Source of the DNA: Rhynchopus sp. YZ270_cl-10
Lineage: Eukaryota; Euglenozoa; Diplonemea; Diplonemida; Diplonemidae
Length of the DNA stretch: 64,000 nt
NCBI GenBank assembly: GCA_964035575.1
Contig: OZ037922.1
Location: 558,001 to 622,000 of the forward strand
Reading direction: 5' to 3'
Each line of letters starts with the position of its first letter. Positions within the stretch are counted from its first letter, which is position 1. Under the pieces are notes generated by a model, which was not told the origin of the DNA, did no database searches, and saw only the letters and a program-made list of their open reading frames with translations. This document shows, piece by piece, positions 1 through 64,000 of the stretch. The position numbers and the translations under genes were made by a program.

Positions 1-352
1 CTGTGAATGATATTTTTGGTGTTCCAGAAAGGGGATATAGGAAGCTTATGCGGTGGGTTTCGTGAACACCATATTTGGCAATTAATACGAAAAAAATGCG
101 CCATTTTGTGGCAATCTAAGTACCCCACCTCAGGCAGCAATACTTTGCATTCAATGTGAGCCAAAGGTATAGCATTCTCTTACAGGGATCGATATGCTTC
201 TATTTGATACAGTTACAAAAAGCTGACCTGAAATACAAAGCCCTCTCGTGAACAGTGTACCTTTGGTATGACTGGGTGTACCAGGGTGGACCCAACCATG
301 CAGTCCTACAATCCATTTTCGTGGTTTACATCTAAAAAAATAAACGGTATAC
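1..352 (-). other. Last visible intron of RPB3, occupied by dispersed repeat A
   Basis: On the minus strand the sequence reads GTATACC at 352 and ends in CATTCACAG at the very first bases of the window, so the acceptor AG falls at positions 2-1. The intron breaks a codon in phase 2. Most of its length (about 222-335) is an antisense copy of dispersed repeat A. The frame reads through the repeat by chance, giving a false 60-residue tail. Confirmation needs the sequence left of the window: an exon coding an FTVES-like segment should begin directly there. Confidence 0.6.
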
Positions 353-1347
353 CTTCCCACGTGGTCCTTCTTTCTCCTGACAGACACCAGCTGTTTTTTC
401 CCCTTGAAATCCTTGAATGGTTCCTTCTGAATGCCGGTGCATTCGTCGCAGAAGAAGCAGCTGTTCACGTTGTCTGCGTTCACCTCTACTCTGTTCCGCG
501 TTCGGTCGTAGGAGTACACCTTGCGCGGGCAGTAGCGGATCCACTGCTGTTTATCCGTGGCTGAGATCTCAACGAAGGCCTTTTCGTTCAGTGTGATCTC
601 CGGGACAAACTGCATGGACACCGTGCACGAAGGGCTCCAACGTGAGTGCTCCTTGGCAATCCCCTTGCGCGCAATGCAACGCAACTTCACCTCCTGGTTC
701 CTCGCCAGCTCCACCAACACAATAGGATACGAATCTTTACTGTGCGGCTGATGCACTGCCTGCACACGCGACGCCAGCGAACCCTGCTCCGAACAGTTCA
801 CCAAATCCCTCGAGGTCACCGTTTGCCTGGTAGTCCCAACACAACGAACATTCAGTTCAAACGAAACCGTACAGCGTGGGCAATAGTATTCACAGGAGCA
901 GTCTCTGGGGTAGACAAGCTCGCGGGCAACATTGGTTGCGATACCGTCCACATCTACCATGGTTTCAACCGGGAGAAGACCGATTCTGTGGACAAGCATT
1001 TCGTCGTGCAGGACACTTTCGTTCTTAATGACCTCGACTGTGTCAAATGCGAGGATAGGGACTTCAGCGATCATAACCCTCCGTAGTGCATTGGCAAAGC
1101 TAGACTCAATATGGCTCGCCTTGAACCTCAGCACATCCCTCGTGTTCTCCAGCACCTCCAGCTCCAGGTCCTGCCCGTCTGCGTTGGGCAGCTCCTTAGC
1201 GGCCTTCATCGCATCCCCCCCACGCTCCACGCTCCCACCCAGCCCAGGGCTCATACCCGACCCAGACCTCCCCATTGAAATGTCACTCCGGGAACCATGC
1301 CCAGAGAGAAGCGACCCCCCACCGGAGGCGTGGGCGGGGGAGTCCAT
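353..1347 (-). CDS. RPB3: RNA polymerase II subunit RPB3, all but the last exon
   Basis: RPB3 forms the alpha-like heterodimer with RPB11 that nucleates RNA polymerase II assembly in the nucleus. The frame shows the family's landmarks in order: the N-terminal dimerisation helix (SFANALRRVMIAEVP), the insert-domain stretch SVLHDEMLVHRIGL, a cysteine cluster (YPRDCSCEYYCPRC), the VTSRDLV segment and the KEHSRWSP loop. A cysteine pair near SCFFCDEC is present in the C-terminal third. The first 50 or so residues are a Gly/Ser-rich extension not typical of the family. Translation runs to KDHVGR and then meets a donor, G|GTATAC, at 353/352; the FTVES-type C-terminal helix expected next is missing, so the gene continues past coordinate 1. 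A pyrimidine-AG acceptor ends at 1382, 34 nt before the ATG. Identity is sure; the final exon lies outside the window. Confidence 0.93.
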
Positions 1348-1383
1348 GAGAACGGAGGAGGGGGGTGTGTGTACTCTGTCCCT

Positions 1384-4200
1384 GAAGGGGGGGTAGGTGA
1401 GGTGCAGGGCTTCCCACAGGGGGGACCAGGGGGGACCACTGGTCCCCCTGGGGAAAAAAGAAAAAAATAAGGGGGGACCAGGGGGGACCAGCCTGCCGTT
1501 GAGTGTTCCGAGGCTGCCTATTAGGAATTTTCCACATTTTTTTTAAACTTTTCCTACCCTCCCGTCGCCGCGCATCCAAATACAGGCAACTAACAGGGGG
1601 AAAAGATGGCACCAAAAAAGTCCTCCGGACCAAGACAGATTTCCATAATGGAATTTGCAAAGCGACCGGCGGAGTCCCAAGTTATCTGCTCAGGCCTTAT
1701 TTCGCCACGCTGCATGCTTCCTTTTCCTTCGGCGTTTGACCAATTGAGTCGCGTTCTGGCTGTGACGGGGTCACTTTGTTCATGAGGCATACTCGTGGTT
1801 CTTTGCAACCGCTATTTTCTGCCTCTTCGGGGCCAAGGAAAAAAGTAGCGTACCGTGCGCCTGCGGCGCAAGATTGCAAGCCACCCATGACATAGTTTGG
1901 CTGTAAAATAGTGCAATTTTAAGCACAATATTTTGAAATGCTGCGTACCGTGGCTTCGCCAACAACTTTCGTCCCCTACTAGGAAATGTCTGCAAAGGTG
2001 GGGAACGTGAGATGATATGCAATATGCGAGTGAATGCAGCAGTTTTAACGGTTTACCGGGACATTTTCGCCGGAGGCGAAAAAAAAGATTTTTGACCGCT
2101 TAAAGTGCGTAGAGGCGCGTAACGTAATGTAGCGTCAGCGTTAGTACTACACACCACACACAACAAGGCGCGAAAAAAAAAATTTTTTCACCTTTTTTTG
2201 GCTGGTCCCCCTGGGAAGCCAAAACCCCAGATCCTGCGGGAAGCCCTGGAGGTGAGCAAAAAAAACTGTGATATAGATAACTGAAAATAAAGAAAAGCTT
2301 ATATGAAAGTGAACAGCTCACTGCTAAAAGAAAGAGGGCCTCAGACAAGGACGCAGTAGCGAAGCTGAAAGACATCCGTGAGAGCAGCGCTTTTGGATGT
2401 GATCGGGACAAAAACCGACACGTTGGGGTCGATGTAGAAGAAACCAGAACGGCCCACACAGAAGCCAGGCCTCCCAAAAAAAAAGCTGAAAACAGACGAG
2501 ACAACTGCCACACCAACGCCATCTCTTAAAGAGGGATTTGCTGAAAAGCGTGGTGGGAAGTGCCCAGATACCGGGCGCCACTATGCCAGCCACTCTCTAC
2601 ACCGTCCACTGTCTGCAGCATCGACGCAACCCGTGCGCCGTAAGTGCGAAAACACGACGCAGGTGGGTGAATGGGTGTCATTGCGAGGGAGGGTGGGAAA
2701 AGTGCTGCGGAAACCGGGGAAGGTGCACATCCAGGGGCAGCCGAGGTAGACAGAGTTATGAACACCCAAACCCTTTTTATAGAATGGGTGGAAAAAGGTG
2801 TGCCTTCGCAATGAGGGCTTTCACAGAGGACACTGGCTGGCTAAACTTGCGATGAGGGATCTTCTTGCGAGCCATTTTGCGATCAAACCAACGTTGAAAC
2901 TAAGTCTCGAGCTTCGTCGCCAAAGGCCTTTGATCATTAGCTGTGCGGGGTTTCGGTGCAGTCGGGGATAATGTCGTTTACCCAGAAGAGGGAGGCAAAA
3001 AAGGGGTGGAGGGTGTGAGAGGCATTCGAATTTAAAGATAACATACAAATACAAGGTATCAGCGTGAGGGGGGGGGGTGGACAAAAGAGAAGTCGGGAAA
3101 CAAAAAAAAAGATTGCAAAAGATGCAGAAAAAAAAAAAAAGAGCGCTTCGTTGAAGCATGCTTGAGAAGCTTATTTTTGAATAAGTAAAATGTGAAGTAC
3201 ACGAAAATCAAAGAAAAAGTTGGTGCTTTAGTCACCTTATCATACTTCGTTATCGCGGGGAGCAAACAGCTGCGTGAAATCAAAATTAATTTTGACTTGA
3301 AATACAACAGCCCTCTCAAATTGACAGTGTATCTTTGCTACCTACGGTGCACTGTGGACCTCCAACCATCCATTTCGTGATTTACATCTGATAATATTTT
3401 GAAAAGATGAACCTGCCTCTCGTGTACACATCACGGCAATGGGGAGGAGAGGGGAGGGAGGGAAACTGACTAAAGAACGAAAAAAGAATAATGACCTCCC
3501 CTTTGCAAAATAATTGGCAGCTTTTTCTTTTGCCTTTTTTTGATGGAGGAGATGTGTCATAGGATTTGTCTTTGTCGCGTTGTTTTTTTTTGTTTTTGTT
3601 GTGTCGACAATCACCGAAGAACCCACTTTGAGGCTAATAGGGTCTGTACTCAATGTTGGCCGAAGCCTTTTTGTACTACGCAAGGTATCGTACTGTGGGG
3701 AGGGGGGGTACTTTTTTATTGAAAAAATGTTGATACAGGTACCTCCGATTGACCTGAACACGATGTCCGTCTCTCGGATGAAAAGACACAAAAAAAGGGA
3801 GAGGGGAAAGTTTGTGCTGAGCATAAGCATAGGCTTGGTCACCCTAAAGAGAAGTTGAAACACCATCGTGCTCCCTCTTCTTGAATACTGGAGGAAAGAA
3901 AACTTGAAAAAAAGATGAAACAGGGACCATCACAAAAAGAGGTGTGGTGCACAACACATCTATAGAGAAAAAAAAATACTGACTTTTGGAAGAAAAAGAA
4001 AACTTGAATTATTGGTGCTCCTGACGACCCCATATTGCGCACTTCTTGCGTACTTAGTGCGTAGTTGTCGCGTACTTCGTTTTTTTTGGATTTCTGGGGT
4101 ACCAATTATTGTTACTTTTAACGATTACCTAGCAGGCGGGTTGTACGTCACTTACTTTTTGTAACAATAAGGGTACTCTCACTTTTTCTTTTGTTTCTTG
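1384..4200. other. Repeat-rich intergenic stretch, no recognised gene
   Basis: Between RPB3 and the first transposon there is no confident gene. I see repeat A at about 3294-3410, a copy of repeat D at about 3215-3260, repeat E at about 3586-3700 and the repeat G motif GTGCGCCTGCGGCGC at 1855-1870. A plus-strand open stretch at about 2294-2530 (KRKRASDKDAVAKLKDIRES in its middle) has protein-like composition and might be a worn transposase or a lost exon, but nothing in it matches a family I know. Confidence 0.5.
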
Positions 4201-5180
4201 TCCCCGCCCGCTCGGATTTTTCAGGGAGGGGAAAAAAAAAAAAGTGGGCAAAAAAAAAAATATAGTGGAGTTCATCCTCGGGTGTCTACACTAATACAAC
4301 CAAGTTTTCAAAAAAAGTGTACAGGGTTTCCACCAAGGTGGACCGGGGTGGGACCATGCCCACCCCATTATTTTTTCCAGAAAAATCCGGATTTTCACAG
4401 GGTTCGGGGGTACATGGTGACCCCCGAGAAAAATGGGGTTTGGAGGTTGTAGATGACTCCGCATGACCCCCCGTGGTCATGCAACCAGAGCATTTGGCAC
4501 GTTGTAGCCGGGCAAGTAGTAGTGGAGTTCATCCTCGGGTGTCTACACTAATACAACCAAGTTTTCAAAAAAGAAAAAAAGTAGCGTACCGTGCGCCTGC
4601 GGCGCTGTGTTGCTGACTACTGCAACATCCCCACAAGGTAGAGAACTGCACGCTCCAATCTGAGCCCCACGGTGGAGAGCGATCGGCTCGTGCAATCAAA
4701 AGAAAATGGCACGAGTAAAAAAAGTTGGTAACGTGCGCCTGCGGCGCTGCCTGTTTTCTACCAGTTCTACAGGCGAACACTTGGCCCCCCTTTACCTTAC
4801 ACTGACGGGTTTGGACCAAAAACTTGTCCATTTTGGCAAATTGACCCCACCACACAACGGACGGATTCCGGAAATGCAAATGCCGGTGTTTTCGGGCACT
4901 TTCGTGTTTTCAGACGTCAGGATCAGGGAGAGAAAATCTGGATTTGGGATTTCCCTACACGGATTTTGACTAAAACCAAGAATTTGGCCATTTCGGTAAA
5001 GTGACCCCACCCTGGCCACCACAGCGCGGACGGGTTCCGGAAATGCCAACCGTGGTACGTTTTGGGGCTGAAAACCCACTTTTTTCAGGGGGAAAAAATT
5101 GCTTCCAAATGTCGGAATTTTCCAGAATTAGACTAAAAATGACCCTTGTTTACGAGTATGGGTTCATATTTTGCGAAAAT
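4200..5180. repeat. Cluster of dispersed repeats C, F and G
   Basis: Repeat C (TCCTCGGGTGTCTACACTAA) occurs at about 4266-4315 and again at 4521-4572. Repeat G (GTGCGCCTGCGGCGC) follows at 4590 and 4735. Repeat F, marked by GACCCCACC then CGGATTCCGGAAATGC, occurs at about 4826-4880 and 4985-5050. The F copy ending near 5180 is the target into which the 5185-8897 transposon inserted. No coding sequence is supported. Confidence 0.7.
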
Positions 5181-5188
5181 TTAACCTA

Positions 5189-5591
5189 TTAGCCACTACC
5201 TTCACATATATGTGAAGGTAAATCAGCACCAGTATCCAAGACATTAAAATTTTGTCAAAAGTGCAAAAAAACTTTTTTAATGGATTCCGGGAGGTAGAAA
5301 CGTGTGATTCCCCTATTTTTTATGGACTTTTTAGAATTTTGTTTTTGATTTTTTCCGCCACCCACAACACGCAAACCAAGGAAAATGCGTGAAACAGGGG
5401 GGGACGGCCACATCCTAACAAATGCGATTTTTTGGATTTTGATTCTCAGAACCGCAGAAGTCCCCGAAGACCATACCAAACCACCTAGAGGACCCAAAAA
5501 ATGCACCATCGCCCCAGTTTTGACCCAGAAACACTCAGATGATTTCAAAACCAAAAACGGGAAAAAAACCCCCACCCCCCTTAGTGGCTAA
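5189..5591. mobile_element. MITE with TA target duplication, nested in element 1
   Basis: The termini TTAGCCACTA and TAGTGGCTAA are inverted copies, flanked by TA on both sides (5187-5188 and 5592-5593). Removing the 403 bp restores the left TIR of element 1 (CCTA joined to CACGACG), which matches its right TIR. The TA target suggests a Tc1/mariner-type mobiliser. It has no coding capacity. A small palindrome (ACCTTCACATATATGTGAAGGT) follows the left end. Confidence 0.85.
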
Positions 5592-5849
5592 TACACGACG
5601 TTGAAGTAACTTACTTTACTTGTGGTTTTACTTGTGGTTTTACATGTAATAATTTTTACTTGTGGTCACAAGTAATTACTTGTGCCACAAGTAACTTTTA
5701 CTTGTGCACAAGTAATTTTTTACTTGTGCACAAGTAACTTTTTACTTGTGTACACGGTGCGCTGGTCAGAGATCTGACCAGGTACCCAGGTACCCAGGTA
5801 CCCAGGTACACAGGTACACAGGTACACAGGTACACAGGTACACAGTGTA

Positions 5850-7345
5850 CAAGGAAAAAAGTCGTGAAAGAGCAACCACAGCTCCACATGACAAACACAA
5901 AAGTGTCCAGTCACGTGGGGCATGCATACACTGAGGAGATAATGATCCAACAATTTACAAGAAAGATTACTTAACCTACTGCTGGAAGTTGCCAGGTCGT
6001 AGTAACACACAAAGCGTGCCTCCGTTCGGGAAGACCGGATATTCTAGAGACCAAAAAGGCCTCAAGAATATCTTCCGGTAGTCAAGGTATAACCGAATGA
6101 ACGGCCCAAGACCCCCGTGGAGAAGTTAAATGTTGTAATGCTATCAAGTAGAAACTGCGACCACTGTCTTACCCTCCTCAATACATGGTGGAAGATGTCT
6201 TTGACAACCAATATCCTGTACCCAGGTACCCATATTCCCAGACCCACGCAGTACCACGTCGCAGTACTACGCAAAATTTACCACCAGACCCTGTCTTCGT
6301 GCACCTGAAGTACAACGCCGCAGACAGGCCAAACATGCGTTGGACTCAGAGGAATGCCCGCTGTGCAGGTATCATGAGAACCAACTCCCAGCAACAAGGG
6401 GCGCCTTTTGGCGGGCGTTGTTGAGGGTGTTTGGGGTGCAAAGTTTTCCACAATTTTGATGCGCGGGTACAGAAGTGTTGTCTTGTTCTTTCATCTCTAG
6501 GAATGTAAATGTCAATCGCGTTTAACTACCACTAGGGCTTGTTCAGTGAACCCACGAGGGGTCGAAGGGGGTTGGTTATCCCATATCTATCAAAGGTTGT
6601 GTCGACCAGGCGAATCCACTATGTTACGCTGTACGGGTTAAATCCGAAGAAATAACGCTTTAGCAGCCGCAGGAAGTTTGTTAAAAAGAGTGCCTCACGC
6701 TACACAAACCACCACCCGCGATTGACTTAGATGTTATAACAAAGAGAATTCAGAACAAAACAACACCCTGCCCCATACACACTAAATTGTCATGCTTCGA
6801 GAGCATGCCTGGGCCAAAATTACTGTGACAAAAAGGCAACAAGACCACCCACAAGGAGTGTGAAATGTGCACTGGATTTCTGGGGGAACGCAATATTTTC
6901 TTGTGCCTCGTCCTCCGCAAGCAGAGGACAGACTTTCCGGAAGGTTTCCAAAGTCGAATTTCTTGCACTAGCTATGCTCCCTGGGTTAATGGCAATAGCA
7001 GTGACTGACAAAATGTTCCCACCCCCCTTCATCCGCAAACTCAGTATTGATGCAGGTGAACGTGTGTGAGTTGAATGTCGGAGACGGCGAAGGTTCTCCT
7101 CGCACTCGCAGATGCTGTTCAGATTTCACGATCCTGTGATGAGTGGAAATGTGGGGTGTAGTTAGGTTATGGTAGCTTGGAAAATAGAAGTTAATTATGA
7201 CTTCAAGAAAAATGGTTATCGAATTTGAGGATGTAGAAAGACAGGGATGCAAAAAGTAGTGTAAAACCCCCCATATGTGAAAATTGTATTTTCTGGGGGA
7301 GATAAAACCATACCTTGTCTGCACATTCACCATTTGTGCCAGCGC
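5850..7345. repeat. Conserved noncoding core, copy 1
   Basis: About 1.5 kb nearly the same as 20613-22085 (I estimate about 95 percent by eye) and recognisable in reverse at 56340-57260. The only comparable frames are 72 codons long and differ between copies mostly at amino-acid-changing positions, so the core does not look protein-coding. It contains possible stem-loops, for example CGGATATTC at 6040 with GAATATCTTCCG at 6067. It does not resemble rRNA or tRNA that I know. Confidence 0.8.
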
Positions 7346-8166
7346 CTCTGAGGGATAGAAGCTGGTTCTGGATCAACGTGGACTGCTCTTAGGGGAACCG
7401 GGGAACCGTTCCCTGGTTCCCGTTCCGAAATGACCGGTTCATTATACTCCAGTTCCGGGGGTATCGGACTGTTGGGGCCCCCTCGCCCGACCCCCAGATG
7501 ACTGGCATGACAGCACCTTAATTTTTTTCTGCTCGCTGCGCTCGCGGAAGTACGCCCCAAAAAAATTTCCGCTCGCTTCGCGCTAACTTTTGGAAAAAAA
7601 TCTGAAAAATCGTGCTTCGGGCCCAAAAAAACGCACCTCAAATAGGGTTACGTCTGGGGGTGAAAAAGCAGTGTTTTGTGGCATTTCCGAGCTGTGGTGG
7701 GGCATATTCGGAAAAGTGGACAAATTTTAGTGACTTAAATTTTCACATAATATGAACCCATACTCCTAAACAAGGGGCATTTTCAGTCTGAAAACCCAAC
7801 TTCAGATGAAATTATGGTGTTTTTGACTGGGAACAGGTAGCGCCGCAGGCGCACGGTACCCAACCTTTTTCCTTTCCCTTTTCTCTGCTTTCTTTTGATT
7901 GCGCGAGCTGATTGCTCTCCACGGTGGGGTCACATGTGTGTGTGAAAACACTCTAAAGTACCCGTACTCTGAACTATGAGATTCCTCTGGTTCTAGTAAA
8001 GAAACCCCGGTCTCAAAAAGTGCGTAAATATCCTTTTCCGCCCAAGAGGTCGTTTTGTTGCATTTCCGAAGACCCACCCACGAGACCTGTCAAATCTATG
8101 TGACATGTTATAAAATAACATCTAATCTCGCATGTCGTATCACCAAAAACCCTAGTAACATTATCA

Positions 8167-8590
8167 TCATGTGTGGGATGGTAGGTGTTCACATGACTCG
8201 TCACAACTCTTCACAACACAGTCTATGACATATATTGTTGTGAAAGAGTTGTGAATTGAAATGAAAATTTGTGTTCTCCAATACCCCGAACACCACCAGG
8301 AAAATTGAGCCTTTTGAGCCTTCTTTCGAGCCTTCTCAAGGAGAAAAAGTTTAATTTTCCCAGTTTGTAATTTTGTTTTGCCGTACAATTGGAAATGAAG
8401 CGTTCCTTGTGCTAGTGATCGAACGGTGTAATCTTCTTCACAGGATTTGATCTTCGGAAATTTCAGAAATCCTCTCCGAGCAATGTCGTAGGTTTCTTCT
8501 GAGGCGTTCTTCTGAGCACCCTCATAGATATTTGCTGCCTGCTTCTTCGTAGCCCTTCGCGATTTTGTGTTTTTGACGTTAAAATGCCTA
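8167..8590 (-). CDS. Unrecognised basic protein inside element 1
   Basis: An open minus-strand frame of about 140 residues with coding-like composition, rich in Lys and Arg (KNTKSRRATKKQAANIYEGA, later LLEKARKKAQKAQFSWWCSG). The open frame extends up to 8652, but the upstream part overlaps sequence also seen near 54700 in element 3, where a different minus-strand frame starts, so the first 20 or so codons may be leader rather than protein. I do not recognise a domain. It could be transposon cargo or the tail of a transposase. No start codon can be fixed. Confidence 0.3.
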
Positions 8591-8901
8591 TGGGTGTTTT
8601 TTGGGGGTGAAAAAACCTCAAAAACGCGTTTTAGACCCCTAGAAAGGCTCAAAACTGCTCAATTCTGGCTGGAATTGCAAAATTGGGCACTTTTAGGGTA
8701 TGACCAAAAAAATTTTCGAGAGTTCAGTTAGTACAGAGGCGCACCTTAGAAGGTGTTGACAGGTGATTTTTACTTGTGCACAAGTAAAAAGTTACTTGTG
8801 ATCACAAGTAATTACTTGTGCCACAAGTAAACTATTTTCACAAGTAAAATTACATGTAAAACCACAAGTAAAGTCATTTACTTCAACGTCGTGTAGGTTA
8901 A

Positions 8902-9616
8902 GTCACTGAAATTTTGTCCATTTTTCCGAATATCCCCCACCACAAGCCGGGATTGGCTCGGAACTGCAACAAAACGCACTCTTGGGCGGAAAAATACCGC
9001 ACAGGTTTTTTTTCCCCCTTCACTTTTTTTTTCCTCCACTTTTTTTTTTTTGCTTCACTTTTTTTTTCCCGCCCGCCCGCTCGGATTTTGGGAAACCCAA
9101 GGACAAGAAACAAAAGAAAAAGTGTGAGTACCCTAAATGAAAAAAACGAGCCTTCCCAAAGATGCAACAATTTGTGCCTCTCGTGCACACAAACACATCG
9201 AAAAGATAAGAAAGTGAAGTTGATAGTGCAAAAAAACGCCTCTGGGACGCAGGCACACTGACACTCCACGGGGTTATCGAACCCCCGGAGTGTAGCACAT
9301 TGGGAGGCTGCCTGACAGGGAAAACTGTAAGCAACTCGAGAAGAAAAAAAAAGAAACAATCGTAGTACAAAAAGTACCTGAACAACTACAATAGTAAAAC
9401 CCGGTCCCCCCTCCCCACCAATCCCGCCCCTATAAACAATCCCAAAGAAATCACAACACAAAGGCAAATACGCTGCAACAGAATAAACTATATTGCCCTA
9501 TATTATTCAAAAGGGTAAAGATGAATCTAAACCGCAGTTTTGCTTACATTCAAAAGGCCGGCAAATTCCTTTCAAACATAACCTTCTTCTTCTTCTTCTC
9601 CTTGCTCTCCAAAAAA
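8902..9616. other. Intergenic repeats between element 1 and the TLDc-like gene
   Basis: It holds the continuing half of the repeat-F target (8905-8970), a run of T-rich tracts, repeat B (CGCCTCTGGGACGCAGGCAC at about 9236-9256) and no supported gene. Confidence 0.5.
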
Positions 9617-9619
9617 ATT

Positions 9620-9654
<35 letters not shown>

Positions 9655-9655
9655 A
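9617..9655. repeat. Poly-A tract
   Basis: A run of more than 35 A on the plus strand, just beyond the stop codon of the minus-strand TLDc-like gene. On the coding strand it is poly-T, so it is not the tail of a retrocopy of that gene. Confidence 0.9.
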
Positions 9656-9657
9656 AA

Positions 9658-12048
9658 TCATTTTTTCATCCCATCGCGAGGATTGTAGGAAAAGAGTTGT
9701 GAGCTATCTGCAGGGGAGACCGAAGAAGCGCGGGAACGTGCTGGAGAGGGGCGAGTTGGGGAGGAGAGACGCACACAGCCTGCGACACAGCCTCGTTGTG
9801 CGCTGACGGTGCTGCCCTCTCGCCTGGCGGGGTGGTGGTGCACGAAGTGGTTGCTGAAGGCCTCTGCGTTTCCTTCATTGCCGTTCGGCGCAATGACGTG
9901 CCCTTCCCACATCACATCCTTATCTAAGGTCCTCCTCCAGAGCTCATTCACATCATCACCAAACCCTTCCCCCCCAGCCCAATCAAGCACCCCAGCTAAC
10001 CATTCCTCAGAGCATTCCTCTGCGGTCATGCTTTGCTTTTCATTGTATAGGAGGAGCTCGGCTGGGCAGTTTACTGAACCCATTGCTTCATTTGCTTCTT
10101 TTCGTCGCCGTTCAAACCCAGATGAATCAGAATATGTCAATCCAGTGATGGGACACACATAGGTTGCCTCTCTCGGAAGAATCTCCTCCAGCTCGTCCCT
10201 CCATAAGGCTCGTTCAATTGAGGCCGCTTTTTTTGGCTTTTTTTTGGGGGTTTTGTCAGCTTTCATCCCACGCCCATCACACAACGCCTTCTCCCACTGC
10301 CCCGACGCGGACCATGCCACCCCAGCTGGACTCATATACCCTCTTGATACACCACTATTTACTGTCTTTTTCCTTCGACTTCCAGTAGAACTCATCCCCC
10401 TTCTCCTTGGAATACTCCCCCCTATTTTCTGCCGAGAAGGTGTAGCGGTGTCATACGCCCGACGTTGCACCTCCATCACGTATCCCGGGCGTCTCATATT
10501 ATCCATATACGATGAAGACACAACAGAAGTTCCATGCCTCATATCTTCCACTAAATAGACCGATTCTGGCGGTGGAGATGCCGTTTCTGCGACATAAACG
10601 ATACGTTCTTCTGGTGCCGGAGTAGTGGTTTCGTAAACCTCTGTACGAGAAATGTGCTCCGCGGTTGTGATGTAATGTGCTTCAATGCAATGCACCGAAG
10701 TCGCTGCAGCCAGAACCACTACTGCAATATCCTCTACAGGAAACCCCCAAAAGATGTGAAGTTGTCGTAACGTTGCCCGCGCATCGGGTCCAAGAAGGAG
10801 AAGGCTGTCCCCCATTTTCCCGGTATCATGATAACCTACCATTCGAGAGCTAACAGTGGAGTTTGTTAAGTCAACGAGAAGATCGGTGGTGCCGAAACAA
10901 ACTGGTTGGATGAACGGATCGATCTCTTGGTCACGCCTTTTCTTAAAAATTTTTGGATCACGATACGTTGATGTCATAAATAGGAATGATGTTTCCAAAG
11001 AGTCGGTATGGGTCCCACCAAGCACCTCCCCATCCGTAGTCTCGAGGACCACCAATGCGGGCTTCATCCCACGGCATAATTCTGCCGCAACCTGCCACTC
11101 CGAGGGGCGTTCATAATGCGCTGTATACATCAACTGCCATGAACTCCCCGGAATTCGCACCGCATCGGTAAGCTTTTCGATTTGATCAGGTCTCAACCGA
11201 TACAATCTTTCCATCACATCGTCAAATGATCCTGGCATTACTTTAAACGGTGCGTCACCTCTCGGAGATACCGGAGCACTCTTTGTACACGGAAACCCAT
11301 ACATTGACGCTCCAGTCGGTGATTTCACTGAAGGAAACGGTGTAGAGCCTTGCCGAATAGGGGATTTCACTGAAGGCCACGACGGCTGTCGTCCTATCTG
11401 GGTTGACGGAAAATACCCTCTCCTCCCTGGGGACAACGGTCTCACCACCGGAGGAGCTACCATTGGTGGCGACACCCTTCCCGATGGGGGGGAGACCCTC
11501 CCCGACGGAGGAAGCACCCTTCCAGAACCCATTGGCGACACTCTCCCTCCTCCTCCGACTGGAGATTTATGTCGTGGACTTCCTACCGGGGTTTTTACCA
11601 TGATCGATCCGGACCTAGGGGTGGTTGGTGGAGATCCAGTTGGGGTACGATTTTCGGGGCTTCTTGGGGGTGAAGAACGGATGGAGGAACGACCTGATCG
11701 GACGGAGATGGGTACGTCTACGGTCAACCCTGAGTAGGGACGCCTCTCGGAGATATACGAGGTGGATTGATCCAACGCGGCTACATCTGGTCTTGGTGGG
11801 AGAACGATGCTTAGATCTACCCCCTCCGGGTCCACGCTTTGCATGCGTAGTGGGGGTTCTTTATGAGAGCGAGATGAGGCTGGTGGCACGGCAGTGGCCT
11901 TTGGTGCAGATACATAAGGCAGCGGAGGGGGTGCCGTGCGTGGTGGAGGCGTCTTATAACTTCCAAAGGAGGGTCGACGACGGTGGGAGTCCTCACCAGC
12001 TTCGATACTGTCAACCCTAGGTATTCCTGATATCATTCGTTGTTGCAT
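9658..12048 (-). CDS. TLDc-like domain protein with proline-rich N-terminus
   Basis: A single-exon 796-residue protein. Residues 1 to about 265 are Pro/Ser/Arg-rich with tandem GRVSPP-like repeats and look disordered. About 270-432 resemble a TLDc domain, the fold of OXR1/TBC1D24 proteins linked to oxidative-stress protection and V-ATPase regulation: a hydrophobic start (SSWQLMYTAHYERPSEWQ), the strand ALVVLETTDGEVLGG, SFLFMTST, and the ending LHIFWGF, which corresponds to the EVWGF motif that closes the family. The remainder (433-796) is charged and unrecognised. A pyrimidine tract ending in AG lies only 6 nt before the ATG, a typical trans-splice acceptor position. The TLDc call is from motif order only and is moderate. 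Confidence 0.65.
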   Translation of the reverse strand: MQQRMISGIPRVDSIEAGEDSHRRRPSFGSYKTPPPRTAPPPLPYVSAPKATAVPPASSRSHKEPPLRMQSVDPEGVDLSIVLPPRPDVAALDQSTSYISERRPYSGLTVDVPISVRSGRSSIRSSPPRSPENRTPTGSPPTTPRSGSIMVKTPVGSPRHKSPVGGGGRVSPMGSGRVLPPSGRVSPPSGRVSPPMVAPPVVRPLSPGRRGYFPSTQIGRQPSWPSVKSPIRQGSTPFPSVKSPTGASMYGFPCTKSAPVSPRGDAPFKVMPGSFDDVMERLYRLRPDQIEKLTDAVRIPGSSWQLMYTAHYERPSEWQVAAELCRGMKPALVVLETTDGEVLGGTHTDSLETSFLFMTSTYRDPKIFKKRRDQEIDPFIQPVCFGTTDLLVDLTNSTVSSRMVGYHDTGKMGDSLLLLGPDARATLRQLHIFWGFPVEDIAVVVLAAATSVHCIEAHYITTAEHISRTEVYETTTPAPEERIVYVAETASPPPESVYLVEDMRHGTSVVSSSYMDNMRRPGYVMEVQRRAYDTATPSRQKIGGSIPRRRGMSSTGSRRKKTVNSGVSRGYMSPAGVAWSASGQWEKALCDGRGMKADKTPKKKPKKAASIERALWRDELEEILPREATYVCPITGLTYSDSSGFERRRKEANEAMGSVNCPAELLLYNEKQSMTAEECSEEWLAGVLDWAGGEGFGDDVNELWRRTLDKDVMWEGHVIAPNGNEGNAEAFSNHFVHHHPARREGSTVSAQRGCVAGCVRLSSPTRPSPARSRASSVSPADSSQLFSYNPRDGMKK

Positions 12049-12058
12049 TGTCGACTAA
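12049..12058 (-). promoter_or_regulatory. Leader acceptor of the TLDc-like gene
   Basis: CCTCATTTTTTTTTAG ends at 12055, leaving a six-base leader before the ATG at 12048. This is the clearest of several pyrimidine-AG acceptors placed directly before start codons of the host genes here. An ordinary cis intron in the 5' leader is the alternative. Confidence 0.45.
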
Positions 12059-12319
12059 AAAAAAATGAGGGGGAAAAAAAAGTTCCGAAAAAAAAAAAGG
12101 GGGTGGTTTGTATCAAAGAATTGTAGGGTTTTGGTATAGAGGCTGTTGTGTGTATGGGGGTGCAAAACCCAACCCCATGCAATGAAAAAGGGTGAAGAGA
12201 AGAAAAAAAGGGGGCAATGTAAAAGAGTGGGTGGTGTGGTGTGTATGAGGGGGAAAAGGAGACCCCACCTTCCCCCTTCTGTTCTGGAGGATGAGGGGGG
12301 TGGGTGTGGTATAGGGGAG

Positions 12320-12427
12320 TACCGTATTCGTGCAAATATTCGACCGTAAAAAAAGGGTCGAACTTTCAGAAAAAAATCCTGAAAAGGTCGAAGATTATTA
12401 CGGTCGATAATTTGTACGAATACGGTA
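12320..12427. mobile_element. Palindromic MITE, copy 1
   Basis: A 108-bp imperfect palindrome with ends TACCGTATTCGTGCAAA and TTTGTACGAATACGGTA and an inner pair CGACCGTAA / TTACGGTCG. A second copy lies at 48149-48250. It sits upstream of the TLDc-like gene. Confidence 0.85.
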
Positions 12428-12590
12428 TTTGAGATACAATGTGAAGCACAGCAGAAAAATTGTGGGGGGTAAAGATAGCTACTTTTTATAACCGAACAAG
12501 AAAAAAATCGTTTTTTCTTGCAAGAGTGGTGTTCTTGGTGGCCGAAAAGCCACGAAACGCACAATTCCCCCAAAAAAAAAACTCCCCTTT

Positions 12591-13775
12591 TTACACTCTG
12601 GCCCTCATGACATGCCTATTTGAGGAGGGGTCGGATACTGAATAGAATGCAGTTCTTTCTTGGCAAAATAGAGGTGGGCACTTGAAGTACCGCTTTACAA
12701 GACAGTGTAGCACACCACGTCTTTGCGAGGCTCTTTCCTTGGCACCTACCACCTTCCCCAACGATGCCAGCACTCTGCCGTACTCCCCCGGCAGCCCCGA
12801 GAAGAATCGCCTTGCGACCTCTCTCCTGCGCATCGAACAGTCATCCCTCATCCGGGCCACCCCTACATGCTCGTTGTCATGGTTGCATTGAACCACCACA
12901 CTCCATGGGTCCGACCCCAACAGTTCCTCTGCACCCCCTGGCTCGGCGCGCTCCTTTGTTATACACCTTCCTTCTCTTCCTCCAATCACTAAGACATATG
13001 CAGAGGCGATCAACGTCGCGTCCTTCAACATCTCCACCGCCTTTGTGTACGAAGCCTCCTCTATAGTCAGAACCTTTCTTATGAGGACCGCGATAGGCCA
13101 GCAGGAGGTGAGCAGTTCTAATACCTGCGCCCACCGCCTTTCAATGGCAGCAACCAACACATCCTCCTCAGCTAATGCCAAGGAGGTGTCTTCCTCTTCG
13201 GGGCGGTGGTTTAAGGCAACCGAAAACCGAGTTCCTGCAGGTCGCGCTGCGGCAGCTCCTGTGGTGCAACCAAGCAACCCGATGATGGAAGGGCTGACCG
13301 CAACAACTTTAGTTCCTCTGGTAAAAACAACTTCAGTGACGAGAGGAGCAAGGGTCGCATCCCAATCAAGCGTTCTCGCTAGGATTGGACGGCCGGAAGG
13401 GGTGCGAAGCAGGATGGAGGTACACCCAGCTACTGCAAGCTCATATTGCATATTCCCGAGCACCAAATGCGAGGCAGGGATCTTAAGAAACGCAGCAAGC
13501 CCCTGCAGTTCTTCCACCATCTCCTCCATCCCGCACCGTGCCAACGCATCCTCCCACAACGACACTATGGTGCGCAGACGTTTCACCCCAAGCTCCTTCG
13601 CTGCCGCCCTCAACTCCTTTGCAAAGACCCGCAACGGAACACGGTATGCCCGCGCTGCCTCCACCCACCTCTCCTTCGCCGGAGCATCTAGGTCTACCAC
13701 AACCCTCTTCGCAGTGGTGTACTCACCAAAGCGCGGCCGCTTCTTCTCCGTTTTCTTTGTCTTTGTACGTGGCAT
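12591..13775 (-). CDS. Acid ceramidase / NAAA-like Ntn hydrolase, no signal peptide
   Basis: A 394-residue protein of the choloylglycine/acid ceramidase/NAAA superfamily, whose members cleave amide bonds of N-acyl lipids after autocatalytic exposure of a catalytic Cys. The diagnostic block is GCTSILLRTPSGRPILARTL followed by DWD: Cys118 is the expected nucleophile, with the family's R-T-LDWD nearby. The end (ERTAFYSVSDP) matches the closing strand seen in NAAA. I chose the ATG at 13775 because upstream codons lie in repeat A. Unlike lysosomal family members, the N-terminus is MPRTKTKKTEKKRPRFGEY, basic with no signal peptide, so a cytosolic or nuclear place is implied unless an upstream exon exists. 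A pyrimidine-AG acceptor (CTCTACCCCACAG) ends at 13817, 41 nt before the ATG. Confidence 0.85.
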   Translation of the reverse strand: MPRTKTKKTEKKRPRFGEYTTAKRVVVDLDAPAKERWVEAARAYRVPLRVFAKELRAAAKELGVKRLRTIVSLWEDALARCGMEEMVEELQGLAAFLKIPASHLVLGNMQYELAVAGCTSILLRTPSGRPILARTLDWDATLAPLVTEVVFTRGTKVVAVSPSIIGLLGCTTGAAAARPAGTRFSVALNHRPEEEDTSLALAEEDVLVAAIERRWAQVLELLTSCWPIAVLIRKVLTIEEASYTKAVEMLKDATLIASAYVLVIGGREGRCITKERAEPGGAEELLGSDPWSVVVQCNHDNEHVGVARMRDDCSMRRREVARRFFSGLPGEYGRVLASLGKVVGAKERASQRRGVLHCLVKRYFKCPPLFCQERTAFYSVSDPSSNRHVMRARV

Positions 13776-13849
13776 GGTGTGATATGGCTTATTGCATATG
13801 TAGGGGTGGGGGATGTCTGTGGGGTAGAGGGTGTGAAGGAAATTAAAAT

Positions 13850-15830
13850 AGAATTGAAATAAGCCCTCTCGTGAACCATAGTACATTTGGTGCACCGTGG
13901 GGGGGGGTGGACACACCCAACCATATAGTCCCCATGAGGCTCCCTAAAAGAATAGGGATTTGAAAAAGTTTGTTTTCAACTTTGTTGTTTTTGTTTTTGC
14001 TACTCTGTTTGTTTTGTATTGCATTTCATTGTACTTTGTAAGTTGAGAGGTAGGTGCGCTTAAAAGGGAATAGGGATACCACTGTCCCCACGCAGTGAAA
14101 TACCTTAGCCAGGGATTTAAGGGGTTTGCATTCAGTAGGGGGCAGGGAGGAGGTTTACCCCCCTTTGCGGACAACACAGAATAGTTCTGCATACCTTCGG
14201 GTACAACGCGAGGAAATACGGACGGTCCACTTCATCCCCCCCCGTGAGTGTGGCAAGGGATAAGTTAAAGAGAGAGAATCAAAAAGAGAAGGGGGATGTT
14301 GGGGGGAAGCAGACACAGCTGGTATCTCATCAATACGTTTTTTTTTAGAGCAAAAGCAAAACAAAACAAAACCCCCTGTGAATTGAAAGGAGACAAAAAA
14401 AAAGAGAAGTTGAAAGTGCAAAACGCCATCGAGACAACTGACGGACGCAGACACTGGGCAAGAAAAGAATTAAAAATAAACGTAAAAGTGTTTAGTATAG
14501 TGGAGCACACTCTAGGGTGGCTACACTAATACAACAAAGTTTTCAAAAAAAAAAAAAAAAACTGCGAAGCTAACCACTTGGAGCCATCTTGGAAGGAACA
14601 AAAAGAGAAGTTCAAAGTGCAAACGCCTCACCGTTCATCAGCTGCAGGCACTACAAAAAAATTAGATTTGAAAGTGCAAAGAGCCTGTGGACACAGACAC
14701 CACCCCAGGGGGAAACAATACACGGGACAACAGATTCAACCAACCAAATTGCATCTTTAAAAAAATTTTTGAACACTTTTGTACCATTCCTTTCCGGGAA
14801 TGGAGCATGTACGGTCCTGAAAACTCCAAGAAAAATGGAGTTGGCGGGTTTAATAGGAAGTTGCCTTTCCTAAACGTGCACAACAACAACTGGTAAAAAG
14901 GGGAGCTATCGTCACCTTTATATCATCATTTAAATAACATTGCTTTACCAACGGTACACTCAATACTGCACCGATTTTTAAAATCTCAGGAAAGACCAGG
15001 GTACTTTTTTGAAGTACACCTGCAAGGTGTGGATTGTACCCCAAAAAAAAAGAGGAAATAAAAGACAAAAAGGTTCAAATAAGCAAGGTTTGGTTGGCAT
15101 TCTTTTTTTCGCCGGTTAATCACACTTCGTGAGGGCGATGTGGGGAGTGGGAGTGGACAACGTTGAAAAGGGTGTTGCTTCAGGAACTCTAATGTCGAGT
15201 TCCGGCGGAATTGGGCGGTATTTGCTACCGCGAGAACATAGAAAAGAGTTGATAATATGAAGCTAGGTGTCTCTCGGTGTTTACATGGTCACTTTTAAAA
15301 ATAGTAACTCTGATAGGTAAGTAAAAGGAAAAAAGGTTTTTCGTTACAAGCTGCGCTTGTAGGTATAACAAAAAAAACAGGTGTTGAGGGAGGGGGGGTA
15401 CGATACCAAGCGAAATCACGTGGTTCGGCATCTAAAGTAGAGTTGAAATACAAAGCCCTCTTGTGAACAGTGTATCTTTTGGTATGACCGGCTGTACCGG
15501 GGTGGACACCCAACCATGCATTCCTACATTTAAATATTGCAGTATAGCAGAGACGCGAATACAGTAACGTTGATTTGAAATACAAAGCACCTCTGAACAG
15601 TGTACCTTTGGTATATAATCGGTGTACCTCACGAAGCAGTTCCCTACATCCATTTTCGTAGGTTTACATCTGATATTTTAGAAAGATGGCCTTAAAACCT
15701 CTGTACAAAAAAACCATTTTCAAAAAAAGGACAAGAATCTCAAAAAGAAAGAAGAAAAACAGCAACACGGTCAAACCCATTTCCCCTAGGGTTTTCCCGT
15801 AGACCCCGCTAGACCACACCATGATTTTTC
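13850..15830. repeat. Repeat-only intergenic stretch (families A, B, C)
   Basis: Repeat A occurs at about 13852-13935, 15438-15530 and 15567-15695; repeat B at about 14403-14460 and 14600-14650; repeat C at about 14500-14550. Between them are A-rich tracts. No gene is supported. Confidence 0.6.
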
Positions 15831-15924
15831 AAAGTGGCCAAAAATCATGTAAAATACTGCTTCCCACCCAACATTCTCCCCACAACGTCGTTCTGACACC
15901 CATACAACATCAACATCGTTTTTA

Positions 15925-16602
15925 TTATCTCGACATTGTCAACATAAGCACAAGACCTTGTTCCTCCCCTTGGAGGAAGTCGCCTATGGTGCCTTCTTTG
16001 AGACGTTTGCCTTTGTAGAATAGGATTTGCTCTTTTGGTGGTCCCATGCCTTTTGCTGCGAGGAGGGTTTGGAAGTTGTCGAGCTCCATTCGCTTTGGCA
16101 CTGTGAGGACACAAACCTTTCCGGTGATGGTGCGCACGGTTATGATGCAGGGCTTCGCGCGGACAGAGGCGACGAACACAGAGCCGTTCGTGGCTCCGAC
16201 TTCGCGGAGTGTCGTACAGTTGTCTAGTGTAGTGCCGTTGAAGGAAAGATCCTGATCCACCGGGGCTACCTTGAGGATATCTGCTAGCATCAGCTTTACC
16301 TGTCGTATAGTAGACGCAGCCTTCACTGTGAGGGATACGTCCTCCCCTCCCCCCTCCAGCTGTACCACGACCCCCATCCCTCCGCCCCCCGTCTGCACAA
16401 TGCGTATGCAAGACCCACTGCGCACCCCCGACCCCCACAGGGTGTCCTCGTTCTTCAGACGCGCCCTTTGGTGAACCAGGCGAAGGCACTGCACCGGAAC
16501 GCCAATCCCATCCTGGACCAGCTCCTTCAGTTGCAGTACTGTGGTGCAGGTGGGGACGCCGATGGGGGTGGTGCGGCCCTGCCCTTTCACAATCACCTCC
16601 AT
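15925..16602 (-). CDS. Three tandem ubiquitin-like domains
   Basis: A 225-residue protein made of three divergent ubiquitin folds in a row: about 1-75 (MEVIVKG start, LKNEDTLWGSGVRSGSCIRI), 76-150 (SIRQVKLM-like helix region, LSFNGTTLDNCTTLREVGA) and 151-225 (CIITVRTITGKVCVLTV, EQILFYKGKRLKEGTIGDF). Each shows the ubiquitin order: beta hairpin, central helix, then the L-x-x-x-G-x-x-L stretch. The chain ends LVLMLTMSR, so there is no diglycine for conjugation; no unit boundary has one either. It is therefore probably a fixed ubiquitin-like scaffold or adaptor, not a polyubiquitin precursor. A strong pyrimidine-AG acceptor (CCTCACTAATCAG) ends 17 nt upstream of the ATG. Confidence 0.8.
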   Translation of the reverse strand: MEVIVKGQGRTTPIGVPTCTTVLQLKELVQDGIGVPVQCLRLVHQRARLKNEDTLWGSGVRSGSCIRIVQTGGGGMGVVVQLEGGGEDVSLTVKAASTIRQVKLMLADILKVAPVDQDLSFNGTTLDNCTTLREVGATNGSVFVASVRAKPCIITVRTITGKVCVLTVPKRMELDNFQTLLAAKGMGPPKEQILFYKGKRLKEGTIGDFLQGEEQGLVLMLTMSR

Positions 16603-16639
16603 GTGTGGCGGGTGTGTGCCTGATTAGTGAGGAAAGAGA

Positions 16640-17290
16640 ATGAAAAGAAAAGTTGAAATATACTGGAAAAAACGCAGCTCGGTGGGTCGTGCTCACTGCA
16701 AAGGAATGGGAGATGCGAGTGTTCTATACCGTAAGAGAACGGAGGCGGTTCACAACTGCTCGAAAAAGCACGCAACCTCTTTATACTTTGTATAACGAGG
16801 TTGCGTGCGTTTGTATGCTGTGTACAATCCTTGCAGTTTCTCAGTGATGATATCTGACATGGTCGTACATGTGGACAGTATGTGGCTCTAAGGTGGAGCT
16901 GTGGGATCTGTACAATGACTCGTCGGTAATTCGGAATGTTAAGTGAAGAGAAAAACGATTGAGATATTGTTCGAAAGATAGAAAAAGGCTCCATTTTTTG
17001 TGTCATTTTTCATTTGAAATAGGGCAAGGAAAAAAGGGTACAAAAAATAATAATAACAAAATCTAAAACAGTTACCTCTATTTTGTTTACATTCCCAAGA
17101 AAACTTGGTAAGATCCTCTCTGGAAGGTGGCCGTTCGCCGAAGCTAGACTTGGCTCCGATAAACTCGTGTGTCCTAAAATATTTCACGTATGTCTCTAGA
17201 CTGGGTTCTGGACACCTACCCAAAAAAGTGAACGTCGATAGTACAAAACGCCTCTGGGACGCACTGAAAACAAAAAAAAACAACATCATT
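16640..17290. other. Intergenic stretch upstream of the ubiquitin-like gene
   Basis: AT-rich sequence with one copy of repeat B near 17226-17275 directly after the stop of the membrane-protein gene. Nothing else is recognised. Confidence 0.5.
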
Positions 17291-17291
17291 T

Positions 17292-20156
17292 TTATTCACT
17301 TGTCGTCTGCGAAAAGACCTGGGTTCCGGCGAGGTCATAATACACTCCACCTTCCTCACCTTCACTGGGAGTAGCGGAGCCACGAGAGCGGGTGGAGACA
17401 CGTTGTGCGAGTTCACGCATTTGGCTTGCGGTGGAGACTGAACCTGGCAGGGGCGCTGTATTACCACGACTGCCAGCAGCACTCACACTCCCACTCCCAC
17501 TCCCACCCCCACCCCCACCATCACCACCCCCACTTCTCCTGCTCCTTCCACTCCCTTTGCTCCCTCTGCTCCCTTCAGACACCGAGACACTCTCTGTTCT
17601 ATGATCCACCCCCACCACCGACCCCGCCACCTCACTTCTCACCACCGCCCCAGAAGGCACCGTAAAGCTGCCACCCACAAACCCATCCACAGATCCAGAC
17701 CCTCCTCCTCCTCCTCCTCCTACCCCTCCCCCTCCCCCTCCCCCTCCTACACTACTCTTCGAGGACTGCGTCGTGATGGGCATGAAGGTGTTTGGGATAG
17801 CATTAAGCGGTGTGCTTAGCGTAGATGTGGTCAGCAGAGGGGCGGAGTAGCGCCCTGAGGTGTCCATCGGGGTGGGCGCTGGGGCGCGGGGCAGCGCGCT
17901 TTCCTCGGATGAGGTGGGGAAGGTGGTTGACGTAGCCCCTTCGTTGTTTGCAAGAGGCGAGCCGGGTTCACTCCGCGCAGGCCAGAGGAGGGACAGCATG
18001 GACCTCCCTGCTTCAACAATTTGACTCCGCGCTGGAGACGACGGAGATGGAGACCTCTCCTCTATCGCATGCTCCTGAGGAGTAAAACTCGGCAGATCCA
18101 CCGGAAACTCGCCTCCCCCACGCACCGGAGTCCACGTATCCACCATCCCTGCCACCGCATCAACCACCTGAGACAACCTCGATGCACCCCTGCTCCTCTG
18201 ACTCTCCACCGACATACCAGGAGACACCGGAGACACCAACTGCGGTGCCACCAACGGAGGCAACGAAGGTGCGACTCTCTTCTCTTTGTTCACATCCACC
18301 CGAGATGACAATGAATTATGCCTCGTAGTAGGTTCGGTCGGAGGGGTAGCAACGGCCGACTGCGCGACAGACTGTCTCCGAAACACTCTGAAACTGCCAA
18401 GATCCGACACCTTTCGGGTTGCCTCTCGAGTAATATGTTCTTGCAATAAATCTGTCTGATCCAGAGTAACACTCCCATCTGACGTCACAGAATGCCTCGT
18501 TTCTCCAATCGACCTAGCCCCAGCAGAGGCAAGAGAAAAGGTACGACTTCTTTGATGGACACGTTGTTGTGGGTGCATTGGGGTGCTTGGGTTCTCCTCT
18601 CGCATGCTTCCCCCTAAGTTAAAGTCACTCATCGCTGACAAACGCGCATTCAATGGCGCCCCCCCATGCACCCCTGCAAATGGGGTAGGTGGAGCGCTGT
18701 ACATTGGCTGTGCTACCTCCTTCTCCTTCTCCTTTTTCCCGATAGCCCTTTTCCCTCTGACTGTTGCAAGAATCACGTTAAAGCTTCGGTTGAAAGCGCG
18801 CTTCATTCCTGATTTGTCTGCAGTCGCATCGAGGGTAACTCTTTTGCTTGGTTTTATGATTGGCGTAGGAGGGGCGTTAAGGAACGACCATAAAGAGGTG
18901 ATTGGTGAGAGCAACGCGAAGAAGGCTGAAAGGATGGTGGCGAGGTAGGTGAAGGAGGGGGAGATGCGGAGGAAGATTGGCCGAAGGATTCGAGAGGCGG
19001 CAGCAAGGAGGAGCACTGCAGCGAGAAGTGCTCCTGAGGCAACGGAAATGCGTAAAGTAGAGGCTTGCCCTTCCCAATCCAAGACTGCAATAGATTCTGC
19101 CGCAACAGCTGCCCGCAGGGCCGCAATGTCAGCTTCCTTCCGTGCAAGCATCCCTTTCGCTTCTGTTCTCTTGTCCTCCTTTTCTTGCCTCGAAATGAAT
19201 GCCTCATGACACCCCCTCGCCACCCCAAACTCCGCCGCCACCTCCAAAAACTTTCTTGAATATACATCCCTCAGCTTCCCTGTTAACACCTCAACCAACG
19301 ACACCCTTTTCTTTTCCTTTGCAAAAAGCGATAAAACCCCGGATGGCGCCTTTTTATTTTGCGGTGCCAAAATAACTTCGGGAAAGATCGTTGCAATATG
19401 CGATTTTAATGCCGACTGTACACCTGGCTGCAAAGCATTCGAATCAGGAAACAGAACAATAGGAGGTGTATGAAGCGTGGTATTATGAAACCCTTCTATT
19501 CTTGAAGCAATATTCTGTAAGGAAGTTACCTTAGTAGGGTTGACCTGCACTGCGAGTCTCTCCCTTTGCGTCAACCGCAACACCCAATCCAGAACACTCT
19601 GCGCAACCACCGTCCGTTTCACCACCTGAATATATTCTTCAGAATTCTCTACAAGAAACACCACATCTGGGGTCGCAACACCTCCACCACCCCCTCCTCC
19701 TCCTCCCCCCCCTCCCCCTCCTTCACTTTTTCCAAAAAGCGTTTCGATATGGGTTTTGACACCTTCAACGGAAAATAGAGAATCATCTGGGGTGATAAAT
19801 GCGGAGTCCGCTTCCTCCTCTGATTCTGGGGGGGAGGGAAGCGCGCGGACGCAGACGTGGATGGCGAGGGGGACCAACCCGGCCTCTCTGTGCAGGGTGG
19901 GGTCGAGAAGGGATTGACCCCAATCGCTGCAGACAGCACCGTCTACCAAAGAGGTGGTGTGACCGCTCATAAGCTCGCTCGCCATCCGCCTCGCAAGCCT
20001 TCCAACAAACAATGCATGCACCGCTACCACTGAATCCTGCAAACTCGTCAAATGCGAATGCGTATCCACAGCACACCTCGAAGACCCCGAAGCTGAAGCA
20101 AACCCCTCACCATTCACCACAAAGACTGCAAAAAATAGAAAAATGAAGTTGCGCAT
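17292..20156 (-). CDS. Signal-anchored membrane protein with long low-complexity tail
   Basis: A 954-residue single-exon protein that I do not recognise. Residues 1-17 (MRNFIFLFFAVFVVNGEG) look like a cleavable signal peptide. A soluble region of about 350 residues follows, broken by a Gly run near 150 and ending in a charged helical stretch (KEDKRTEAKGMLARKEADIA). Two or three hydrophobic segments lie at about 368-430 (ASGALLAAVLLLAAASRILR; LATILSAFFALLSPITSLWS). The remaining 520 residues are Ser/Pro/Gly-rich with Arg-Ser pairs and look disordered and phosphorylatable. The layout (secreted domain, membrane hairpin, long tail) suggests an endomembrane protein with a cytosolic tail. No catalytic motif is visible. 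Confidence 0.75.
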   Translation of the reverse strand: MRNFIFLFFAVFVVNGEGFASASGSSRCAVDTHSHLTSLQDSVVAVHALFVGRLARRMASELMSGHTTSLVDGAVCSDWGQSLLDPTLHREAGLVPLAIHVCVRALPSPPESEEEADSAFITPDDSLFSVEGVKTHIETLFGKSEGGGGGGGGGGGGGGVATPDVVFLVENSEEYIQVVKRTVVAQSVLDWVLRLTQRERLAVQVNPTKVTSLQNIASRIEGFHNTTLHTPPIVLFPDSNALQPGVQSALKSHIATIFPEVILAPQNKKAPSGVLSLFAKEKKRVSLVEVLTGKLRDVYSRKFLEVAAEFGVARGCHEAFISRQEKEDKRTEAKGMLARKEADIAALRAAVAAESIAVLDWEGQASTLRISVASGALLAAVLLLAAASRILRPIFLRISPSFTYLATILSAFFALLSPITSLWSFLNAPPTPIIKPSKRVTLDATADKSGMKRAFNRSFNVILATVRGKRAIGKKEKEKEVAQPMYSAPPTPFAGVHGGAPLNARLSAMSDFNLGGSMREENPSTPMHPQQRVHQRSRTFSLASAGARSIGETRHSVTSDGSVTLDQTDLLQEHITREATRKVSDLGSFRVFRRQSVAQSAVATPPTEPTTRHNSLSSRVDVNKEKRVAPSLPPLVAPQLVSPVSPGMSVESQRSRGASRLSQVVDAVAGMVDTWTPVRGGGEFPVDLPSFTPQEHAIEERSPSPSSPARSQIVEAGRSMLSLLWPARSEPGSPLANNEGATSTTFPTSSEESALPRAPAPTPMDTSGRYSAPLLTTSTLSTPLNAIPNTFMPITTQSSKSSVGGGGGGGGVGGGGGGGSGSVDGFVGGSFTVPSGAVVRSEVAGSVVGVDHRTESVSVSEGSRGSKGSGRSRRSGGGDGGGGGGSGSGSVSAAGSRGNTAPLPGSVSTASQMRELAQRVSTRSRGSATPSEGEEGGVYYDLAGTQVFSQTTSE

Positions 20157-20363
20157 TTTGGGGGGAGTTTTAGAGAAAAAAAGGGGTGTAAAGGAGATGC
20201 ACCACGCTTTAGGCGAGGGTCATAGTGTGGGGTAGCTGTGTGTGTGTGGTTTTTCCCCTGAAATATGAAGGTTGGAATAGGGGGGTGGTTTGGGGGTGGG
20301 GGTAAATACACGGTGGAGTAGTCGACCGTCATTGTTTCAGTTGTTTTTTTTGGGGTAATTATC

Positions 20364-22272
20364 ATAACACCCACGTTACTAATACCCATTTACGATAATA
20401 CCCACTGGGTATTATCGTAAACTTTTTGGGTATTATCGTAAACTTTTTGGGTATTAGTTTTGGGTATTATCGTAAACTTTTTGGGTATTATCGTAAACTT
20501 TTTGGGTATTATCGTAAACTTTTTGGGTATTACCCAGGTTGGGTAGTACCCAGGTACCCAGGTACCCAGGTACCCAGGTCCAGGTCCAGGAACAGGTACC
20601 CAGGAACAGGATAAAAGTCGTGAAAGAGCAACCACAGCTCCACATGACAAACACAAAAGTGTCCAGTCACGTGGGGCATGCATGCATTGAGGAGATAATG
20701 ATCCAACAATTTACAAGAAAGATTACTTAACCTACTGCTGGAAGTTGCCAGGTCGTAGTAACACACAAAGCGTGCCTCCGTTCGGGAAGACCGGATATTC
20801 TAGAGACCAAAAAGGCCTCAAGAATATCTTCCGGTAGTCAAGGTATAACCGAATGAACGGCCCAAGACCCCCGTGGAGAAGTTAAATGTTGTAATGCTAT
20901 CAAGTAGAAACTGCGACCACTGTCTTACCCTCCTCAATGCATGGTGGAAGATGTCTTACACAACCAATATCCTGTACCCAGGTACCCATATTCCCAGACC
21001 CACGCAGTACCACGTCGCAGTACTACGCAAAATTTACCACCAGACCCTGTCTTCGTGCACCTTAAGTACAACGCCGCAGACAGGCCAAACATGCGTTGGA
21101 CTCAGAGGAATGCCTGCTGTGCAGTGTATCAAACATGAGAACCAACTCCCAGCAACAAGGGGCGCCTTTTGGCGGGCGTTGTTGAGGGTGTTTGGGGTAC
21201 AAAGTTTTCCACAATTTTGATGCGCGGGTACAGAAGTGTTGTCTTGTTCTTTCATCTCTAGGAATGTAAATGTCAATCGCGTTTAACTACCACTAGGGCT
21301 TGTTCAGTGAACCCACAAGGGGTCGAAGGGGGTTGGTTATCCCATATCTATCAAAGGTTGTGTCGACCAGGCTAAACCACTATGTTACGCTGTACGTTGT
21401 TAAATCCGAAGAAATAACACATTAGCAGCCGCAGGAAGTTTGCTAAAAAGAGTGCCTCACGCTACACAAACCACCACCCGCGATTGACTTAGATGTTATA
21501 ACAAAGAGAATTCAGAACAAAACAACACCCTGCCCCATACACACTAAATTGTCATGCTTCAAGAGCATGCCTGGGCCAAAATTACTATGACGAAAAGGCA
21601 ACAAGACCACCCACAAGGAGTGTGAAATGTGCACTGGTTTTCTGGGGGAACGCAATATTTTCTTGTGTCTAGTCCTCCGCGAGCAGAGGACAGACTTTCC
21701 GGAAGGTTGCCAAAGTCGAATTTCTTGCACTAGCTATGCTCCCTGGGCTAATGGCTATAGCAGTGACTGACTAAATGTTCCCACCCAGGTCTTCGTGTGT
21801 TGAGGTGTAGAATGTCGGAGACGGAGAAGCGCAATCGCTGATGCAGTTCAGATTTCGCGATCCTGTGATGAGTGTAAATGTGGGTGTAATTAAGTTATGT
21901 CGCTTGGAGAAAGATTAATTGTTAATTGTCAAGAAAAATGGTTACCCTGAATTTGAGGATGTAAGACAGGGATGCAAAAAGTTGTGTAAAAACCCCCCAT
22001 ATATTTAGTGAAAATTGTATTTTCTCTGGGGTCGATGAAACCATACCTTGTCTGCACATTCACCAGCGTGCGAGCGCCTCTGATACCTTGCGCGAGTAGC
22101 CAGCTAAATCACATCGTACCTGGGTAATACCCAACAAGTTTACGATAATACCCAAAACTAATACCCAAAAAGTTTACGATAATACCCAAAAACTTTACGA
22201 TAATACCCAAAAAGTTTACGATAATACCCAGTGGGTATTATCGTAAATGGGTATTAGTAACGTGGGTGTTAT
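20364..22272. mobile_element. Element 2: TIR transposon with shared core, different ends
   Basis: Terminal inverted repeats of about 160-175 bp (20364-20538 and 22112-22272) begin ATAACACCCACG and consist mainly of tandem GTTTACGATAATACCCAAAAA-type units. Directly inside the left end lies a GGTACCCA array (about 20546-20610), then the core (20613-22085) shared with element 1. The ends have no similarity to those of element 1. I cannot define a target duplication. No transposase frame is present. Confidence 0.85.
20613..22085. repeat. Conserved noncoding core, copy 2
   Basis: Matches 5850-7345 along its whole length with scattered substitutions and short indels, in the same orientation relative to the 8-bp array. 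The match stops abruptly at both ends where the element-specific termini begin. Confidence 0.85.
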
Positions 22273-23695
22273 AGTCATTTTCCCGTTTTTTTTTTGACAA
22301 CAGTTCTGCAGGGCGCACCTATGTAGAGTAGGGTGCGTATTGTGACTATTTGGGGTAGATTTTTTTAAATCTTGTTCCGGGGGGTATGGTACGTTAGACA
22401 TCTTCACAACCTCTTCACAGATTTTTTTGGCAACTGTACACACCCAAGTAAATGGAAGATAAAGGTTGGCGGCATTGAGGAAGGGCAATATTGTCAGATA
22501 TTTACAACGAGAACGGTGATGCCAATGCGCGTGTTGTGCAGTGGTGAAGTGATGGCAATGTGCATGTTGTGCAATGGTGGTGCCCGAAAGGGCCTGAATG
22601 AAATGCGGAGCCTCATCTGCCGTCAGCACCTCCACAGCCCCGTGGTAGGGGTGGCACGCCGCAAACCCACCCTGCTTCTCCAGCCCCCGAATACGCCCAC
22701 GCAACCCGATTCATTGCCAACAAGAGAACCACAAACGCGATACACAGGAGCAACACCAGTGAAAAAGAGCTCAACTTTGACGAAAACAAGGAAATGTGCT
22801 GGTAAATGAACGGTACCGTGATCAGTATATTTAAAAAAAACTGCATTGACTGAATACTTAGGTACACAAATCTTCGAAGAGTGAAATATAACAAAAAGAA
22901 GAAAAACGCAGTTCCGCGGGTAGGGGGACGAGAGAGACCCCCTTTTTTTATTGTTTTGCCGCTTCGTCGAATAATAAAGTATACACCTGTTGGTCATACA
23001 GGACAGGTTCAGTGTGTCCTTAGGAAAAATGCCATCCCGAAAAGCCCCCCCCTTTCCTTCCCCCTACCTAGCCCCTAACTACCATACTTTATGTAGCTTT
23101 GTTTTTGCATTTTTTTGTGTTTTGTTTTTGCGGGAAAATTTTAAAAAAAACCTCTGATATTCTTCGTGGCCTTTTTTACCCCATTTTTTTTTTGAAGATA
23201 GGTTTCTTTCTTCTGATAAATCTGAAATCAGCCAACCCTGCGATCCCTTGATTTTTTATTATTTTTTTTTGCTGTTTTTCTCGATCTCGCACAGAATAGA
23301 GCACCCGCATACAAGAAAGAACTAACAAAAGAAAAAGGTTGTGAGACGAATATGCTTCCATGCACACATCTCGCAAAAAGGGATTGCAAATACAAAATTG
23401 ACCTCTGAGAAAGGTTGAGTAGGTGGGGGGAGTAGAAGAAGTGGGAAGAAAACACACTACACTTACAACCAAATGTCAAATACAATAATGGGAAAAAACA
23501 TTCCGCAAGACTTACCCATTAACTGATTAGCAGGAAAAGCCCATTTTTTCCCCTTTTAATGCACTTCGAAACGTCGTGCAAAAATGACACCCAAAGATGT
23601 CTTTTTTTCCCCTGTCTCTCCCCCAAAAAAATACCTCAATTCCAAACGAGAACAGAGGCATTGTTGGAGTGGTAAAAGAGCTATGTTTTCATTGT
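22273..23695. other. Intergenic stretch, no confirmed gene
   Basis: A minus-strand stretch at about 22700-22360 (GRIRGLEKQGGFAACHPYHG and on) and an overlapping hydrophobic frame (about 22840-22690) look partly protein-like but have no usable start and no family match. The rest is AT-rich with homopolymer runs. Confidence 0.35.
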
Positions 23696-23820
23696 TTGGT
23701 GTGATCACCCAAACGGATTATCCGTGATTCCCCCGAAGGTGCTCCGCAAATCTTAATATAGCCCGAAACAGCTCTCCGTGGTTCCCCCGCGGGTTCTCCG
23801 TACCCCCTGAATCACACCAA
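23696..23820. mobile_element. MITE with TTGT target duplication
   Basis: A 125-bp unit with ends TTGGTGTGAT and ATCACACCAA, flanked on both sides by TTGT (23692-23695 and 23821-23824). It holds two near-direct inner copies around GATTCCCCCGAAGG and GGTTCCCCCGCGGG. Confidence 0.75.
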
Positions 23821-23904
23821 TTGTTGTATTTTTATTTTATTTTTTGCTCTTTTTTTTTCGTTCGGTCGAATATGGGAGATTGGCAAAAAGAGGGAAAGGT
23901 CATC

Positions 23905-26900
23905 TTATGCGCTGGCGGCGGCATAACGCACGTCGCGTGCCTTCTCACGGAGCATGGGCACGTCGGTTGCGATCACCTGTGGGGTGGGCGGTGTAGAGAG
24001 TACAAGTGTATGAGAAAACTAAACATAACATTATACCAACTGATCTGTCTTTACTACTCTACTACTATGTCTTTTTTCGTTGACCGCAGCCATTTAGGCT
24101 CTTTGCCTATGACGCATGATAATGGATGAGGGGGAGGATTCAAAAGGAAAAAGCGTAAAGACAGATCTATCGTTGGTTTTAAATATGTTTAGTTTACAAT
24201 CACACTTCGTGTGTGCAAAAAAAAAAAAAAAAAGATCTGAAATACAATGTCGCTGTGACAGTGTACCTAAAAAAGAAGAAGAAGAACAATTCTGCGGGTT
24301 TGGGTAATATTTGGATCGTGAGAAGTAAAACAACAAAACAAAAGCAAGAGGCAGTACCAGGTGGCGCGGCTACCAAAAAAATTACCGTGTAGTCAGCGTC
24401 ACTGCCTACTTCAGTAGGTTGTCGTGGGAAAAAAAAAATCCTTTGCATTACATGATCATACCTTCTGCAGAGCCTTCAGTTGGCGGGACGAGACACGGGG
24501 GAGGTTGCTGAGCTTGGTCTTCTTGAGGTGGGTCACAAGCGACGCTCTGAGGGACGCATACTTCTGGCGGGTCAGCTCCTGATTTTTTTGTTATATTTTG
24601 TTTTGTGTTTTAGACATATTTTCACCCCCCCTCCCCATCTACAACAAAAATGAAATTTGCAAATACAAAAACTCTCTCATGACAGTCACCTTGGTGTGAC
24701 CAGCACAACAAGAAGGCAAACAATATTGCTTCCGCTACAAAATCCAGCTTTTCGAGGATTAATCATCTGATGTACCCTCTACCCATATAAAACGGAAGTA
24801 TCTGCGTTGAATTGCACACAACCCTCCTTGCAATAGGTCTGTTTTGGCGACCGCACCATTAATACTATTCTCTCCTTTCCAGCTATAGGATAAAAGAGTA
24901 TTTATCATCATATCCATTCAACCAATTGAAATCACAGGTATAGCTATATAGGGATCAAAAATTCCCTCCTTTTTCTTTTTTGTACACATGATTTTTTTTG
25001 CAAAAAAGTGAATTAAAAAAAAATCATTTTTTTCCACATACTTCATTCGATGCCTCTGGGGTGAACCGCAGAAGAACGTTGTCAACAGAGTTAATAAGAC
25101 GCTCCTCGCACTTCTCCAGGTATTTTTGTGTGCCAAGCTCTCCTGCACCGGCAACAACCATGGCGGCAACGGGGCCGGCCATCATGAGGGCCGTGCTAGA
25201 GGAGGTAAGCGCAAGCCCTGCCCCCGCAAGCGCAGTCAGAGAGTACGCTGCACGGAATGTCCTCCGTGTGGAGGTGTACTGCTGGCGCAGCTCCTCCCCG
25301 ATCTTTGCCGTAAGGAAGACCTTGTGTGTGGTCTGCTCCAGCACCGTCATCATGTTGTCAAGCTGCCGTGCCGGGGCACGCAGCACCTCACGGACCACCT
25401 CCTGCTGCATCTTCTCAAACTCCTTCACCGGCAGCGAGTTGTCCAACGCACGCTTCACCCTGTCTCCATCCTCCTCGCCCCCAGGTGTGAACACAGTGTA
25501 AATGCGGGGAATGTCCTTGCGCTTCACAACCTTAGAAAGGTTCCAGCAAAGCGCGCCGTAAGCGCGGGCGAAGTCGGCAACGTTGTCAAACTGGTCGACC
25601 TTGTTCATCACGATCAGGAATTTGTGGTCCAGCTCTGCATTAATTTTTTTTTTTTTTGAAAACAAACGAGGTTTTTGTAACCACCACAAAACAAAATTTG
25701 ACCTGAAATACAAAAATCCCTCATTACAATACCTTTGGTACCCCTATACAACCGATGTGGTGAACAAAGAAGCACACACACACACACATATTTAAAATAA
25801 ACTTTTCTTTTACCACACCCTCAGCTCTACAAAAACACCACAATATTCTCAAAAAAAAATTCCATACCAGCAAGACTCTCTGTGAGCACATCAAGGGTTT
25901 CCCCGGTTGTTCCTGGGTTGGCGGGGTCAAACATGATAAGAATACAGTCCGCACGCTCTGCGAACCAGCGGGTCACCTGGAGCAGGTCGTATCCACGGTC
26001 GCTCACTGCCTCGCCTCCGGGGGAGTCGATCATGCCTGGCGAGTCTACGATGATGAGGTTGTCGGGACAGAGCGTGTCTGCCGGCAGGCTACGCACCTTC
26101 ATGCGCAGAAGGTTCACAAACGTCGACCCAAACTTTGCCAAATCCTGGAACCCATGACTCCGTGTCCCCACCATAGTGGGTCCATCCTCCTCCAGCGTCG
26201 TGGTGCCCTTCTTAATCAGTGTGAACCCATCGTCCGTAGGTGCGACCCCTGTCGTCTGCACCTTCTCCCCAAGCAGCGTGTTCACAAAGGTGCTCTTCCC
26301 CGCACTGTGGTTGCCCAGCAACAGCACCATCGGCTCGGAGGGTTTGTTGAGGAGCACATTGCCGTAGAGGTTCCAGTGGTCCAGCTGGGGGAGGGAGGGA
26401 GGTGGTGGTTTTGTGTTGGATATTTTTTTTGAAAAAGAAAATAAGAAAGCTGATGCAGGGGTTAAGTTAGGGCGGGTTTCTGGGTTTTCAAAACCCGGTT
26501 TTCGGGTTTTCGGGTTTTTCAAAAAAAAAAAAAAAAAATGGAATCTGAAAAAAAAAAAAACGAAAAATCCAAATTTTTGGGTGGTGTAGGCTGGGAAGGT
26601 GGGGTAGGGGTGGGGGCGGAGCCCCCTCCCGCCCCACCCTCTAAGAAAAAAAATATCCTCCCGACCCAAACAAACCCCCGTCAGAACTGGGAATTATTCA
26701 TATGAAGAGGCAACAGGGATCTCTGGCGAACTTCGGGTTCAGTACTAGTGTTGCGAGAGTGCGGATGAGGCAGGAAGTGGGAACTGAGGTTGGTGAGGGG
26801 TACACCAGTCCTGTTCTTCAAATTTATGCTCCAAAATTGTTAGGACAAATCCAAAAATCCCCAGGGTCCCCCCATTTTTTAGTGGGATTTTTGAACTTTG

Positions 26901-27493
26901 CCCAAAAATTGCGGAATTTTTTTCCCGCTCGCTACGCTCGCGGAGGTGCACCTTAAAATTTTTCCCGCTCGCTGCGCTCGCGGAGGGAATGGGTTATTTT
27001 TCGCAAAATCCAGAAAAACCGAAAAAAACCCAGAAAACCCGACTCAGCGAGAAAAAAAAAAAGCTAACTTAACCCCTGGCTGATGAGAAATACAAAAAAA
27101 AAAATCCCTCTGAATAAACGGGTGTACCTTGGTGTGCCCGTAGGGGTGGACACCATCGATATGCGGTATATCCATTTCAAAAAGGTAAATAAGTTTGATA
27201 AATAAAGTGAAGTTGATAATGCAAACGCCTCTGGAACGCAGGTATTGAGGGAAGATAAGCGTCTTGTGCTTAGTAACCTTTTCAAAAGAACAGTATAGTT
27301 GGTTCGCTCTGGTTCGCTCTGGATTTTTTTGCGTATTTGAAGGGGGGGGAAACATAATGCATACGGGTTGCACAGTGTCGCGCATAATCTGCTGGACGTT
27401 GGCCTCCAGCTCTGCGGGGGTGATTTTAGCGCTGCAGAAACGCTTCTGCAGCAGTGCGCGTGTCGCGCGGGGAAGGGTTTTCAACACTGTCAT
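23905..27493 (-). CDS. Mitochondrial dynamin-like (EHD-type) GTPase, five exons
   Basis: Exons read 27493-27365, 26384-25868, 25634-25042, 24578-24462 and 23976-23905; all junctions are GT-AG and every phase agrees (0, 1, 0, 0), giving 475 residues. The first exon is a classic mitochondrial presequence (MTVLKTLPRATRALLQKRFC). The GTPase has G1 GNHSAGKS (67-74), a switch region GVAPTDDGFT, G3 DSPGM (157-161) and G4 NKVDQ (226-230), in the pattern of EHD and related bacterial-type dynamins that bend membranes. A hydrophobic stretch at about 345-385 may insert in a membrane. The small exon 4 encodes a basic helix (LVTHLKKTKLSNLPRVSSRQ); exon 5 ends REKARDVRYAAASA. Intron 1 (980 bp) contains a hAT-like element and repeat A; intron 2 contains repeat A. 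Probably acts in mitochondrial inner-membrane shaping. Confidence 0.9.
26456..27078. mobile_element. hAT-like non-autonomous element inside dynamin intron 1
   Basis: Exact 15-bp terminal inverted repeats CAGGGGTTAAGTTAG, flanked by the 7-bp direct repeat GCTGATG (26449-26455 and 27079-27085). CAGGG-type ends and a 7- to 8-bp duplication point to hAT. Its right 360 bp (from about 26718) recur almost unchanged at 40324-40684. It includes two CGCTCGCTGCGCTCGCGGAG-like palindromes. Confidence 0.85.
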
Positions 27494-27730
27494 TTTGATA
27501 TTTTTCTTTTTTCTCCCTTGTTTTTGTATTGTGGGGTGGGGTGGGGTGCGATAGGGTCCAAGCAGTGTAGTGGGTAGAAAAAAAATCCGGTAGGATGCAG
27601 TGTAAGGGTGGGGAATGGAACCGAACTGCGTTTTGTTGTTCTACACAAAAGGCAGAATTATTCAAAGCTGCGGAGGTACGGGGAATGTGATTCACATAAA
27701 AAAGCACCACAAAAGTGGAATATGTTCGAA

Positions 27731-27803
27731 TCTCACCGGGGTCTGGTGGTTAAAAAGCCTCCACAGAGTTGGGAGGTAAACCGTGGAGTTAATCCGGTTG
27801 CGG
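27731..27803 (+). repeat. tRNA-like (SINE head) repeat, copy 1
   Basis: Contains TCTGGTGGTTAAAAAGCC, which resembles a pol III A-box, an arm CCTCC/GGAGG like an anticodon stem, and GAGTTAATCC in the place of a T loop. The copy at 27897-27973 differs at a few bases. It does not fold as a proper tRNA, so a tRNA-derived SINE or tRNA relic is the best guess. Confidence 0.4.
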
Positions 27804-27896
27804 GTGGGCGTGTGGTGCTGCAATAGTTTGCTTCGTTTTTGAAGAGAACCATAGATTCTCAGTATTGTGTGTGTCAGAGCAGATCACTGCTGTCTG

Positions 27897-27973
27897 ATTG
27901 AATATCACCGGGGTCTGGTGGTTAAAAAAGTCTCCACAGAGTTGGGAGGCAAACCGTGGAGTTAATCCGGTTG
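27897..27973 (+). repeat. tRNA-like (SINE head) repeat, copy 2
   Basis: Direct copy of the segment at 27731-27803, 166 bp downstream, with the same ACCGGGGTCTGGTGGTTAAA start and GTTAATCCGGTTG end. Confidence 0.4.
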
Positions 27974-28839
27974 TGTTCTTGAATGGCCACCTTCTGAACG
28001 GTGTTCATGAGAGAGGGCATGGGTGTGAGGGCAAAAGGTGTGAACGGCAACAGGGGTTGTAAATCTGGAAAGTATGTTGTCCAAAAAAAAAAAAAACGGG
28101 GAGGAATCTTTTGTTAACAATTTTCATTGTGTCAGGCTCACGGTTAGGTGGAATCCTGCTTTCATACGTTCAGGGGTGGGGGAAGAAAAGAGAGAAACAA
28201 AGAGAAGCTGAAAGTGCAAACCAAAAGAAATCCAATACTAGAATGGAGCAGTAGCGAGTTGCAAAGTTGCAAATCTGTGGCGCAGGCACTGAAAAACAAA
28301 ACACACACCAAGAGCTTCAAGCAGAAGTGTTCCAGTGTTGTGAGGAAATAACTGTGGATAATATGTGAAGAGGGAAGAAAAAACAAACCCAGAAAAATTT
28401 TGGTCACCCACAGCCAAGGAAGAACCCGGTCGTCATGTTTCGCGCAACCCTTTGTACCTCTTTTTTTTTGTATTTGGTGTTGGTCACTGCAGATACATGG
28501 AGCAGCCTTCGCTGCCATGGCTGTGGGTCTTCAAATAGCGATTGCAAACAAAAGAAACAAAGTGCACACAAAGATATGGACAGCTGAACAGCACCCAGTA
28601 CATGGATGTCAAGGTGAATACAGAGGTAAAACCCAGCTCCTGTGCACAAAGGGCTGTCCAGTGTCTTTTTGTCTATTCTTTCCTGATGTTGTCAACGATA
28701 GCTTTTGCAACCAGGAAAACACAAATATAATGCAAAACGTGAAGTGAACAACCCAACACGAAGGGGGAGGGGGGAAGGGGGAAGGGGGAAGGGAATGGTT
28801 GACTTGATAAAAAGAATGGCCGGAAATTTGGAACTATCT

Positions 28840-29324
28840 GGGCTCCCAGGGTCCTTTTTCGGGGGTTTTTGGCCATTTCTTGACCCCCAGATGGGTCAAA
28901 CAGCATGCCGGAATGCTGCCGGAGCGCGGTCAGGGTATTGCCAGGGTATGTTTTTTGACGTAAAAACACCAAAAAAACACTTCCAAAAGTGTCAAATATG
29001 TCCAAAACAGGTTGGAATGGACTCACAGGCCACTTTTGGGGTATATTTGTGCCAAAGGAGGTTTTGTGATGTCAAAAAATAACCGTTTTTTTGGTTTTTT
29101 CTTGAAAAAACGCTATTTTGCCCAACATGGCCAAAACCGTCAAAAAGCCGTTTTTTCACTATTTTTTTCCATTTTTTTGTATTCTGGGGTGGCTTCTGGG
29201 TCGTTTTTTGGCCCACAGGCCCCCTGTGACCCACTCTGAGGGTGTTTTTCACCCGCAGTTGCCTTGGAGATGACCAGAAGTTTAATAATGAGTTTTTTGT
29301 ACGGTAATTTTACTCACAGTCGGA
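28840..29324. repeat. Repeat related to 32240-32500
   Basis: The right half (about 29140-29290: TTTTTTCACTATTTTTTT, then GGCCCACAGG, GACCCACTCTGAGGGTGTTT, CAGTTGCC) matches 32345-32460 in order and spacing at a diverged level. It has no coding capacity. It forms the left flank of element 4. Confidence 0.55.
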
Positions 29325-31885
29325 CCCCCTAGGCATAGGTGCCGGCCGAGTCGTTTTTGGGCGAGTTGTCCGAACTCCACGATTTTACCAAACAACTCGC
29401 CCAAAACTCGCACAACTCGCCCACAACTCGCCCTATACTCGCCACAACTCGCCCTATACTCGGCACAACTCGCCCACAACTCGGCCACAACTCGCCCATT
29501 TATACAGGCAAAAACATACAGGGATGGGAGGGGACGTTGTAAGGTTACACACATGTAACGTTGGTACAACACATGATCTCAAGAAAAACAACCAGGGCTA
29601 AGGCCAAACGCCACTCATTACATGCACCTTGTCATATGACTAGGCATAGGTGGTAACTAGGTCGTGGTGGTCCATGGGTCACCGTGCACACTCACGGTTT
29701 TTGGTAATTGCTGGGGGGAATGGGATATACTCCGTACATGGCTACCCACACAGAACACATGGTTCCCCAGACATCCGTCAGGCAATCACTGATTCACTTC
29801 ACACAGGTCGGGCAGGCGCCGCCTGCTCATCCTCTTTTCCTGTCTGCTATCGATTACAGGTTCACAACGTTCGCACGTTCAGTCAAAATGCTTTGGGCGA
29901 CGACTTCCCTTGGGATACAAAGCATACAAAACCACCCAAAGTGCACATTCACAGACCAGCTGTGAAGCGGCAAAGAGTCGTTCAAGCTGAGATGCACAAG
30001 ATAAAATGTGATGTGGTGCACCTGTGCACCTGTGCACCTGTGCACCTGTGTACCTGTGTACCTGTGTACCTGTGTACCTGTGTACCTGTGTACCTGTGTA
30101 CCTGTGCACCTGTGTACCTGTGTACCTGTGTACCTGTGTACCTGTGTACCTGTGTACCTGTGTACCTGTGTACCTGTGCACCTGTGTACCTGTGTACCTG
30201 TGTACCTGTGCACCTGTGTACCTGTGTACCTGTGTACCTGTGTACCTGTGTACCTGTGTACCTGTGTACCTGTGTACCTGTGTACCTGTGTACCTGTGTA
30301 CCTGTGTACCTGTGTACCTGTGTACCTGTGTACCTGTGTACCTGTGTACCTGTGTACCTGTGTACCTGTGTACCTGTGTACCTGTGTACCTGTGTACCTG
30401 TGTACCTGTGTACCTGTGTACCTGTGTACCTGTGTACCTGTGTACCTGTGTACCTGTGTACCTGTGTACCTGTGTACCTGTGTACCTGTGTACCTGTGTA
30501 CCTGTGTACCTGTGTACCTGTGTACCTGTGTACCTGTGTACCTGTGCACCTGTGTACCTGTGTACCTGTGTACCTGTGCACCTGTGTACCTGTGTACCTG
30601 TGTACCTGTGTACCTGTGTACCTGTGTACCTGTGTACCTGTGTACCTGTGTACCTGTGTACCTGTGTACCTGTGTACCTGTGTACCTGTGTACCTGTGTA
30701 CCTGTGTACCTGTGTACCTGTGTACCTGTGTACCTGTGTACCTGTGTACCTGTGTACCTGTGTACCTGTGTACCTGTGTACCTGTGTACCTGTGTACCTG
30801 TGTACCTGTGTACCTGTGTACCTGTGTACCTGTGTACCTGTGTACCTGTGCACCTGTGCACCTGTGTACCTGTGTACCTGTGTACCTGTGCACCTGTGTA
30901 CCTGTGTACCTGTGTACCTGTGTACCTGTGTACCTGTGTACCTGTGTACCTGTGTACCTGTGTACCTGTGTACCTGTGTACCTGTGTACCTGTGTACCTG
31001 TGTACCTGTGTACCTGTGTACCTGTGTACCTGTGTACCTGTGTACCTGTGTACCTGTGTACCTGTGTACCTGTGTACCTGTGCACCTGTGTACCTGTGTA
31101 CCTGTGTACCTGTGTACCTGTGTACCTGTGTACCTGTGTACCTGTGTACCTGTGTACCTGTGTACCTGTGTACCTGTGTACCTGTGTACCTGTGTACCTG
31201 TGTACCTGTGTACCTGTGTACCTGTGTACCTGTGTACCTGTGTACCTGTGTACCTGTGTACCTGTGTACCTGTGTACCTGTGTACCTGTGTACCTGTGTA
31301 CCTGTGTACCTGTGTACCTGTGTACCTGTGTACCTGTGTACCTGTGTACCTGTGTACCTGTGTACCTGTGTACCTGTGTACCTGTGTACCTGTGTACCTG
31401 TGTACCTGTGTACCTGTGTACCTGTGTACCTGTGTACCTGTGTACCTGTGTACCTGTGTACCTGTGTACCTGTGTACCTGTGTACCTGTGTACCTGTGTA
31501 CCTGTGTACCTGTGTACCTGTGTACCTGTGTACCTGTGTACCTGTGTACCTGTGTACCTGTGTACCTGTGTACCTGTGTACCTGTGTACCTGTGTACCTG
31601 TGTACCTGTGTACCTGTGTACCTGTGTACCTGTGTACCTGTGTACCTGTGTACCTGTGTACCTGTGTACCTGTGTACCTGTGTACCTGTGTACCTGTGTA
31701 CCTGTGTACCTGTGTACCTGTGTACCTGTGTACCTGTGTACCTGTGTACCTGTGTACCTGTGTTTTTGTAGCCATAAAAAATCCCGAAAAAAAACAACTC
31801 GCCCAAAAAAAATGGGCGAGTTGTTGGCCGAATTTGGGCGAGTTGCCGAGTTGTTTTTAACTCGCCGGGCACCTATGCCTAGGGG
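29325..31885. mobile_element. Element 4: TIR element carrying a giant 8-bp satellite
   Basis: Ends are inverted copies of CCCCCTAGGCATAGGTGCC, followed inward by tandem CAACTCGCCCA-type units on both sides. A partial second end-like motif (CTAGGCATAGGTGGTAACTA) lies at 29640. The interior has about 350 bp of unique sequence (29640-30010) and then the satellite 30018-31762. The long frames running through the satellite on both strands are artefacts of the 8-bp period. Confidence 0.8.
30018..31762. repeat. 8-bp satellite (CCTGTGTA)n, about 218 copies
   Basis: An almost pure array of CCTGTGTA, with a minority variant CCTGTGCA scattered at the left and middle. The same unit in reverse (GGTACACA, GGTACCCA) occurs in a few copies next to the cores of elements 1, 2 and 3, so this looks like a runaway expansion of a component of that transposon group. 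Confidence 0.97.
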
Positions 31886-31982
31886 GGGGGGTTTCTCAAA
31901 ATCGGACGGATGACATCCGTTGAAAGTAAAAAAGAGGCTTCCCCTAAAAAAAAAAAATAAAAAAATAAAAAAAAAATGTACT

Positions 31983-32888
31983 GCGCTAATATCATACTTG
32001 GACCGCCCGAAATATATTTCGGGCATTTCGGGCGATTTCGGGCAAATTAGGGGCGGATTTCGGGCGATTTTGTGCGCCCGAAGTCGCCCGAAAACGCCCG
32101 AAATGCAGATTTCGGGCGAATTCGGGCGCTTTTTCCGTAGTGAAAACCGACTAGGTAGAGTTCTACTCATTTTCGCAAAAAACTTTTTATATTTGGAAAT
32201 ATTTGATGCCAAATCTGTCAAAATAAGCAAGAATCGAAAACTTTTGTACACCTGAGTGCACTTTGGAGGCCCGTGAGAATCACCACCAAATCACGGGTTT
32301 TCTGAATCATTTGCTTATTCCTACCCAAAACACACTATGAACCGGGTTTTCACTATTTTTTTGTATTTCAGGGTGAATTTTTGTGAATTTTCGGGTCACA
32401 GGGTGGTTCTGACCCATTCTCGGGGTGTTTCGGGCCTGTAGTTGCTCAGGAGATGCCCAAAAACGTGAAAAATCGCCTTTTTACGTTTTTAGTAGTATTT
32501 TAGTGTAAATTGTTGGGGAAATCGGTTTTATACGTGGCTGCTAACAGAGCTGCACTCATATAAGTTGGGGTCTACTAGGAATTTTTGCTCAATTTTTTTT
32601 TCTTTGAACAAATTTTGTGCCAATCTTTCAAATAAAGCGTTAGATTTTTACACTGATAGCATGCTTCCCAGCACACATAATATACTGGTTGTGCGCCCGA
32701 ATTCGCCCGAATCTGCCCGAAATCGCCCGAATTCGCCCGAATTCGCCCGAATTACGTATAAATTCCCTTTAAAACGCCCGAAATATATTTCGGGCACATT
32801 TCGGGCGCTCGGGATCCGCGCCCGAAAAATCCGCCCGAATTCGCCCGAAATATATTTCGGGCGGTCCAAGTATGTAATATGAGCGCAA
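31983..32888. mobile_element. Element 5: TIR element with TTCGGGCGA iterons
   Basis: Both ends carry CATACTTGGACCGCCCGAAA in inverted orientation inside a GCGCT-starting terminus, then the palindrome GCCCGAAATATATTTCGGGC and multiple TTCGGGCGA units. The inner 550 bp include the diverged repeat also seen at 28840-29290. There is no coding capacity and no clear target duplication. Confidence 0.8.
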
Positions 32889-33467
32889 AAGCTTTTCATT
32901 TTTTACACTGTGTAGCATACCTGTGTGTGACCTGTTCCAGAGTGACACCGACTTGTTATGGATAGCGACCGGCCGGCATGCTGTTAATGCAATTTGAGTC
33001 CCATCTCGTTTCGGGTGTGGAAGCGTTTGCTTCTGTGCTTCCGCAATTGTATTTTGTGGGTTTTGTCGTCTTCTTGATTCGGGTGACGACGCTCATGCAG
33101 AACTTGGGAAACATCTGTTTTCACAGCTGCTCATTGCCACGCCTGTCACTGAGGCATTTTAGCGTCCTTCTGCACCAATTTACCTCGACGGCGCTGACCA
33201 ACTGACATGAAAATGCCAGTTCTTCGATTATTTCATTTCCTGCGTTTCTATTCATCCTCTATGTTAGACTCAGCTGAAGTGGGTGACATGGTGAAGAGTG
33301 TAGTGTTGTGTTTCTGTAAGTGTGGGTGTTGGAACAATGCGAAAACGACAGAAACAGATGCATCGGGAGTGTGTTTACCAACTATTTGTTCTATAGTTTC
33401 GAGTTTATGAAAAATAAAATTAGAGTTAACTTTACAACCTTACCTCCGAGACACACCATAGCGTACA

Positions 33468-33808
33468 CACCGGCACCAATCAACAAACGTCTTGGGAAAG
33501 TTGTGGGTGTTGGAGAGGGAAACCCATGGCCTCCATATTTTTTGCGTGGCGCTCGTTGAGGAGGTTTATCATTGGCAGTGGGTCCTTGTGCTCAATAGTG
33601 AAGGACACTTCGTGACTTCCCTCTCTATGGTCGCCACAGCGAAACCCATTCTGATACCATTGTTCAGCCGTTTGAGTTTCCTTGAAGAAAGCTACAAGTC
33701 GAACTTTTCGTCTTCCATGCTTACTTGGGTCGTGCGTATTGAACTCCTCTGGTGCGTCCGCACTGTAGAATGATACTCGCGGATTGGTCTGATCATAAAA
33801 TTTATGCG
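33468..33808 (-). CDS. Unrecognised open stretch next to the GGTAAA array
   Basis: An open minus-strand frame of about 110 codons lacking a start (FYDQTNPRVSFYSADAPEEF, later FTIEHKDPLPMINLLNERHA) with strongly protein-like composition. Upstream it runs directly into the hexamer array. It may belong to the virus-like region; I do not recognise it. Confidence 0.35.
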
Positions 33809-34630
33809 AGGTAAAGGTAAAGGTAAAGGTAAAGGTAAAGGTAAAGGTAAAGGTAAAGGTAAAGGTAAAGGTAAAGGTAAAGGTAAAGGTAAAGGTAAAG
33901 GTAAAGGTAAAGGTAAAGGTAAAGGTAAAGGTAAAGGTAAAGGTAAAGGTAAAGGTAAAGGTAAAGGTAAAGGTAAAGGTAAAGGTAAAGGTAAAGGTAA
34001 AGGTAAAGGTAAAGGTAAAGGTAAAGGTAAAGGTAAAGGTAAAGGTAAAGGTAAAGGTAAAGGTAAAGGTAAAGGTAAAGGTAAAGGTAAAGGTAAAGGT
34101 AAAGGTAAAGGTAAAGGTAAAGGTAAAGGTAAAGGTAAAGGTAAAGGTAAAGGTAAAGGTAAAGGTAAAGGTAAAGGTAAAGGTAAAGGTAAAGGTAAAG
34201 GTAAAGGTAAAGGTAAAGGTAAAGGTAAAGGTAAAGGTAAAGGTAAAGGTAAAGGTAAAGGTAAAGGTAAAGGTAAAGGTAAAGGTAAAGGTAAAGGTAA
34301 AGGTAAAGGTAAAGGTAAAGGTAAAGGTAAAGGTAAAGGTAAAGGTAAAGGTAAAGGTAAAGGTAAAGGTAAAGGTAAAGGTAAAGGTAAAGGTAAAGGT
34401 AAAGGTAAAGGTAAAGGTAAAGGTAAAGGTAAAGGTAAAGGTAAAGGTAAAGGTAAAGGTAAAGGTAAAGGTAAAGGTAAAGGTAAAGGTAAAGGTAAAG
34501 GTAAAGGTAAAGGTAAAGGTAAAGGTAAAGGTAAAGGTAAAGGTAAAGGTAAAGGTAAAGGTAAAGGTAAAGGTAAAGGTAAAGGTAAAGGTAAAGGTAA
34601 AGGTAAAGGTAAAGGTAAAGGTAAAGGTAC
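33809..34630. repeat. Hexamer satellite (GGTAAA)n, about 137 copies
   Basis: A pure GGTAAA array with slight decay at the right end (GGTACA, GGTAAGGG, then two scattered units near 34727 and 34740). The period of six gives endless open frames (Gly-Lys, Leu-Tyr or Leu-Pro repeats) that are not genes. Confidence 0.97.
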
Positions 34631-34827
34631 AGGTAAGGGAAACAAGCCTGGGAGCATACTGGCACCTGAATCTATGGTCACCACACCCTTTAACTTTCCT
34701 TCAGTCCCACAGACACAGTCACAACCAGGTAAAGGGCGAGGTAAAGGGAGAGGTACAAAGCTTGGGAGTGGGCTCAGGAGCGAAGCCCCCTCGAGGGGTG
34801 AAACCCCTCGAGTCTGTGTGAAATGAA

Positions 34828-35376
34828 CACAACAGGTGCAATGAACAGACTGATGCTGTTGATAGGAGGGAAGAAGGCAGGGAACACAAGTCAGGCAATC
34901 AAGCAATACCATCGGAAATCACAATCGAACCCATCCTAGCCCTGCAGAAGATTAAGATCACCCCACCTGTAGCCTACGCAGTGAACTTCAGAACAGGATC
35001 CTTCCACGGCATCTTAGGCTTTGCTGAGAACACCATCATACGTAATGGTGACAATATTGCACCACACGTTGCAGACACCACGAACGGAATACAAGCAGTC
35101 GTTGTCCACTGTGATCTTGTGAACCCAAAGTACTCCTATCACAACTCAGGCACATCAGGCACCAAGTCACAAATCTTGTATGTTGTCAGCCCACCATCCC
35201 TCCCTCCCAGCAGCCTGTACAACGTGGTAGAACCTGGCAGCTCGTACTATGTCCCCACCAACAAAAACCCAGATCAACAGCACAAGGTTCTGGCTCACAG
35301 ACCAGAATGGGAAGCGCATCAACAACCAAGGTGAGAACGTCAACTATCATGGTATACTTCGCAAAGTAAAATCTAC
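34828..35376 (+). mobile_element. Minor-capsid (penton)-like gene fossil, Polinton-like
   Basis: The frame resembles the single-jelly-roll minor capsid protein of Polinton-like viruses: TIEPILALQKIKITPP and VAYAVNF early, VVVHCDLVNPKYS in the middle (compare the family's YVYCDLIEP block) and a PTNKN/ tail segment of the usual kind. It is broken (at least one break) and has no clear start codon. It is followed nine bases later by a small open gene. Confidence 0.55.
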
Positions 35377-35384
35377 ATACTAAA

Positions 35385-35603
35385 ATGTCATCCTGGTCAA
35401 ACCTAGTTAAGGAAAGCGAAAGTGTGAAGCGTCAGCTGAACAAGAGAACCTGGAGTGATTTGGTGGAGGGTAGTGGGGTAGACATGGAGGAGAAACAGCA
35501 GGAGAGGCAAGAAGAAAGAGATAACAAGAAGGTGCTTGATGCACTGGCTGACATCTCTAAGAGGCATGGTGTTGTGCTTCGGAATGGGTTGGTCACAATG
35601 TAA
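35385..35603 (+). CDS. Small charged protein after the capsid-like fossil
   Basis: A 72-residue frame beginning with ATG nine bases after the capsid-like fossil (MSSWSNLVKESESVKRQLNK). It is hydrophilic and helical (EEKQQERQEERDNKKVLDAL), with no family I recognise. Its position and strand suggest it belonged to the same viral transcription unit. Confidence 0.5.
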   Translation: MSSWSNLVKESESVKRQLNKRTWSDLVEGSGVDMEEKQQERQEERDNKKVLDALADISKRHGVVLRNGLVTM

Positions 35604-35647
35604 GTGTTCTATACATATCTGTGCGATATGTATTTTATTGCTTGCGT

Positions 35648-36010
35648 CTAGTTTATCTCTAATCCATTCCCTGTGATCTTGCCATACGCTGTCTCCCCTA
35701 GGATCTTGAGGATGAAGGTGGGGACACTCGCTATGTGCTGTACTCTGTCTATTGAGCTCTTGTTGTTGGGGTCTAGTGCATGGTAGATGTTTGATCGGAT
35801 GAGTTGTAGGTCTGCCTTGTGCTTCATCTTACGTACATCTTTCCCACTCTTCCCTATCTTTGAGGCATGTTTGTACTGCAGGTCGTGTATCATCGCACTT
35901 TCATCGAACCTTGATTTGCCTGGTGTTATGACGTCCTCCTTTGGTATCTCCTCCCCCTTCCATGCACGTTCAGCATTCTTCTCAAGGTCTTTGATTCTCT
36001 CCTCCAGCTT
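35648..36010 (-). mobile_element. Phospholipase A2-like (parvovirus VP1 type) frame of the virus-like region
   Basis: About 120 residues: a short coiled stretch (LEERIKDLEKNAERAWKG), then FDESAMIHDLQYKHA and KHKADLQLI, which match the HD-x-x-Y helix and following Asp helix of parvovirus VP1-type phospholipase A2 domains. Such domains occur in Polinton-like viruses, where they may aid membrane escape. The 5' end is not defined, and its upstream part overlaps the 3' end of the HNH gene in another frame. Confidence 0.5.
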
Positions 36011-36830
36011 TGTGTTTCATCTTGTGAGGCCGAGGGATCGTGAGCAAAAGACATTTGATTATGAGTGAACATGGAATGGCAAGACTTCTTACCTCGGTAA
36101 CCTTGCTCGTTTGGACGTACGTCATCATGTTTGGTGCCGCACAGGGGGATAACGTTGTTGATGGGGTCATGATTTTCCATGCGTAATGCAGGCATGGCGT
36201 ACACTTCTTCCGAGGGTACGAGGTGTACCGCTGTCACTTCGTTGTAGTGCTTCACTGGTCTTGATTTCGGTTCTGTATAGCCACAAACACAACATATTTT
36301 TCTGCCCGACACCATCATCGCAGCCCACTTCTCGTTCGCCAGTCTTTGTCTCTCCTCCCTAGATAATTTTGATGACCCTGAACCATGAGGTGCCATAGCG
36401 GCCTCAAAGACTATAGTGCGAATATCTACATCCCGCATTTGAGTTTGCATCGCAAGTGTGAGCTGCTTCTGCACCTCTAACAGTGATTCTCTAGCGACTA
36501 ACAGTGATTCGCTGGCTATCTGTAAGTGTGTGAAAAATGAAGGTATGATGACTAGAAACAACAAGTAGACCACTCGTCGTGCGTCTAAAAGGTCTGAGGT
36601 TCCCTACGCCACACAGACAGCACAACCACATGTAATGACTCAACTCAAAGGTTGAGTGAATAGAAACTACAAAAAGTTCTACAAGACACACACGTTGCGA
36701 ATGAGTCATGTTTGAAAATAAAATAAATGGTTGTGGAAAGCGAGAGTCATACCATCACCTTCGCCTCGAGATTGGTCTCCTGTACCAGAATGACTCTTCG
36801 GGTCTCACCCGAATCCACTTGTCTCCAGTC
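35926..36830 (-). CDS. HNH nuclease, header-intron type (HNH-1)
   Basis: The main exon (36519-35926, 197 residues) opens with a coiled stretch (IASESLLVARESLLEVQKQL) and has an HNH zinc-finger nuclease core: KICCVCGY, AVHLVPSEE, NNVIPLCGTKHDDV and a closing CHSMFTHN, giving the Cys pair, the His and the Asn of the fold. It is preceded by an acceptor CACACACTTACAG and a 233-bp intron whose donor is ATG|GTATGAC at 36753. The header exon reads back through ETNLEAKVM to about 36830; its start is not settled. The intron shares long stretches with that of the 39.9-kb gene. It ends inside the overlapping phospholipase-like frame. Likely a DNA-cutting protein carried by the element. Confidence 0.6.
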
Positions 36831-37192
36831 TCAATAGACACAACGTCCTGTACTCGTGCTGTCGAATTGCTGATAATAGGACTATGTAGACTCTTATTCG
36901 TAAGGAGAGAGTTTTGTGTAAGACCAAAATCCGAAGGAGCGTTGACGTTGTTGATACACCCATACACATAGATCTCAGGAGTGTCCAGGTTGGAGTCACG
37001 ATCATTATCCCCCGAAACTGTGTGGATGTGTTGTGTCCGAACCTGTTGTGATGTAGAGTAGGGAAACTGTGGTGTGGGGAACTGGACAAAAAAGATGAGG
37101 GGTGTTGCTTGTGTGGTGAAGAAATGAGGCTTTCTCTTCATTTTTCTAAATACATTCAGACACGAGACGTAAAACAGAATATATCGTCATTA

Positions 37193-39944
37193 TTAGTTTA
37201 ACGAAGAGAACCTGCATTTGCGACAACACTCTGTTCTACATCTCTGTTCTCTGCAAGAGTATTTGAAGTCATCAGAAGTGCTATGCACCTTGCATATTGG
37301 ACACTGCCACGGAACACCGCTTCTCTCTCCGTCGTCCCAGTCATGGAGATGATCAGGTTCTTCCCCTGGCTGCAACCCCGCCTTCTGAAGAATGTCCTGC
37401 TTCATCTCTGTTGATGCTTTCTCTCGGTGCAGTCGCAACGGACCCAGTCGTGAGGTCAGCTGACACAACCCCGCCTCGTTGAACAGCACACCCGTCACCT
37501 TTGCTGCAATTCGGGGTAAGTTCCCATGCGAAGAGGAGAAGATCACCGGAAAACACGTTATGTTGTTCCCCTGAAGGTACATGATGATAGGATGTTCCAT
37601 CGCAGCCTTCGCGATGGCCTCGTAGCCCCCGCTGATCCACTTGTTTGGGCTGAACTTCACTTGTGCTGCCGCAACGTACTTCAGTTTGTTGTCGACGAAG
37701 AAAGGTGTCAGGTACTCGATGGCAGGCTCATTCGGCTGATCTGATACAACGATACTACCGAAGTCCAAGGCATCTTTCACTTTATCATGTTCGCGAAAAG
37801 ATTCCACATGCCGCACAGGATGCTCAGGATCCACGCGCACAGATACTGAGACAGAGCTAACGTCATGTAGATGACCGCCGGCATAGTAATTCTTCAGTAA
37901 AAAGTTGGTGGAGCCGTATGCAATACGCTTCGCCGCCTCGAAGCTGTACAGCAAAGACTCCACATCCTTCTCGTGGTAGAGCTGCACAGAGGAATCAGCA
38001 ATGTAGGCTTCGCGGATATATGTTCCGACTTTAGTCTTGACGATCTCACACCAGCAACGCAACGCAAGTGGATGCAAGGCCCTGTCCTGTGGGGCCATCT
38101 CGTCACCAATAGTCAGCCCAAATTTGAAAAGCTCCGTTTTAGTGTTTTCCGGGAGATTTCCGTCTGTCAGCCAAGTGTGCACAGTCCCTTCGGGGAGTAC
38201 ATTTTCAAGTGACTTCAAGCGCATTTGTGCAGCTTCTGCAACTGTCTTAACTGCAGCACCCATCTCTATAGTCTTATGATGTTCTTCATAGGCCTTAGGG
38301 ATTCCCTCCAGCAGTGCCCTCGGTGTCGGAACGCAGAGGTGGACAAGCTGCTGCAGAACTGTTTCCTCATCGTAGCGTTTCTTCAGGTCTGGCCTCCTCT
38401 CCCACAAGAGTTCTAACGCATCCTTTGGAGGGATTTCTGGTACGAAATACTCGGCCGCACTTCGCTGAGACGGAGCAGCTACGGCATCCATCATGGCCAT
38501 TGTCACAGAACTAAACAAGAACAACACCGCGACTTCCTGCTTTAGTGTGGAATCTTGGTATGTGCAGAGGTCACGTAAGAGTGAACCAATGACGTCGTCT
38601 CTATCTTCTGCTTCGTGCAACCTCAACTGGTGAAGTTCATCGACACATATCACCAGAACCTTTCGTTTAGTTTCTTCCGACCCTGTAAATACGTGCGAAG
38701 ACACAATGTCGACTGCCTCTTGCAGGTTGTGGATACCTAGCGCGCTTTCCCACGAGCAGCCATGAAACATTAGCAGGTTGCGTCCAAATGTCAGCGCATC
38801 AGCACCTGGAATCCTCTTCAGATCGGTCTTTTCATTGTACGTTATCCTGACGAACTGCACGTCAAGCAAATCAGAAACCTTCACGTCACCCTGACAGAGC
38901 TCGTTGTGAAAGCGTGTCTTACCTTTCCCCATCTGCCCATACGCGCAGAAGTAGTGGGACCTGTTCTTGTTGCTAATATTGTCCCAAGCATACTCCCGCT
39001 CCTCTTTACTCCCCACATTCATAACACCCCGGATGTAACCGGCAGCTCCCTCCGTTGCCTGCTTAGCTCCATAGTATCTTCCTTCGAGCACCTTATTGTT
39101 CAGATTAGCATTAAAATCGAAGGTTACACCATCCAGTCTGCGTTTCTTCGCACTTGGACTCTCAGCATTGTCTCCAGACCAGCTCCGTTTAATTCTCTGC
39201 CGGGGTGTTCTCAGTGTCTCGCCATCGGAAGACACTGTTCTCGGGGGTGTCTCCTGTTCAGCTGCCCTCACCTCCAGCGCAAGCTGCTTGTCCAGAATCT
39301 CGGTCCACTTCTTCAACAGCTCCACATTATTCTGTAAGTATGTGTAAAATGAATGTACAAAACTAGAAAAAACAAAATAACAACAAAGTTGCACCACACT
39401 GTGCATCTCCAGTGCCGACAATTGTAACCCCAACACACACATGTTGCGAATGGGTCATGCTAGAAAAATATTTAAAAAAATGGGTGTGGAAAGAAGTAGA
39501 CCACTCGCCATGTCTCCAAAAGGTCCGAGGTTCCCTACGTCACACAGACAGTACAACCACATGTAATGACTCAACTCAAAGGTTAAGTGAATAGAAACTA
39601 CAAAGAGTTCTACACGACACACATGTTGCGAATGGGTCATGCTAGAAAGATAAAATAAAAATGGGTGTGAAAAGCAAGAGTCATACCGTCTTCTCCGCCT
39701 TGAACTCGGCGTGCATCTGCTTCACAGCGCTTTTTGTAGGAGGACCCAAAAACAGGTCGGCAAGTACAGGATGCAGGGTCACGTTGGAGTGCATGACATC
39801 GTTCGTGTCCCAAGCCGAAGCATTGTTGAATAACCTCGCCAACTCAGGAATCTGCCTCTGCAACATTTCCGCATCCTCCTTCAGCGTAGCGATTTCCCTC
39901 TTGGTCTCTGCAAAAGGGTCATCTGGACCAGCAACATCAGGCAT
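37193..39944 (-). CDS. Crinkler/RHS-type P-loop ATPase with restriction-fold nuclease and Zn ribbon
   Basis: Two exons, 39944-39687 and 39331-37193, joined in phase 0 over a 355-bp GTATGAC...TTACAG intron, give 798 residues. The order is: coiled header (FAETKREIATLKEDAEMLQR; 1-86), Ser/Arg-rich linker, P-loop ATPase with Walker A AYGQMGKGKTRF (about 213-222) and Walker B VLVICVDELHQL (about 310), then a helical region and a restriction-endonuclease-like domain around 620-680 (FFVDNKLKYVAAAQVKFS, with Q-x-K in place of E-x-K). It ends with a Cys-rich ribbon (PICKVHS, SCREQRCRTECCRKC). This architecture is that of CR effectors (Crinklers of oomycetes, RHS proteins of trypanosomes), which are thought to stem from transposon nucleases. 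The 5' flank shares a motif with 59.6-59.8 kb. The frame is intact. Confidence 0.75.
39332..39686 (-). other. Intron with internal duplication in the Crinkler-type gene
   Basis: The motif TTGCGAATGGGTCATGCTAG (plus strand) occurs twice, at about 39445 and 39630, and once more in the HNH-1 intron near 36697 and the HNH-3 intron near 63843. The segment between (39490-39612) is nearly the same as 36570-36690. The 3' end (TTCTAGTTTTGTAC then CACATACTTACAG) is conserved across the family. Confidence 0.75.
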
Positions 39945-40323
39945 TTTTTTGGGAAAGGGAAAGCGGTTGGGGTATATGAGGGGAAAAGGGGTTACGTTTC
40001 CTGTTGGCGTAATGATGTAGGTGTGTGGTGGTGTGGGGTGGAGACAACTGAAATGATTGATGGCATAGCAAAGATAAGGGGTGTGGGGTGTGGGGTTCTT
40101 ATTATATTTGTGATGACGTAGTAACCTAACGTTTGATCACAACCTTGGGATTCCCAACACACTTGCTTCTACAACACATCACCGTCACTATCTTGCTCCC
40201 CACACTTCCACTCGAACGCGCAAGCACATCTCGGGCTGAAGCCCCTCGAGGAACCTTCGGTTCTGAGTCTCTTGTCTTGATTGGAGGTACAGTAGTGTTC
40301 TTCGGGGTTGTTGTTGTTTTGTC
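39945..40323 (-). promoter_or_regulatory. 5' flank of the Crinkler-type gene, shared with 59.6-60.3 kb
   Basis: GGGAAAGGGAAAGCGGTTGG and GGGGTATATGAGGGG just upstream recur as GGAAGGGAAAGGGGTTGGGG / GGGATATGAG at 59636-59660 and 59788-59815. Further out, 40133-40200 matches 60223-60290 (AACCTTGGGATTCCCAACAC-type). On the minus strand 40323-40126 also has an open frame ending CCRSKCVGNPKVVIKR, of unknown family. Confidence 0.55.
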
Positions 40324-40684
40324 GGATCTCTGGCGAACTTCGGGTTCAGTACTAGTGTTGCGAGAGTGCGGGTGAGGCAGGACGTGGGAACTGAGGTCGG
40401 TGAGGGGTACACCAGTCCTGTTCTTCAAATTTATGCTCCAAAATTGTTAGGACCAATCCAAAAATCCCCAGGGTCCCCCCATTTTTTAGTGGGATTTCTG
40501 AACTTTGCCCAAAAATCGCGGAATTTTTTTTTCGCTCGCTACGCTCGCGGAGGTGCACCTTAAAATTTTCCCGCTCGCTGCGCTCGCGGAGGGGATTGGT
40601 TATTTTCCGCAAAATCCAGAAAAACCGAAAAAAACCCAGAAAACCCGACTCAGCGAGGAAAAAAAAAAAGCTAACTTAACCCCT
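40324..40684. mobile_element. Partial copy of the hAT-like element of 26.5 kb
   Basis: Nearly identical to 26718-27078, including the right terminus CTAACTTAACCCCTGG, but the left 260 bp and left terminal repeat are absent. It abuts the virus-like region directly. Confidence 0.85.
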
Positions 40685-40689
40685 GGTTG

Positions 40690-41765
40690 ACTCAAAATTA
40701 AACAAAAAATGCTGCAAACTTTATTTTCTTCCGCTCTAGATTTGCTTGCAGCAGTCTTCTCCTTCAAGAACGGGTGTATTCCCTTTTGAAACACCTCTGG
40801 GACGCAGCGCATTGACACTCCGCGGCCCCGGAGTGTTGCACTTGGGACTTACTTACAGGGAAACTTGATTATACAAAAAAACACACACACACCACCACCA
40901 CCAAAACCGGCGAACTCTTGGAATATAAACCATTGAAGGTTTGTCTTTCGCGGAGAATAAAACAAAGGCGCTGTCAAGATAGGACAAAAATCGATTTCTG
41001 TTCTGTGCATCTTGACAAATGATCACTGGGGGGGAAAAAAAAAGACACCCCAATGTTTGTTTGAACAACAACGACAAGAAGGGAGACAAGGGGAGGCCGG
41101 TTTTGTTCGAGCAAATACACAGCCTTACATAACCGACCCCTTCCCCTACCACTCTACACGATGACCATGTGCCCCGGGGAACATGCTAAAACGGAAGTTA
41201 CCTGCTGCATGAAATGCAGCAAGTGGTGAACAATGCAAAAAAAAAAAGCATGATATTTAGCGTGGTACCGGGGGGGATACATGGTCACTGTGCACCCATT
41301 TTACACTTTATGCGTCCAGGGAACCATAGTCCACACTGCGACACATAGACAAATCTGTTATCTCTGAGGGGATAACAGATATTATTGAAAAAAAATCCCC
41401 ATCAAATAGAGTCAAAATGCTTTGTTTTCTATTCGTTTGAATTGACACCAGAATGTCACAATAGAGGGGAGAAAGGAGGGAGATATAAAACCCCATTTTG
41501 CAAGTTTGTTTTGCGGAGTTCGCTTGAAAATCGTGGATACGAGATATCTCAGAAAACTTGAAAACAATGTATTGTCATCTTTCAAAAAATATTGGAAGAT
41601 GATCCTCTCGTGCTTAGTCACCTTAAAGAACGCCGCAAAAAAAACACATGAGGATTGCTAGGTTGCATGGGGTAGGTGCAAAACTGGTCATAGCCCAAAG
41701 TGGGGAGAAGCAAGGGGCCGTGTGATGAGAACTCAAAAAAATAACTGCAAGAGAAAAGATTGTTT
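40690..41765. other. Intergenic stretch without a gene
   Basis: Holds repeat B (ACACCTCTGGGACGCAGCGC at about 40790), a repeat D copy near 41597-41630 and the hairpin ATCTGTTATC/GATAACAGAT at about 41353-41380. No supported coding sequence. Confidence 0.5.
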
Positions 41766-42282
41766 CATATATGTACCGTTTTGGGCCGCTGTAATTGTGC
41801 TGTAATTGTGGTGTAATTGTGGTGTAATTGTGGTGTAATTGTGGCGTGATTGTGCTCAGTTTTGGTCAGTTCTGCTCAGTTCTGCGTAAGTGTGTGTACG
41901 TGTGCGTAAGTGTACGTAAGCGTGCGTAAGTGTTGGTACTTGTGGGTACGTGTGTGTAAGTGTGCAAAAACGGATTTTTTTGTTTTCTGCATGTTTCTCC
42001 TGCTCTCTTATCTTAAATTTAGTGCCCAATAATGCTGAAGGTCGGCCAACAAGACTTTGATAACATTTCTCTTAATATTGCACTTTTTTTGGCGTGGCTG
42101 CATAACCGATTCCCCGCGTTTCTACCAGTTGTCATGCCGGTTAGGGGGGCATTCACGTGTTGAAAAAAAATTGTTTTCGTTGGTGAATCTTTTAAACGCC
42201 GGCATTTGCATTTCCGGAATCCGTCCGGCCAGTGATGGGGTCAATTTGCCGAAATGGACACGTTCTCGTTGTTGGTCAATTC

Positions 42283-42648
42283 CGCAGTATACACAGTATA
42301 CACAGTATACACAGTATACACAGTATACACAGTATACACAGTATACACAGTATACACAGTATACACAGTATACACAGTATACACAGTATACACAGTATAC
42401 ACAGTATACACAGTATACACAGTATACACAGTATACACAGTATACACAGTATACACAGTATACACAGTATACACAGTATACACAGTATACACAGTATACA
42501 CAGTATACACAGTATACACAGTATACACAGTATACACAGTATACACAGTATACACAGTATACACAGTATACACAGTATACACAGTATACACAGTATACAC
42601 AGTATACACAGTATACACAGTATACACAGTATACACAGTATACACAGG
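42283..42648. repeat. 9-bp satellite (GTATACACA)n, about 40 copies
   Basis: A pure array that ends sharply at GGGGATTGGG, beyond which a different satellite begins. Period nine produces long spurious frames in several registers. Confidence 0.97.
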
Positions 42649-42655
42649 GGATTGG

Positions 42656-43194
42656 GAGTACAGTACAGTACAGTACAGTACAGTACAGTACAGTACAGTA
42701 CAGTACAGTACAGTACAGTACAGTACAGTACAGTACAGTACAGTACAGTACAGTACAGTACAGTACAGTACAGTACAGTACAGTACAGTACAGTACAGTA
42801 CAGTACAGTACAGTACAGTACAGTACAGTACAGTACAGTACAGTACAGTACAGTACAGTACAGTACAGTACAGTACAGTACAGTACAGTACAGTACAGTA
42901 CAGTACAGTACAGTACAGTACAGTACAGTACAGTACAGTACAGTACAGTACAGTACAGTACAGTACAGTACAGTACAGTACAGTACAGTACAGTACAGTA
43001 CAGTACAGTACAGTACAGTACAGTACAGTACAGTACAGTACAGTACAGTACAGTACAGTACAGTACAGTACAGTACAGTACAGTACAGTACAGTACAGTA
43101 CAGTACAGTACAGTACAGTACAGTACAGTACAGTACAGTACAGTACAGTACAGTACAGTACAGTACAGTACAGTACAGTACAGTACAGTACAGT
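42656..43194. repeat. 5-bp satellite (GTACA)n, about 107 copies
   Basis: A pure GTACA array with one disturbed unit at its right end (CAGTCAGTAC). It is separated from the 9-bp array by only about 10 bp. Confidence 0.97.
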
Positions 43195-43429
43195 CAGTAC
43201 AGAGGTCACTTACATGTGGTGGCATGCTTCCCTGTAGGGTGGTGTACCATTTTTTTCCCCAGCGTAATTTCGGTGTAATTGTGTGTAATTGTGGTGTAAT
43301 TGTGGTTAGTTGTGGTTAGTTGTGTGTACTTGTGCTGAAACTGTACTGGAATTGTGCCTAATATAGGCACAGCTCAGGTGAGTATGGTGCTAGCTGTGCC
43401 CAGTAGTGTCATAGGCAAAACGGTACAAT

Positions 43430-43994
43430 ATACTAACTATTCTACTGGATAGAAGGTATAATAGGGTGCACAAAATGTACCCAAACTTTTTTTTTTTACT
43501 TTATCTGGATTGTTTCTGATAAAGAGAAAAGAGAAAAAAAAGGCTTTGGCACAACAACAAAAAATATACTGAAAAGAGTGAGAATATGATCTTATGTAAA
43601 GTCGTTCTTTCATCTCTTTTTTCAACAGAAATAATTGGGTGCAACAAAAAAAAAAGGCAGAAAAAGGTAAGATGAGCAATTTCATACTTGACCCTAAAAA
43701 CAAACCCTCTAGATGAACCTAAGTCTCACCTTGGGGGGAGAGGGGGAGGAAAAAAAAGCCAAAAGCGCAAAAAACACCACGTAACCGGACACAGGTCAGT
43801 CCTCACCCCCCCGAGGGGTTACCAAAAAAAAAACCTCCCCTAATAGATGCAATATACACATGGTTGTGATCGGAAACCCGAAATTCCCCAAATACTTCTA
43901 ATTCTGCATTTCTCCCGTCTGGTTCCAACCCACACCACTCCACACTCTATCATGTGAAAACACGACTCCGCTTATCCCCCACTCATTTCCCTCC
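43430..43994. other. Intergenic stretch downstream of the carrier gene
   Basis: AT-rich with A-runs and a short repeat D-like piece near 43711. No gene is supported. Confidence 0.5.
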
Positions 43995-44002
43995 CCCTAA
44001 AG

Positions 44003-44058
44003 CAGTGCTGTAAGAATACGAATAAGAATACGTAAGAATACATATTCTTACAGCACTG
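44003..44058. mobile_element. 56-bp hAT-type MITE with 8-bp target duplication
   Basis: Ends CAGTGCTGTAAGAATA and TATTCTTACAGCACTG are inverted copies. CCCTAAAG flanks both sides (43995-44002 and 44059-44066). CAGTGCTG ends with an 8-bp duplication are the hallmark of hAT. It lies 15 bp past the end of the carrier gene. Confidence 0.92.
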
Positions 44059-44072
44059 CCCTAAAGGGGGAG

Positions 44073-44918
44073 CTACGCAAACAGCGCCTTAGAGCATCCT
44101 GATAGAGAGCTGAAGGAGAGGCTTGCGTCTATTGATTTGATGTATTCGTACACTGTGAAGGTCACAGCATGCTGGGGCCAAGCACGAAGCACACATGACC
44201 CAAGCCCACGGGTAAGCGACCGCACCACACCACCCTGCTGTTTAAACCGCGCCGTAAGCTCTGTCGCAAATGTCCCCACAGAAGCACGCTCTGCAGGCGA
44301 TGCCACCTGCCACGAGGTTTTTATCACATCCAATGGGTATACACACACCCACGACGCCACCCCCGCCCATCCTCCACTCACAAAGGTACCCCACCCAAGG
44401 TTCTGCTGCAACATCTCATATACATAAAAATACAGTCCAAATGACGGCACATCACGGATCATTGTGATGGGAAGACCACGAAATAGACCTCTTGGCCCGT
44501 CTGTTTGGAGGATTTTCTTTGTGATGAGGATGTCGGTCTTGAAGGAGGCAGGGCGGTTGTCCACCTGAGCAATGCATTTAATCAGCTCTGAAGGGCAAAT
44601 GAGAAACACTGCGGCAACCCCTGCAGTGCAGCCAGCGAAGAAATGATTGATTGGCGCATTTCGACTTAACTCAAACCCATCCAACGTCTTCTCATACGCA
44701 AGAAACAGCAACGCACACTGCAACCCATTAGTGCTACAAGGCATCAGCAGGCCCTTCCACAAACTCGACACCCCCTGCTTAGAAATAAGGTCCCGCGCAT
44801 TGTGCAAAATGCTCCCGCCGCCCACCTGTTGGCGCACCTTAATCACATCGAAAGGCTGTGTCGCCATGAGCCCGATGGTCCCTGAGATACCCCCTGCGAA
44901 GAACGCATCGCTTGCCAT
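44073..44918 (-). CDS. Mitochondrial carrier (SLC25 family)
   Basis: A complete single-exon carrier of 281 residues, the usual length for a transporter of the mitochondrial inner membrane. The three repeats each show the P-x-[DE]-x-x-[KR] signature: QPFDVIK (P22, D24, K27), CPSELIK (P109, E111, K114) and YPLDVIK (P195, D197, K200), each after a helix ending in small residues. The general look (FFAGGISGTIGLMATQPFDV; FAGCTAGVAAVFLICPSELI) is nearest to the carnitine/acylcarnitine and ornithine carrier group; substrate cannot be set from the motifs. A pyrimidine-AG acceptor (CACTTTTTCAG) ends 13 nt before the ATG. A 56-bp MITE sits just beyond the stop. Confidence 0.92.
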   Translation of the reverse strand: MASDAFFAGGISGTIGLMATQPFDVIKVRQQVGGGSILHNARDLISKQGVSSLWKGLLMPCSTNGLQCALLFLAYEKTLDGFELSRNAPINHFFAGCTAGVAAVFLICPSELIKCIAQVDNRPASFKTDILITKKILQTDGPRGLFRGLPITMIRDVPSFGLYFYVYEMLQQNLGWGTFVSGGWAGVASWVCVYPLDVIKTSWQVASPAERASVGTFATELTARFKQQGGVVRSLTRGLGSCVLRAWPQHAVTFTVYEYIKSIDASLSFSSLSGCSKALFA

Positions 44919-44939
44919 TTTTTTATGATCCTGAAAAAG

Positions 44940-45805
44940 TGATTGATGGTTTTTAAAAAAGTGGCTAAGGATAGGGGGGTGCTACACATAACACGACGGG
45001 ACCCATGAAAAATGACAAGTGAAAAAGGTGACAAGTAAATGACAAATGAAATGATAAGAAAAAAATAATTTGTTATGACAAGTGAATAGCCTATACATTC
45101 ATTGTGCCTCTGCAGATGTATCGGATTATCGTAGTATAATATCAAATACCCAGCCAGAGGTTCGTAATTTTAGACATTTAAACTACGTGAAATTCAATTA
45201 AAACTGCGGAGTAGCTAAAAAGAGAGGGGGCAGGGATTGGTGCTGTTTTATTTGCGTTGTTCGTTCTCTTTTTCTTCTTTTTCGACAATGACCTATGAAA
45301 GTATCACATCTGTGTCGCCTAATTTAAAAAAAAAAACTCGCCATTTTCTCGTTTTCTCTCTTCATTGGTCGCATTGCTTCAAACAGAGAAAGATTTATCC
45401 TACACTACACCACCCAAACCCCTCCTCGCAGGTCAAGATCACCTGCCCTACTAACTCCATTTATTCTGTTCATGACGGACGGATTAAAAAAAAAATGAAA
45501 AGTTGCTGGAAAAAAAGCAAAACAAAAAAAAAGCAAGAATCTAAAGCATGCACACCATCCACCTATATGTGTTTCTTCTTTGGTTTAGGTCAGATTTTTT
45601 TTTTGAGGAGGGAAGGTAAAATAACCTACCCACACACTTAGATGGGGGTCAAACTTTTTTCCCCGCCTTTTATCTTTTTCCACCACAACAAATCGCTGTT
45701 TTTCTTTTTGGAAAGAAACCACCCCCTCCCCGTTTCCCCTATGCAATCTCCTCACAATACATCAGAGGAATACATCGTTTGACTCAACCCTCAACCCTCA
45801 GCCCT
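44940..45805. other. Intergenic stretch, no recognised gene
   Basis: Between the carrier and RPB12. AT-rich, with several A-runs. No frame here shows a family match. Confidence 0.5.
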
Positions 45806-45812
45806 CAGGGAC

Positions 45813-46142
45813 TTACCTTGCTTCGTATTGGACTGGAACGTCACCGCGTCTTTTGTAAAGGATGCGGTTTCCACAGGACTGGCAGCGGACGGCGTCGGAG
45901 GGGGCGAGGGCGGTCTCCTCGTTGCAGTCTGTGCAGATGTACGTGGTCTGGTGCTTCTTCTTCGCCTTCGCCAGCTCCCCCACCTCGGACACACTGCTGC
46001 GTGCGTTCACAGACTCCGTCAGCTGCAACGACTGCTCGCCTGACACCTCGCTGTTGACACGCCACTCTCCTCTGATCCCACTGATTCCCCCTGCTGGTTG
46101 CGTCCCTGCCGCAGGCTCTCCTGCTGGTTGCGTACCGCTCAT
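45813..46142 (-). CDS. RPB12: RNA polymerase subunit RPB12 (RPABC4)
   Basis: The small zinc subunit shared by RNA polymerases I, II and III. The last 45 residues match the family end to end: YICTDCNEETALAPSDAVRC then QSCGNRILYKRR, with the zinc ligands C70, C73, C87 and C90, and the closing YEAR corresponding to the usual FDAR. Residues 1-60 are a Gly/Ser/Thr-rich extension longer than in most relatives. The stop is TAA in AGG-TAA; the same bases spell a perfect donor, AAG|GTAAGT, which could be used for a 3' variant. The homology favours the stop. Confidence 0.93.
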   Translation of the reverse strand: MSGTQPAGEPAAGTQPAGGISGIRGEWRVNSEVSGEQSLQLTESVNARSSVSEVGELAKAKKKHQTTYICTDCNEETALAPSDAVRCQSCGNRILYKRRGDVPVQYEAR

Positions 46143-46149
46143 TGTGTGT

Positions 46150-48140
46150 TTCTTTTCTTTTCCCCGGTTTTCTGCGTAATATCTTGTGGTGTGGAGACAA
46201 CGGAGTCAAAAAAAAATCAATAAAAACTCAAAATAGGGGGGGGTATCTATCACTGAGATGGATTTTTCGGAAAAGTTGAGGGTCTGCGGTTTGCCCCTCC
46301 GAGGCTATTAGGAGAAAGGTAGGAAAGGGTTGTTGGGAGAAGAGGGGGCATTGTCGACAGAGTTCTAGACAGCGTGAGGTCTTGCGAGTGGTCACTCCCG
46401 ACTCACGCATAAGTAGCGAGGTGGGTGGTAAAAACCACTGCTGTGTGGTGTTTGTGATGTGTGGATAGTGAACGGTCAGCCATATATTTGGATGAAAAAC
46501 ACAGTAAACATAGCGCGCAAGGTGCCGACTCAGTTCAGAGATGGGCAGAATGTTTTGGAGTTGCAGTATCGCGAGTGGTCACTCCCGACTCACGCATAAG
46601 TTGCGAGGTGGGTGGTAAAAACCACTGCTGTGTGGTTTTCGTGATGTGTGGATTAGTGAACAGTCAGCCAGATATTTGGAAAACACAGTAATTACGCACA
46701 CCAGCACACAAGGTGCCGACTCAGTTCGGAGGTGACAGAATGTTTGTGTTTGATTTTCATCATGCAGGTCAAGAGTGTCGTGTGTGATGGATGTTTCTTG
46801 CGCAGCTGAGAACCTGACTCAGGCATGTAGAGCCTGGCAAGAGGGTTGCGAGCTTCTTTGCGTTGAGCTGGGGGGTTTTTTTATCGGGGAAGCAACAGAA
46901 TGCGTACTCAGCCGGCTCTTCCTAATAAAGAGTTTATCTCTCAAAGTCGTTCGGAGTTGGATTGTTCTCTTTGTTATGTCATCATGTTCGTGTTGCTGTG
47001 TTGTGGTCTTGCGGTGGCAAAGCTGCCCTGCTCACGCATAAGTTGCGAGGCAGGGTTCGATAACAACGCTGTGTGGACGGCACTTCTGTGTTTCATGTTC
47101 ATATTTCTTGCGCAGCTGAGAACCTGACTCAGGCGCGAGCTTCTTTACAAAAATCATTCAGGAGGGTTGCCGCGACGGTAATTACCCCTTGAAAAAAAAG
47201 CTGACTTGAAATACAAAAACCCTCTCGTGAACAGTGTACCTTGGTACATGACCGGCGGTACCGAGGGGCACAGCAGAGAATAAGCCGGGTCCCTGGTCCC
47301 TGGTCCCCGGGTCTTATTCTCTGCTGTACCGGGGGGGTGGACACCCAAAACAAAGTGAGGAAGAGAGGTAAGGAAAGGGGATGGAGATGAGGGGAAATTG
47401 CTTTTTTTTGTTTTCTACGAACTTTAAAAAAAAATAGGTACGGAGCCAGAACCTCCCAAAACAACCCCCCCTTCCCATAGCCCCTTTGCCAAACGTTTCC
47501 TTTTTTGTTTTTTCCTTTATTTAATTGTTTCGAAGAGAAAAGAAAATCAACGTTCGGGCAAAAAAAATGGCAGTTTTTTTTGCAGCACAATTTCCAGAAT
47601 TTTAACCCAAATTTCTTTTTTTTTCTTCCTCTCTCAAAAAAACACTTGGCAAATGTGTCACTACTGTGATCGTCACATTTTCTTTTTCCCTTCTTTTGTT
47701 CTGTTGGCAATCACCCTATCAGAGTGTAGAGGACTCCACATTAATTCTCTTTTGAAGCTACACACTGCGCTACATCACGACAAAAAAAAGCCACCTTTTT
47801 TTTGTTTTGTCCGAAAAGACAAGATTTGTTATAAATACAAAACAACCCACCCTCCTCGAAGTACTTCATACCGTTCGTTTTGGTATCGACCAAAAAACAA
47901 AAACAAAAAAAAAAAGCACTCAATAGGGTGGCTGAAGGGGTAATTCGCATTTCTTGCGTACTTTGTGCACGTTGTGCGCCCCCATCATTCAGCCACACCA
48001 CTCAAGGGAAATAGTCGATAGACTAAAATGTCATGGATAAACTATACATAACAACCCAATACCTTAAAGGAGAGGCTGAAAGTGACAAAAAGACGCCTCA
48101 CTGTGTGTTCATCGGCGGGACGCAAATACACTTCAAAATA
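46150..48140. repeat. Duplicated and repeat-filled intergenic stretch
   Basis: GTCACTCCCGACTCACGCAT and following sequence occur at about 46389-46470 and 46573-46660 (spacing about 185 bp). GCGCAGCTGAGAACCTGACT occurs at 46800 and 47111. Repeat A lies at about 47197-47350 with an inserted palindromic piece (GGTCCCTGGTCC). Repeat B lies near 48068-48125. No gene is recognised. Confidence 0.55.
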
Positions 48141-48148
48141 TCAACCAA

Positions 48149-48250
48149 CCGTATTCGTACAAAACTATCGACCGTAAAAAAGGTCGAACTTCCAGAAAAA
48201 TCCTGAAAAGGTCGAACATTATTACGGTCGATACTTTGTACGAATACAGT
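48149..48250. mobile_element. Palindromic MITE, copy 2
   Basis: Same structure as 12320-12427: CGTATTCGTACAAA at the left, TTTGTACGAATAC at the right, with inner CGACCGTAA/TTACGGTCG. Confidence 0.85.
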
Positions 48251-48259
48251 ATTTTACCC

Positions 48260-50192
48260 CAACTCCTCCAATGACAAGAGACAATAGCGGGTTAAAACAG
48301 ATACCGTTTTGGGGTACCCAGTCGGGTCTTTAGTTCTGCATCCTGGACAAGGTGGAATGCATTTTTTTGAAAGACTCTTTTTTTATAGAAAAATTGTTGG
48401 AACACAGCCCATTTTTAACGTTGTCGAAAAAGGGGAGGGAAAAAATAACTTAACTACTTCTCACATCACACAATCATACTTATTAGTAGTTCACTTTCAG
48501 CAAAAAAACCCTAGTCTGATTGCAATTACCCCAAGCCCGAGAGCGCTGCCTCCAGTAGCAGATCGCATTTATTTTTGGTAAAACAAAATGACCTAATGTA
48601 CGCATGCGTTTATCTTATGAAGGTGGGGTAGGGAAAAGAGAAAAAAGAAGAAAAACAGTAACTCTGATACGTAAAAGGGAAAAAAAAAGGTTTTCTTCGT
48701 TGATTGCTCAATTACCCGGTAATTTGGCGACCATATCGGAGGAACTATTTCTCCTTTAAGCTTTACGCTAGGTGATTCATTAATGTTATCACCTGATTTT
48801 TGACCTGTATTTGGCAATATTGAACGTTTGTTTGGGGGGGGGGGGAATTGCTACCGGGCCAAAACCAGGTGGTGGAAAATTTACTAGAGAGCCTTAAAGA
48901 GTGTAGCATATACACCCCTGCTTTCCCCCACCCACTCCTTCTTCCGAAGGCAAACGAGAATGAGGTCGTTTAAACAAAGTTGACTTCAAATACAAAAAGC
49001 CCTCTTGCGAACAGTGTACTTTGCTGCTACATGACCACACAACAGCCCGCTTATGAATAGTGAACCTTGGTACATGATCGGTACACCGTGGGGGTGGACA
49101 CCAACCATTCAGTCCTAAATCGATTTCAAAGAAAAAAAAATGCACAGGAAAATCACCTGGTCATCCCTCCCCACCCCCTCCCCAAAACCCTTTTTGTGGT
49201 GTTGTAGTTTTTTTTTTCGTTTTCTTTCGTTCGGTTCCTAATGTGTGTTTTAAAAAATAAAGAGTTTTTTTTTGTCTGAAATATACCTATTGTGGAAAGT
49301 GAGTATCAACACCCCCCTTTCTTCCCTAACCCCATCCCCACCCCGCCCCCACCCCCAAAGGGCCATATTCTGCGCAAGAATTACCCTCACCAGGCACCAA
49401 CCACCCCACCCCCATCCCAATTTGTGATACGAGAGGCAACGGTATACAAAGGCAGTTTAAAATTTGTATGTTTTTTAATAAAAAAGGGGAAAATGTGTGA
49501 AAAGAGATAGCAACGCGCACACTTTTGTGTTTAAAAAAAAAAAGTGAAGTTATTGATGCAGGCATCTCCGACTGACCCACGATGCCAGCCCCAGATGAAA
49601 GCACAAAGTACCCTGCGGCCTACAACAGAAGGTGTTAAAAAGAAACCTAATGACTTGCCCGTACCGTAATGTGAACGGGGGGGAAGGAAACCTAATGACC
49701 CCCGTAAGAGAACGAGGGCGGTACACAACCGCTCGTCAGCCGGCGGCCCACTTTACGCTGAAGAGTTGTGAGCTTACAGGTACTACAAAAAAAAAATCCG
49801 TTTTGCGGCAGTTCCAGCGGCGCAGGTGCCTAGCAGTTAGCGTTACGTCTACCTCACAACTAGGTAGGTTACAGTATAAAAAAAATAGAAGAGAAAAAGC
49901 TTATAAGATGAACCTAAGCCTCTCGTGCCAAGTCACCTGAGAGAAGAAAAAAAATTTGAAAGATGAATGTGTCTACCAGACATTTTAAATAAAGCTTGAA
50001 ATACAAAGCCCTCTCGTGGCAGTGTACCTAAAATGAGGGCAAAAGAAAGGGTTTGTAAGAAATGAACCAGCATTAAATGCTTTTGTCACCTTTAAAAAAA
50101 CGGCTGTCACTGAGAAGCGAAAAAAGGAGGTGTGCGTGGTCGACAGTCGGGTTGACACGCATCCCCCTACCCAACCCTCACTCATTGTCTGC
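48260..50192. repeat. Repeat-filled stretch downstream of eIF4E
   Basis: Repeat A at about 48978-49110 and 49988-50035, repeat D at 49896-49935. At about 49810-49865, GCCTAGCAGTTAGCGTTACG followed by CTACCTCACAACTAGG resembles the first half of a tRNA or tRNA-derived SINE. No gene is supported. Confidence 0.5.
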
Positions 50193-53010
50193 TCAACAAT
50201 CTTCGTGTCCGCGGTGGAAGGACATCGAAGACTCCTGCCAAGCCGTCTCCCCTCTCAGTTCTGGCACAGGTCCCAGCAACTCCTTAATTCTGTGGAGGGG
50301 GGGGAAAATGGAAGTTGGAAGTGCAGAAAGTATATCATAATATTATGCAATAAATAGCATAGGAGGGGTCAACAAAAAATGGTCCCATCTTTCTTTATGT
50401 GGTATGTTAGAAAAAATATGGTAGCTATTGATGCCTGTTTTAGATGAAAGTGTTGAGTACTCTACGGTCAATGAAGGTGAGATGCGAAGAAACCTTGTTG
50501 TTTCTAGTTTTGTACCTTCACTTTCCACACACTTACAGATAGTTAGTGCAGACCTGCGGAGTGCGCTCGAGGACTTGAGGACTTGAGGAATGCGAGTCCG
50601 AAGGTGAATACTCTCCCGAAAATGAAACAGCGAGCGGCCACAAGGGTATGATACCAGTATTGTGTTTTTGGCTTCTTGTTTTTTTTTCTTCTAACGTTGC
50701 CACTTTCTGCAGGGAAGTGTGACAACTTCTTCAGTTGGCAGTGTCTCGAGTAGACTGTCTGCTCTAGAACAGACAGTGTCTGATAGTAAAGGCAGTATCT
50801 GCTCAGAGAAGAACACTGGATTGTACTCAGTACTTCAGACATTGCTCAACGATAAAGCAGCAGAGAAGAAGAAAAATGGATAACCGCAATGCAGGGCGGT
50901 ACACAGTAACCAAGATGGGGCAGAGCGAGCGCTGACTGTTGGTCGCTGTTTTCATCGACCTGGTGACATAATTGGCCATGCACGCAGAGGGCGTAGTACC
51001 GTGCTCCTTAAGGCTGATACTGGAGAGCTACCAGTGTAAACACCCCACGTGAATGGGGTATTATGTGTGACTACTCATCCGTCTGCCGATACAAGATCAG
51101 GGAGGAAGAGACGGATTACGGGAAAGACATATTACACGTACCAGAACGCAAGGAGGTTGAGCACCACAGCAGAGGCCCGTTTGGACGCGAATTGGTTCTT
51201 GCCCCGGTACCTGCGCCGACACAGCGAGACACACTAACCAAGAAGAGGAAGAAGACGACACAAAAGACTTTCTCTGCATCCCACAGCACACCAGAGAGAC
51301 CCACCAGCGTTGGCAGCGCTGTTGGCAATCTGGGGAGTGGGCCCCTTGCACGCACCTCCATCCAAAGCCACCCACACAACCTGTAGTTCCCTGCCACAAC
51401 CCACCCCACCTCACCAACGAAGTGCCGAATGCCCCAATTGCCCAACCCAATCCAACCCAACCCACTCGTGCCGTTGCTTCCCAAGCTACTCATGGTGCAA
51501 GGTGTCATGCTCTGAATGCACCATTCATGGTTACAGAAGAAATACAGACGAGGCACACTTCATCCGTGAGTGTGGTAAGACATAGCTAACCTTAGGTCTG
51601 AGGGAAAATACACTTTTTTGTGAGTGCTTTAGTGTATGAACGGGGTTTGTAAAGGTGTAAATGAATAAAATAGAAGCGAAGCTTTTTTTTCTGGAAAAAG
51701 GGGAAGGTTTTGGAAAATGCATACTTCTTCATGACCTCGTCCTTCTTGCTCATCCTCTTGTGCCAGACTTTTATGCGGATTGCGCTAGAGGGGCCTTGCG
51801 ATTTGCCCTTTTTGGACTTATTCAAGTGCACTTCGTTCGAGATCGCCACGATTTCGTCGTCCTCAATGTCTGCACTGGTGAAGCGCTGTCCGATAGCAGA
51901 CATCAGCAGGTATTTCCAGAAGTTATCGCTGTATAGTGGTAGTATTGGGATGTGAACACAACAACAAAAAACTGACTATGAAAATAGATACACATGACAG
52001 TGCATATTTGGTACATGACCGGTGTACCGTGCACCACAAAGTGCAGTACTCAACATTCCAACATGAGCAACTGTGCCACAAAAAAAAAAAAATCCATGAA
52101 AATTGGAGGAAATTCTCAGACAAAATAGAAGGAAACCAGAACGTTTGCTCTTCATAGAATGTGATCGGGTTTGGACAGTCCATTTGGTGAAGGCATCGGG
52201 GTGAGGTTGTGATTGTATTATTACCCCAAAAGAAATTCTTTCATATACTTTTTTATTCCACTAGGTATAATACGGTGCACCAAATGTACCCAGGCTTTTG
52301 AGTAAAGAAAAAACAGAAAAATAGACGAAAACACTTTCTCTTCAAGGGGAAGGGAAGGTTTCGACACACACAGCTGCGCTTTCGTGTTGACACATACCTT
52401 TTTTTGTCAAGCAGAAACGTCCACGTGCCTCCCTCCTTGAGCTCCGGGTCTTCCCACTCTGGTCTAACACCTGCGCGGCAGAGGGTGAAGCCCTGCTTGT
52501 TCTCGTTGTCGTTCAGCTCGCTGGGCTTGGGAAGCTCCATGAAAAAGACCCAGAATTCCTGAAAGATTTTTGAATATTTTATGAATATTTTTTGTAGTTT
52601 TCGACAATCACCCTGTCCGAGGACTGGGTTCTGTACACAAAGTCGCCCGAAGGCTAAATGAATTTCAAAAGAAAATGCATCCCCAACCAAAGAAATATCT
52701 TTTAAGTTTGTTGTGTCGACAATCGCCGAGTAATCCCACCAGGTGGGAGAATTCGGGTCTGTACTCAATGTTGGCCGAAGCCTTTGTACTGCATTAGTGT
52801 AGACACCCGAGGATGTGCTCCACATCGCCACTATCACTTTTGTTGAACGTACTACTGTGCTAGGAGGGGGTCCAGAAGGAATACCTGCACCGTTGTTATA
52901 TCGTAGTTGATCTTTATCGTGCAGTCCCGGTACGACTCTTCCCCCTGCGGTGACCCTTTACAGAACCAATAATTCCATGTTTTGAATGCAGGCTTCTGTG
53001 TCATAGCCAT
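50193..53010 (-). CDS. Cap-binding protein eIF4E, class II (4EHP-like), four exons
   Basis: Exons 53010-52885, 52558-52398, 51928-51725 and 50289-50193; junctions are GT-AG with phases 0, 2 and 2, all consistent, giving 195 residues. The protein binds the mRNA 5' cap. Visible family marks: NYWFCKG, FDTVEDFW-like TTVQEFWVFF (W45), PRPSEL-like PKPSEL, GVRPEWEDP (W77 and E78, the cap-stacking Trp and the Glu that holds the guanine), GGTWTFLL, DNFWKYLLMSAIGQRF, and AIRIKVWHK before the C-terminal helix. The first cap-sandwich Trp is replaced by Tyr (ESYRDCTIKI, Y27), which marks class II members such as 4EHP/eIF4E2, usually translational repressors. An acceptor (CTTCACACAG) ends 16 nt before the ATG. 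Confidence 0.93.
50520..51600 (+). pseudogene. Plus-strand gene relic inside eIF4E intron 3
   Basis: A stretch opposite in strand to the host gene. It begins after TTTCTAGTTTTGTACCTTCA and CACACACTTACAG, the same intron end as in the header-intron nuclease family, and contains coding-like pieces: a coiled segment (SSRLSALEQTVSDSKGSICS at about 50729), a charged piece at 51063-51386 and a Cys-rich piece (CKVSCSECTIHGYRRN) near 51500. It is likely a dead member or remnant of that mobile gene family. Confidence 0.45.
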
Positions 53011-53024
53011 TTTGTGTGTTGTGC

Positions 53025-53723
53025 TCTGTGTGAAGGGGTTGCTTTGTGGGTTGGGCGAGAGGGGGAGAGAGGAAACACAGAAAGGTAGGGAGATGAACGC
53101 TATTGTTTTTGTAGATTTTTGGTGTTTTTTTGGCGCTTTTTTGGTGTTTTTCTTTTGTTTTTTTGAAAACTTTTTTACCATTCCTTTTTAGGGAACGGAG
53201 CATGTACGGTCCTGGAAGCTCCAAGAAAATGAAGTTGCCTTTCTAAACGTGCACACGCTAGCTTGGTGAGGGACATAGCTTGGGTTTTCAAAGTGAACAC
53301 GCCTTTTTTTTCTTTTTTGAAAACTTGGTTGTATTAGTGTAGACACCGAGGATGAACTCCACTATTATTTTTTTTTTGTAATTATGTAATAGGTGGTAAT
53401 AAGAGGCTGGCATTAGTGCAGACACCCGAAGACGTGCACGTTGCAACAATGAGGTTGTATGGATGGCGATAGAGGTGAAACAAACAGTACAGTCCGGTAC
53501 GTGGCGAGGGGGTGGTGGACGGATACATATCACAACACATCACAAAGACTCGTCATGTGTATTTGTGAGCTGCCTGTGATTGCTTGTCTACTGCCCCCTC
53601 GCCACTCCATGGGTGGGTTAAATAAAAGATGCGAATAAAAGTCAAAAATTGTAATATGGGGTTACTCGTTTCAAATTTGCACAGGTGGCAGCTACACCAT
53701 TTTTTTGCGAATTTTGGTGATCA
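53025..53723. repeat. Upstream region of eIF4E with repeat C copies
   Basis: Repeat C in reverse at about 53325-53370 and, partly, 53408-53440; the flank of element 3 begins at 53724. A copy of the TTCCTTTTTAGGGAACGGAG palindrome at 53178-53198 also occurs at 14787-14806. Confidence 0.5.
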
Positions 53724-54083
53724 CACGGTGGCCAGTTTGATGTGGGACAGCGTCAAAAGTGGACGATAATACTGGTTCAGAATTGCTGTCCCACGGGACA
53801 GCATATGCTCTCCCAGGGACAGCATATGCTGTCCCAGTGACAGCGTCTGGGATAGCGTCGGGACAGCATACGCTATCCCGTGGGATAGCGTCGGGATAGC
53901 GTACGCTATCCCGTGGGACAGCGTCTGCTCCCGGTGGCTATTGCCTCCCAGGGAAAGGGACTCTCGAATTTTTTTTTTTGCCCCTACATAGGGCTAATTT
54001 CGACGATTTGAGGCCATTAAAAGCAAAGAAAAGTTTATAAGATGATCCTAAGCCTCTCGTGCTTAGTCACCTTATCATATTCG

Positions 54084-54698
54084 TTATCGCATAGCTTCAG
54101 CTGCGCTGGCTTCTACAAGTTTGTTGTCAGGGATGATGTCATTTCCCCAGCCGGAGTTCGTAATTTTGGCACGTACGATGACGTGTTCGAGCATGTGCAT
54201 AGTGTAGCGCGGGTACGTAAAAACTGGGCGACGGTCGTAGCCTATAAGTCCGGGTGCGCCAATGGACCGGAGGCCCCGTGAGGAGGAGATGGCAGATGCG
54301 GGAAATGGGTTTTGGATCCCAAGAGCTTTGCACAGGCGGTGAAGCTTGTTGAGCAATGTGCGCAAGGCAGAGGCCCGTTCTCTAATGTTAGAGGTTGGCC
54401 GGAGAACGTAGATCCTGTGGAAAATTTCCAAGTCAATGGCAAGTTCCACGCATGTCACAGGCAGGTTGGCGGTGCTCCATTTCAGGGAGGAGGCCCATTG
54501 GAGCATTCGCTTCAGTTCGTGGCGCTTCTGCTTGCATCTCGGATCATCGTCCTTCCCAAAGAAAGGGGCGAGCTGCCGGTAGATGGCCTCCTGGTATGGG
54601 GGCGCATCGAACACTTCAAAGTCCATACGCCATGGGTGGCGTGCAGGCGCTGTGGTAGTCCGCGAGGACAGGTGATCATCTACAGCAAAATTTGGCAC
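54084..54698 (-). CDS. Unrecognised protein inside element 3, possibly RT-like tail
   Basis: An open minus-strand frame of 204 residues with clear coding character (WSTANLPVTCVELAIDLEIF, then RERASALRTLLNKLHRLCKA and YPRYTMHMLEHVIVRAKI). The block VTCVELAIDLEIF loosely recalls the segment after the reverse transcriptase in some protist non-LTR elements, where a Trp/Glu-Leu-x-x-Asp motif is common, but no catalytic motif is present in this piece. The 3' end overlaps repeat D sequence. Function unknown; either transposon cargo or a fragment of another element. Confidence 0.4.
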   Translation of the reverse strand: MPNFAVDDHLSSRTTTAPARHPWRMDFEVFDAPPYQEAIYRQLAPFFGKDDDPRCKQKRHELKRMLQWASSLKWSTANLPVTCVELAIDLEIFHRIYVLRPTSNIRERASALRTLLNKLHRLCKALGIQNPFPASAISSSRGLRSIGAPGLIGYDRRPVFTYPRYTMHMLEHVIVRAKITNSGWGNDIIPDNKLVEASAAEAMR

Positions 54699-56034
54699 TT
54701 TTGAGCATCTAGGGGGGTCTAAAACGCGGTTTCGCGAACCCGAAATTTTGTGATTTTTACCGAGGACAAGTCGGTTTTTGAAAAAATCTCAAAAACAAAA
54801 AAAAAATTTTCGGGAAAATTTCGACCCCTGAGTTGGGTTTTTGGGCACCAAAAAGTGCAAAAAAACGCAAAAATCGGGTGTTTTGACGATCTGGGGGTAA
54901 ACCAAATGCACTACTACAGGGGCCGAATTTTCCTTAGCAATTCCTTCACAAAGTACAAGGCAATTTTTGACAGGCATATTGCTAACTTTGCCGAAAGTGG
55001 AAAAAAGCAAAACGGCGACACTTTTTTTTTTTTCCAGGCCAAAAAAAATTTTCCCCCCGTTGAAAGCGGTCGTCGCGCGCTTCGCGCGCGCCTCCCTGCC
55101 AACCACAGAGGGTATTATATAGCCCCCCTAGCCTCCACCAAAAAGGTGGTTTTGTGTGAGGCAGTCATTTTTTTCTGTGCGGAAAACTCAGCGAAAAATA
55201 TTCTCGGTATTTTGTGATGCACGGCCAACCTACACCACCCCAACCCTTCTCTGCGGGAAAGCTTCCCTCCTCTGTGCCTTGGTAGCTTTCAGCCACTGGT
55301 GATCCGCAATCCGTAGTGGGTGTCCGCCTTCTTATCATCTTAGTAAATTTATAAAAGAAATGGTGGCTATGGACTAACCAAAGGTTAGTCAGGTAACCAA
55401 AGGTTCCTGGCGAAGCCACGGTACGCAACATTTCAAAAATCGCGCTTAAAATTGTACTATTTTACAGCATGGGAAGGGTGTGATGTAAGCTTGCGCCGCA
55501 GGCGCACGGTACGCTACTTTTATGATTTTGCCAGATCCCTTTTCTCAAAAAATGACGGCAGGAAACGGCGTTTTGTCGCGTTGAAACGCCGTGTTCTCGG
55601 GGGGAACGGCGCTTCGCCAATTTTGAAAACGGCCTTTTTTTAAAAGGCAAAACGGCGAAACGGCGTTTTCAAAAATTTTTTTTTGTGATTTTGGCCAAAA
55701 AGGCAAAACGGCGAAACGGCACTTAGCAATATGCCTGATTTTTGACCAAACTATTTTTTTTTTTTTTATCGCTCAAAAAATCCAAGGGAACCTCAGATTT
55801 ACTAGTTCAAGAAAAAAATTGTCAAGTCGAAATTTCAGCCAAAATACGGCCACCCCGCGCGAGCCATATTATCGATGGGGAGAGTAGGCCGAGTGCAAGG
55901 TATGTTTTTAAACCCCCGGTTTTCCCCCTTTTCGACATTGTCCCGCTCAGATGTAAATTGAATCTTTTTTTTTTTTTTTTTTTTTTTTTTGCCAACAAAA
56001 ATGTCCCTTTTACGTTTAAGGGGTACGGGGCGGC

Positions 56035-56146
56035 TTCTTGTTTGTTTGTTTGTTTGTTTGTTTGTTTGTTTGTTTGTTTGTTTGTTTGTTTGTTTGTTTG
56101 TTTGTTTGTTTGTTTGTTTGTTTTGTTTTGTTTTGTTTTGTTTTTG
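56035..56146. repeat. Microsatellite (TTTG)n grading into (TTTTG)n
   Basis: About 21 TTTG units followed by four TTTTG units, inside element 3. Confidence 0.97.
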
Positions 56147-56339
56147 TTGTAGTCTCTACTTTTACATTCAATTTCTCTTAACAGGTACCCGAACCGACGA
56201 CCCTTCATCGTGACAGCGAAGCAGTGCCGACGGTGCAATTATTTCAAAACCAGGTGGAGGCCGTAAAAGTCGGGTTTAGAAACCAACTTTTCCATTAACC
56301 CACCCCATAGACCACCCCAATTATTATAAACTCTCTTAG

Positions 56340-57260
56340 TCAGTCACTGCTATAGCCATTTAACCCAGGGAGCATAGCTAGTGCAAGAAATTCGACTTCG
56401 GGATCCAGAAAGTCTGTCCTCTGCTTGCGGAGGACTAGGCACAAGAAAATATTGCGTTCCCCCAGAAAACCAGTTTTTGTCAGAGTAATTTTTGCCCAGG
56501 GCATGCTCTTGAAGCATGGCGGCTTGGTGTGAGAAGGGGCAGTGTATTGTTTTGTTCTAGATTTCGACGGTTGTTAGAACGAGTCAAGTGGATGCTTATC
56601 TAAACACTGACTTTAGTACAGACCCGAGAGATCAGATATGACTTTGAGGAAAGAACAAAGCAATGCATCTGTACCCGCACGCCAGGTTGTAGTTACTTCA
56701 GAATTTTCTTAAGTTTGCGCGAAAGAGAGCGGGGGCAACTCCTTTGTGTCATAAGTCCGCTGTGCAGAACAAAGCTAGGAACCTTAAAACACTACCTGCG
56801 TGGTGGCTGAATTCACATCCCTTAGAATTACCAGAATTCAGCCTTTGTTGAAGTAACGTACATACTTGTATGTGCGTGTCACGCTTCTCCATCCTTAAAT
56901 GGGTGCACTGCTTCACTGCAGCGGGTGAGCCTCTCTCGACTAGTGCAAACTTAAGAATTTTCTGCTGTAACTTACCAAAATCGATTTTCTTTCACCCCAA
57001 ACACCCGCAACACCCCACCTGCTACTTCGGTAGCCTGTGTTGTTGGGAGTTGGTTCTCATGTTGATCCCCAGTGTTTTACACTGCTTCTTCTGAGCCCAA
57101 CGCTGTTTGGCCTGTCGACGTAATAAATACGAAGACAGGGCGGCGGTAATTTTCCGATGATGTAACGTTTATCTGATTGATTTATCGTTTGATATACCTT
57201 GTTGTGTTCCTACTTCACTGCACACCAAGCAACGTATATTGAACGGTACTTTCAAGCGAT
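56340..57260. repeat. Conserved core, copy 3 (reverse, diverged)
   Basis: In reverse orientation it matches the right and middle parts of copies 1 and 2: AACCCAGGGAGCATAGCTAG at 56361, GGACAGACTTTC-type sequence, and the AGTTGGTTCTCAT segment near 57045. It is clearly more diverged than copies 1 and 2 are from each other, and the part corresponding to about 5850-6300 is mostly replaced. Confidence 0.75.
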
Positions 57261-57419
57261 ACTTCGTTATGTCATTGGGGGGTACCTGGGTACCTGGGTG
57301 CCTGGGTGGCCAGACGCTCTCCCTGGGATAGCGTACGCTATCCCAAACGGGATAGCGTACGCTATCCCAAATAACGTCACATTTTGACGCTGTCCCACTC
57401 AAACTGGCCACCGTGCACC

Positions 57420-58265
57420 CGAAAACGGGTTCTCCAAATTACCCCTAAATAATAAAGAAGGAAAAGAGTAAGTATACGATACGTTGAAACTATAGCAGCA
57501 CCATCAAAGGAGACAACGTGAACAAGTAACAGTGACCTATTTATGTACATCTATATCTACCTACGTGATGTGCCTTTGCAAGAGGGTGAGGGGTGAGGGG
57601 TGAGGGTATGTGGACTTGCAACTGTTCTTCGTCTTTGTTGTAGTTTCGACAATCATCCTGGGACGGGTTCTGTACACAAAGTCGCCCGAAGGCTAATGAA
57701 TTTCAAAAGGTATAGAAGATGCAGTTCAGCCTCAACCCAAAGAAATCTCTTTTAAGATTTTTAGAAGACAACACGTGGTCTCCATTTTCGCACAGGGCAA
57801 TGAAACATGGGGAGGGAGTGAAAAGGGAGTGAAAAGGGGGTAAAAAGTATACAATACAACGAGGCGGAAGCGGCCTCGCTAAGGCCGGCTGAGGCGTGGC
57901 TGAGGCGTGATAGTAAGTATTAGTACGCCTCAGCCACGCCTCAAGATAGATTTTCCGGACATACCGATTTCGAGGCGCAGTCGGCCTCGCTGCATTGTAC
58001 GCTTGAAAAAGGGAGTAAAAAGAGAACATATGAAAATCATCACCCCCCAAAAAGAAGACGCTCGGCCTCCCCCCCGAGCTAGAGAACGAAGTGGGTGACC
58101 TTTTTTTCCAAAAAAGAAAAAAGAAAAAAGAATTTGGCCGTGGTATTCTAAAAAATTATCGGGGAAAACAGCATATTTAACGAGAAGTATGGGTGTCACA
58201 TTCCCTACCGACTGTGTGGGGTCACACTTCAGGATGGCACTGTATGTGTTTACGGTGAACACTCC
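57420..58265. repeat. Repeat E and palindromic stretch
   Basis: Repeat E (TTTCGACAATCATCC ... AAGTCGCCCGAAGGCTAA) at about 57636-57750, matching 52590-52690. At 57865-57965 an imperfect palindrome built of GAGGCGTGGCTGAGGCG units and their complements. No gene. Confidence 0.6.
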
Positions 58266-58270
58266 TTCGG

Positions 58271-59615
58271 CTACTTCTTCTTCTTCTCCGCCTTATTCTT
58301 CGCCTTCTCCTCCGTCTTCTTCGCCTTCTCCTCCGCCTTCTTCGCCTTCTCCTCCGCCTTCTTCTTCTCCGCCTTCTCCAGCTCGTGCGGCCAATTCAGC
58401 TGCTGCATATCCTCGTAGTGGTTCGTAAACGTTGTTATGTCATCACGAATGGTATCTGCTGTGGAAACGGGAATTTTGACTTGCATCTCCTTCTCTATTT
58501 CAACTGCTTTGTTGTACTCTTCTCCCATCCCCCGCTCTTTAATCTTCTTGATAGCTGCGTTAAGACCAGTCTTAACCCACTTTAACTCATTGCCATCGTA
58601 GTCTATGTGGGGGTTTTCCTCGATGTGCCGTGTGGATACGTTATACAGCGTCATGGGGTAGGACTGGGTCGGTGGTTCCTCCTCGCCCTTCCCGAGAAGC
58701 CCGCGCAGTTTCCGCAGTTCGTAGCACATCTTAACGAACTCAAGAGGAGTGGTTCCGTTTTTTCTTGCATCGTTGCAAGGGCTGCATGTGAGAATCGTGT
58801 TGTCTGGAACGTGACCCTGTTCGTTGTCAATCCTGTCGTACGAAAAGTTCTCCCAATTGAGCTCCAGTCTGCAATAAGGGCATTCATGACGTTCCTTCAA
58901 AATCTCACGGATCGCAGCCCCACGAAAGCACACAAAAAATCTTTTGATGTACACCTGCCCTGCTTTAATGGACTTTTCTTCATCTCCATTAGTATACCTA
59001 TTTAACTTGTTCTGAACGGGATCATTACTTCCGGACGGGTCGCGTTCCATTGAATTTCTGGGGAAAAGATACGGAGCAAACTGTTTGTGTGAAAGTGCAT
59101 GTGCAAAACTAAAACTAGAAAGAAAACATCGGACAAACAGTACAAGTTCACGGGAAATTTCAATACTATACCTTACTTCACCTACGGTTGCCCTTACAGG
59201 GGGGGTGAAGGAAGGTAAGTTGAAAAAAAGGTGTGCAAAAGTGTCATACCTTCTGTTGCTTCTTGAGGTTAGAGAGGTTTGCGGATTCGTGGATATATTT
59301 GTCCTCATGACCATTGTAGTAGACTTCGTTTGAGACTTCGTTCATGCAAAAACCTTCTGTCTCTTTATCCAGCTCTTTTTTAAAACCCTCAAGAATGCTA
59401 TCGATTTTTTTCTGCAACTCGGTGCTCTCGTCATCCAGATTACGGGTATGACTCGCTGCAGGAGGGGTGGTGCGTTGTGGAGACTGTCCCGTAGACTCGT
59501 TGGGCTCAGGCCTGACGACTGATGATGAGGCCGATCCCCGACACATGAGTACATGCGAAGAAAAATCGTCCTGTTTGTCGATATCTTCGTTGCACACAGG
59601 ACACTGGCTAGACAT
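58271..59615 (-). CDS. HNH nuclease with zinc-finger header (HNH-2)
   Basis: Exon 1 (59615-59250) begins MSSQCPVCNEDIDKQDDFSS and HVLMC, a small C2HC-type finger like a UBZ, then a Ser/Pro linker and a coiled stretch (ESTELQKKIDSILEGFKKEL). A 169-bp intron (59249-59081) runs from AAG|GTATGAC to CACACAAACAG, phase 0 on both sides. Exon 2 (59080-58271) holds the HNH core: ECPYCRLELNWENFSYDRID, NEQGHVPDNTILTCSPCNDA and RKNGTTPLEFVKM, the common DRID...DNT...CxxC form. The tail is a long Lys/Glu/Ala coiled coil (EKKKAEEKAKKAEEKAKKTE). Total 391 residues. The 5' flank carries GGGATATGAG and GGAAGGGAAAGG elements shared with the Crinkler-type gene. Confidence 0.75.
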
Positions 59616-59790
59616 CAGGATTTGGGGTGGGTTTGGAAGGGAAAGGGGTTGGGGATATGAGAGAGAGAATGTAGTGTGTTACCTGTTGGTGAGATGACGA
59701 AATATAGGTGTATGGTGGGTTGAGGAAGTAAAAGTTAGTGTGTTCTTGAAGAGCACTTTGCGGTGACACGTCACCAGGAGGACCAGGCAT
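59608..59790 (-). pseudogene. Extra header start upstream of HNH-2
   Basis: A second ATG context (MPGPPGDVSPQSALQEHTNF) lies behind its own GGAAGGGAAAGGG/GGGATATGAG flank at 59788-59815. It resembles the MPDVAGPDDPF start of the Crinkler-type gene. It looks like a duplicated promoter plus header start, now read through by the HNH-2 promoter. Confidence 0.4.
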
Positions 59791-59819
59791 ACTGGAAGGG
59801 AAAGGGTAGGGATATGAGG

Positions 59820-60450
59820 GAGAGAAGGGGGTTTATTGTCCTGGTTGCGGTATTATAAAATATGGGGGTGGTGGAGTTGTGGGGAGAGTGAAAAAGGAGT
59901 AGGACAAGGGAGCTTTTGTTTAATCCTTCGCATTCCTAAAATGCAGGGGGTTTGTCAAAATCACTTTGTTTTTCTCGTTGTCAATTTTTCCTGCATTTTT
60001 TGTTCTCTTCTTGTACTTTCTTTTGTTTTGGTTGTTGTTAGATACGCTCAATCGCCTATCGAGTTCAAGATAAGTGGGTACTTGGGTGGTCGACAATGAG
60101 TAAAAAAGCTGAGGGTGGGGCTTTGTTTATATCCTCTTCCTTGCTAACTCGCAACAAACATGCCTCTCACCACTTCACCAGTCGTATGCGTGAGTTTTAA
60201 AATGTGCGCAACACAACCCATCGTTTTGATCGCAACCTTGAAATTCCCAACACACTTACTTGCTGCAGCAAATCACATTCACGGTCTTACTTCCGACATT
60301 CCCACGCACCAACTTCTCCTATCCTCACTGAAGGCACAACACTGTTCGTCGTAGGCTGCTCAGACATGTCTTTTCTCTTATCGTCCTGGAAGTACAATCT
60401 CATCAAAGTTCCTGAGTGAGAAGATCAACGAGACCTCGGAGGCTTTGAAG
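59820..60450. other. Flank shared with 40.1 kb
   Basis: 60220-60290 (GATCGCAACCTTGAAATTCC, then CAACACACTTACTTGCTGCA) corresponds to 40133-40200. No intact gene is recognised in this stretch. Confidence 0.45.
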
Positions 60451-60455
60451 CCTAC

Positions 60456-60779
60456 GTGTGGGTCGTTGTGGAGGACCTTGACGCAAAGCAGAACAACCTT
60501 GTGATCTTAAACAACATTGTGCTGGAGAAGAACCAGAGAGACTTCATCAACCTGTACGTACATGAACGTCATCGCAACATTTCATCAGTCTACTGCTTCC
60601 TGCTGTTCAACCTCAACAAGAAGGAGAGACGTATGATAGCGACTTCATGCAGCGACCTTGAGCCTGACGAGTTCAACAGTATGTTCGAAGGTCTTCCCCG
60701 ATACAACTTCGTCATGATTGACAACCAACCTGTTGGTCCTGAACTGAAGTATCAGACCTTCTTCTTCAATTCCCTTTGA
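60456..60779 (+). mobile_element. FtsK/HerA (A32-like) packaging ATPase fragment, virus fossil
   Basis: The frame matches the C-terminal half of the A32-like genome-packaging ATPase of Polinton-like and large DNA viruses: a Walker B-type strand (NLVILNNIVLEKNQ), the RHRNISSVYCFLLFNL strand-helix (compare GRHKNISVIYLTQ) and a following helical end. The P-loop half is not present in a recognisable form, so the copy is broken. It runs tail to tail into the DUF5679-type gene. Confidence 0.5.
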
Positions 60780-61191
60780 AGCTCACCTCGTATTTCTCGT
60801 CAATGCCTGCAAAGTGCGAATATTGTTTCGCCTGCGGCGCCATTTTCCTTTTGCTCCGCAAAAAAGGGTTTATTGTGACTGTGTGGTGTAAACCAGCATT
60901 TTTACACCGTACCCTATTTTTTTTCGCGTCGCCATATATATTTTTCGTACGGTTAGTGGAACGTAAGTCAGCCATACTTTTATTTGATGCAGTCGCTCTG
61001 GTTCTTCTCCAACACAACATCATCAAACAGCACAAGGTTCTTCTGCTACGTCCTTTCGCTGCAAACATTAAACTTCCTCGTCCGCCACACTCATCACACT
61101 TGCTTCTCATCCCTTGCCGTCCATTCTTTGCTGTTGTCTCCCCATCAACATCTGCGGTCTTTGTGCTGCACTTCACACAGTATGAGGTCAT
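60766..61191 (-). CDS. DUF5679-type zinc-ribbon protein
   Basis: The N-terminus (MTSYCVKCSTKTADVDGETT, KNGRQGMRSKCDECGG) is the short zinc ribbon common in Polinton-like viruses, giant viruses and their hosts (family pattern YCVKCKxKT...KNGRxMxxGxCxxCG). The ribbon takes the first 45 of 141 residues; the rest is basic and unrecognised. Its ATG overlaps the stop of the small upstream gene as ATGA. Function of the family is unknown. Confidence 0.65.
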   Translation of the reverse strand: MTSYCVKCSTKTADVDGETTAKNGRQGMRSKCDECGGRGSLMFAAKGRSRRTLCCLMMLCWRRTRATASNKSMADLRSTNRTKNIYGDAKKNRVRCKNAGLHHTVTINPFLRSKRKMAPQAKQYSHFAGIDEKYEVSFKGN

Positions 61192-61340
61192 TTTGATACA
61201 TCGTGCACATCCTCAAGAAACACACGTTCATTCTCTTCTGTGTCGCTGCCAAAGATCCCATGTGGCATTGCATGGAAACCATCGTACTTGTCCTCACACT
61301 CGTGCATGAACTTGAAGAACAGACACACAAAGTAACACAT
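61188..61340 (-). CDS. Small acidic protein overlapping the DUF5679-type gene
   Basis: A 50-residue frame starting MCYFVCLFFKFMHECEDKYD and ending EDVHDVSK, too short for most gene callers. The ATGA overlap with the next gene suggests a compact, virus-style gene pair. No family recognised. Confidence 0.45.
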   Translation of the reverse strand: MCYFVCLFFKFMHECEDKYDGFHAMPHGIFGSDTEENERVFLEDVHDVSK

Positions 61341-61344
61341 AGTG

Positions 61345-61815
61345 TTGAGGAGACATCCTGGATTTGGTTGGTGTTGTACGTGAGCTTAGCTGTGGACAAT
61401 ATGCTCTGACATAGGTTCTACTCAGTTTCGTAAAAACATTTTCTAAGCCGCCATTGTGGGAAAGGAATAAAGAATCCGTTAGACACAGGTATCTTTGTCA
61501 CTTGCCCCTCCACCTATTAATGTGTAATCAAGAAAGGAACCAAAGAAAGAAACAAATAAAGAAAGAAGCATCTACAGCATGGTTGACAGTTTTAAAGAAT
61601 GTCAGTGGACGCTAATGGTATCCCGCCCAAAAAGATTTGTGTAAACTAGAATAACAACAGAAGAAAAGCAACACAGATAGACTGAACGACGGCTTTAAAC
61701 TACCCAACGAAATGTTAAGAATTTTCTTTAACTACCCCACCCCTCCACCATGTCAATATGGTAAAAATATATATCACAACTTAATCCCTCATCAGTACTG
61801 CCTCCTTCAGATCCT
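61345..61815. other. Intergenic stretch
   Basis: AT-rich, with AAAGAAAGAAACAAATAAAG-like simple sequence near 61540. Nothing recognised. Confidence 0.5.
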
Positions 61816-61820
61816 GCCAT

Positions 61821-62105
61821 TTAATTCGAGTCGTACTCGAGTGAAATATCAAACGCGTTGGACTCCACCCAGGCAGACGTTCTATTACTTCTTCTATTAC
61901 TACCATGGAGCCTCCTCAGGATTTCAGTCTGACTCTGCATGGCTTGAACTAAGTGGGAAAACTGCTCTGTCATCGCCACTGCTAGCTCAGGAATTGATTC
62001 GATGGAAGTTGCCTCTTGCGACTGGCCTGTCGTGCGTCTCGTAAACTCCTCATCCCTTCGCCGAAAAGAATCTCTTTGCTGCTCGAGTGCCATATCCATC
62101 GCCAA
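61821..62105 (-). CDS. Coiled-coil protein fragment
   Basis: An open frame with a basic start (KKIKRKKLAMDMALEQQRDS) and a heptad-like Arg/Glu stretch (SFRRRDEEFTRRTTG), then a Gln-rich helix and an acidic end. The layout resembles the C-terminus of Myb/SANT-type transposon proteins. The open frame continues upstream to 62195 without ATG, so this may be a 3' exon. Confidence 0.35.
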   Translation of the reverse strand: MAMDMALEQQRDSFRRRDEEFTRRTTGQSQEATSIESIPELAVAMTEQFSHLVQAMQSQTEILRRLHGSNRRSNRTSAWVESNAFDISLEYDSN

Positions 62106-62256
62106 CTTTTTGCGCTTTATTTTTTTTTGTCCCAACCAAGTTGAACCAACCCTCCCGGAGAGATCAACAAATGCGTCTTGAAGTGTCAAGAACACACCTC
62201 CAGAGACCGAGACTCTTCACGACCACGCTCTAGGATTCATGTCGCGACGCATTCGT

Positions 62257-64000
62257 TTATTGTGGCTTACCGATGTTGTTGCTGTTTGCGAAGTGTTGAA
62301 ATGCACCCAGCGGCAAGGGGACCGAATGCTGGTTTGGGAATGTGCCCGGCTGAAGCGCACCCACTTGCAAAGAGACGGACTGCTGGTTTTGGAGCTGTGG
62401 GTTTTGGAGCTGTTCTGATGCACCCGTTTGAACTACACCCAGCGGCAAGGGGACCGAATGCTGGTTTTGGTGTTGCTGGTATAGGAGCTGCTGTGATGCA
62501 CCCATTTGAAATGCACCCAGCGGCACGGGGGCCGAATGCTGGTTTGGGAATGTGCCCGGCTGAAGCGCACCCACTTGCAAGGAGACGGACTGCTGGTTTT
62601 GGAGCTGTTCTGATGCACCCGTTTGAAATGCACCCAGGGGCAAGGGGACCGAATGCTGGTTTTGGTGTTGCTGGTAGAGGAGCTGCTGTGATGCACCCGT
62701 TTGAAATGCACCCAGCGGCAAGGGGACCGAATGCTGGTTTGGGAATGTGCCCGGCTGAAGCGCACCCACTTGCAAGGAGACGGACTGCGGGTTTTGGAGC
62801 TGCTCTGATGTATCCGTTTGAAATGCACCCACTTGCAAGGTCACCGACTGCTGGTTTAGGAATGTACCCGGCTGAAGTGCACCCACTTGCAAGGGGACGG
62901 AATGCTGGTTTTGGTGTTGCTGGTATAGGAGCTGTTCTGATGCACCCGTTTGAAATGCACCCCGTGGCAAGGGGACCGAATGCTGGTTTGGGAATGTACC
63001 TTGCGGAAGTGCACCCACTTGGACCGAATGCTCGGGCTCGAGTTGCTTGGGCTTGGGCTGCTTGGGCTTGGGCTTGCGGTTGCGATCTTGCACTGCCCCC
63101 TCCTTAGCACCCTGGCGCATTTGTTCACTCGTACGAAAAGGACCCTTCGCTTCTGGAGCCCACATTTCCTTTTCAAGTAATGTCGTAGAGAGACCCTTGA
63201 ACCAATCTGTAAGTTTATCCTTGCCGTCAAGAGTGCCGTTTACAACGCACCAGGCAAGGTGCGTGTGCAAAGACCTTTTATGGGGCCCATTGTGCAGGGT
63301 GACTTCCTCCAAGTGACGTTCACCTCCGATGATGTGCCACTTCTTGTCCTTAAAATGCATAAAGGACAAACGACCTTTGTCGAACTTGTCGCGACACGTT
63401 CCCTCCACTCCTTCATTACCACACAAACAAAGAAAGTTGGTCCCATCCATGTCTGCAGAAGTTAACCCCAGGTACTCCAGCGCTTTCACATTTTTTAGAA
63501 TATGCGCAGCAGAAAGATTTTTCGTTGTACCGCACATGATACATGAATTCACTCCTTTTTCTTCAAGCCAGCCTAGCGCCTCCCGTTTTGCGTCTTTAGT
63601 TACCTGGCCACAAGAACCCACCGTCCAACTCCGATCGAAAACGACGATAGGATATGTTTGGAAGTAATACCATGCACCTTCATGCTGTTCACGCAACACC
63701 GCATCCCTAATATGTGGTGGCAAAACATTCCCTAACCTCGCTCTCGCCGCTCTGAACTGTGGATGAGTAAGTGTAGAACAATAAGGAGAAGCACAAACAC
63801 ACAACCCCATCCCATATCCCATAACATAGGAACACACATATGTTGCAAATGGGTGATCCTAGAAAGATAAAGACAAACCCCGACTTTCTATGTTCGCAAA
63901 CTGATCTTGATAACTTGACATGGGGTGGGGGGGAGAAAGTCTGGGAGTAGGAAGTATACCGCCGCACTGCCATCTTCCTTCTCTACTATCTGTTGCAGTG
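62257..64000 (-). CDS. HNH nuclease with tandem-repeat tail (HNH-3), 5' end outside window
   Basis: Partial exon (64000-63960; LQQIVEKEDGSAA, coiled) joins over a 203-bp intron (63959-63757, GCG|GTATACT to CTCATCCACAG, phase 0) to exon 2 (63756-62257). The core is SCIMCGTTKNLSAAHILKNV, then NFLCLCGNEGVEGTCRDKFD: a Cys pair, AH, N and further Cys, an HNH zinc-nuclease variant. After it come charged stretches (RKPKPKQPKPKQLEPE) and about 230 residues of imperfect repeats (NQHSVPLPLGAFQTGAS, QQLLYQQHQNQ, QSVSLQVGALQPGTFP) encoded by DNA repeats at about 62297-62995. The intron carries the family motif GCAAATGGGTGATCCTAGAA near 63846. Confidence 0.7.
62297..62995 (-). repeat. Tandem repeats coding the tail of HNH-3
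   Basis: Imperfect units such as GGCAAGGGGACCGAATGCTG, CACCCACTTGCAAGG and TGATGCACCCGTTTGAAATG recur in a varying higher order, so the array has been shuffled as well as amplified. Confidence 0.85.

Follow-up and report, generated by a model that had tools for sequence, protein, structure and literature searches.

A noncoding array-and-core module carried by transposons with different ends in Rhynchopus sp. YZ270_cl-10

The classification of DNA transposons relies on their ends and assumes that these persist while the middles disappear. CORE-SINEs, with a conserved centre and varying head and tail modules, resemble a core joined to different ends, but they are retrotransposons, unlike the cut-and-paste elements considered here.

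Among DNA transposons, the CMITEs of Acropora corals measure about 100 bp, of which 75 bp make up the middle, and were first recognized as three families, all at TTAA and of one superfamily; their internal region, of unknown origin, is more conserved between families than their TIRs, and a CMITE insertion made a new element with outer ends (PMC2872659). The internal region described below is likewise more conserved than the TIRs across families, but the core is about 1.1-1.5 kb long, its ends form about 11 groups, its copies number in the hundreds and its target site duplications are 2 or 9 bp rather than the TTAA of the piggyBac type. The coral elements offer a precedent on a small scale, inside a single superfamily (PMC2872659). 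Chimeric Galileo elements of Drosophila mojavensis combine the TIR pair of one subfamily with an internal region from another, for which the authors invoke ectopic recombination and conversion; unlike the situation here, the exchange is among subfamilies of one P-superfamily element and crosses no superfamily boundary (PMC3573991). Plant MULEs with multiple tandem TIRs hold a further terminal repeat within the outer one, and that study discusses nested insertion and loss of the inner duplication as a possible origin; these additional TIRs belong to the same family, whereas the inner end found here in E1 is of another class (PMC3310237). The MITE MER6 carries the V domain of fish SINEs, a conserved noncoding domain between the ends of another class, although that case concerns one host element in mammals, and here there are many end classes in one genome (PMC6887750). 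Finally, the noncoding tandem repeats of Arabidopsis VANDAL MULEs diverge fast, are bound by element-encoded proteins (VANC) and matter for silencing, whereas the array described here is common to unrelated families and has no known protein (PMC10398659). A published account of the present pattern was not found among open-licence PMC papers, but may exist elsewhere.

Three elements of the window and their limits

The window is a stretch of 64,000 nucleotides (GenBank contig OZ037922.1, positions 558,001 to 622,000), and positions are numbered from its first base. A first-pass annotation had noted three transposons, here E1, E2 and E3, that share one noncoding core but have unrelated terminal repeats, and had proposed a cis-acting or RNA-based module whose middle is kept while its ends are swapped. 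The observation is real, larger than is visible in the window, and partly confirmed; the interpretation is partly supported.

All three elements do carry an GGTACCCA/GGTACACA array beside the core. A single core holds for E1 and E2, which align over 1,590 columns (5782-7351 with 20546-22083) at 91.8% identity, but E3 has a second, diverged core lineage, which at the alignment cut-off used matches both E1 and E2 in a 264-column block (76%) and E2 only in a 125-column block (73%). No relation between the ends is detectable, in line with what had been claimed: the class pairs A-B, A-C and B-C lie outside the 25 best-scoring of 105 pairs. The palindromes that had been called TIRs, and likewise the TIR unit assigned to E2, are subterminal repeats, and the real termini are CACGACG (E1), GGGGTAATT (E2) and CACGGTGGCC (E3).

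Two element limits also required revision. E1 had been started at 5185, but its first 400 bp or so are a separate MITE with TTAA duplications (5181-5184 and 8898-8901). E1 proper, at 5594-8893, is inserted two bases inside the right end of this MITE, and the outer flanks around it both match a single contiguous inverted repeat copy at 7673-7789. E2, given as 20364-22272, in fact ends at 20352 and 22284, where it is bounded by a 9-bp duplication. No Pfam match was obtained for the 234-aa ORF of E3, which has two database relatives only. The features of the three elements are collected in Table 1.

Table 1. Features of elements E1, E2 and E3 in the window
Feature	Position	Strand	Sequence features or basis
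Host MITE of E1, left part	5185-5593	+	Ends CCTATTAGCCACTA; last 2 bases at 8896-8897; sequence reading with flank and internal-repeat comparison
E1, class A element	5594-8893	+	Termini CACGACGTTGAAGTAA; 2-bp duplication TA at 5592-5593 and 8894-8895
E1 left end, class A	5594-5752	+	TTACTTGTGCACAAGTAA subterminal palindromes
Inner class E end within class A end of E1	5753-5779	+	CACGGTGCGCTGGTCAGAG...; found in every one of the 11 class A loci read
8-bp array of E1	5779-5851	+	CAGGTACC/CAGGTACA
Lineage-1 core in E1	5859-7351	+	Best conserved to about 7012; common with E2 to 7351
3' block of E1 core, also kept in lineage-2 core	6871-7012	+	Contains genome pattern GTCGAATTTCTTGCACTAGCTATGCTCCCTGGG
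E1 right end, class A	8770-8893	-	Sequence comparison
E2, class B element	20352-22284	+	GGGGTAATTATCATAACACCC...CCC; 9-bp duplication GTTTTTTTT at 20343-20351 and 22285-22293
E2 left end	20352-20545	+	GGGTATTATCGTAAACTTTTT subterminal repeats
8-bp array of E2	20546-20604	+	GTACCCAG
Lineage-1 core in E2	20615-22083	+	Sequence comparison
E1-like stretch within E2 core, unlike other class B copies	20671-20917	+	Corresponds to 5915-6161
E2 right end, class B	22118-22284	-	Comparison and duplication reading
E3, class C element	53724-57415	-	Termini CACGGTGGCCAGTTTGA; CA on either side (53722-53723 and 57416-57417)
E3 other end, class C	53724-53927	+	Sequence reading and comparison
Lineage-2 core in E3	56336-57280	-	56336-56558 aligns to E1 and E2, 56994-57116 to E2 (cut-off used)
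Short GGTACCCA array of E3	57280-57307	-	Sequence reading
E3 array-side end, class C	57310-57415	-	GGGATAGCGTACGCTATCCC palindromes

The module and its ends across the genome

In the 152-Mb genome, the module is noncoding: a GGTACCCA array comes first, and a core of about 1.1 kb lies behind it. The 32-base pattern that opens the lineage-1 core occurs 765 times with up to three mismatches; its reversed control has no match in the genome, and the 765 are therefore beyond chance. Lineage-2 starts number 297, and the 3' block common to both lineages has 1,422 copies. The places listed are 100 of each of these three sets, and 100 each of 176, 238 and 135 for further patterns; one class E listing accordingly lacks the one-mismatch places, and one reading set consists of 10 loci hand-picked from 74 rather than drawn at random. 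One 33-base core pattern has no exact match in viral contigs.

The first 1 kb or so of the core is nearly identical across end classes, and the array sits between end and core in every copy read. The left boundary (…AAAAGTCGTGAAAGAGC) is constant in all lineage-1 copies read, and lineage 2 has a different start sequence with the same array ahead of it. The right edge is ragged: likeness to E1 stops at 7159 in class G, 7173 in class H, 7096 in class I and 7351 in class B, and spans 464 bases only in the second copy at locus L025 (class K).

A single TIR type shared by all core copies, which the first-pass annotation had named as a refutation, is excluded, and 15 end types joined to the module were read. 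Five of the 105 pairs of types are detectably alike, which leaves about 11 groups. Classes E, F, G, I, J, K, L, M, N and O were read from one end each and called by position and repeat structure. The ends of classes D and E score as similar, a 7-base terminus CACGGTG/CACCGTG is common to classes C, E and G, and CACGACG is common to A and D. Because of these common termini, some classes (C/E/G and A/D) may go back to an old kinship instead of a swap, which counts against end exchange. In the 105-pair comparison, no similarity links the B/I/J, H/N and O ends to one another.

The ends use different transposition systems, with duplications of 2 bp in some classes and 9 bp in others. A 2-bp duplication matches in all 10 intact class A copies and a 3-bp duplication in none of them, and the single class C copy tested has 2 bp. 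Class B has a 9-bp duplication in 10 of 10 intact copies for which both ends were found; loci L027 and L028, where the left end is not findable, fall outside this count, as does the second L025 copy (class K), and the duplications of L020 and L025 are nearly homopolymers and hence weaker. For class H, L038 has the 9-bp duplication TTTTCATTT and L039 sits in a T run and is uninformative. A conserved middle with differing ends thus holds genome-wide, with clean target duplications of unlike length in two end classes. That the same noncoding 1 kb or so lies inside many families with unrelated ends suggests that a transposon can retain and transmit its middle and yet exchange its ends.

Class B resembles Mutator-like elements in its duplication of about 9 bp. 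Class A has the 2-3 bp duplication and subterminal repeats of CACTA/EnSpm elements, but the terminus CACGACG is neither CACTA nor CACTG, and E1 is for this reason not filed as CACTA. Class H combines a 9-bp duplication with a transposase between both ends: the MULE domain at C4:17767-17982 and the shared block at C4:14953 both lie between class H ends at C4:13389 and C4:20035. The MULE transposase domain (PF10551) has 12 matches in the genome. Four are on contigs C1-C8, where none is near a class B end and one, that on C4, lies with a shared block between H ends. Among the matches listed, the C7 domain lies 3.3 kb away from where the core of an I-ended copy starts and the C5 domain 4.5 kb from a core start; the domains on C4, C5 and C7 are all oriented towards the core. 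The core is mostly in non-autonomous derivatives, and also in at least one autonomous-looking element with a MULE transposase domain; we infer the pairing of transposases with end classes. For the classes with 2-bp duplications, no autonomous partner was found. Transposase_21 (PF02992), the CACTA transposase sought for CAC-ended classes, has no match in the genome, and the control was likewise silent in 14 of 14 genomes.

Proposed exchange of ends and the nature of the core

We propose that a left-anchored noncoding module, the 8-bp GGTACCCA array plus core, would be carried by many cut-and-paste families with different transposases, and that new combinations may arise by two routes: (i) a core-carrying element would insert into the end of another element, the composite then moving by its outer ends and (ii) recombination and gene conversion would keep cores alike across families and could move pieces between them. 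The first route is suggested by the inner class E end that lies just inside the element's own end in class A. Because all 11 class A copies read keep this inner end, the E1-family core seems to have come within an E-ended element that lay inside one with A ends, the order of events being presumed. For the second, the E2 core over about 250 bp has the E1-type state, not that of its own class B, at eight of the nine positions within 5915-6161 that distinguish E1 from the class B consensus. Either E1 or a different class A copy could have donated this conversion tract; among its sites two are rarer, and of these G at 5924 is also found in one other class B copy and C at 6015 in one other class A copy. 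Nearby informative sites in the core are more compatible than shuffled ones, as expected of recombination, with 10 of 2000 shuffles as low once gapped columns, 6822-6832 and the second L025 copy (class K) are dropped. A swap of left ends could occur by crossover in the array, the putative exchange point. The array itself turns over, since the class D distance from end to core is 7 modulo 8 in 49 of 52 cases (of the 61 exact class D places, the 53 up to C91 were used). Three class D elements among these places measure about 8.4 kb (C3:1483564, C4:947773 and C20:843587).

Taken as a whole, a module residing in many transposon families, with new combinations of end and core produced by nesting and by recombination or conversion, is probably the correct account, although we hold it with some reserve. 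We are clearly more tentative about a stronger version, in which array and core form a cis-acting hitch-hiker that has repeatedly gained the ends of different transposase superfamilies through nested capture and gene conversion, with selection on the middle and replaceable ends; this is possible rather than likely. Selection might also act on the module in cis as a promoter, enhancer, anti-silencing target, transposition enhancer or RNA, such that elements acquiring it spread and end exchange is itself driven by selection. The high copy number (765 and 297 starts, 1,422 shared blocks), the near-identity of the first 1 kb or so across classes, the block conserved in both lineages, the invariable place of the array in the copies read and one stable hairpin region at 5960-6109 (z of -2.8 on the plus and -3.9 on the minus strand) are consistent with this proposal. 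Gene conversion alone could explain the likeness of the cores, however, and there are elements with the same ends but none of the listed core starts nearby. Only 3 of 28 folded windows (14 per strand) fall below z -2, the other 25 do not, and the window has no Rfam match at the gathering cut-off. A lax Rfam search of 5600-7400 returns 18 weak matches, of which 17, at 5600-5773, fall in end repeats and one is at 7321-7340, with none inside the core before 7321. The RNA-based module of the first-pass annotation is not borne out by these results, and we regard the proposal of selection in cis as unlikely.

The core could instead be a decayed remnant of an autonomous MULE ancestor, from its second gene or its 3' region, retained in deletion derivatives whose ends diverged fast within lineages, with few real swaps. 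Three of the four MULE domains on C1-C8 are near a core or shared block and face the core, as this would predict, and the variable sites of 5859-6998 lean to one codon position (42, 23 and 21 of 86 by our own count). Stops nevertheless occur in all six frames of the copies examined and the synonymous excess is not significant: the best forward frame has 28 synonymous changes against 22.3 +/- 4.1 expected (a value reached in 45 of 400 permutations) and one reverse frame 29 against 24.6 +/- 4.2 (67 of 400), counted, like the variable sites, without the second L025 copy (class K). Neither a convincing coding signal nor one of a known RNA was found in the core. The 2-bp rather than 9-bp duplications of class A and one class C copy, and the lack of mutual similarity among B/I/J, H/N and O ends, also argue against a MULE remnant, which we consider improbable. 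A further explanation, later insertion of a separate element, had been raised in the first-pass annotation. The apparent arrival of the E1-family core in a nested E-ended element goes some way towards it, and a mobile core that inserts into other transposons' ends, next to their GGTACCCA arrays, would account for the constant left boundary in all lineage-1 copies read. The right boundary, however, varies by class, no duplication or inverted repeat belonging to the core itself is seen in the copies read, and lineage 2 begins differently behind the same array; we give the core as an independent mobile element very little credence.

In this genome, it is the middle that is stable, whereas different integration systems are represented among the ends. 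A classification based on ends would scatter one lineage, and one based on middles would lump together lineages that are unrelated. Since the genome offers near-identical copies by the hundred, layered ends and a visible conversion tract, transposase change in non-autonomous elements could become directly testable there.

Boundaries of the three elements and copies of their core

The transposons E1, E2 and E3 share a noncoding core beside a short array of 8-bp units; E1 and E2 carry core lineage 1 and E3 the diverged lineage 2. The first-pass annotation had started E1 at 5185, which falls instead in a separate MITE (CCTATTAGCCACTA...). E1 is inserted in the right end of this MITE, two bases from its edge, and the MITE flanks outside E1 match a single unbroken inverted repeat copy at 7673-7789. 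The MITE is itself an insertion within another repeat. E1 and E2 share 91.8% over 1,590 columns, and E3 can be aligned only in two blocks, of 264 columns at 76% (to E1 and E2) and 125 columns at 73% (to E2). E3 also holds a 234-aa open frame (54087-54788, minus strand) without a Pfam match; its database hits are an identical cluster (14 members) and a single weak relative.

Elements of the window and loci carrying each end class (L, loci read elsewhere in the genome)
Feature	Position or loci	Ends and flanks
E1	5594-8893	termini CACGACGTTGAAGTAA at both ends, TA on flanks
MITE hosting E1	5185-5593 and 8896-8897	ends CCTATTAGCCACTA, TTAA duplications
E2	20352-22284	9-bp duplication
E3	53724-57415	CA on either flank
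Class A	E1, L009-L018	
Class B	E2, L019-L026, L043	right end only in L027 and L028
Class C	E3, L030-L032	
Class D	L033-L036	
Class E	second copy in L017, L051	also found inside class A
Class F	L027	repeat ACGATCGTA
Class G	L037, L045, L053	
Class H	L038, L039	
Class I	L040-L042	
Class J	L044	
Class K	L046, L047, second copy in L025	
Class L	L048	
Class M	L049	
Class N	L050	
Class O	L052	

The window (G000:C90:558001-622000) belongs to a genome of 152.4 Mb in 126 contigs and holds eukaryotic genes for a mitochondrial carrier, a ubiquitin-like protein and an RNA polymerase subunit. Genome-wide, the 32-base start of the lineage-1 core gives 391 + 374 matches at up to three mismatches (reversed control, 0), the lineage-2 start 148 + 149, and a 33-base pattern from the 3′ block common to both lineages 740 + 682. 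Among the best 40 scored copies of the E1 core, 11 stand at ~99-100%, an E2-like set at ~91-93% and partial copies at 94-95%. The 8-bp unit of the core-adjoining GGTACACA array also forms a satellite at 30016-31763 (~218 copies of GTGTACCT), where no adjoining core pieces were found; other long pure tandem arrays occur at 33809-34636 (AGGTAA x138) and 42285-43202 (CAGTATACA x40 + AGTAC x109).

End classes and their integration systems

The end types come from 20 loci of 9.8 kb that surround core copies, 16 given by searches, 7 of ~4 kb and 10 upstream pieces of ~0.8 kb. When the end types were compared by local alignment, with 60 single-base shuffles per pair and similarity called at a score >8 above the best shuffle, five of 105 pairs were similar (B-J, H-N, I-J, B-I and D-E), so the ends reduce to about 11 groups. 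Counting against this tally are a 7-base terminus common to classes C, E and G (one change allowed) and CACGACG, common to A and D.

Among 100 listed exact core starts on contigs C1-C8, 26 are preceded within 2.5 kb by a listed, correctly oriented end, of class B in 11 cases, H in nine, E in three and I in three; each of the nine with an H end is followed by the opposite H end as well. Ten copies picked by hand from the remaining 74 carry J, G, K, K, L, M, N, E-variant, O and G ends. A class D end lies upstream of 52 of 100 listed lineage-2 starts, at distances that run in 8-bp steps (49/52 are 7 modulo 8) and hence change by whole array units. Class D pairs contain a listed core in 31 of 33 cases and are mostly 3.0-3.9 kb long; three of 8.40 kb (G000:C3:1483564, C4:947773 and C20:843587) are candidate autonomous partners of the 3-kb elements. 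Elsewhere, twelve class E ends lie on the same strand ~4.8-13 kb apart at G000:C13:561378-641045, an apparent tandem amplification, and seven class B-like ends (two mismatches) share a strand at G000:C8:1264154-1445014, most ~15-16 kb apart.

The end classes belong to different integration systems. In copies with both ends, class A shows a 2-bp duplication in 10/10 (TA six times, plus CT, CA, CG and TG) and a 3-bp duplication in 0/10, and class B a 9-bp duplication in 10/10, with many A or T runs in several of them. The class H copy in L038 has the 9-bp duplication TTTTCATTT; the site in L039 is a T run and uninformative. PF10551 (MULE) has 12 genome matches. One (C4:17767-17982) is enclosed by H ends at C4:13389 and C4:20035, along with a shared block at C4:14953; others are 3.3 kb from the core start of an I-ended copy on C7 and 4.5 kb from a core start on C5. 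For the last of the four on C1-C8 (C4:1565444), the matches listed include no core nearby. A PF02992 search gave zero matches, its control being likewise silent.

Probable movement of the core between ends

The class E terminus (CACGGTGCGCTGGTCAGAG) stands just inside the A repeats in 11/11 class A loci, preceded by TA or CA. The simplest reading is nested insertion, in which an E-ended, core-carrying element would have inserted into an A-ended element and the composite would then have spread with A ends. Within 5915-6161, nine sites separate E1 from the class B consensus; E2 carries the E1 base at eight, the ninth being private to E1, and past 6183 the E2 core is of class B type again. This marks a gene conversion tract in E2, which may stem from E1, at a distance of 14.8 kb, or from a different copy of class A. 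Across the core, 417 of 946 pairs drawn from 44 informative sites are incompatible, and incompatibility between neighbouring sites is lower than after shuffling the site order (0.371 versus 0.441 ± 0.028; 10/2000 as low). That the core is itself one inserted element is disfavoured by the limits of similarity to E1: the left limit is constant, but the right is ragged (7096-7351, depending on class), and the core therefore does not look like a single insertion. In L027 (3079-5648), a lineage-1 core without the left B end lies head to head with an inverted lineage-2 core via ACGATCGTA repeats.

No convincing coding signal and no known RNA were found in the core, which has one stable hairpin region (5960-6109); the block retained in both lineages is the best candidate for a functional part. 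In coral CMITEs (PMC2872659), too, the middle is conserved while the TIRs differ, but within TTAA elements of ~100 bp. Galileo chimeras (PMC3573991), tandem-TIR MULEs (PMC3310237) and MER6 (PMC6887750) each show a single step, and it is the combination of such steps that is seen here.
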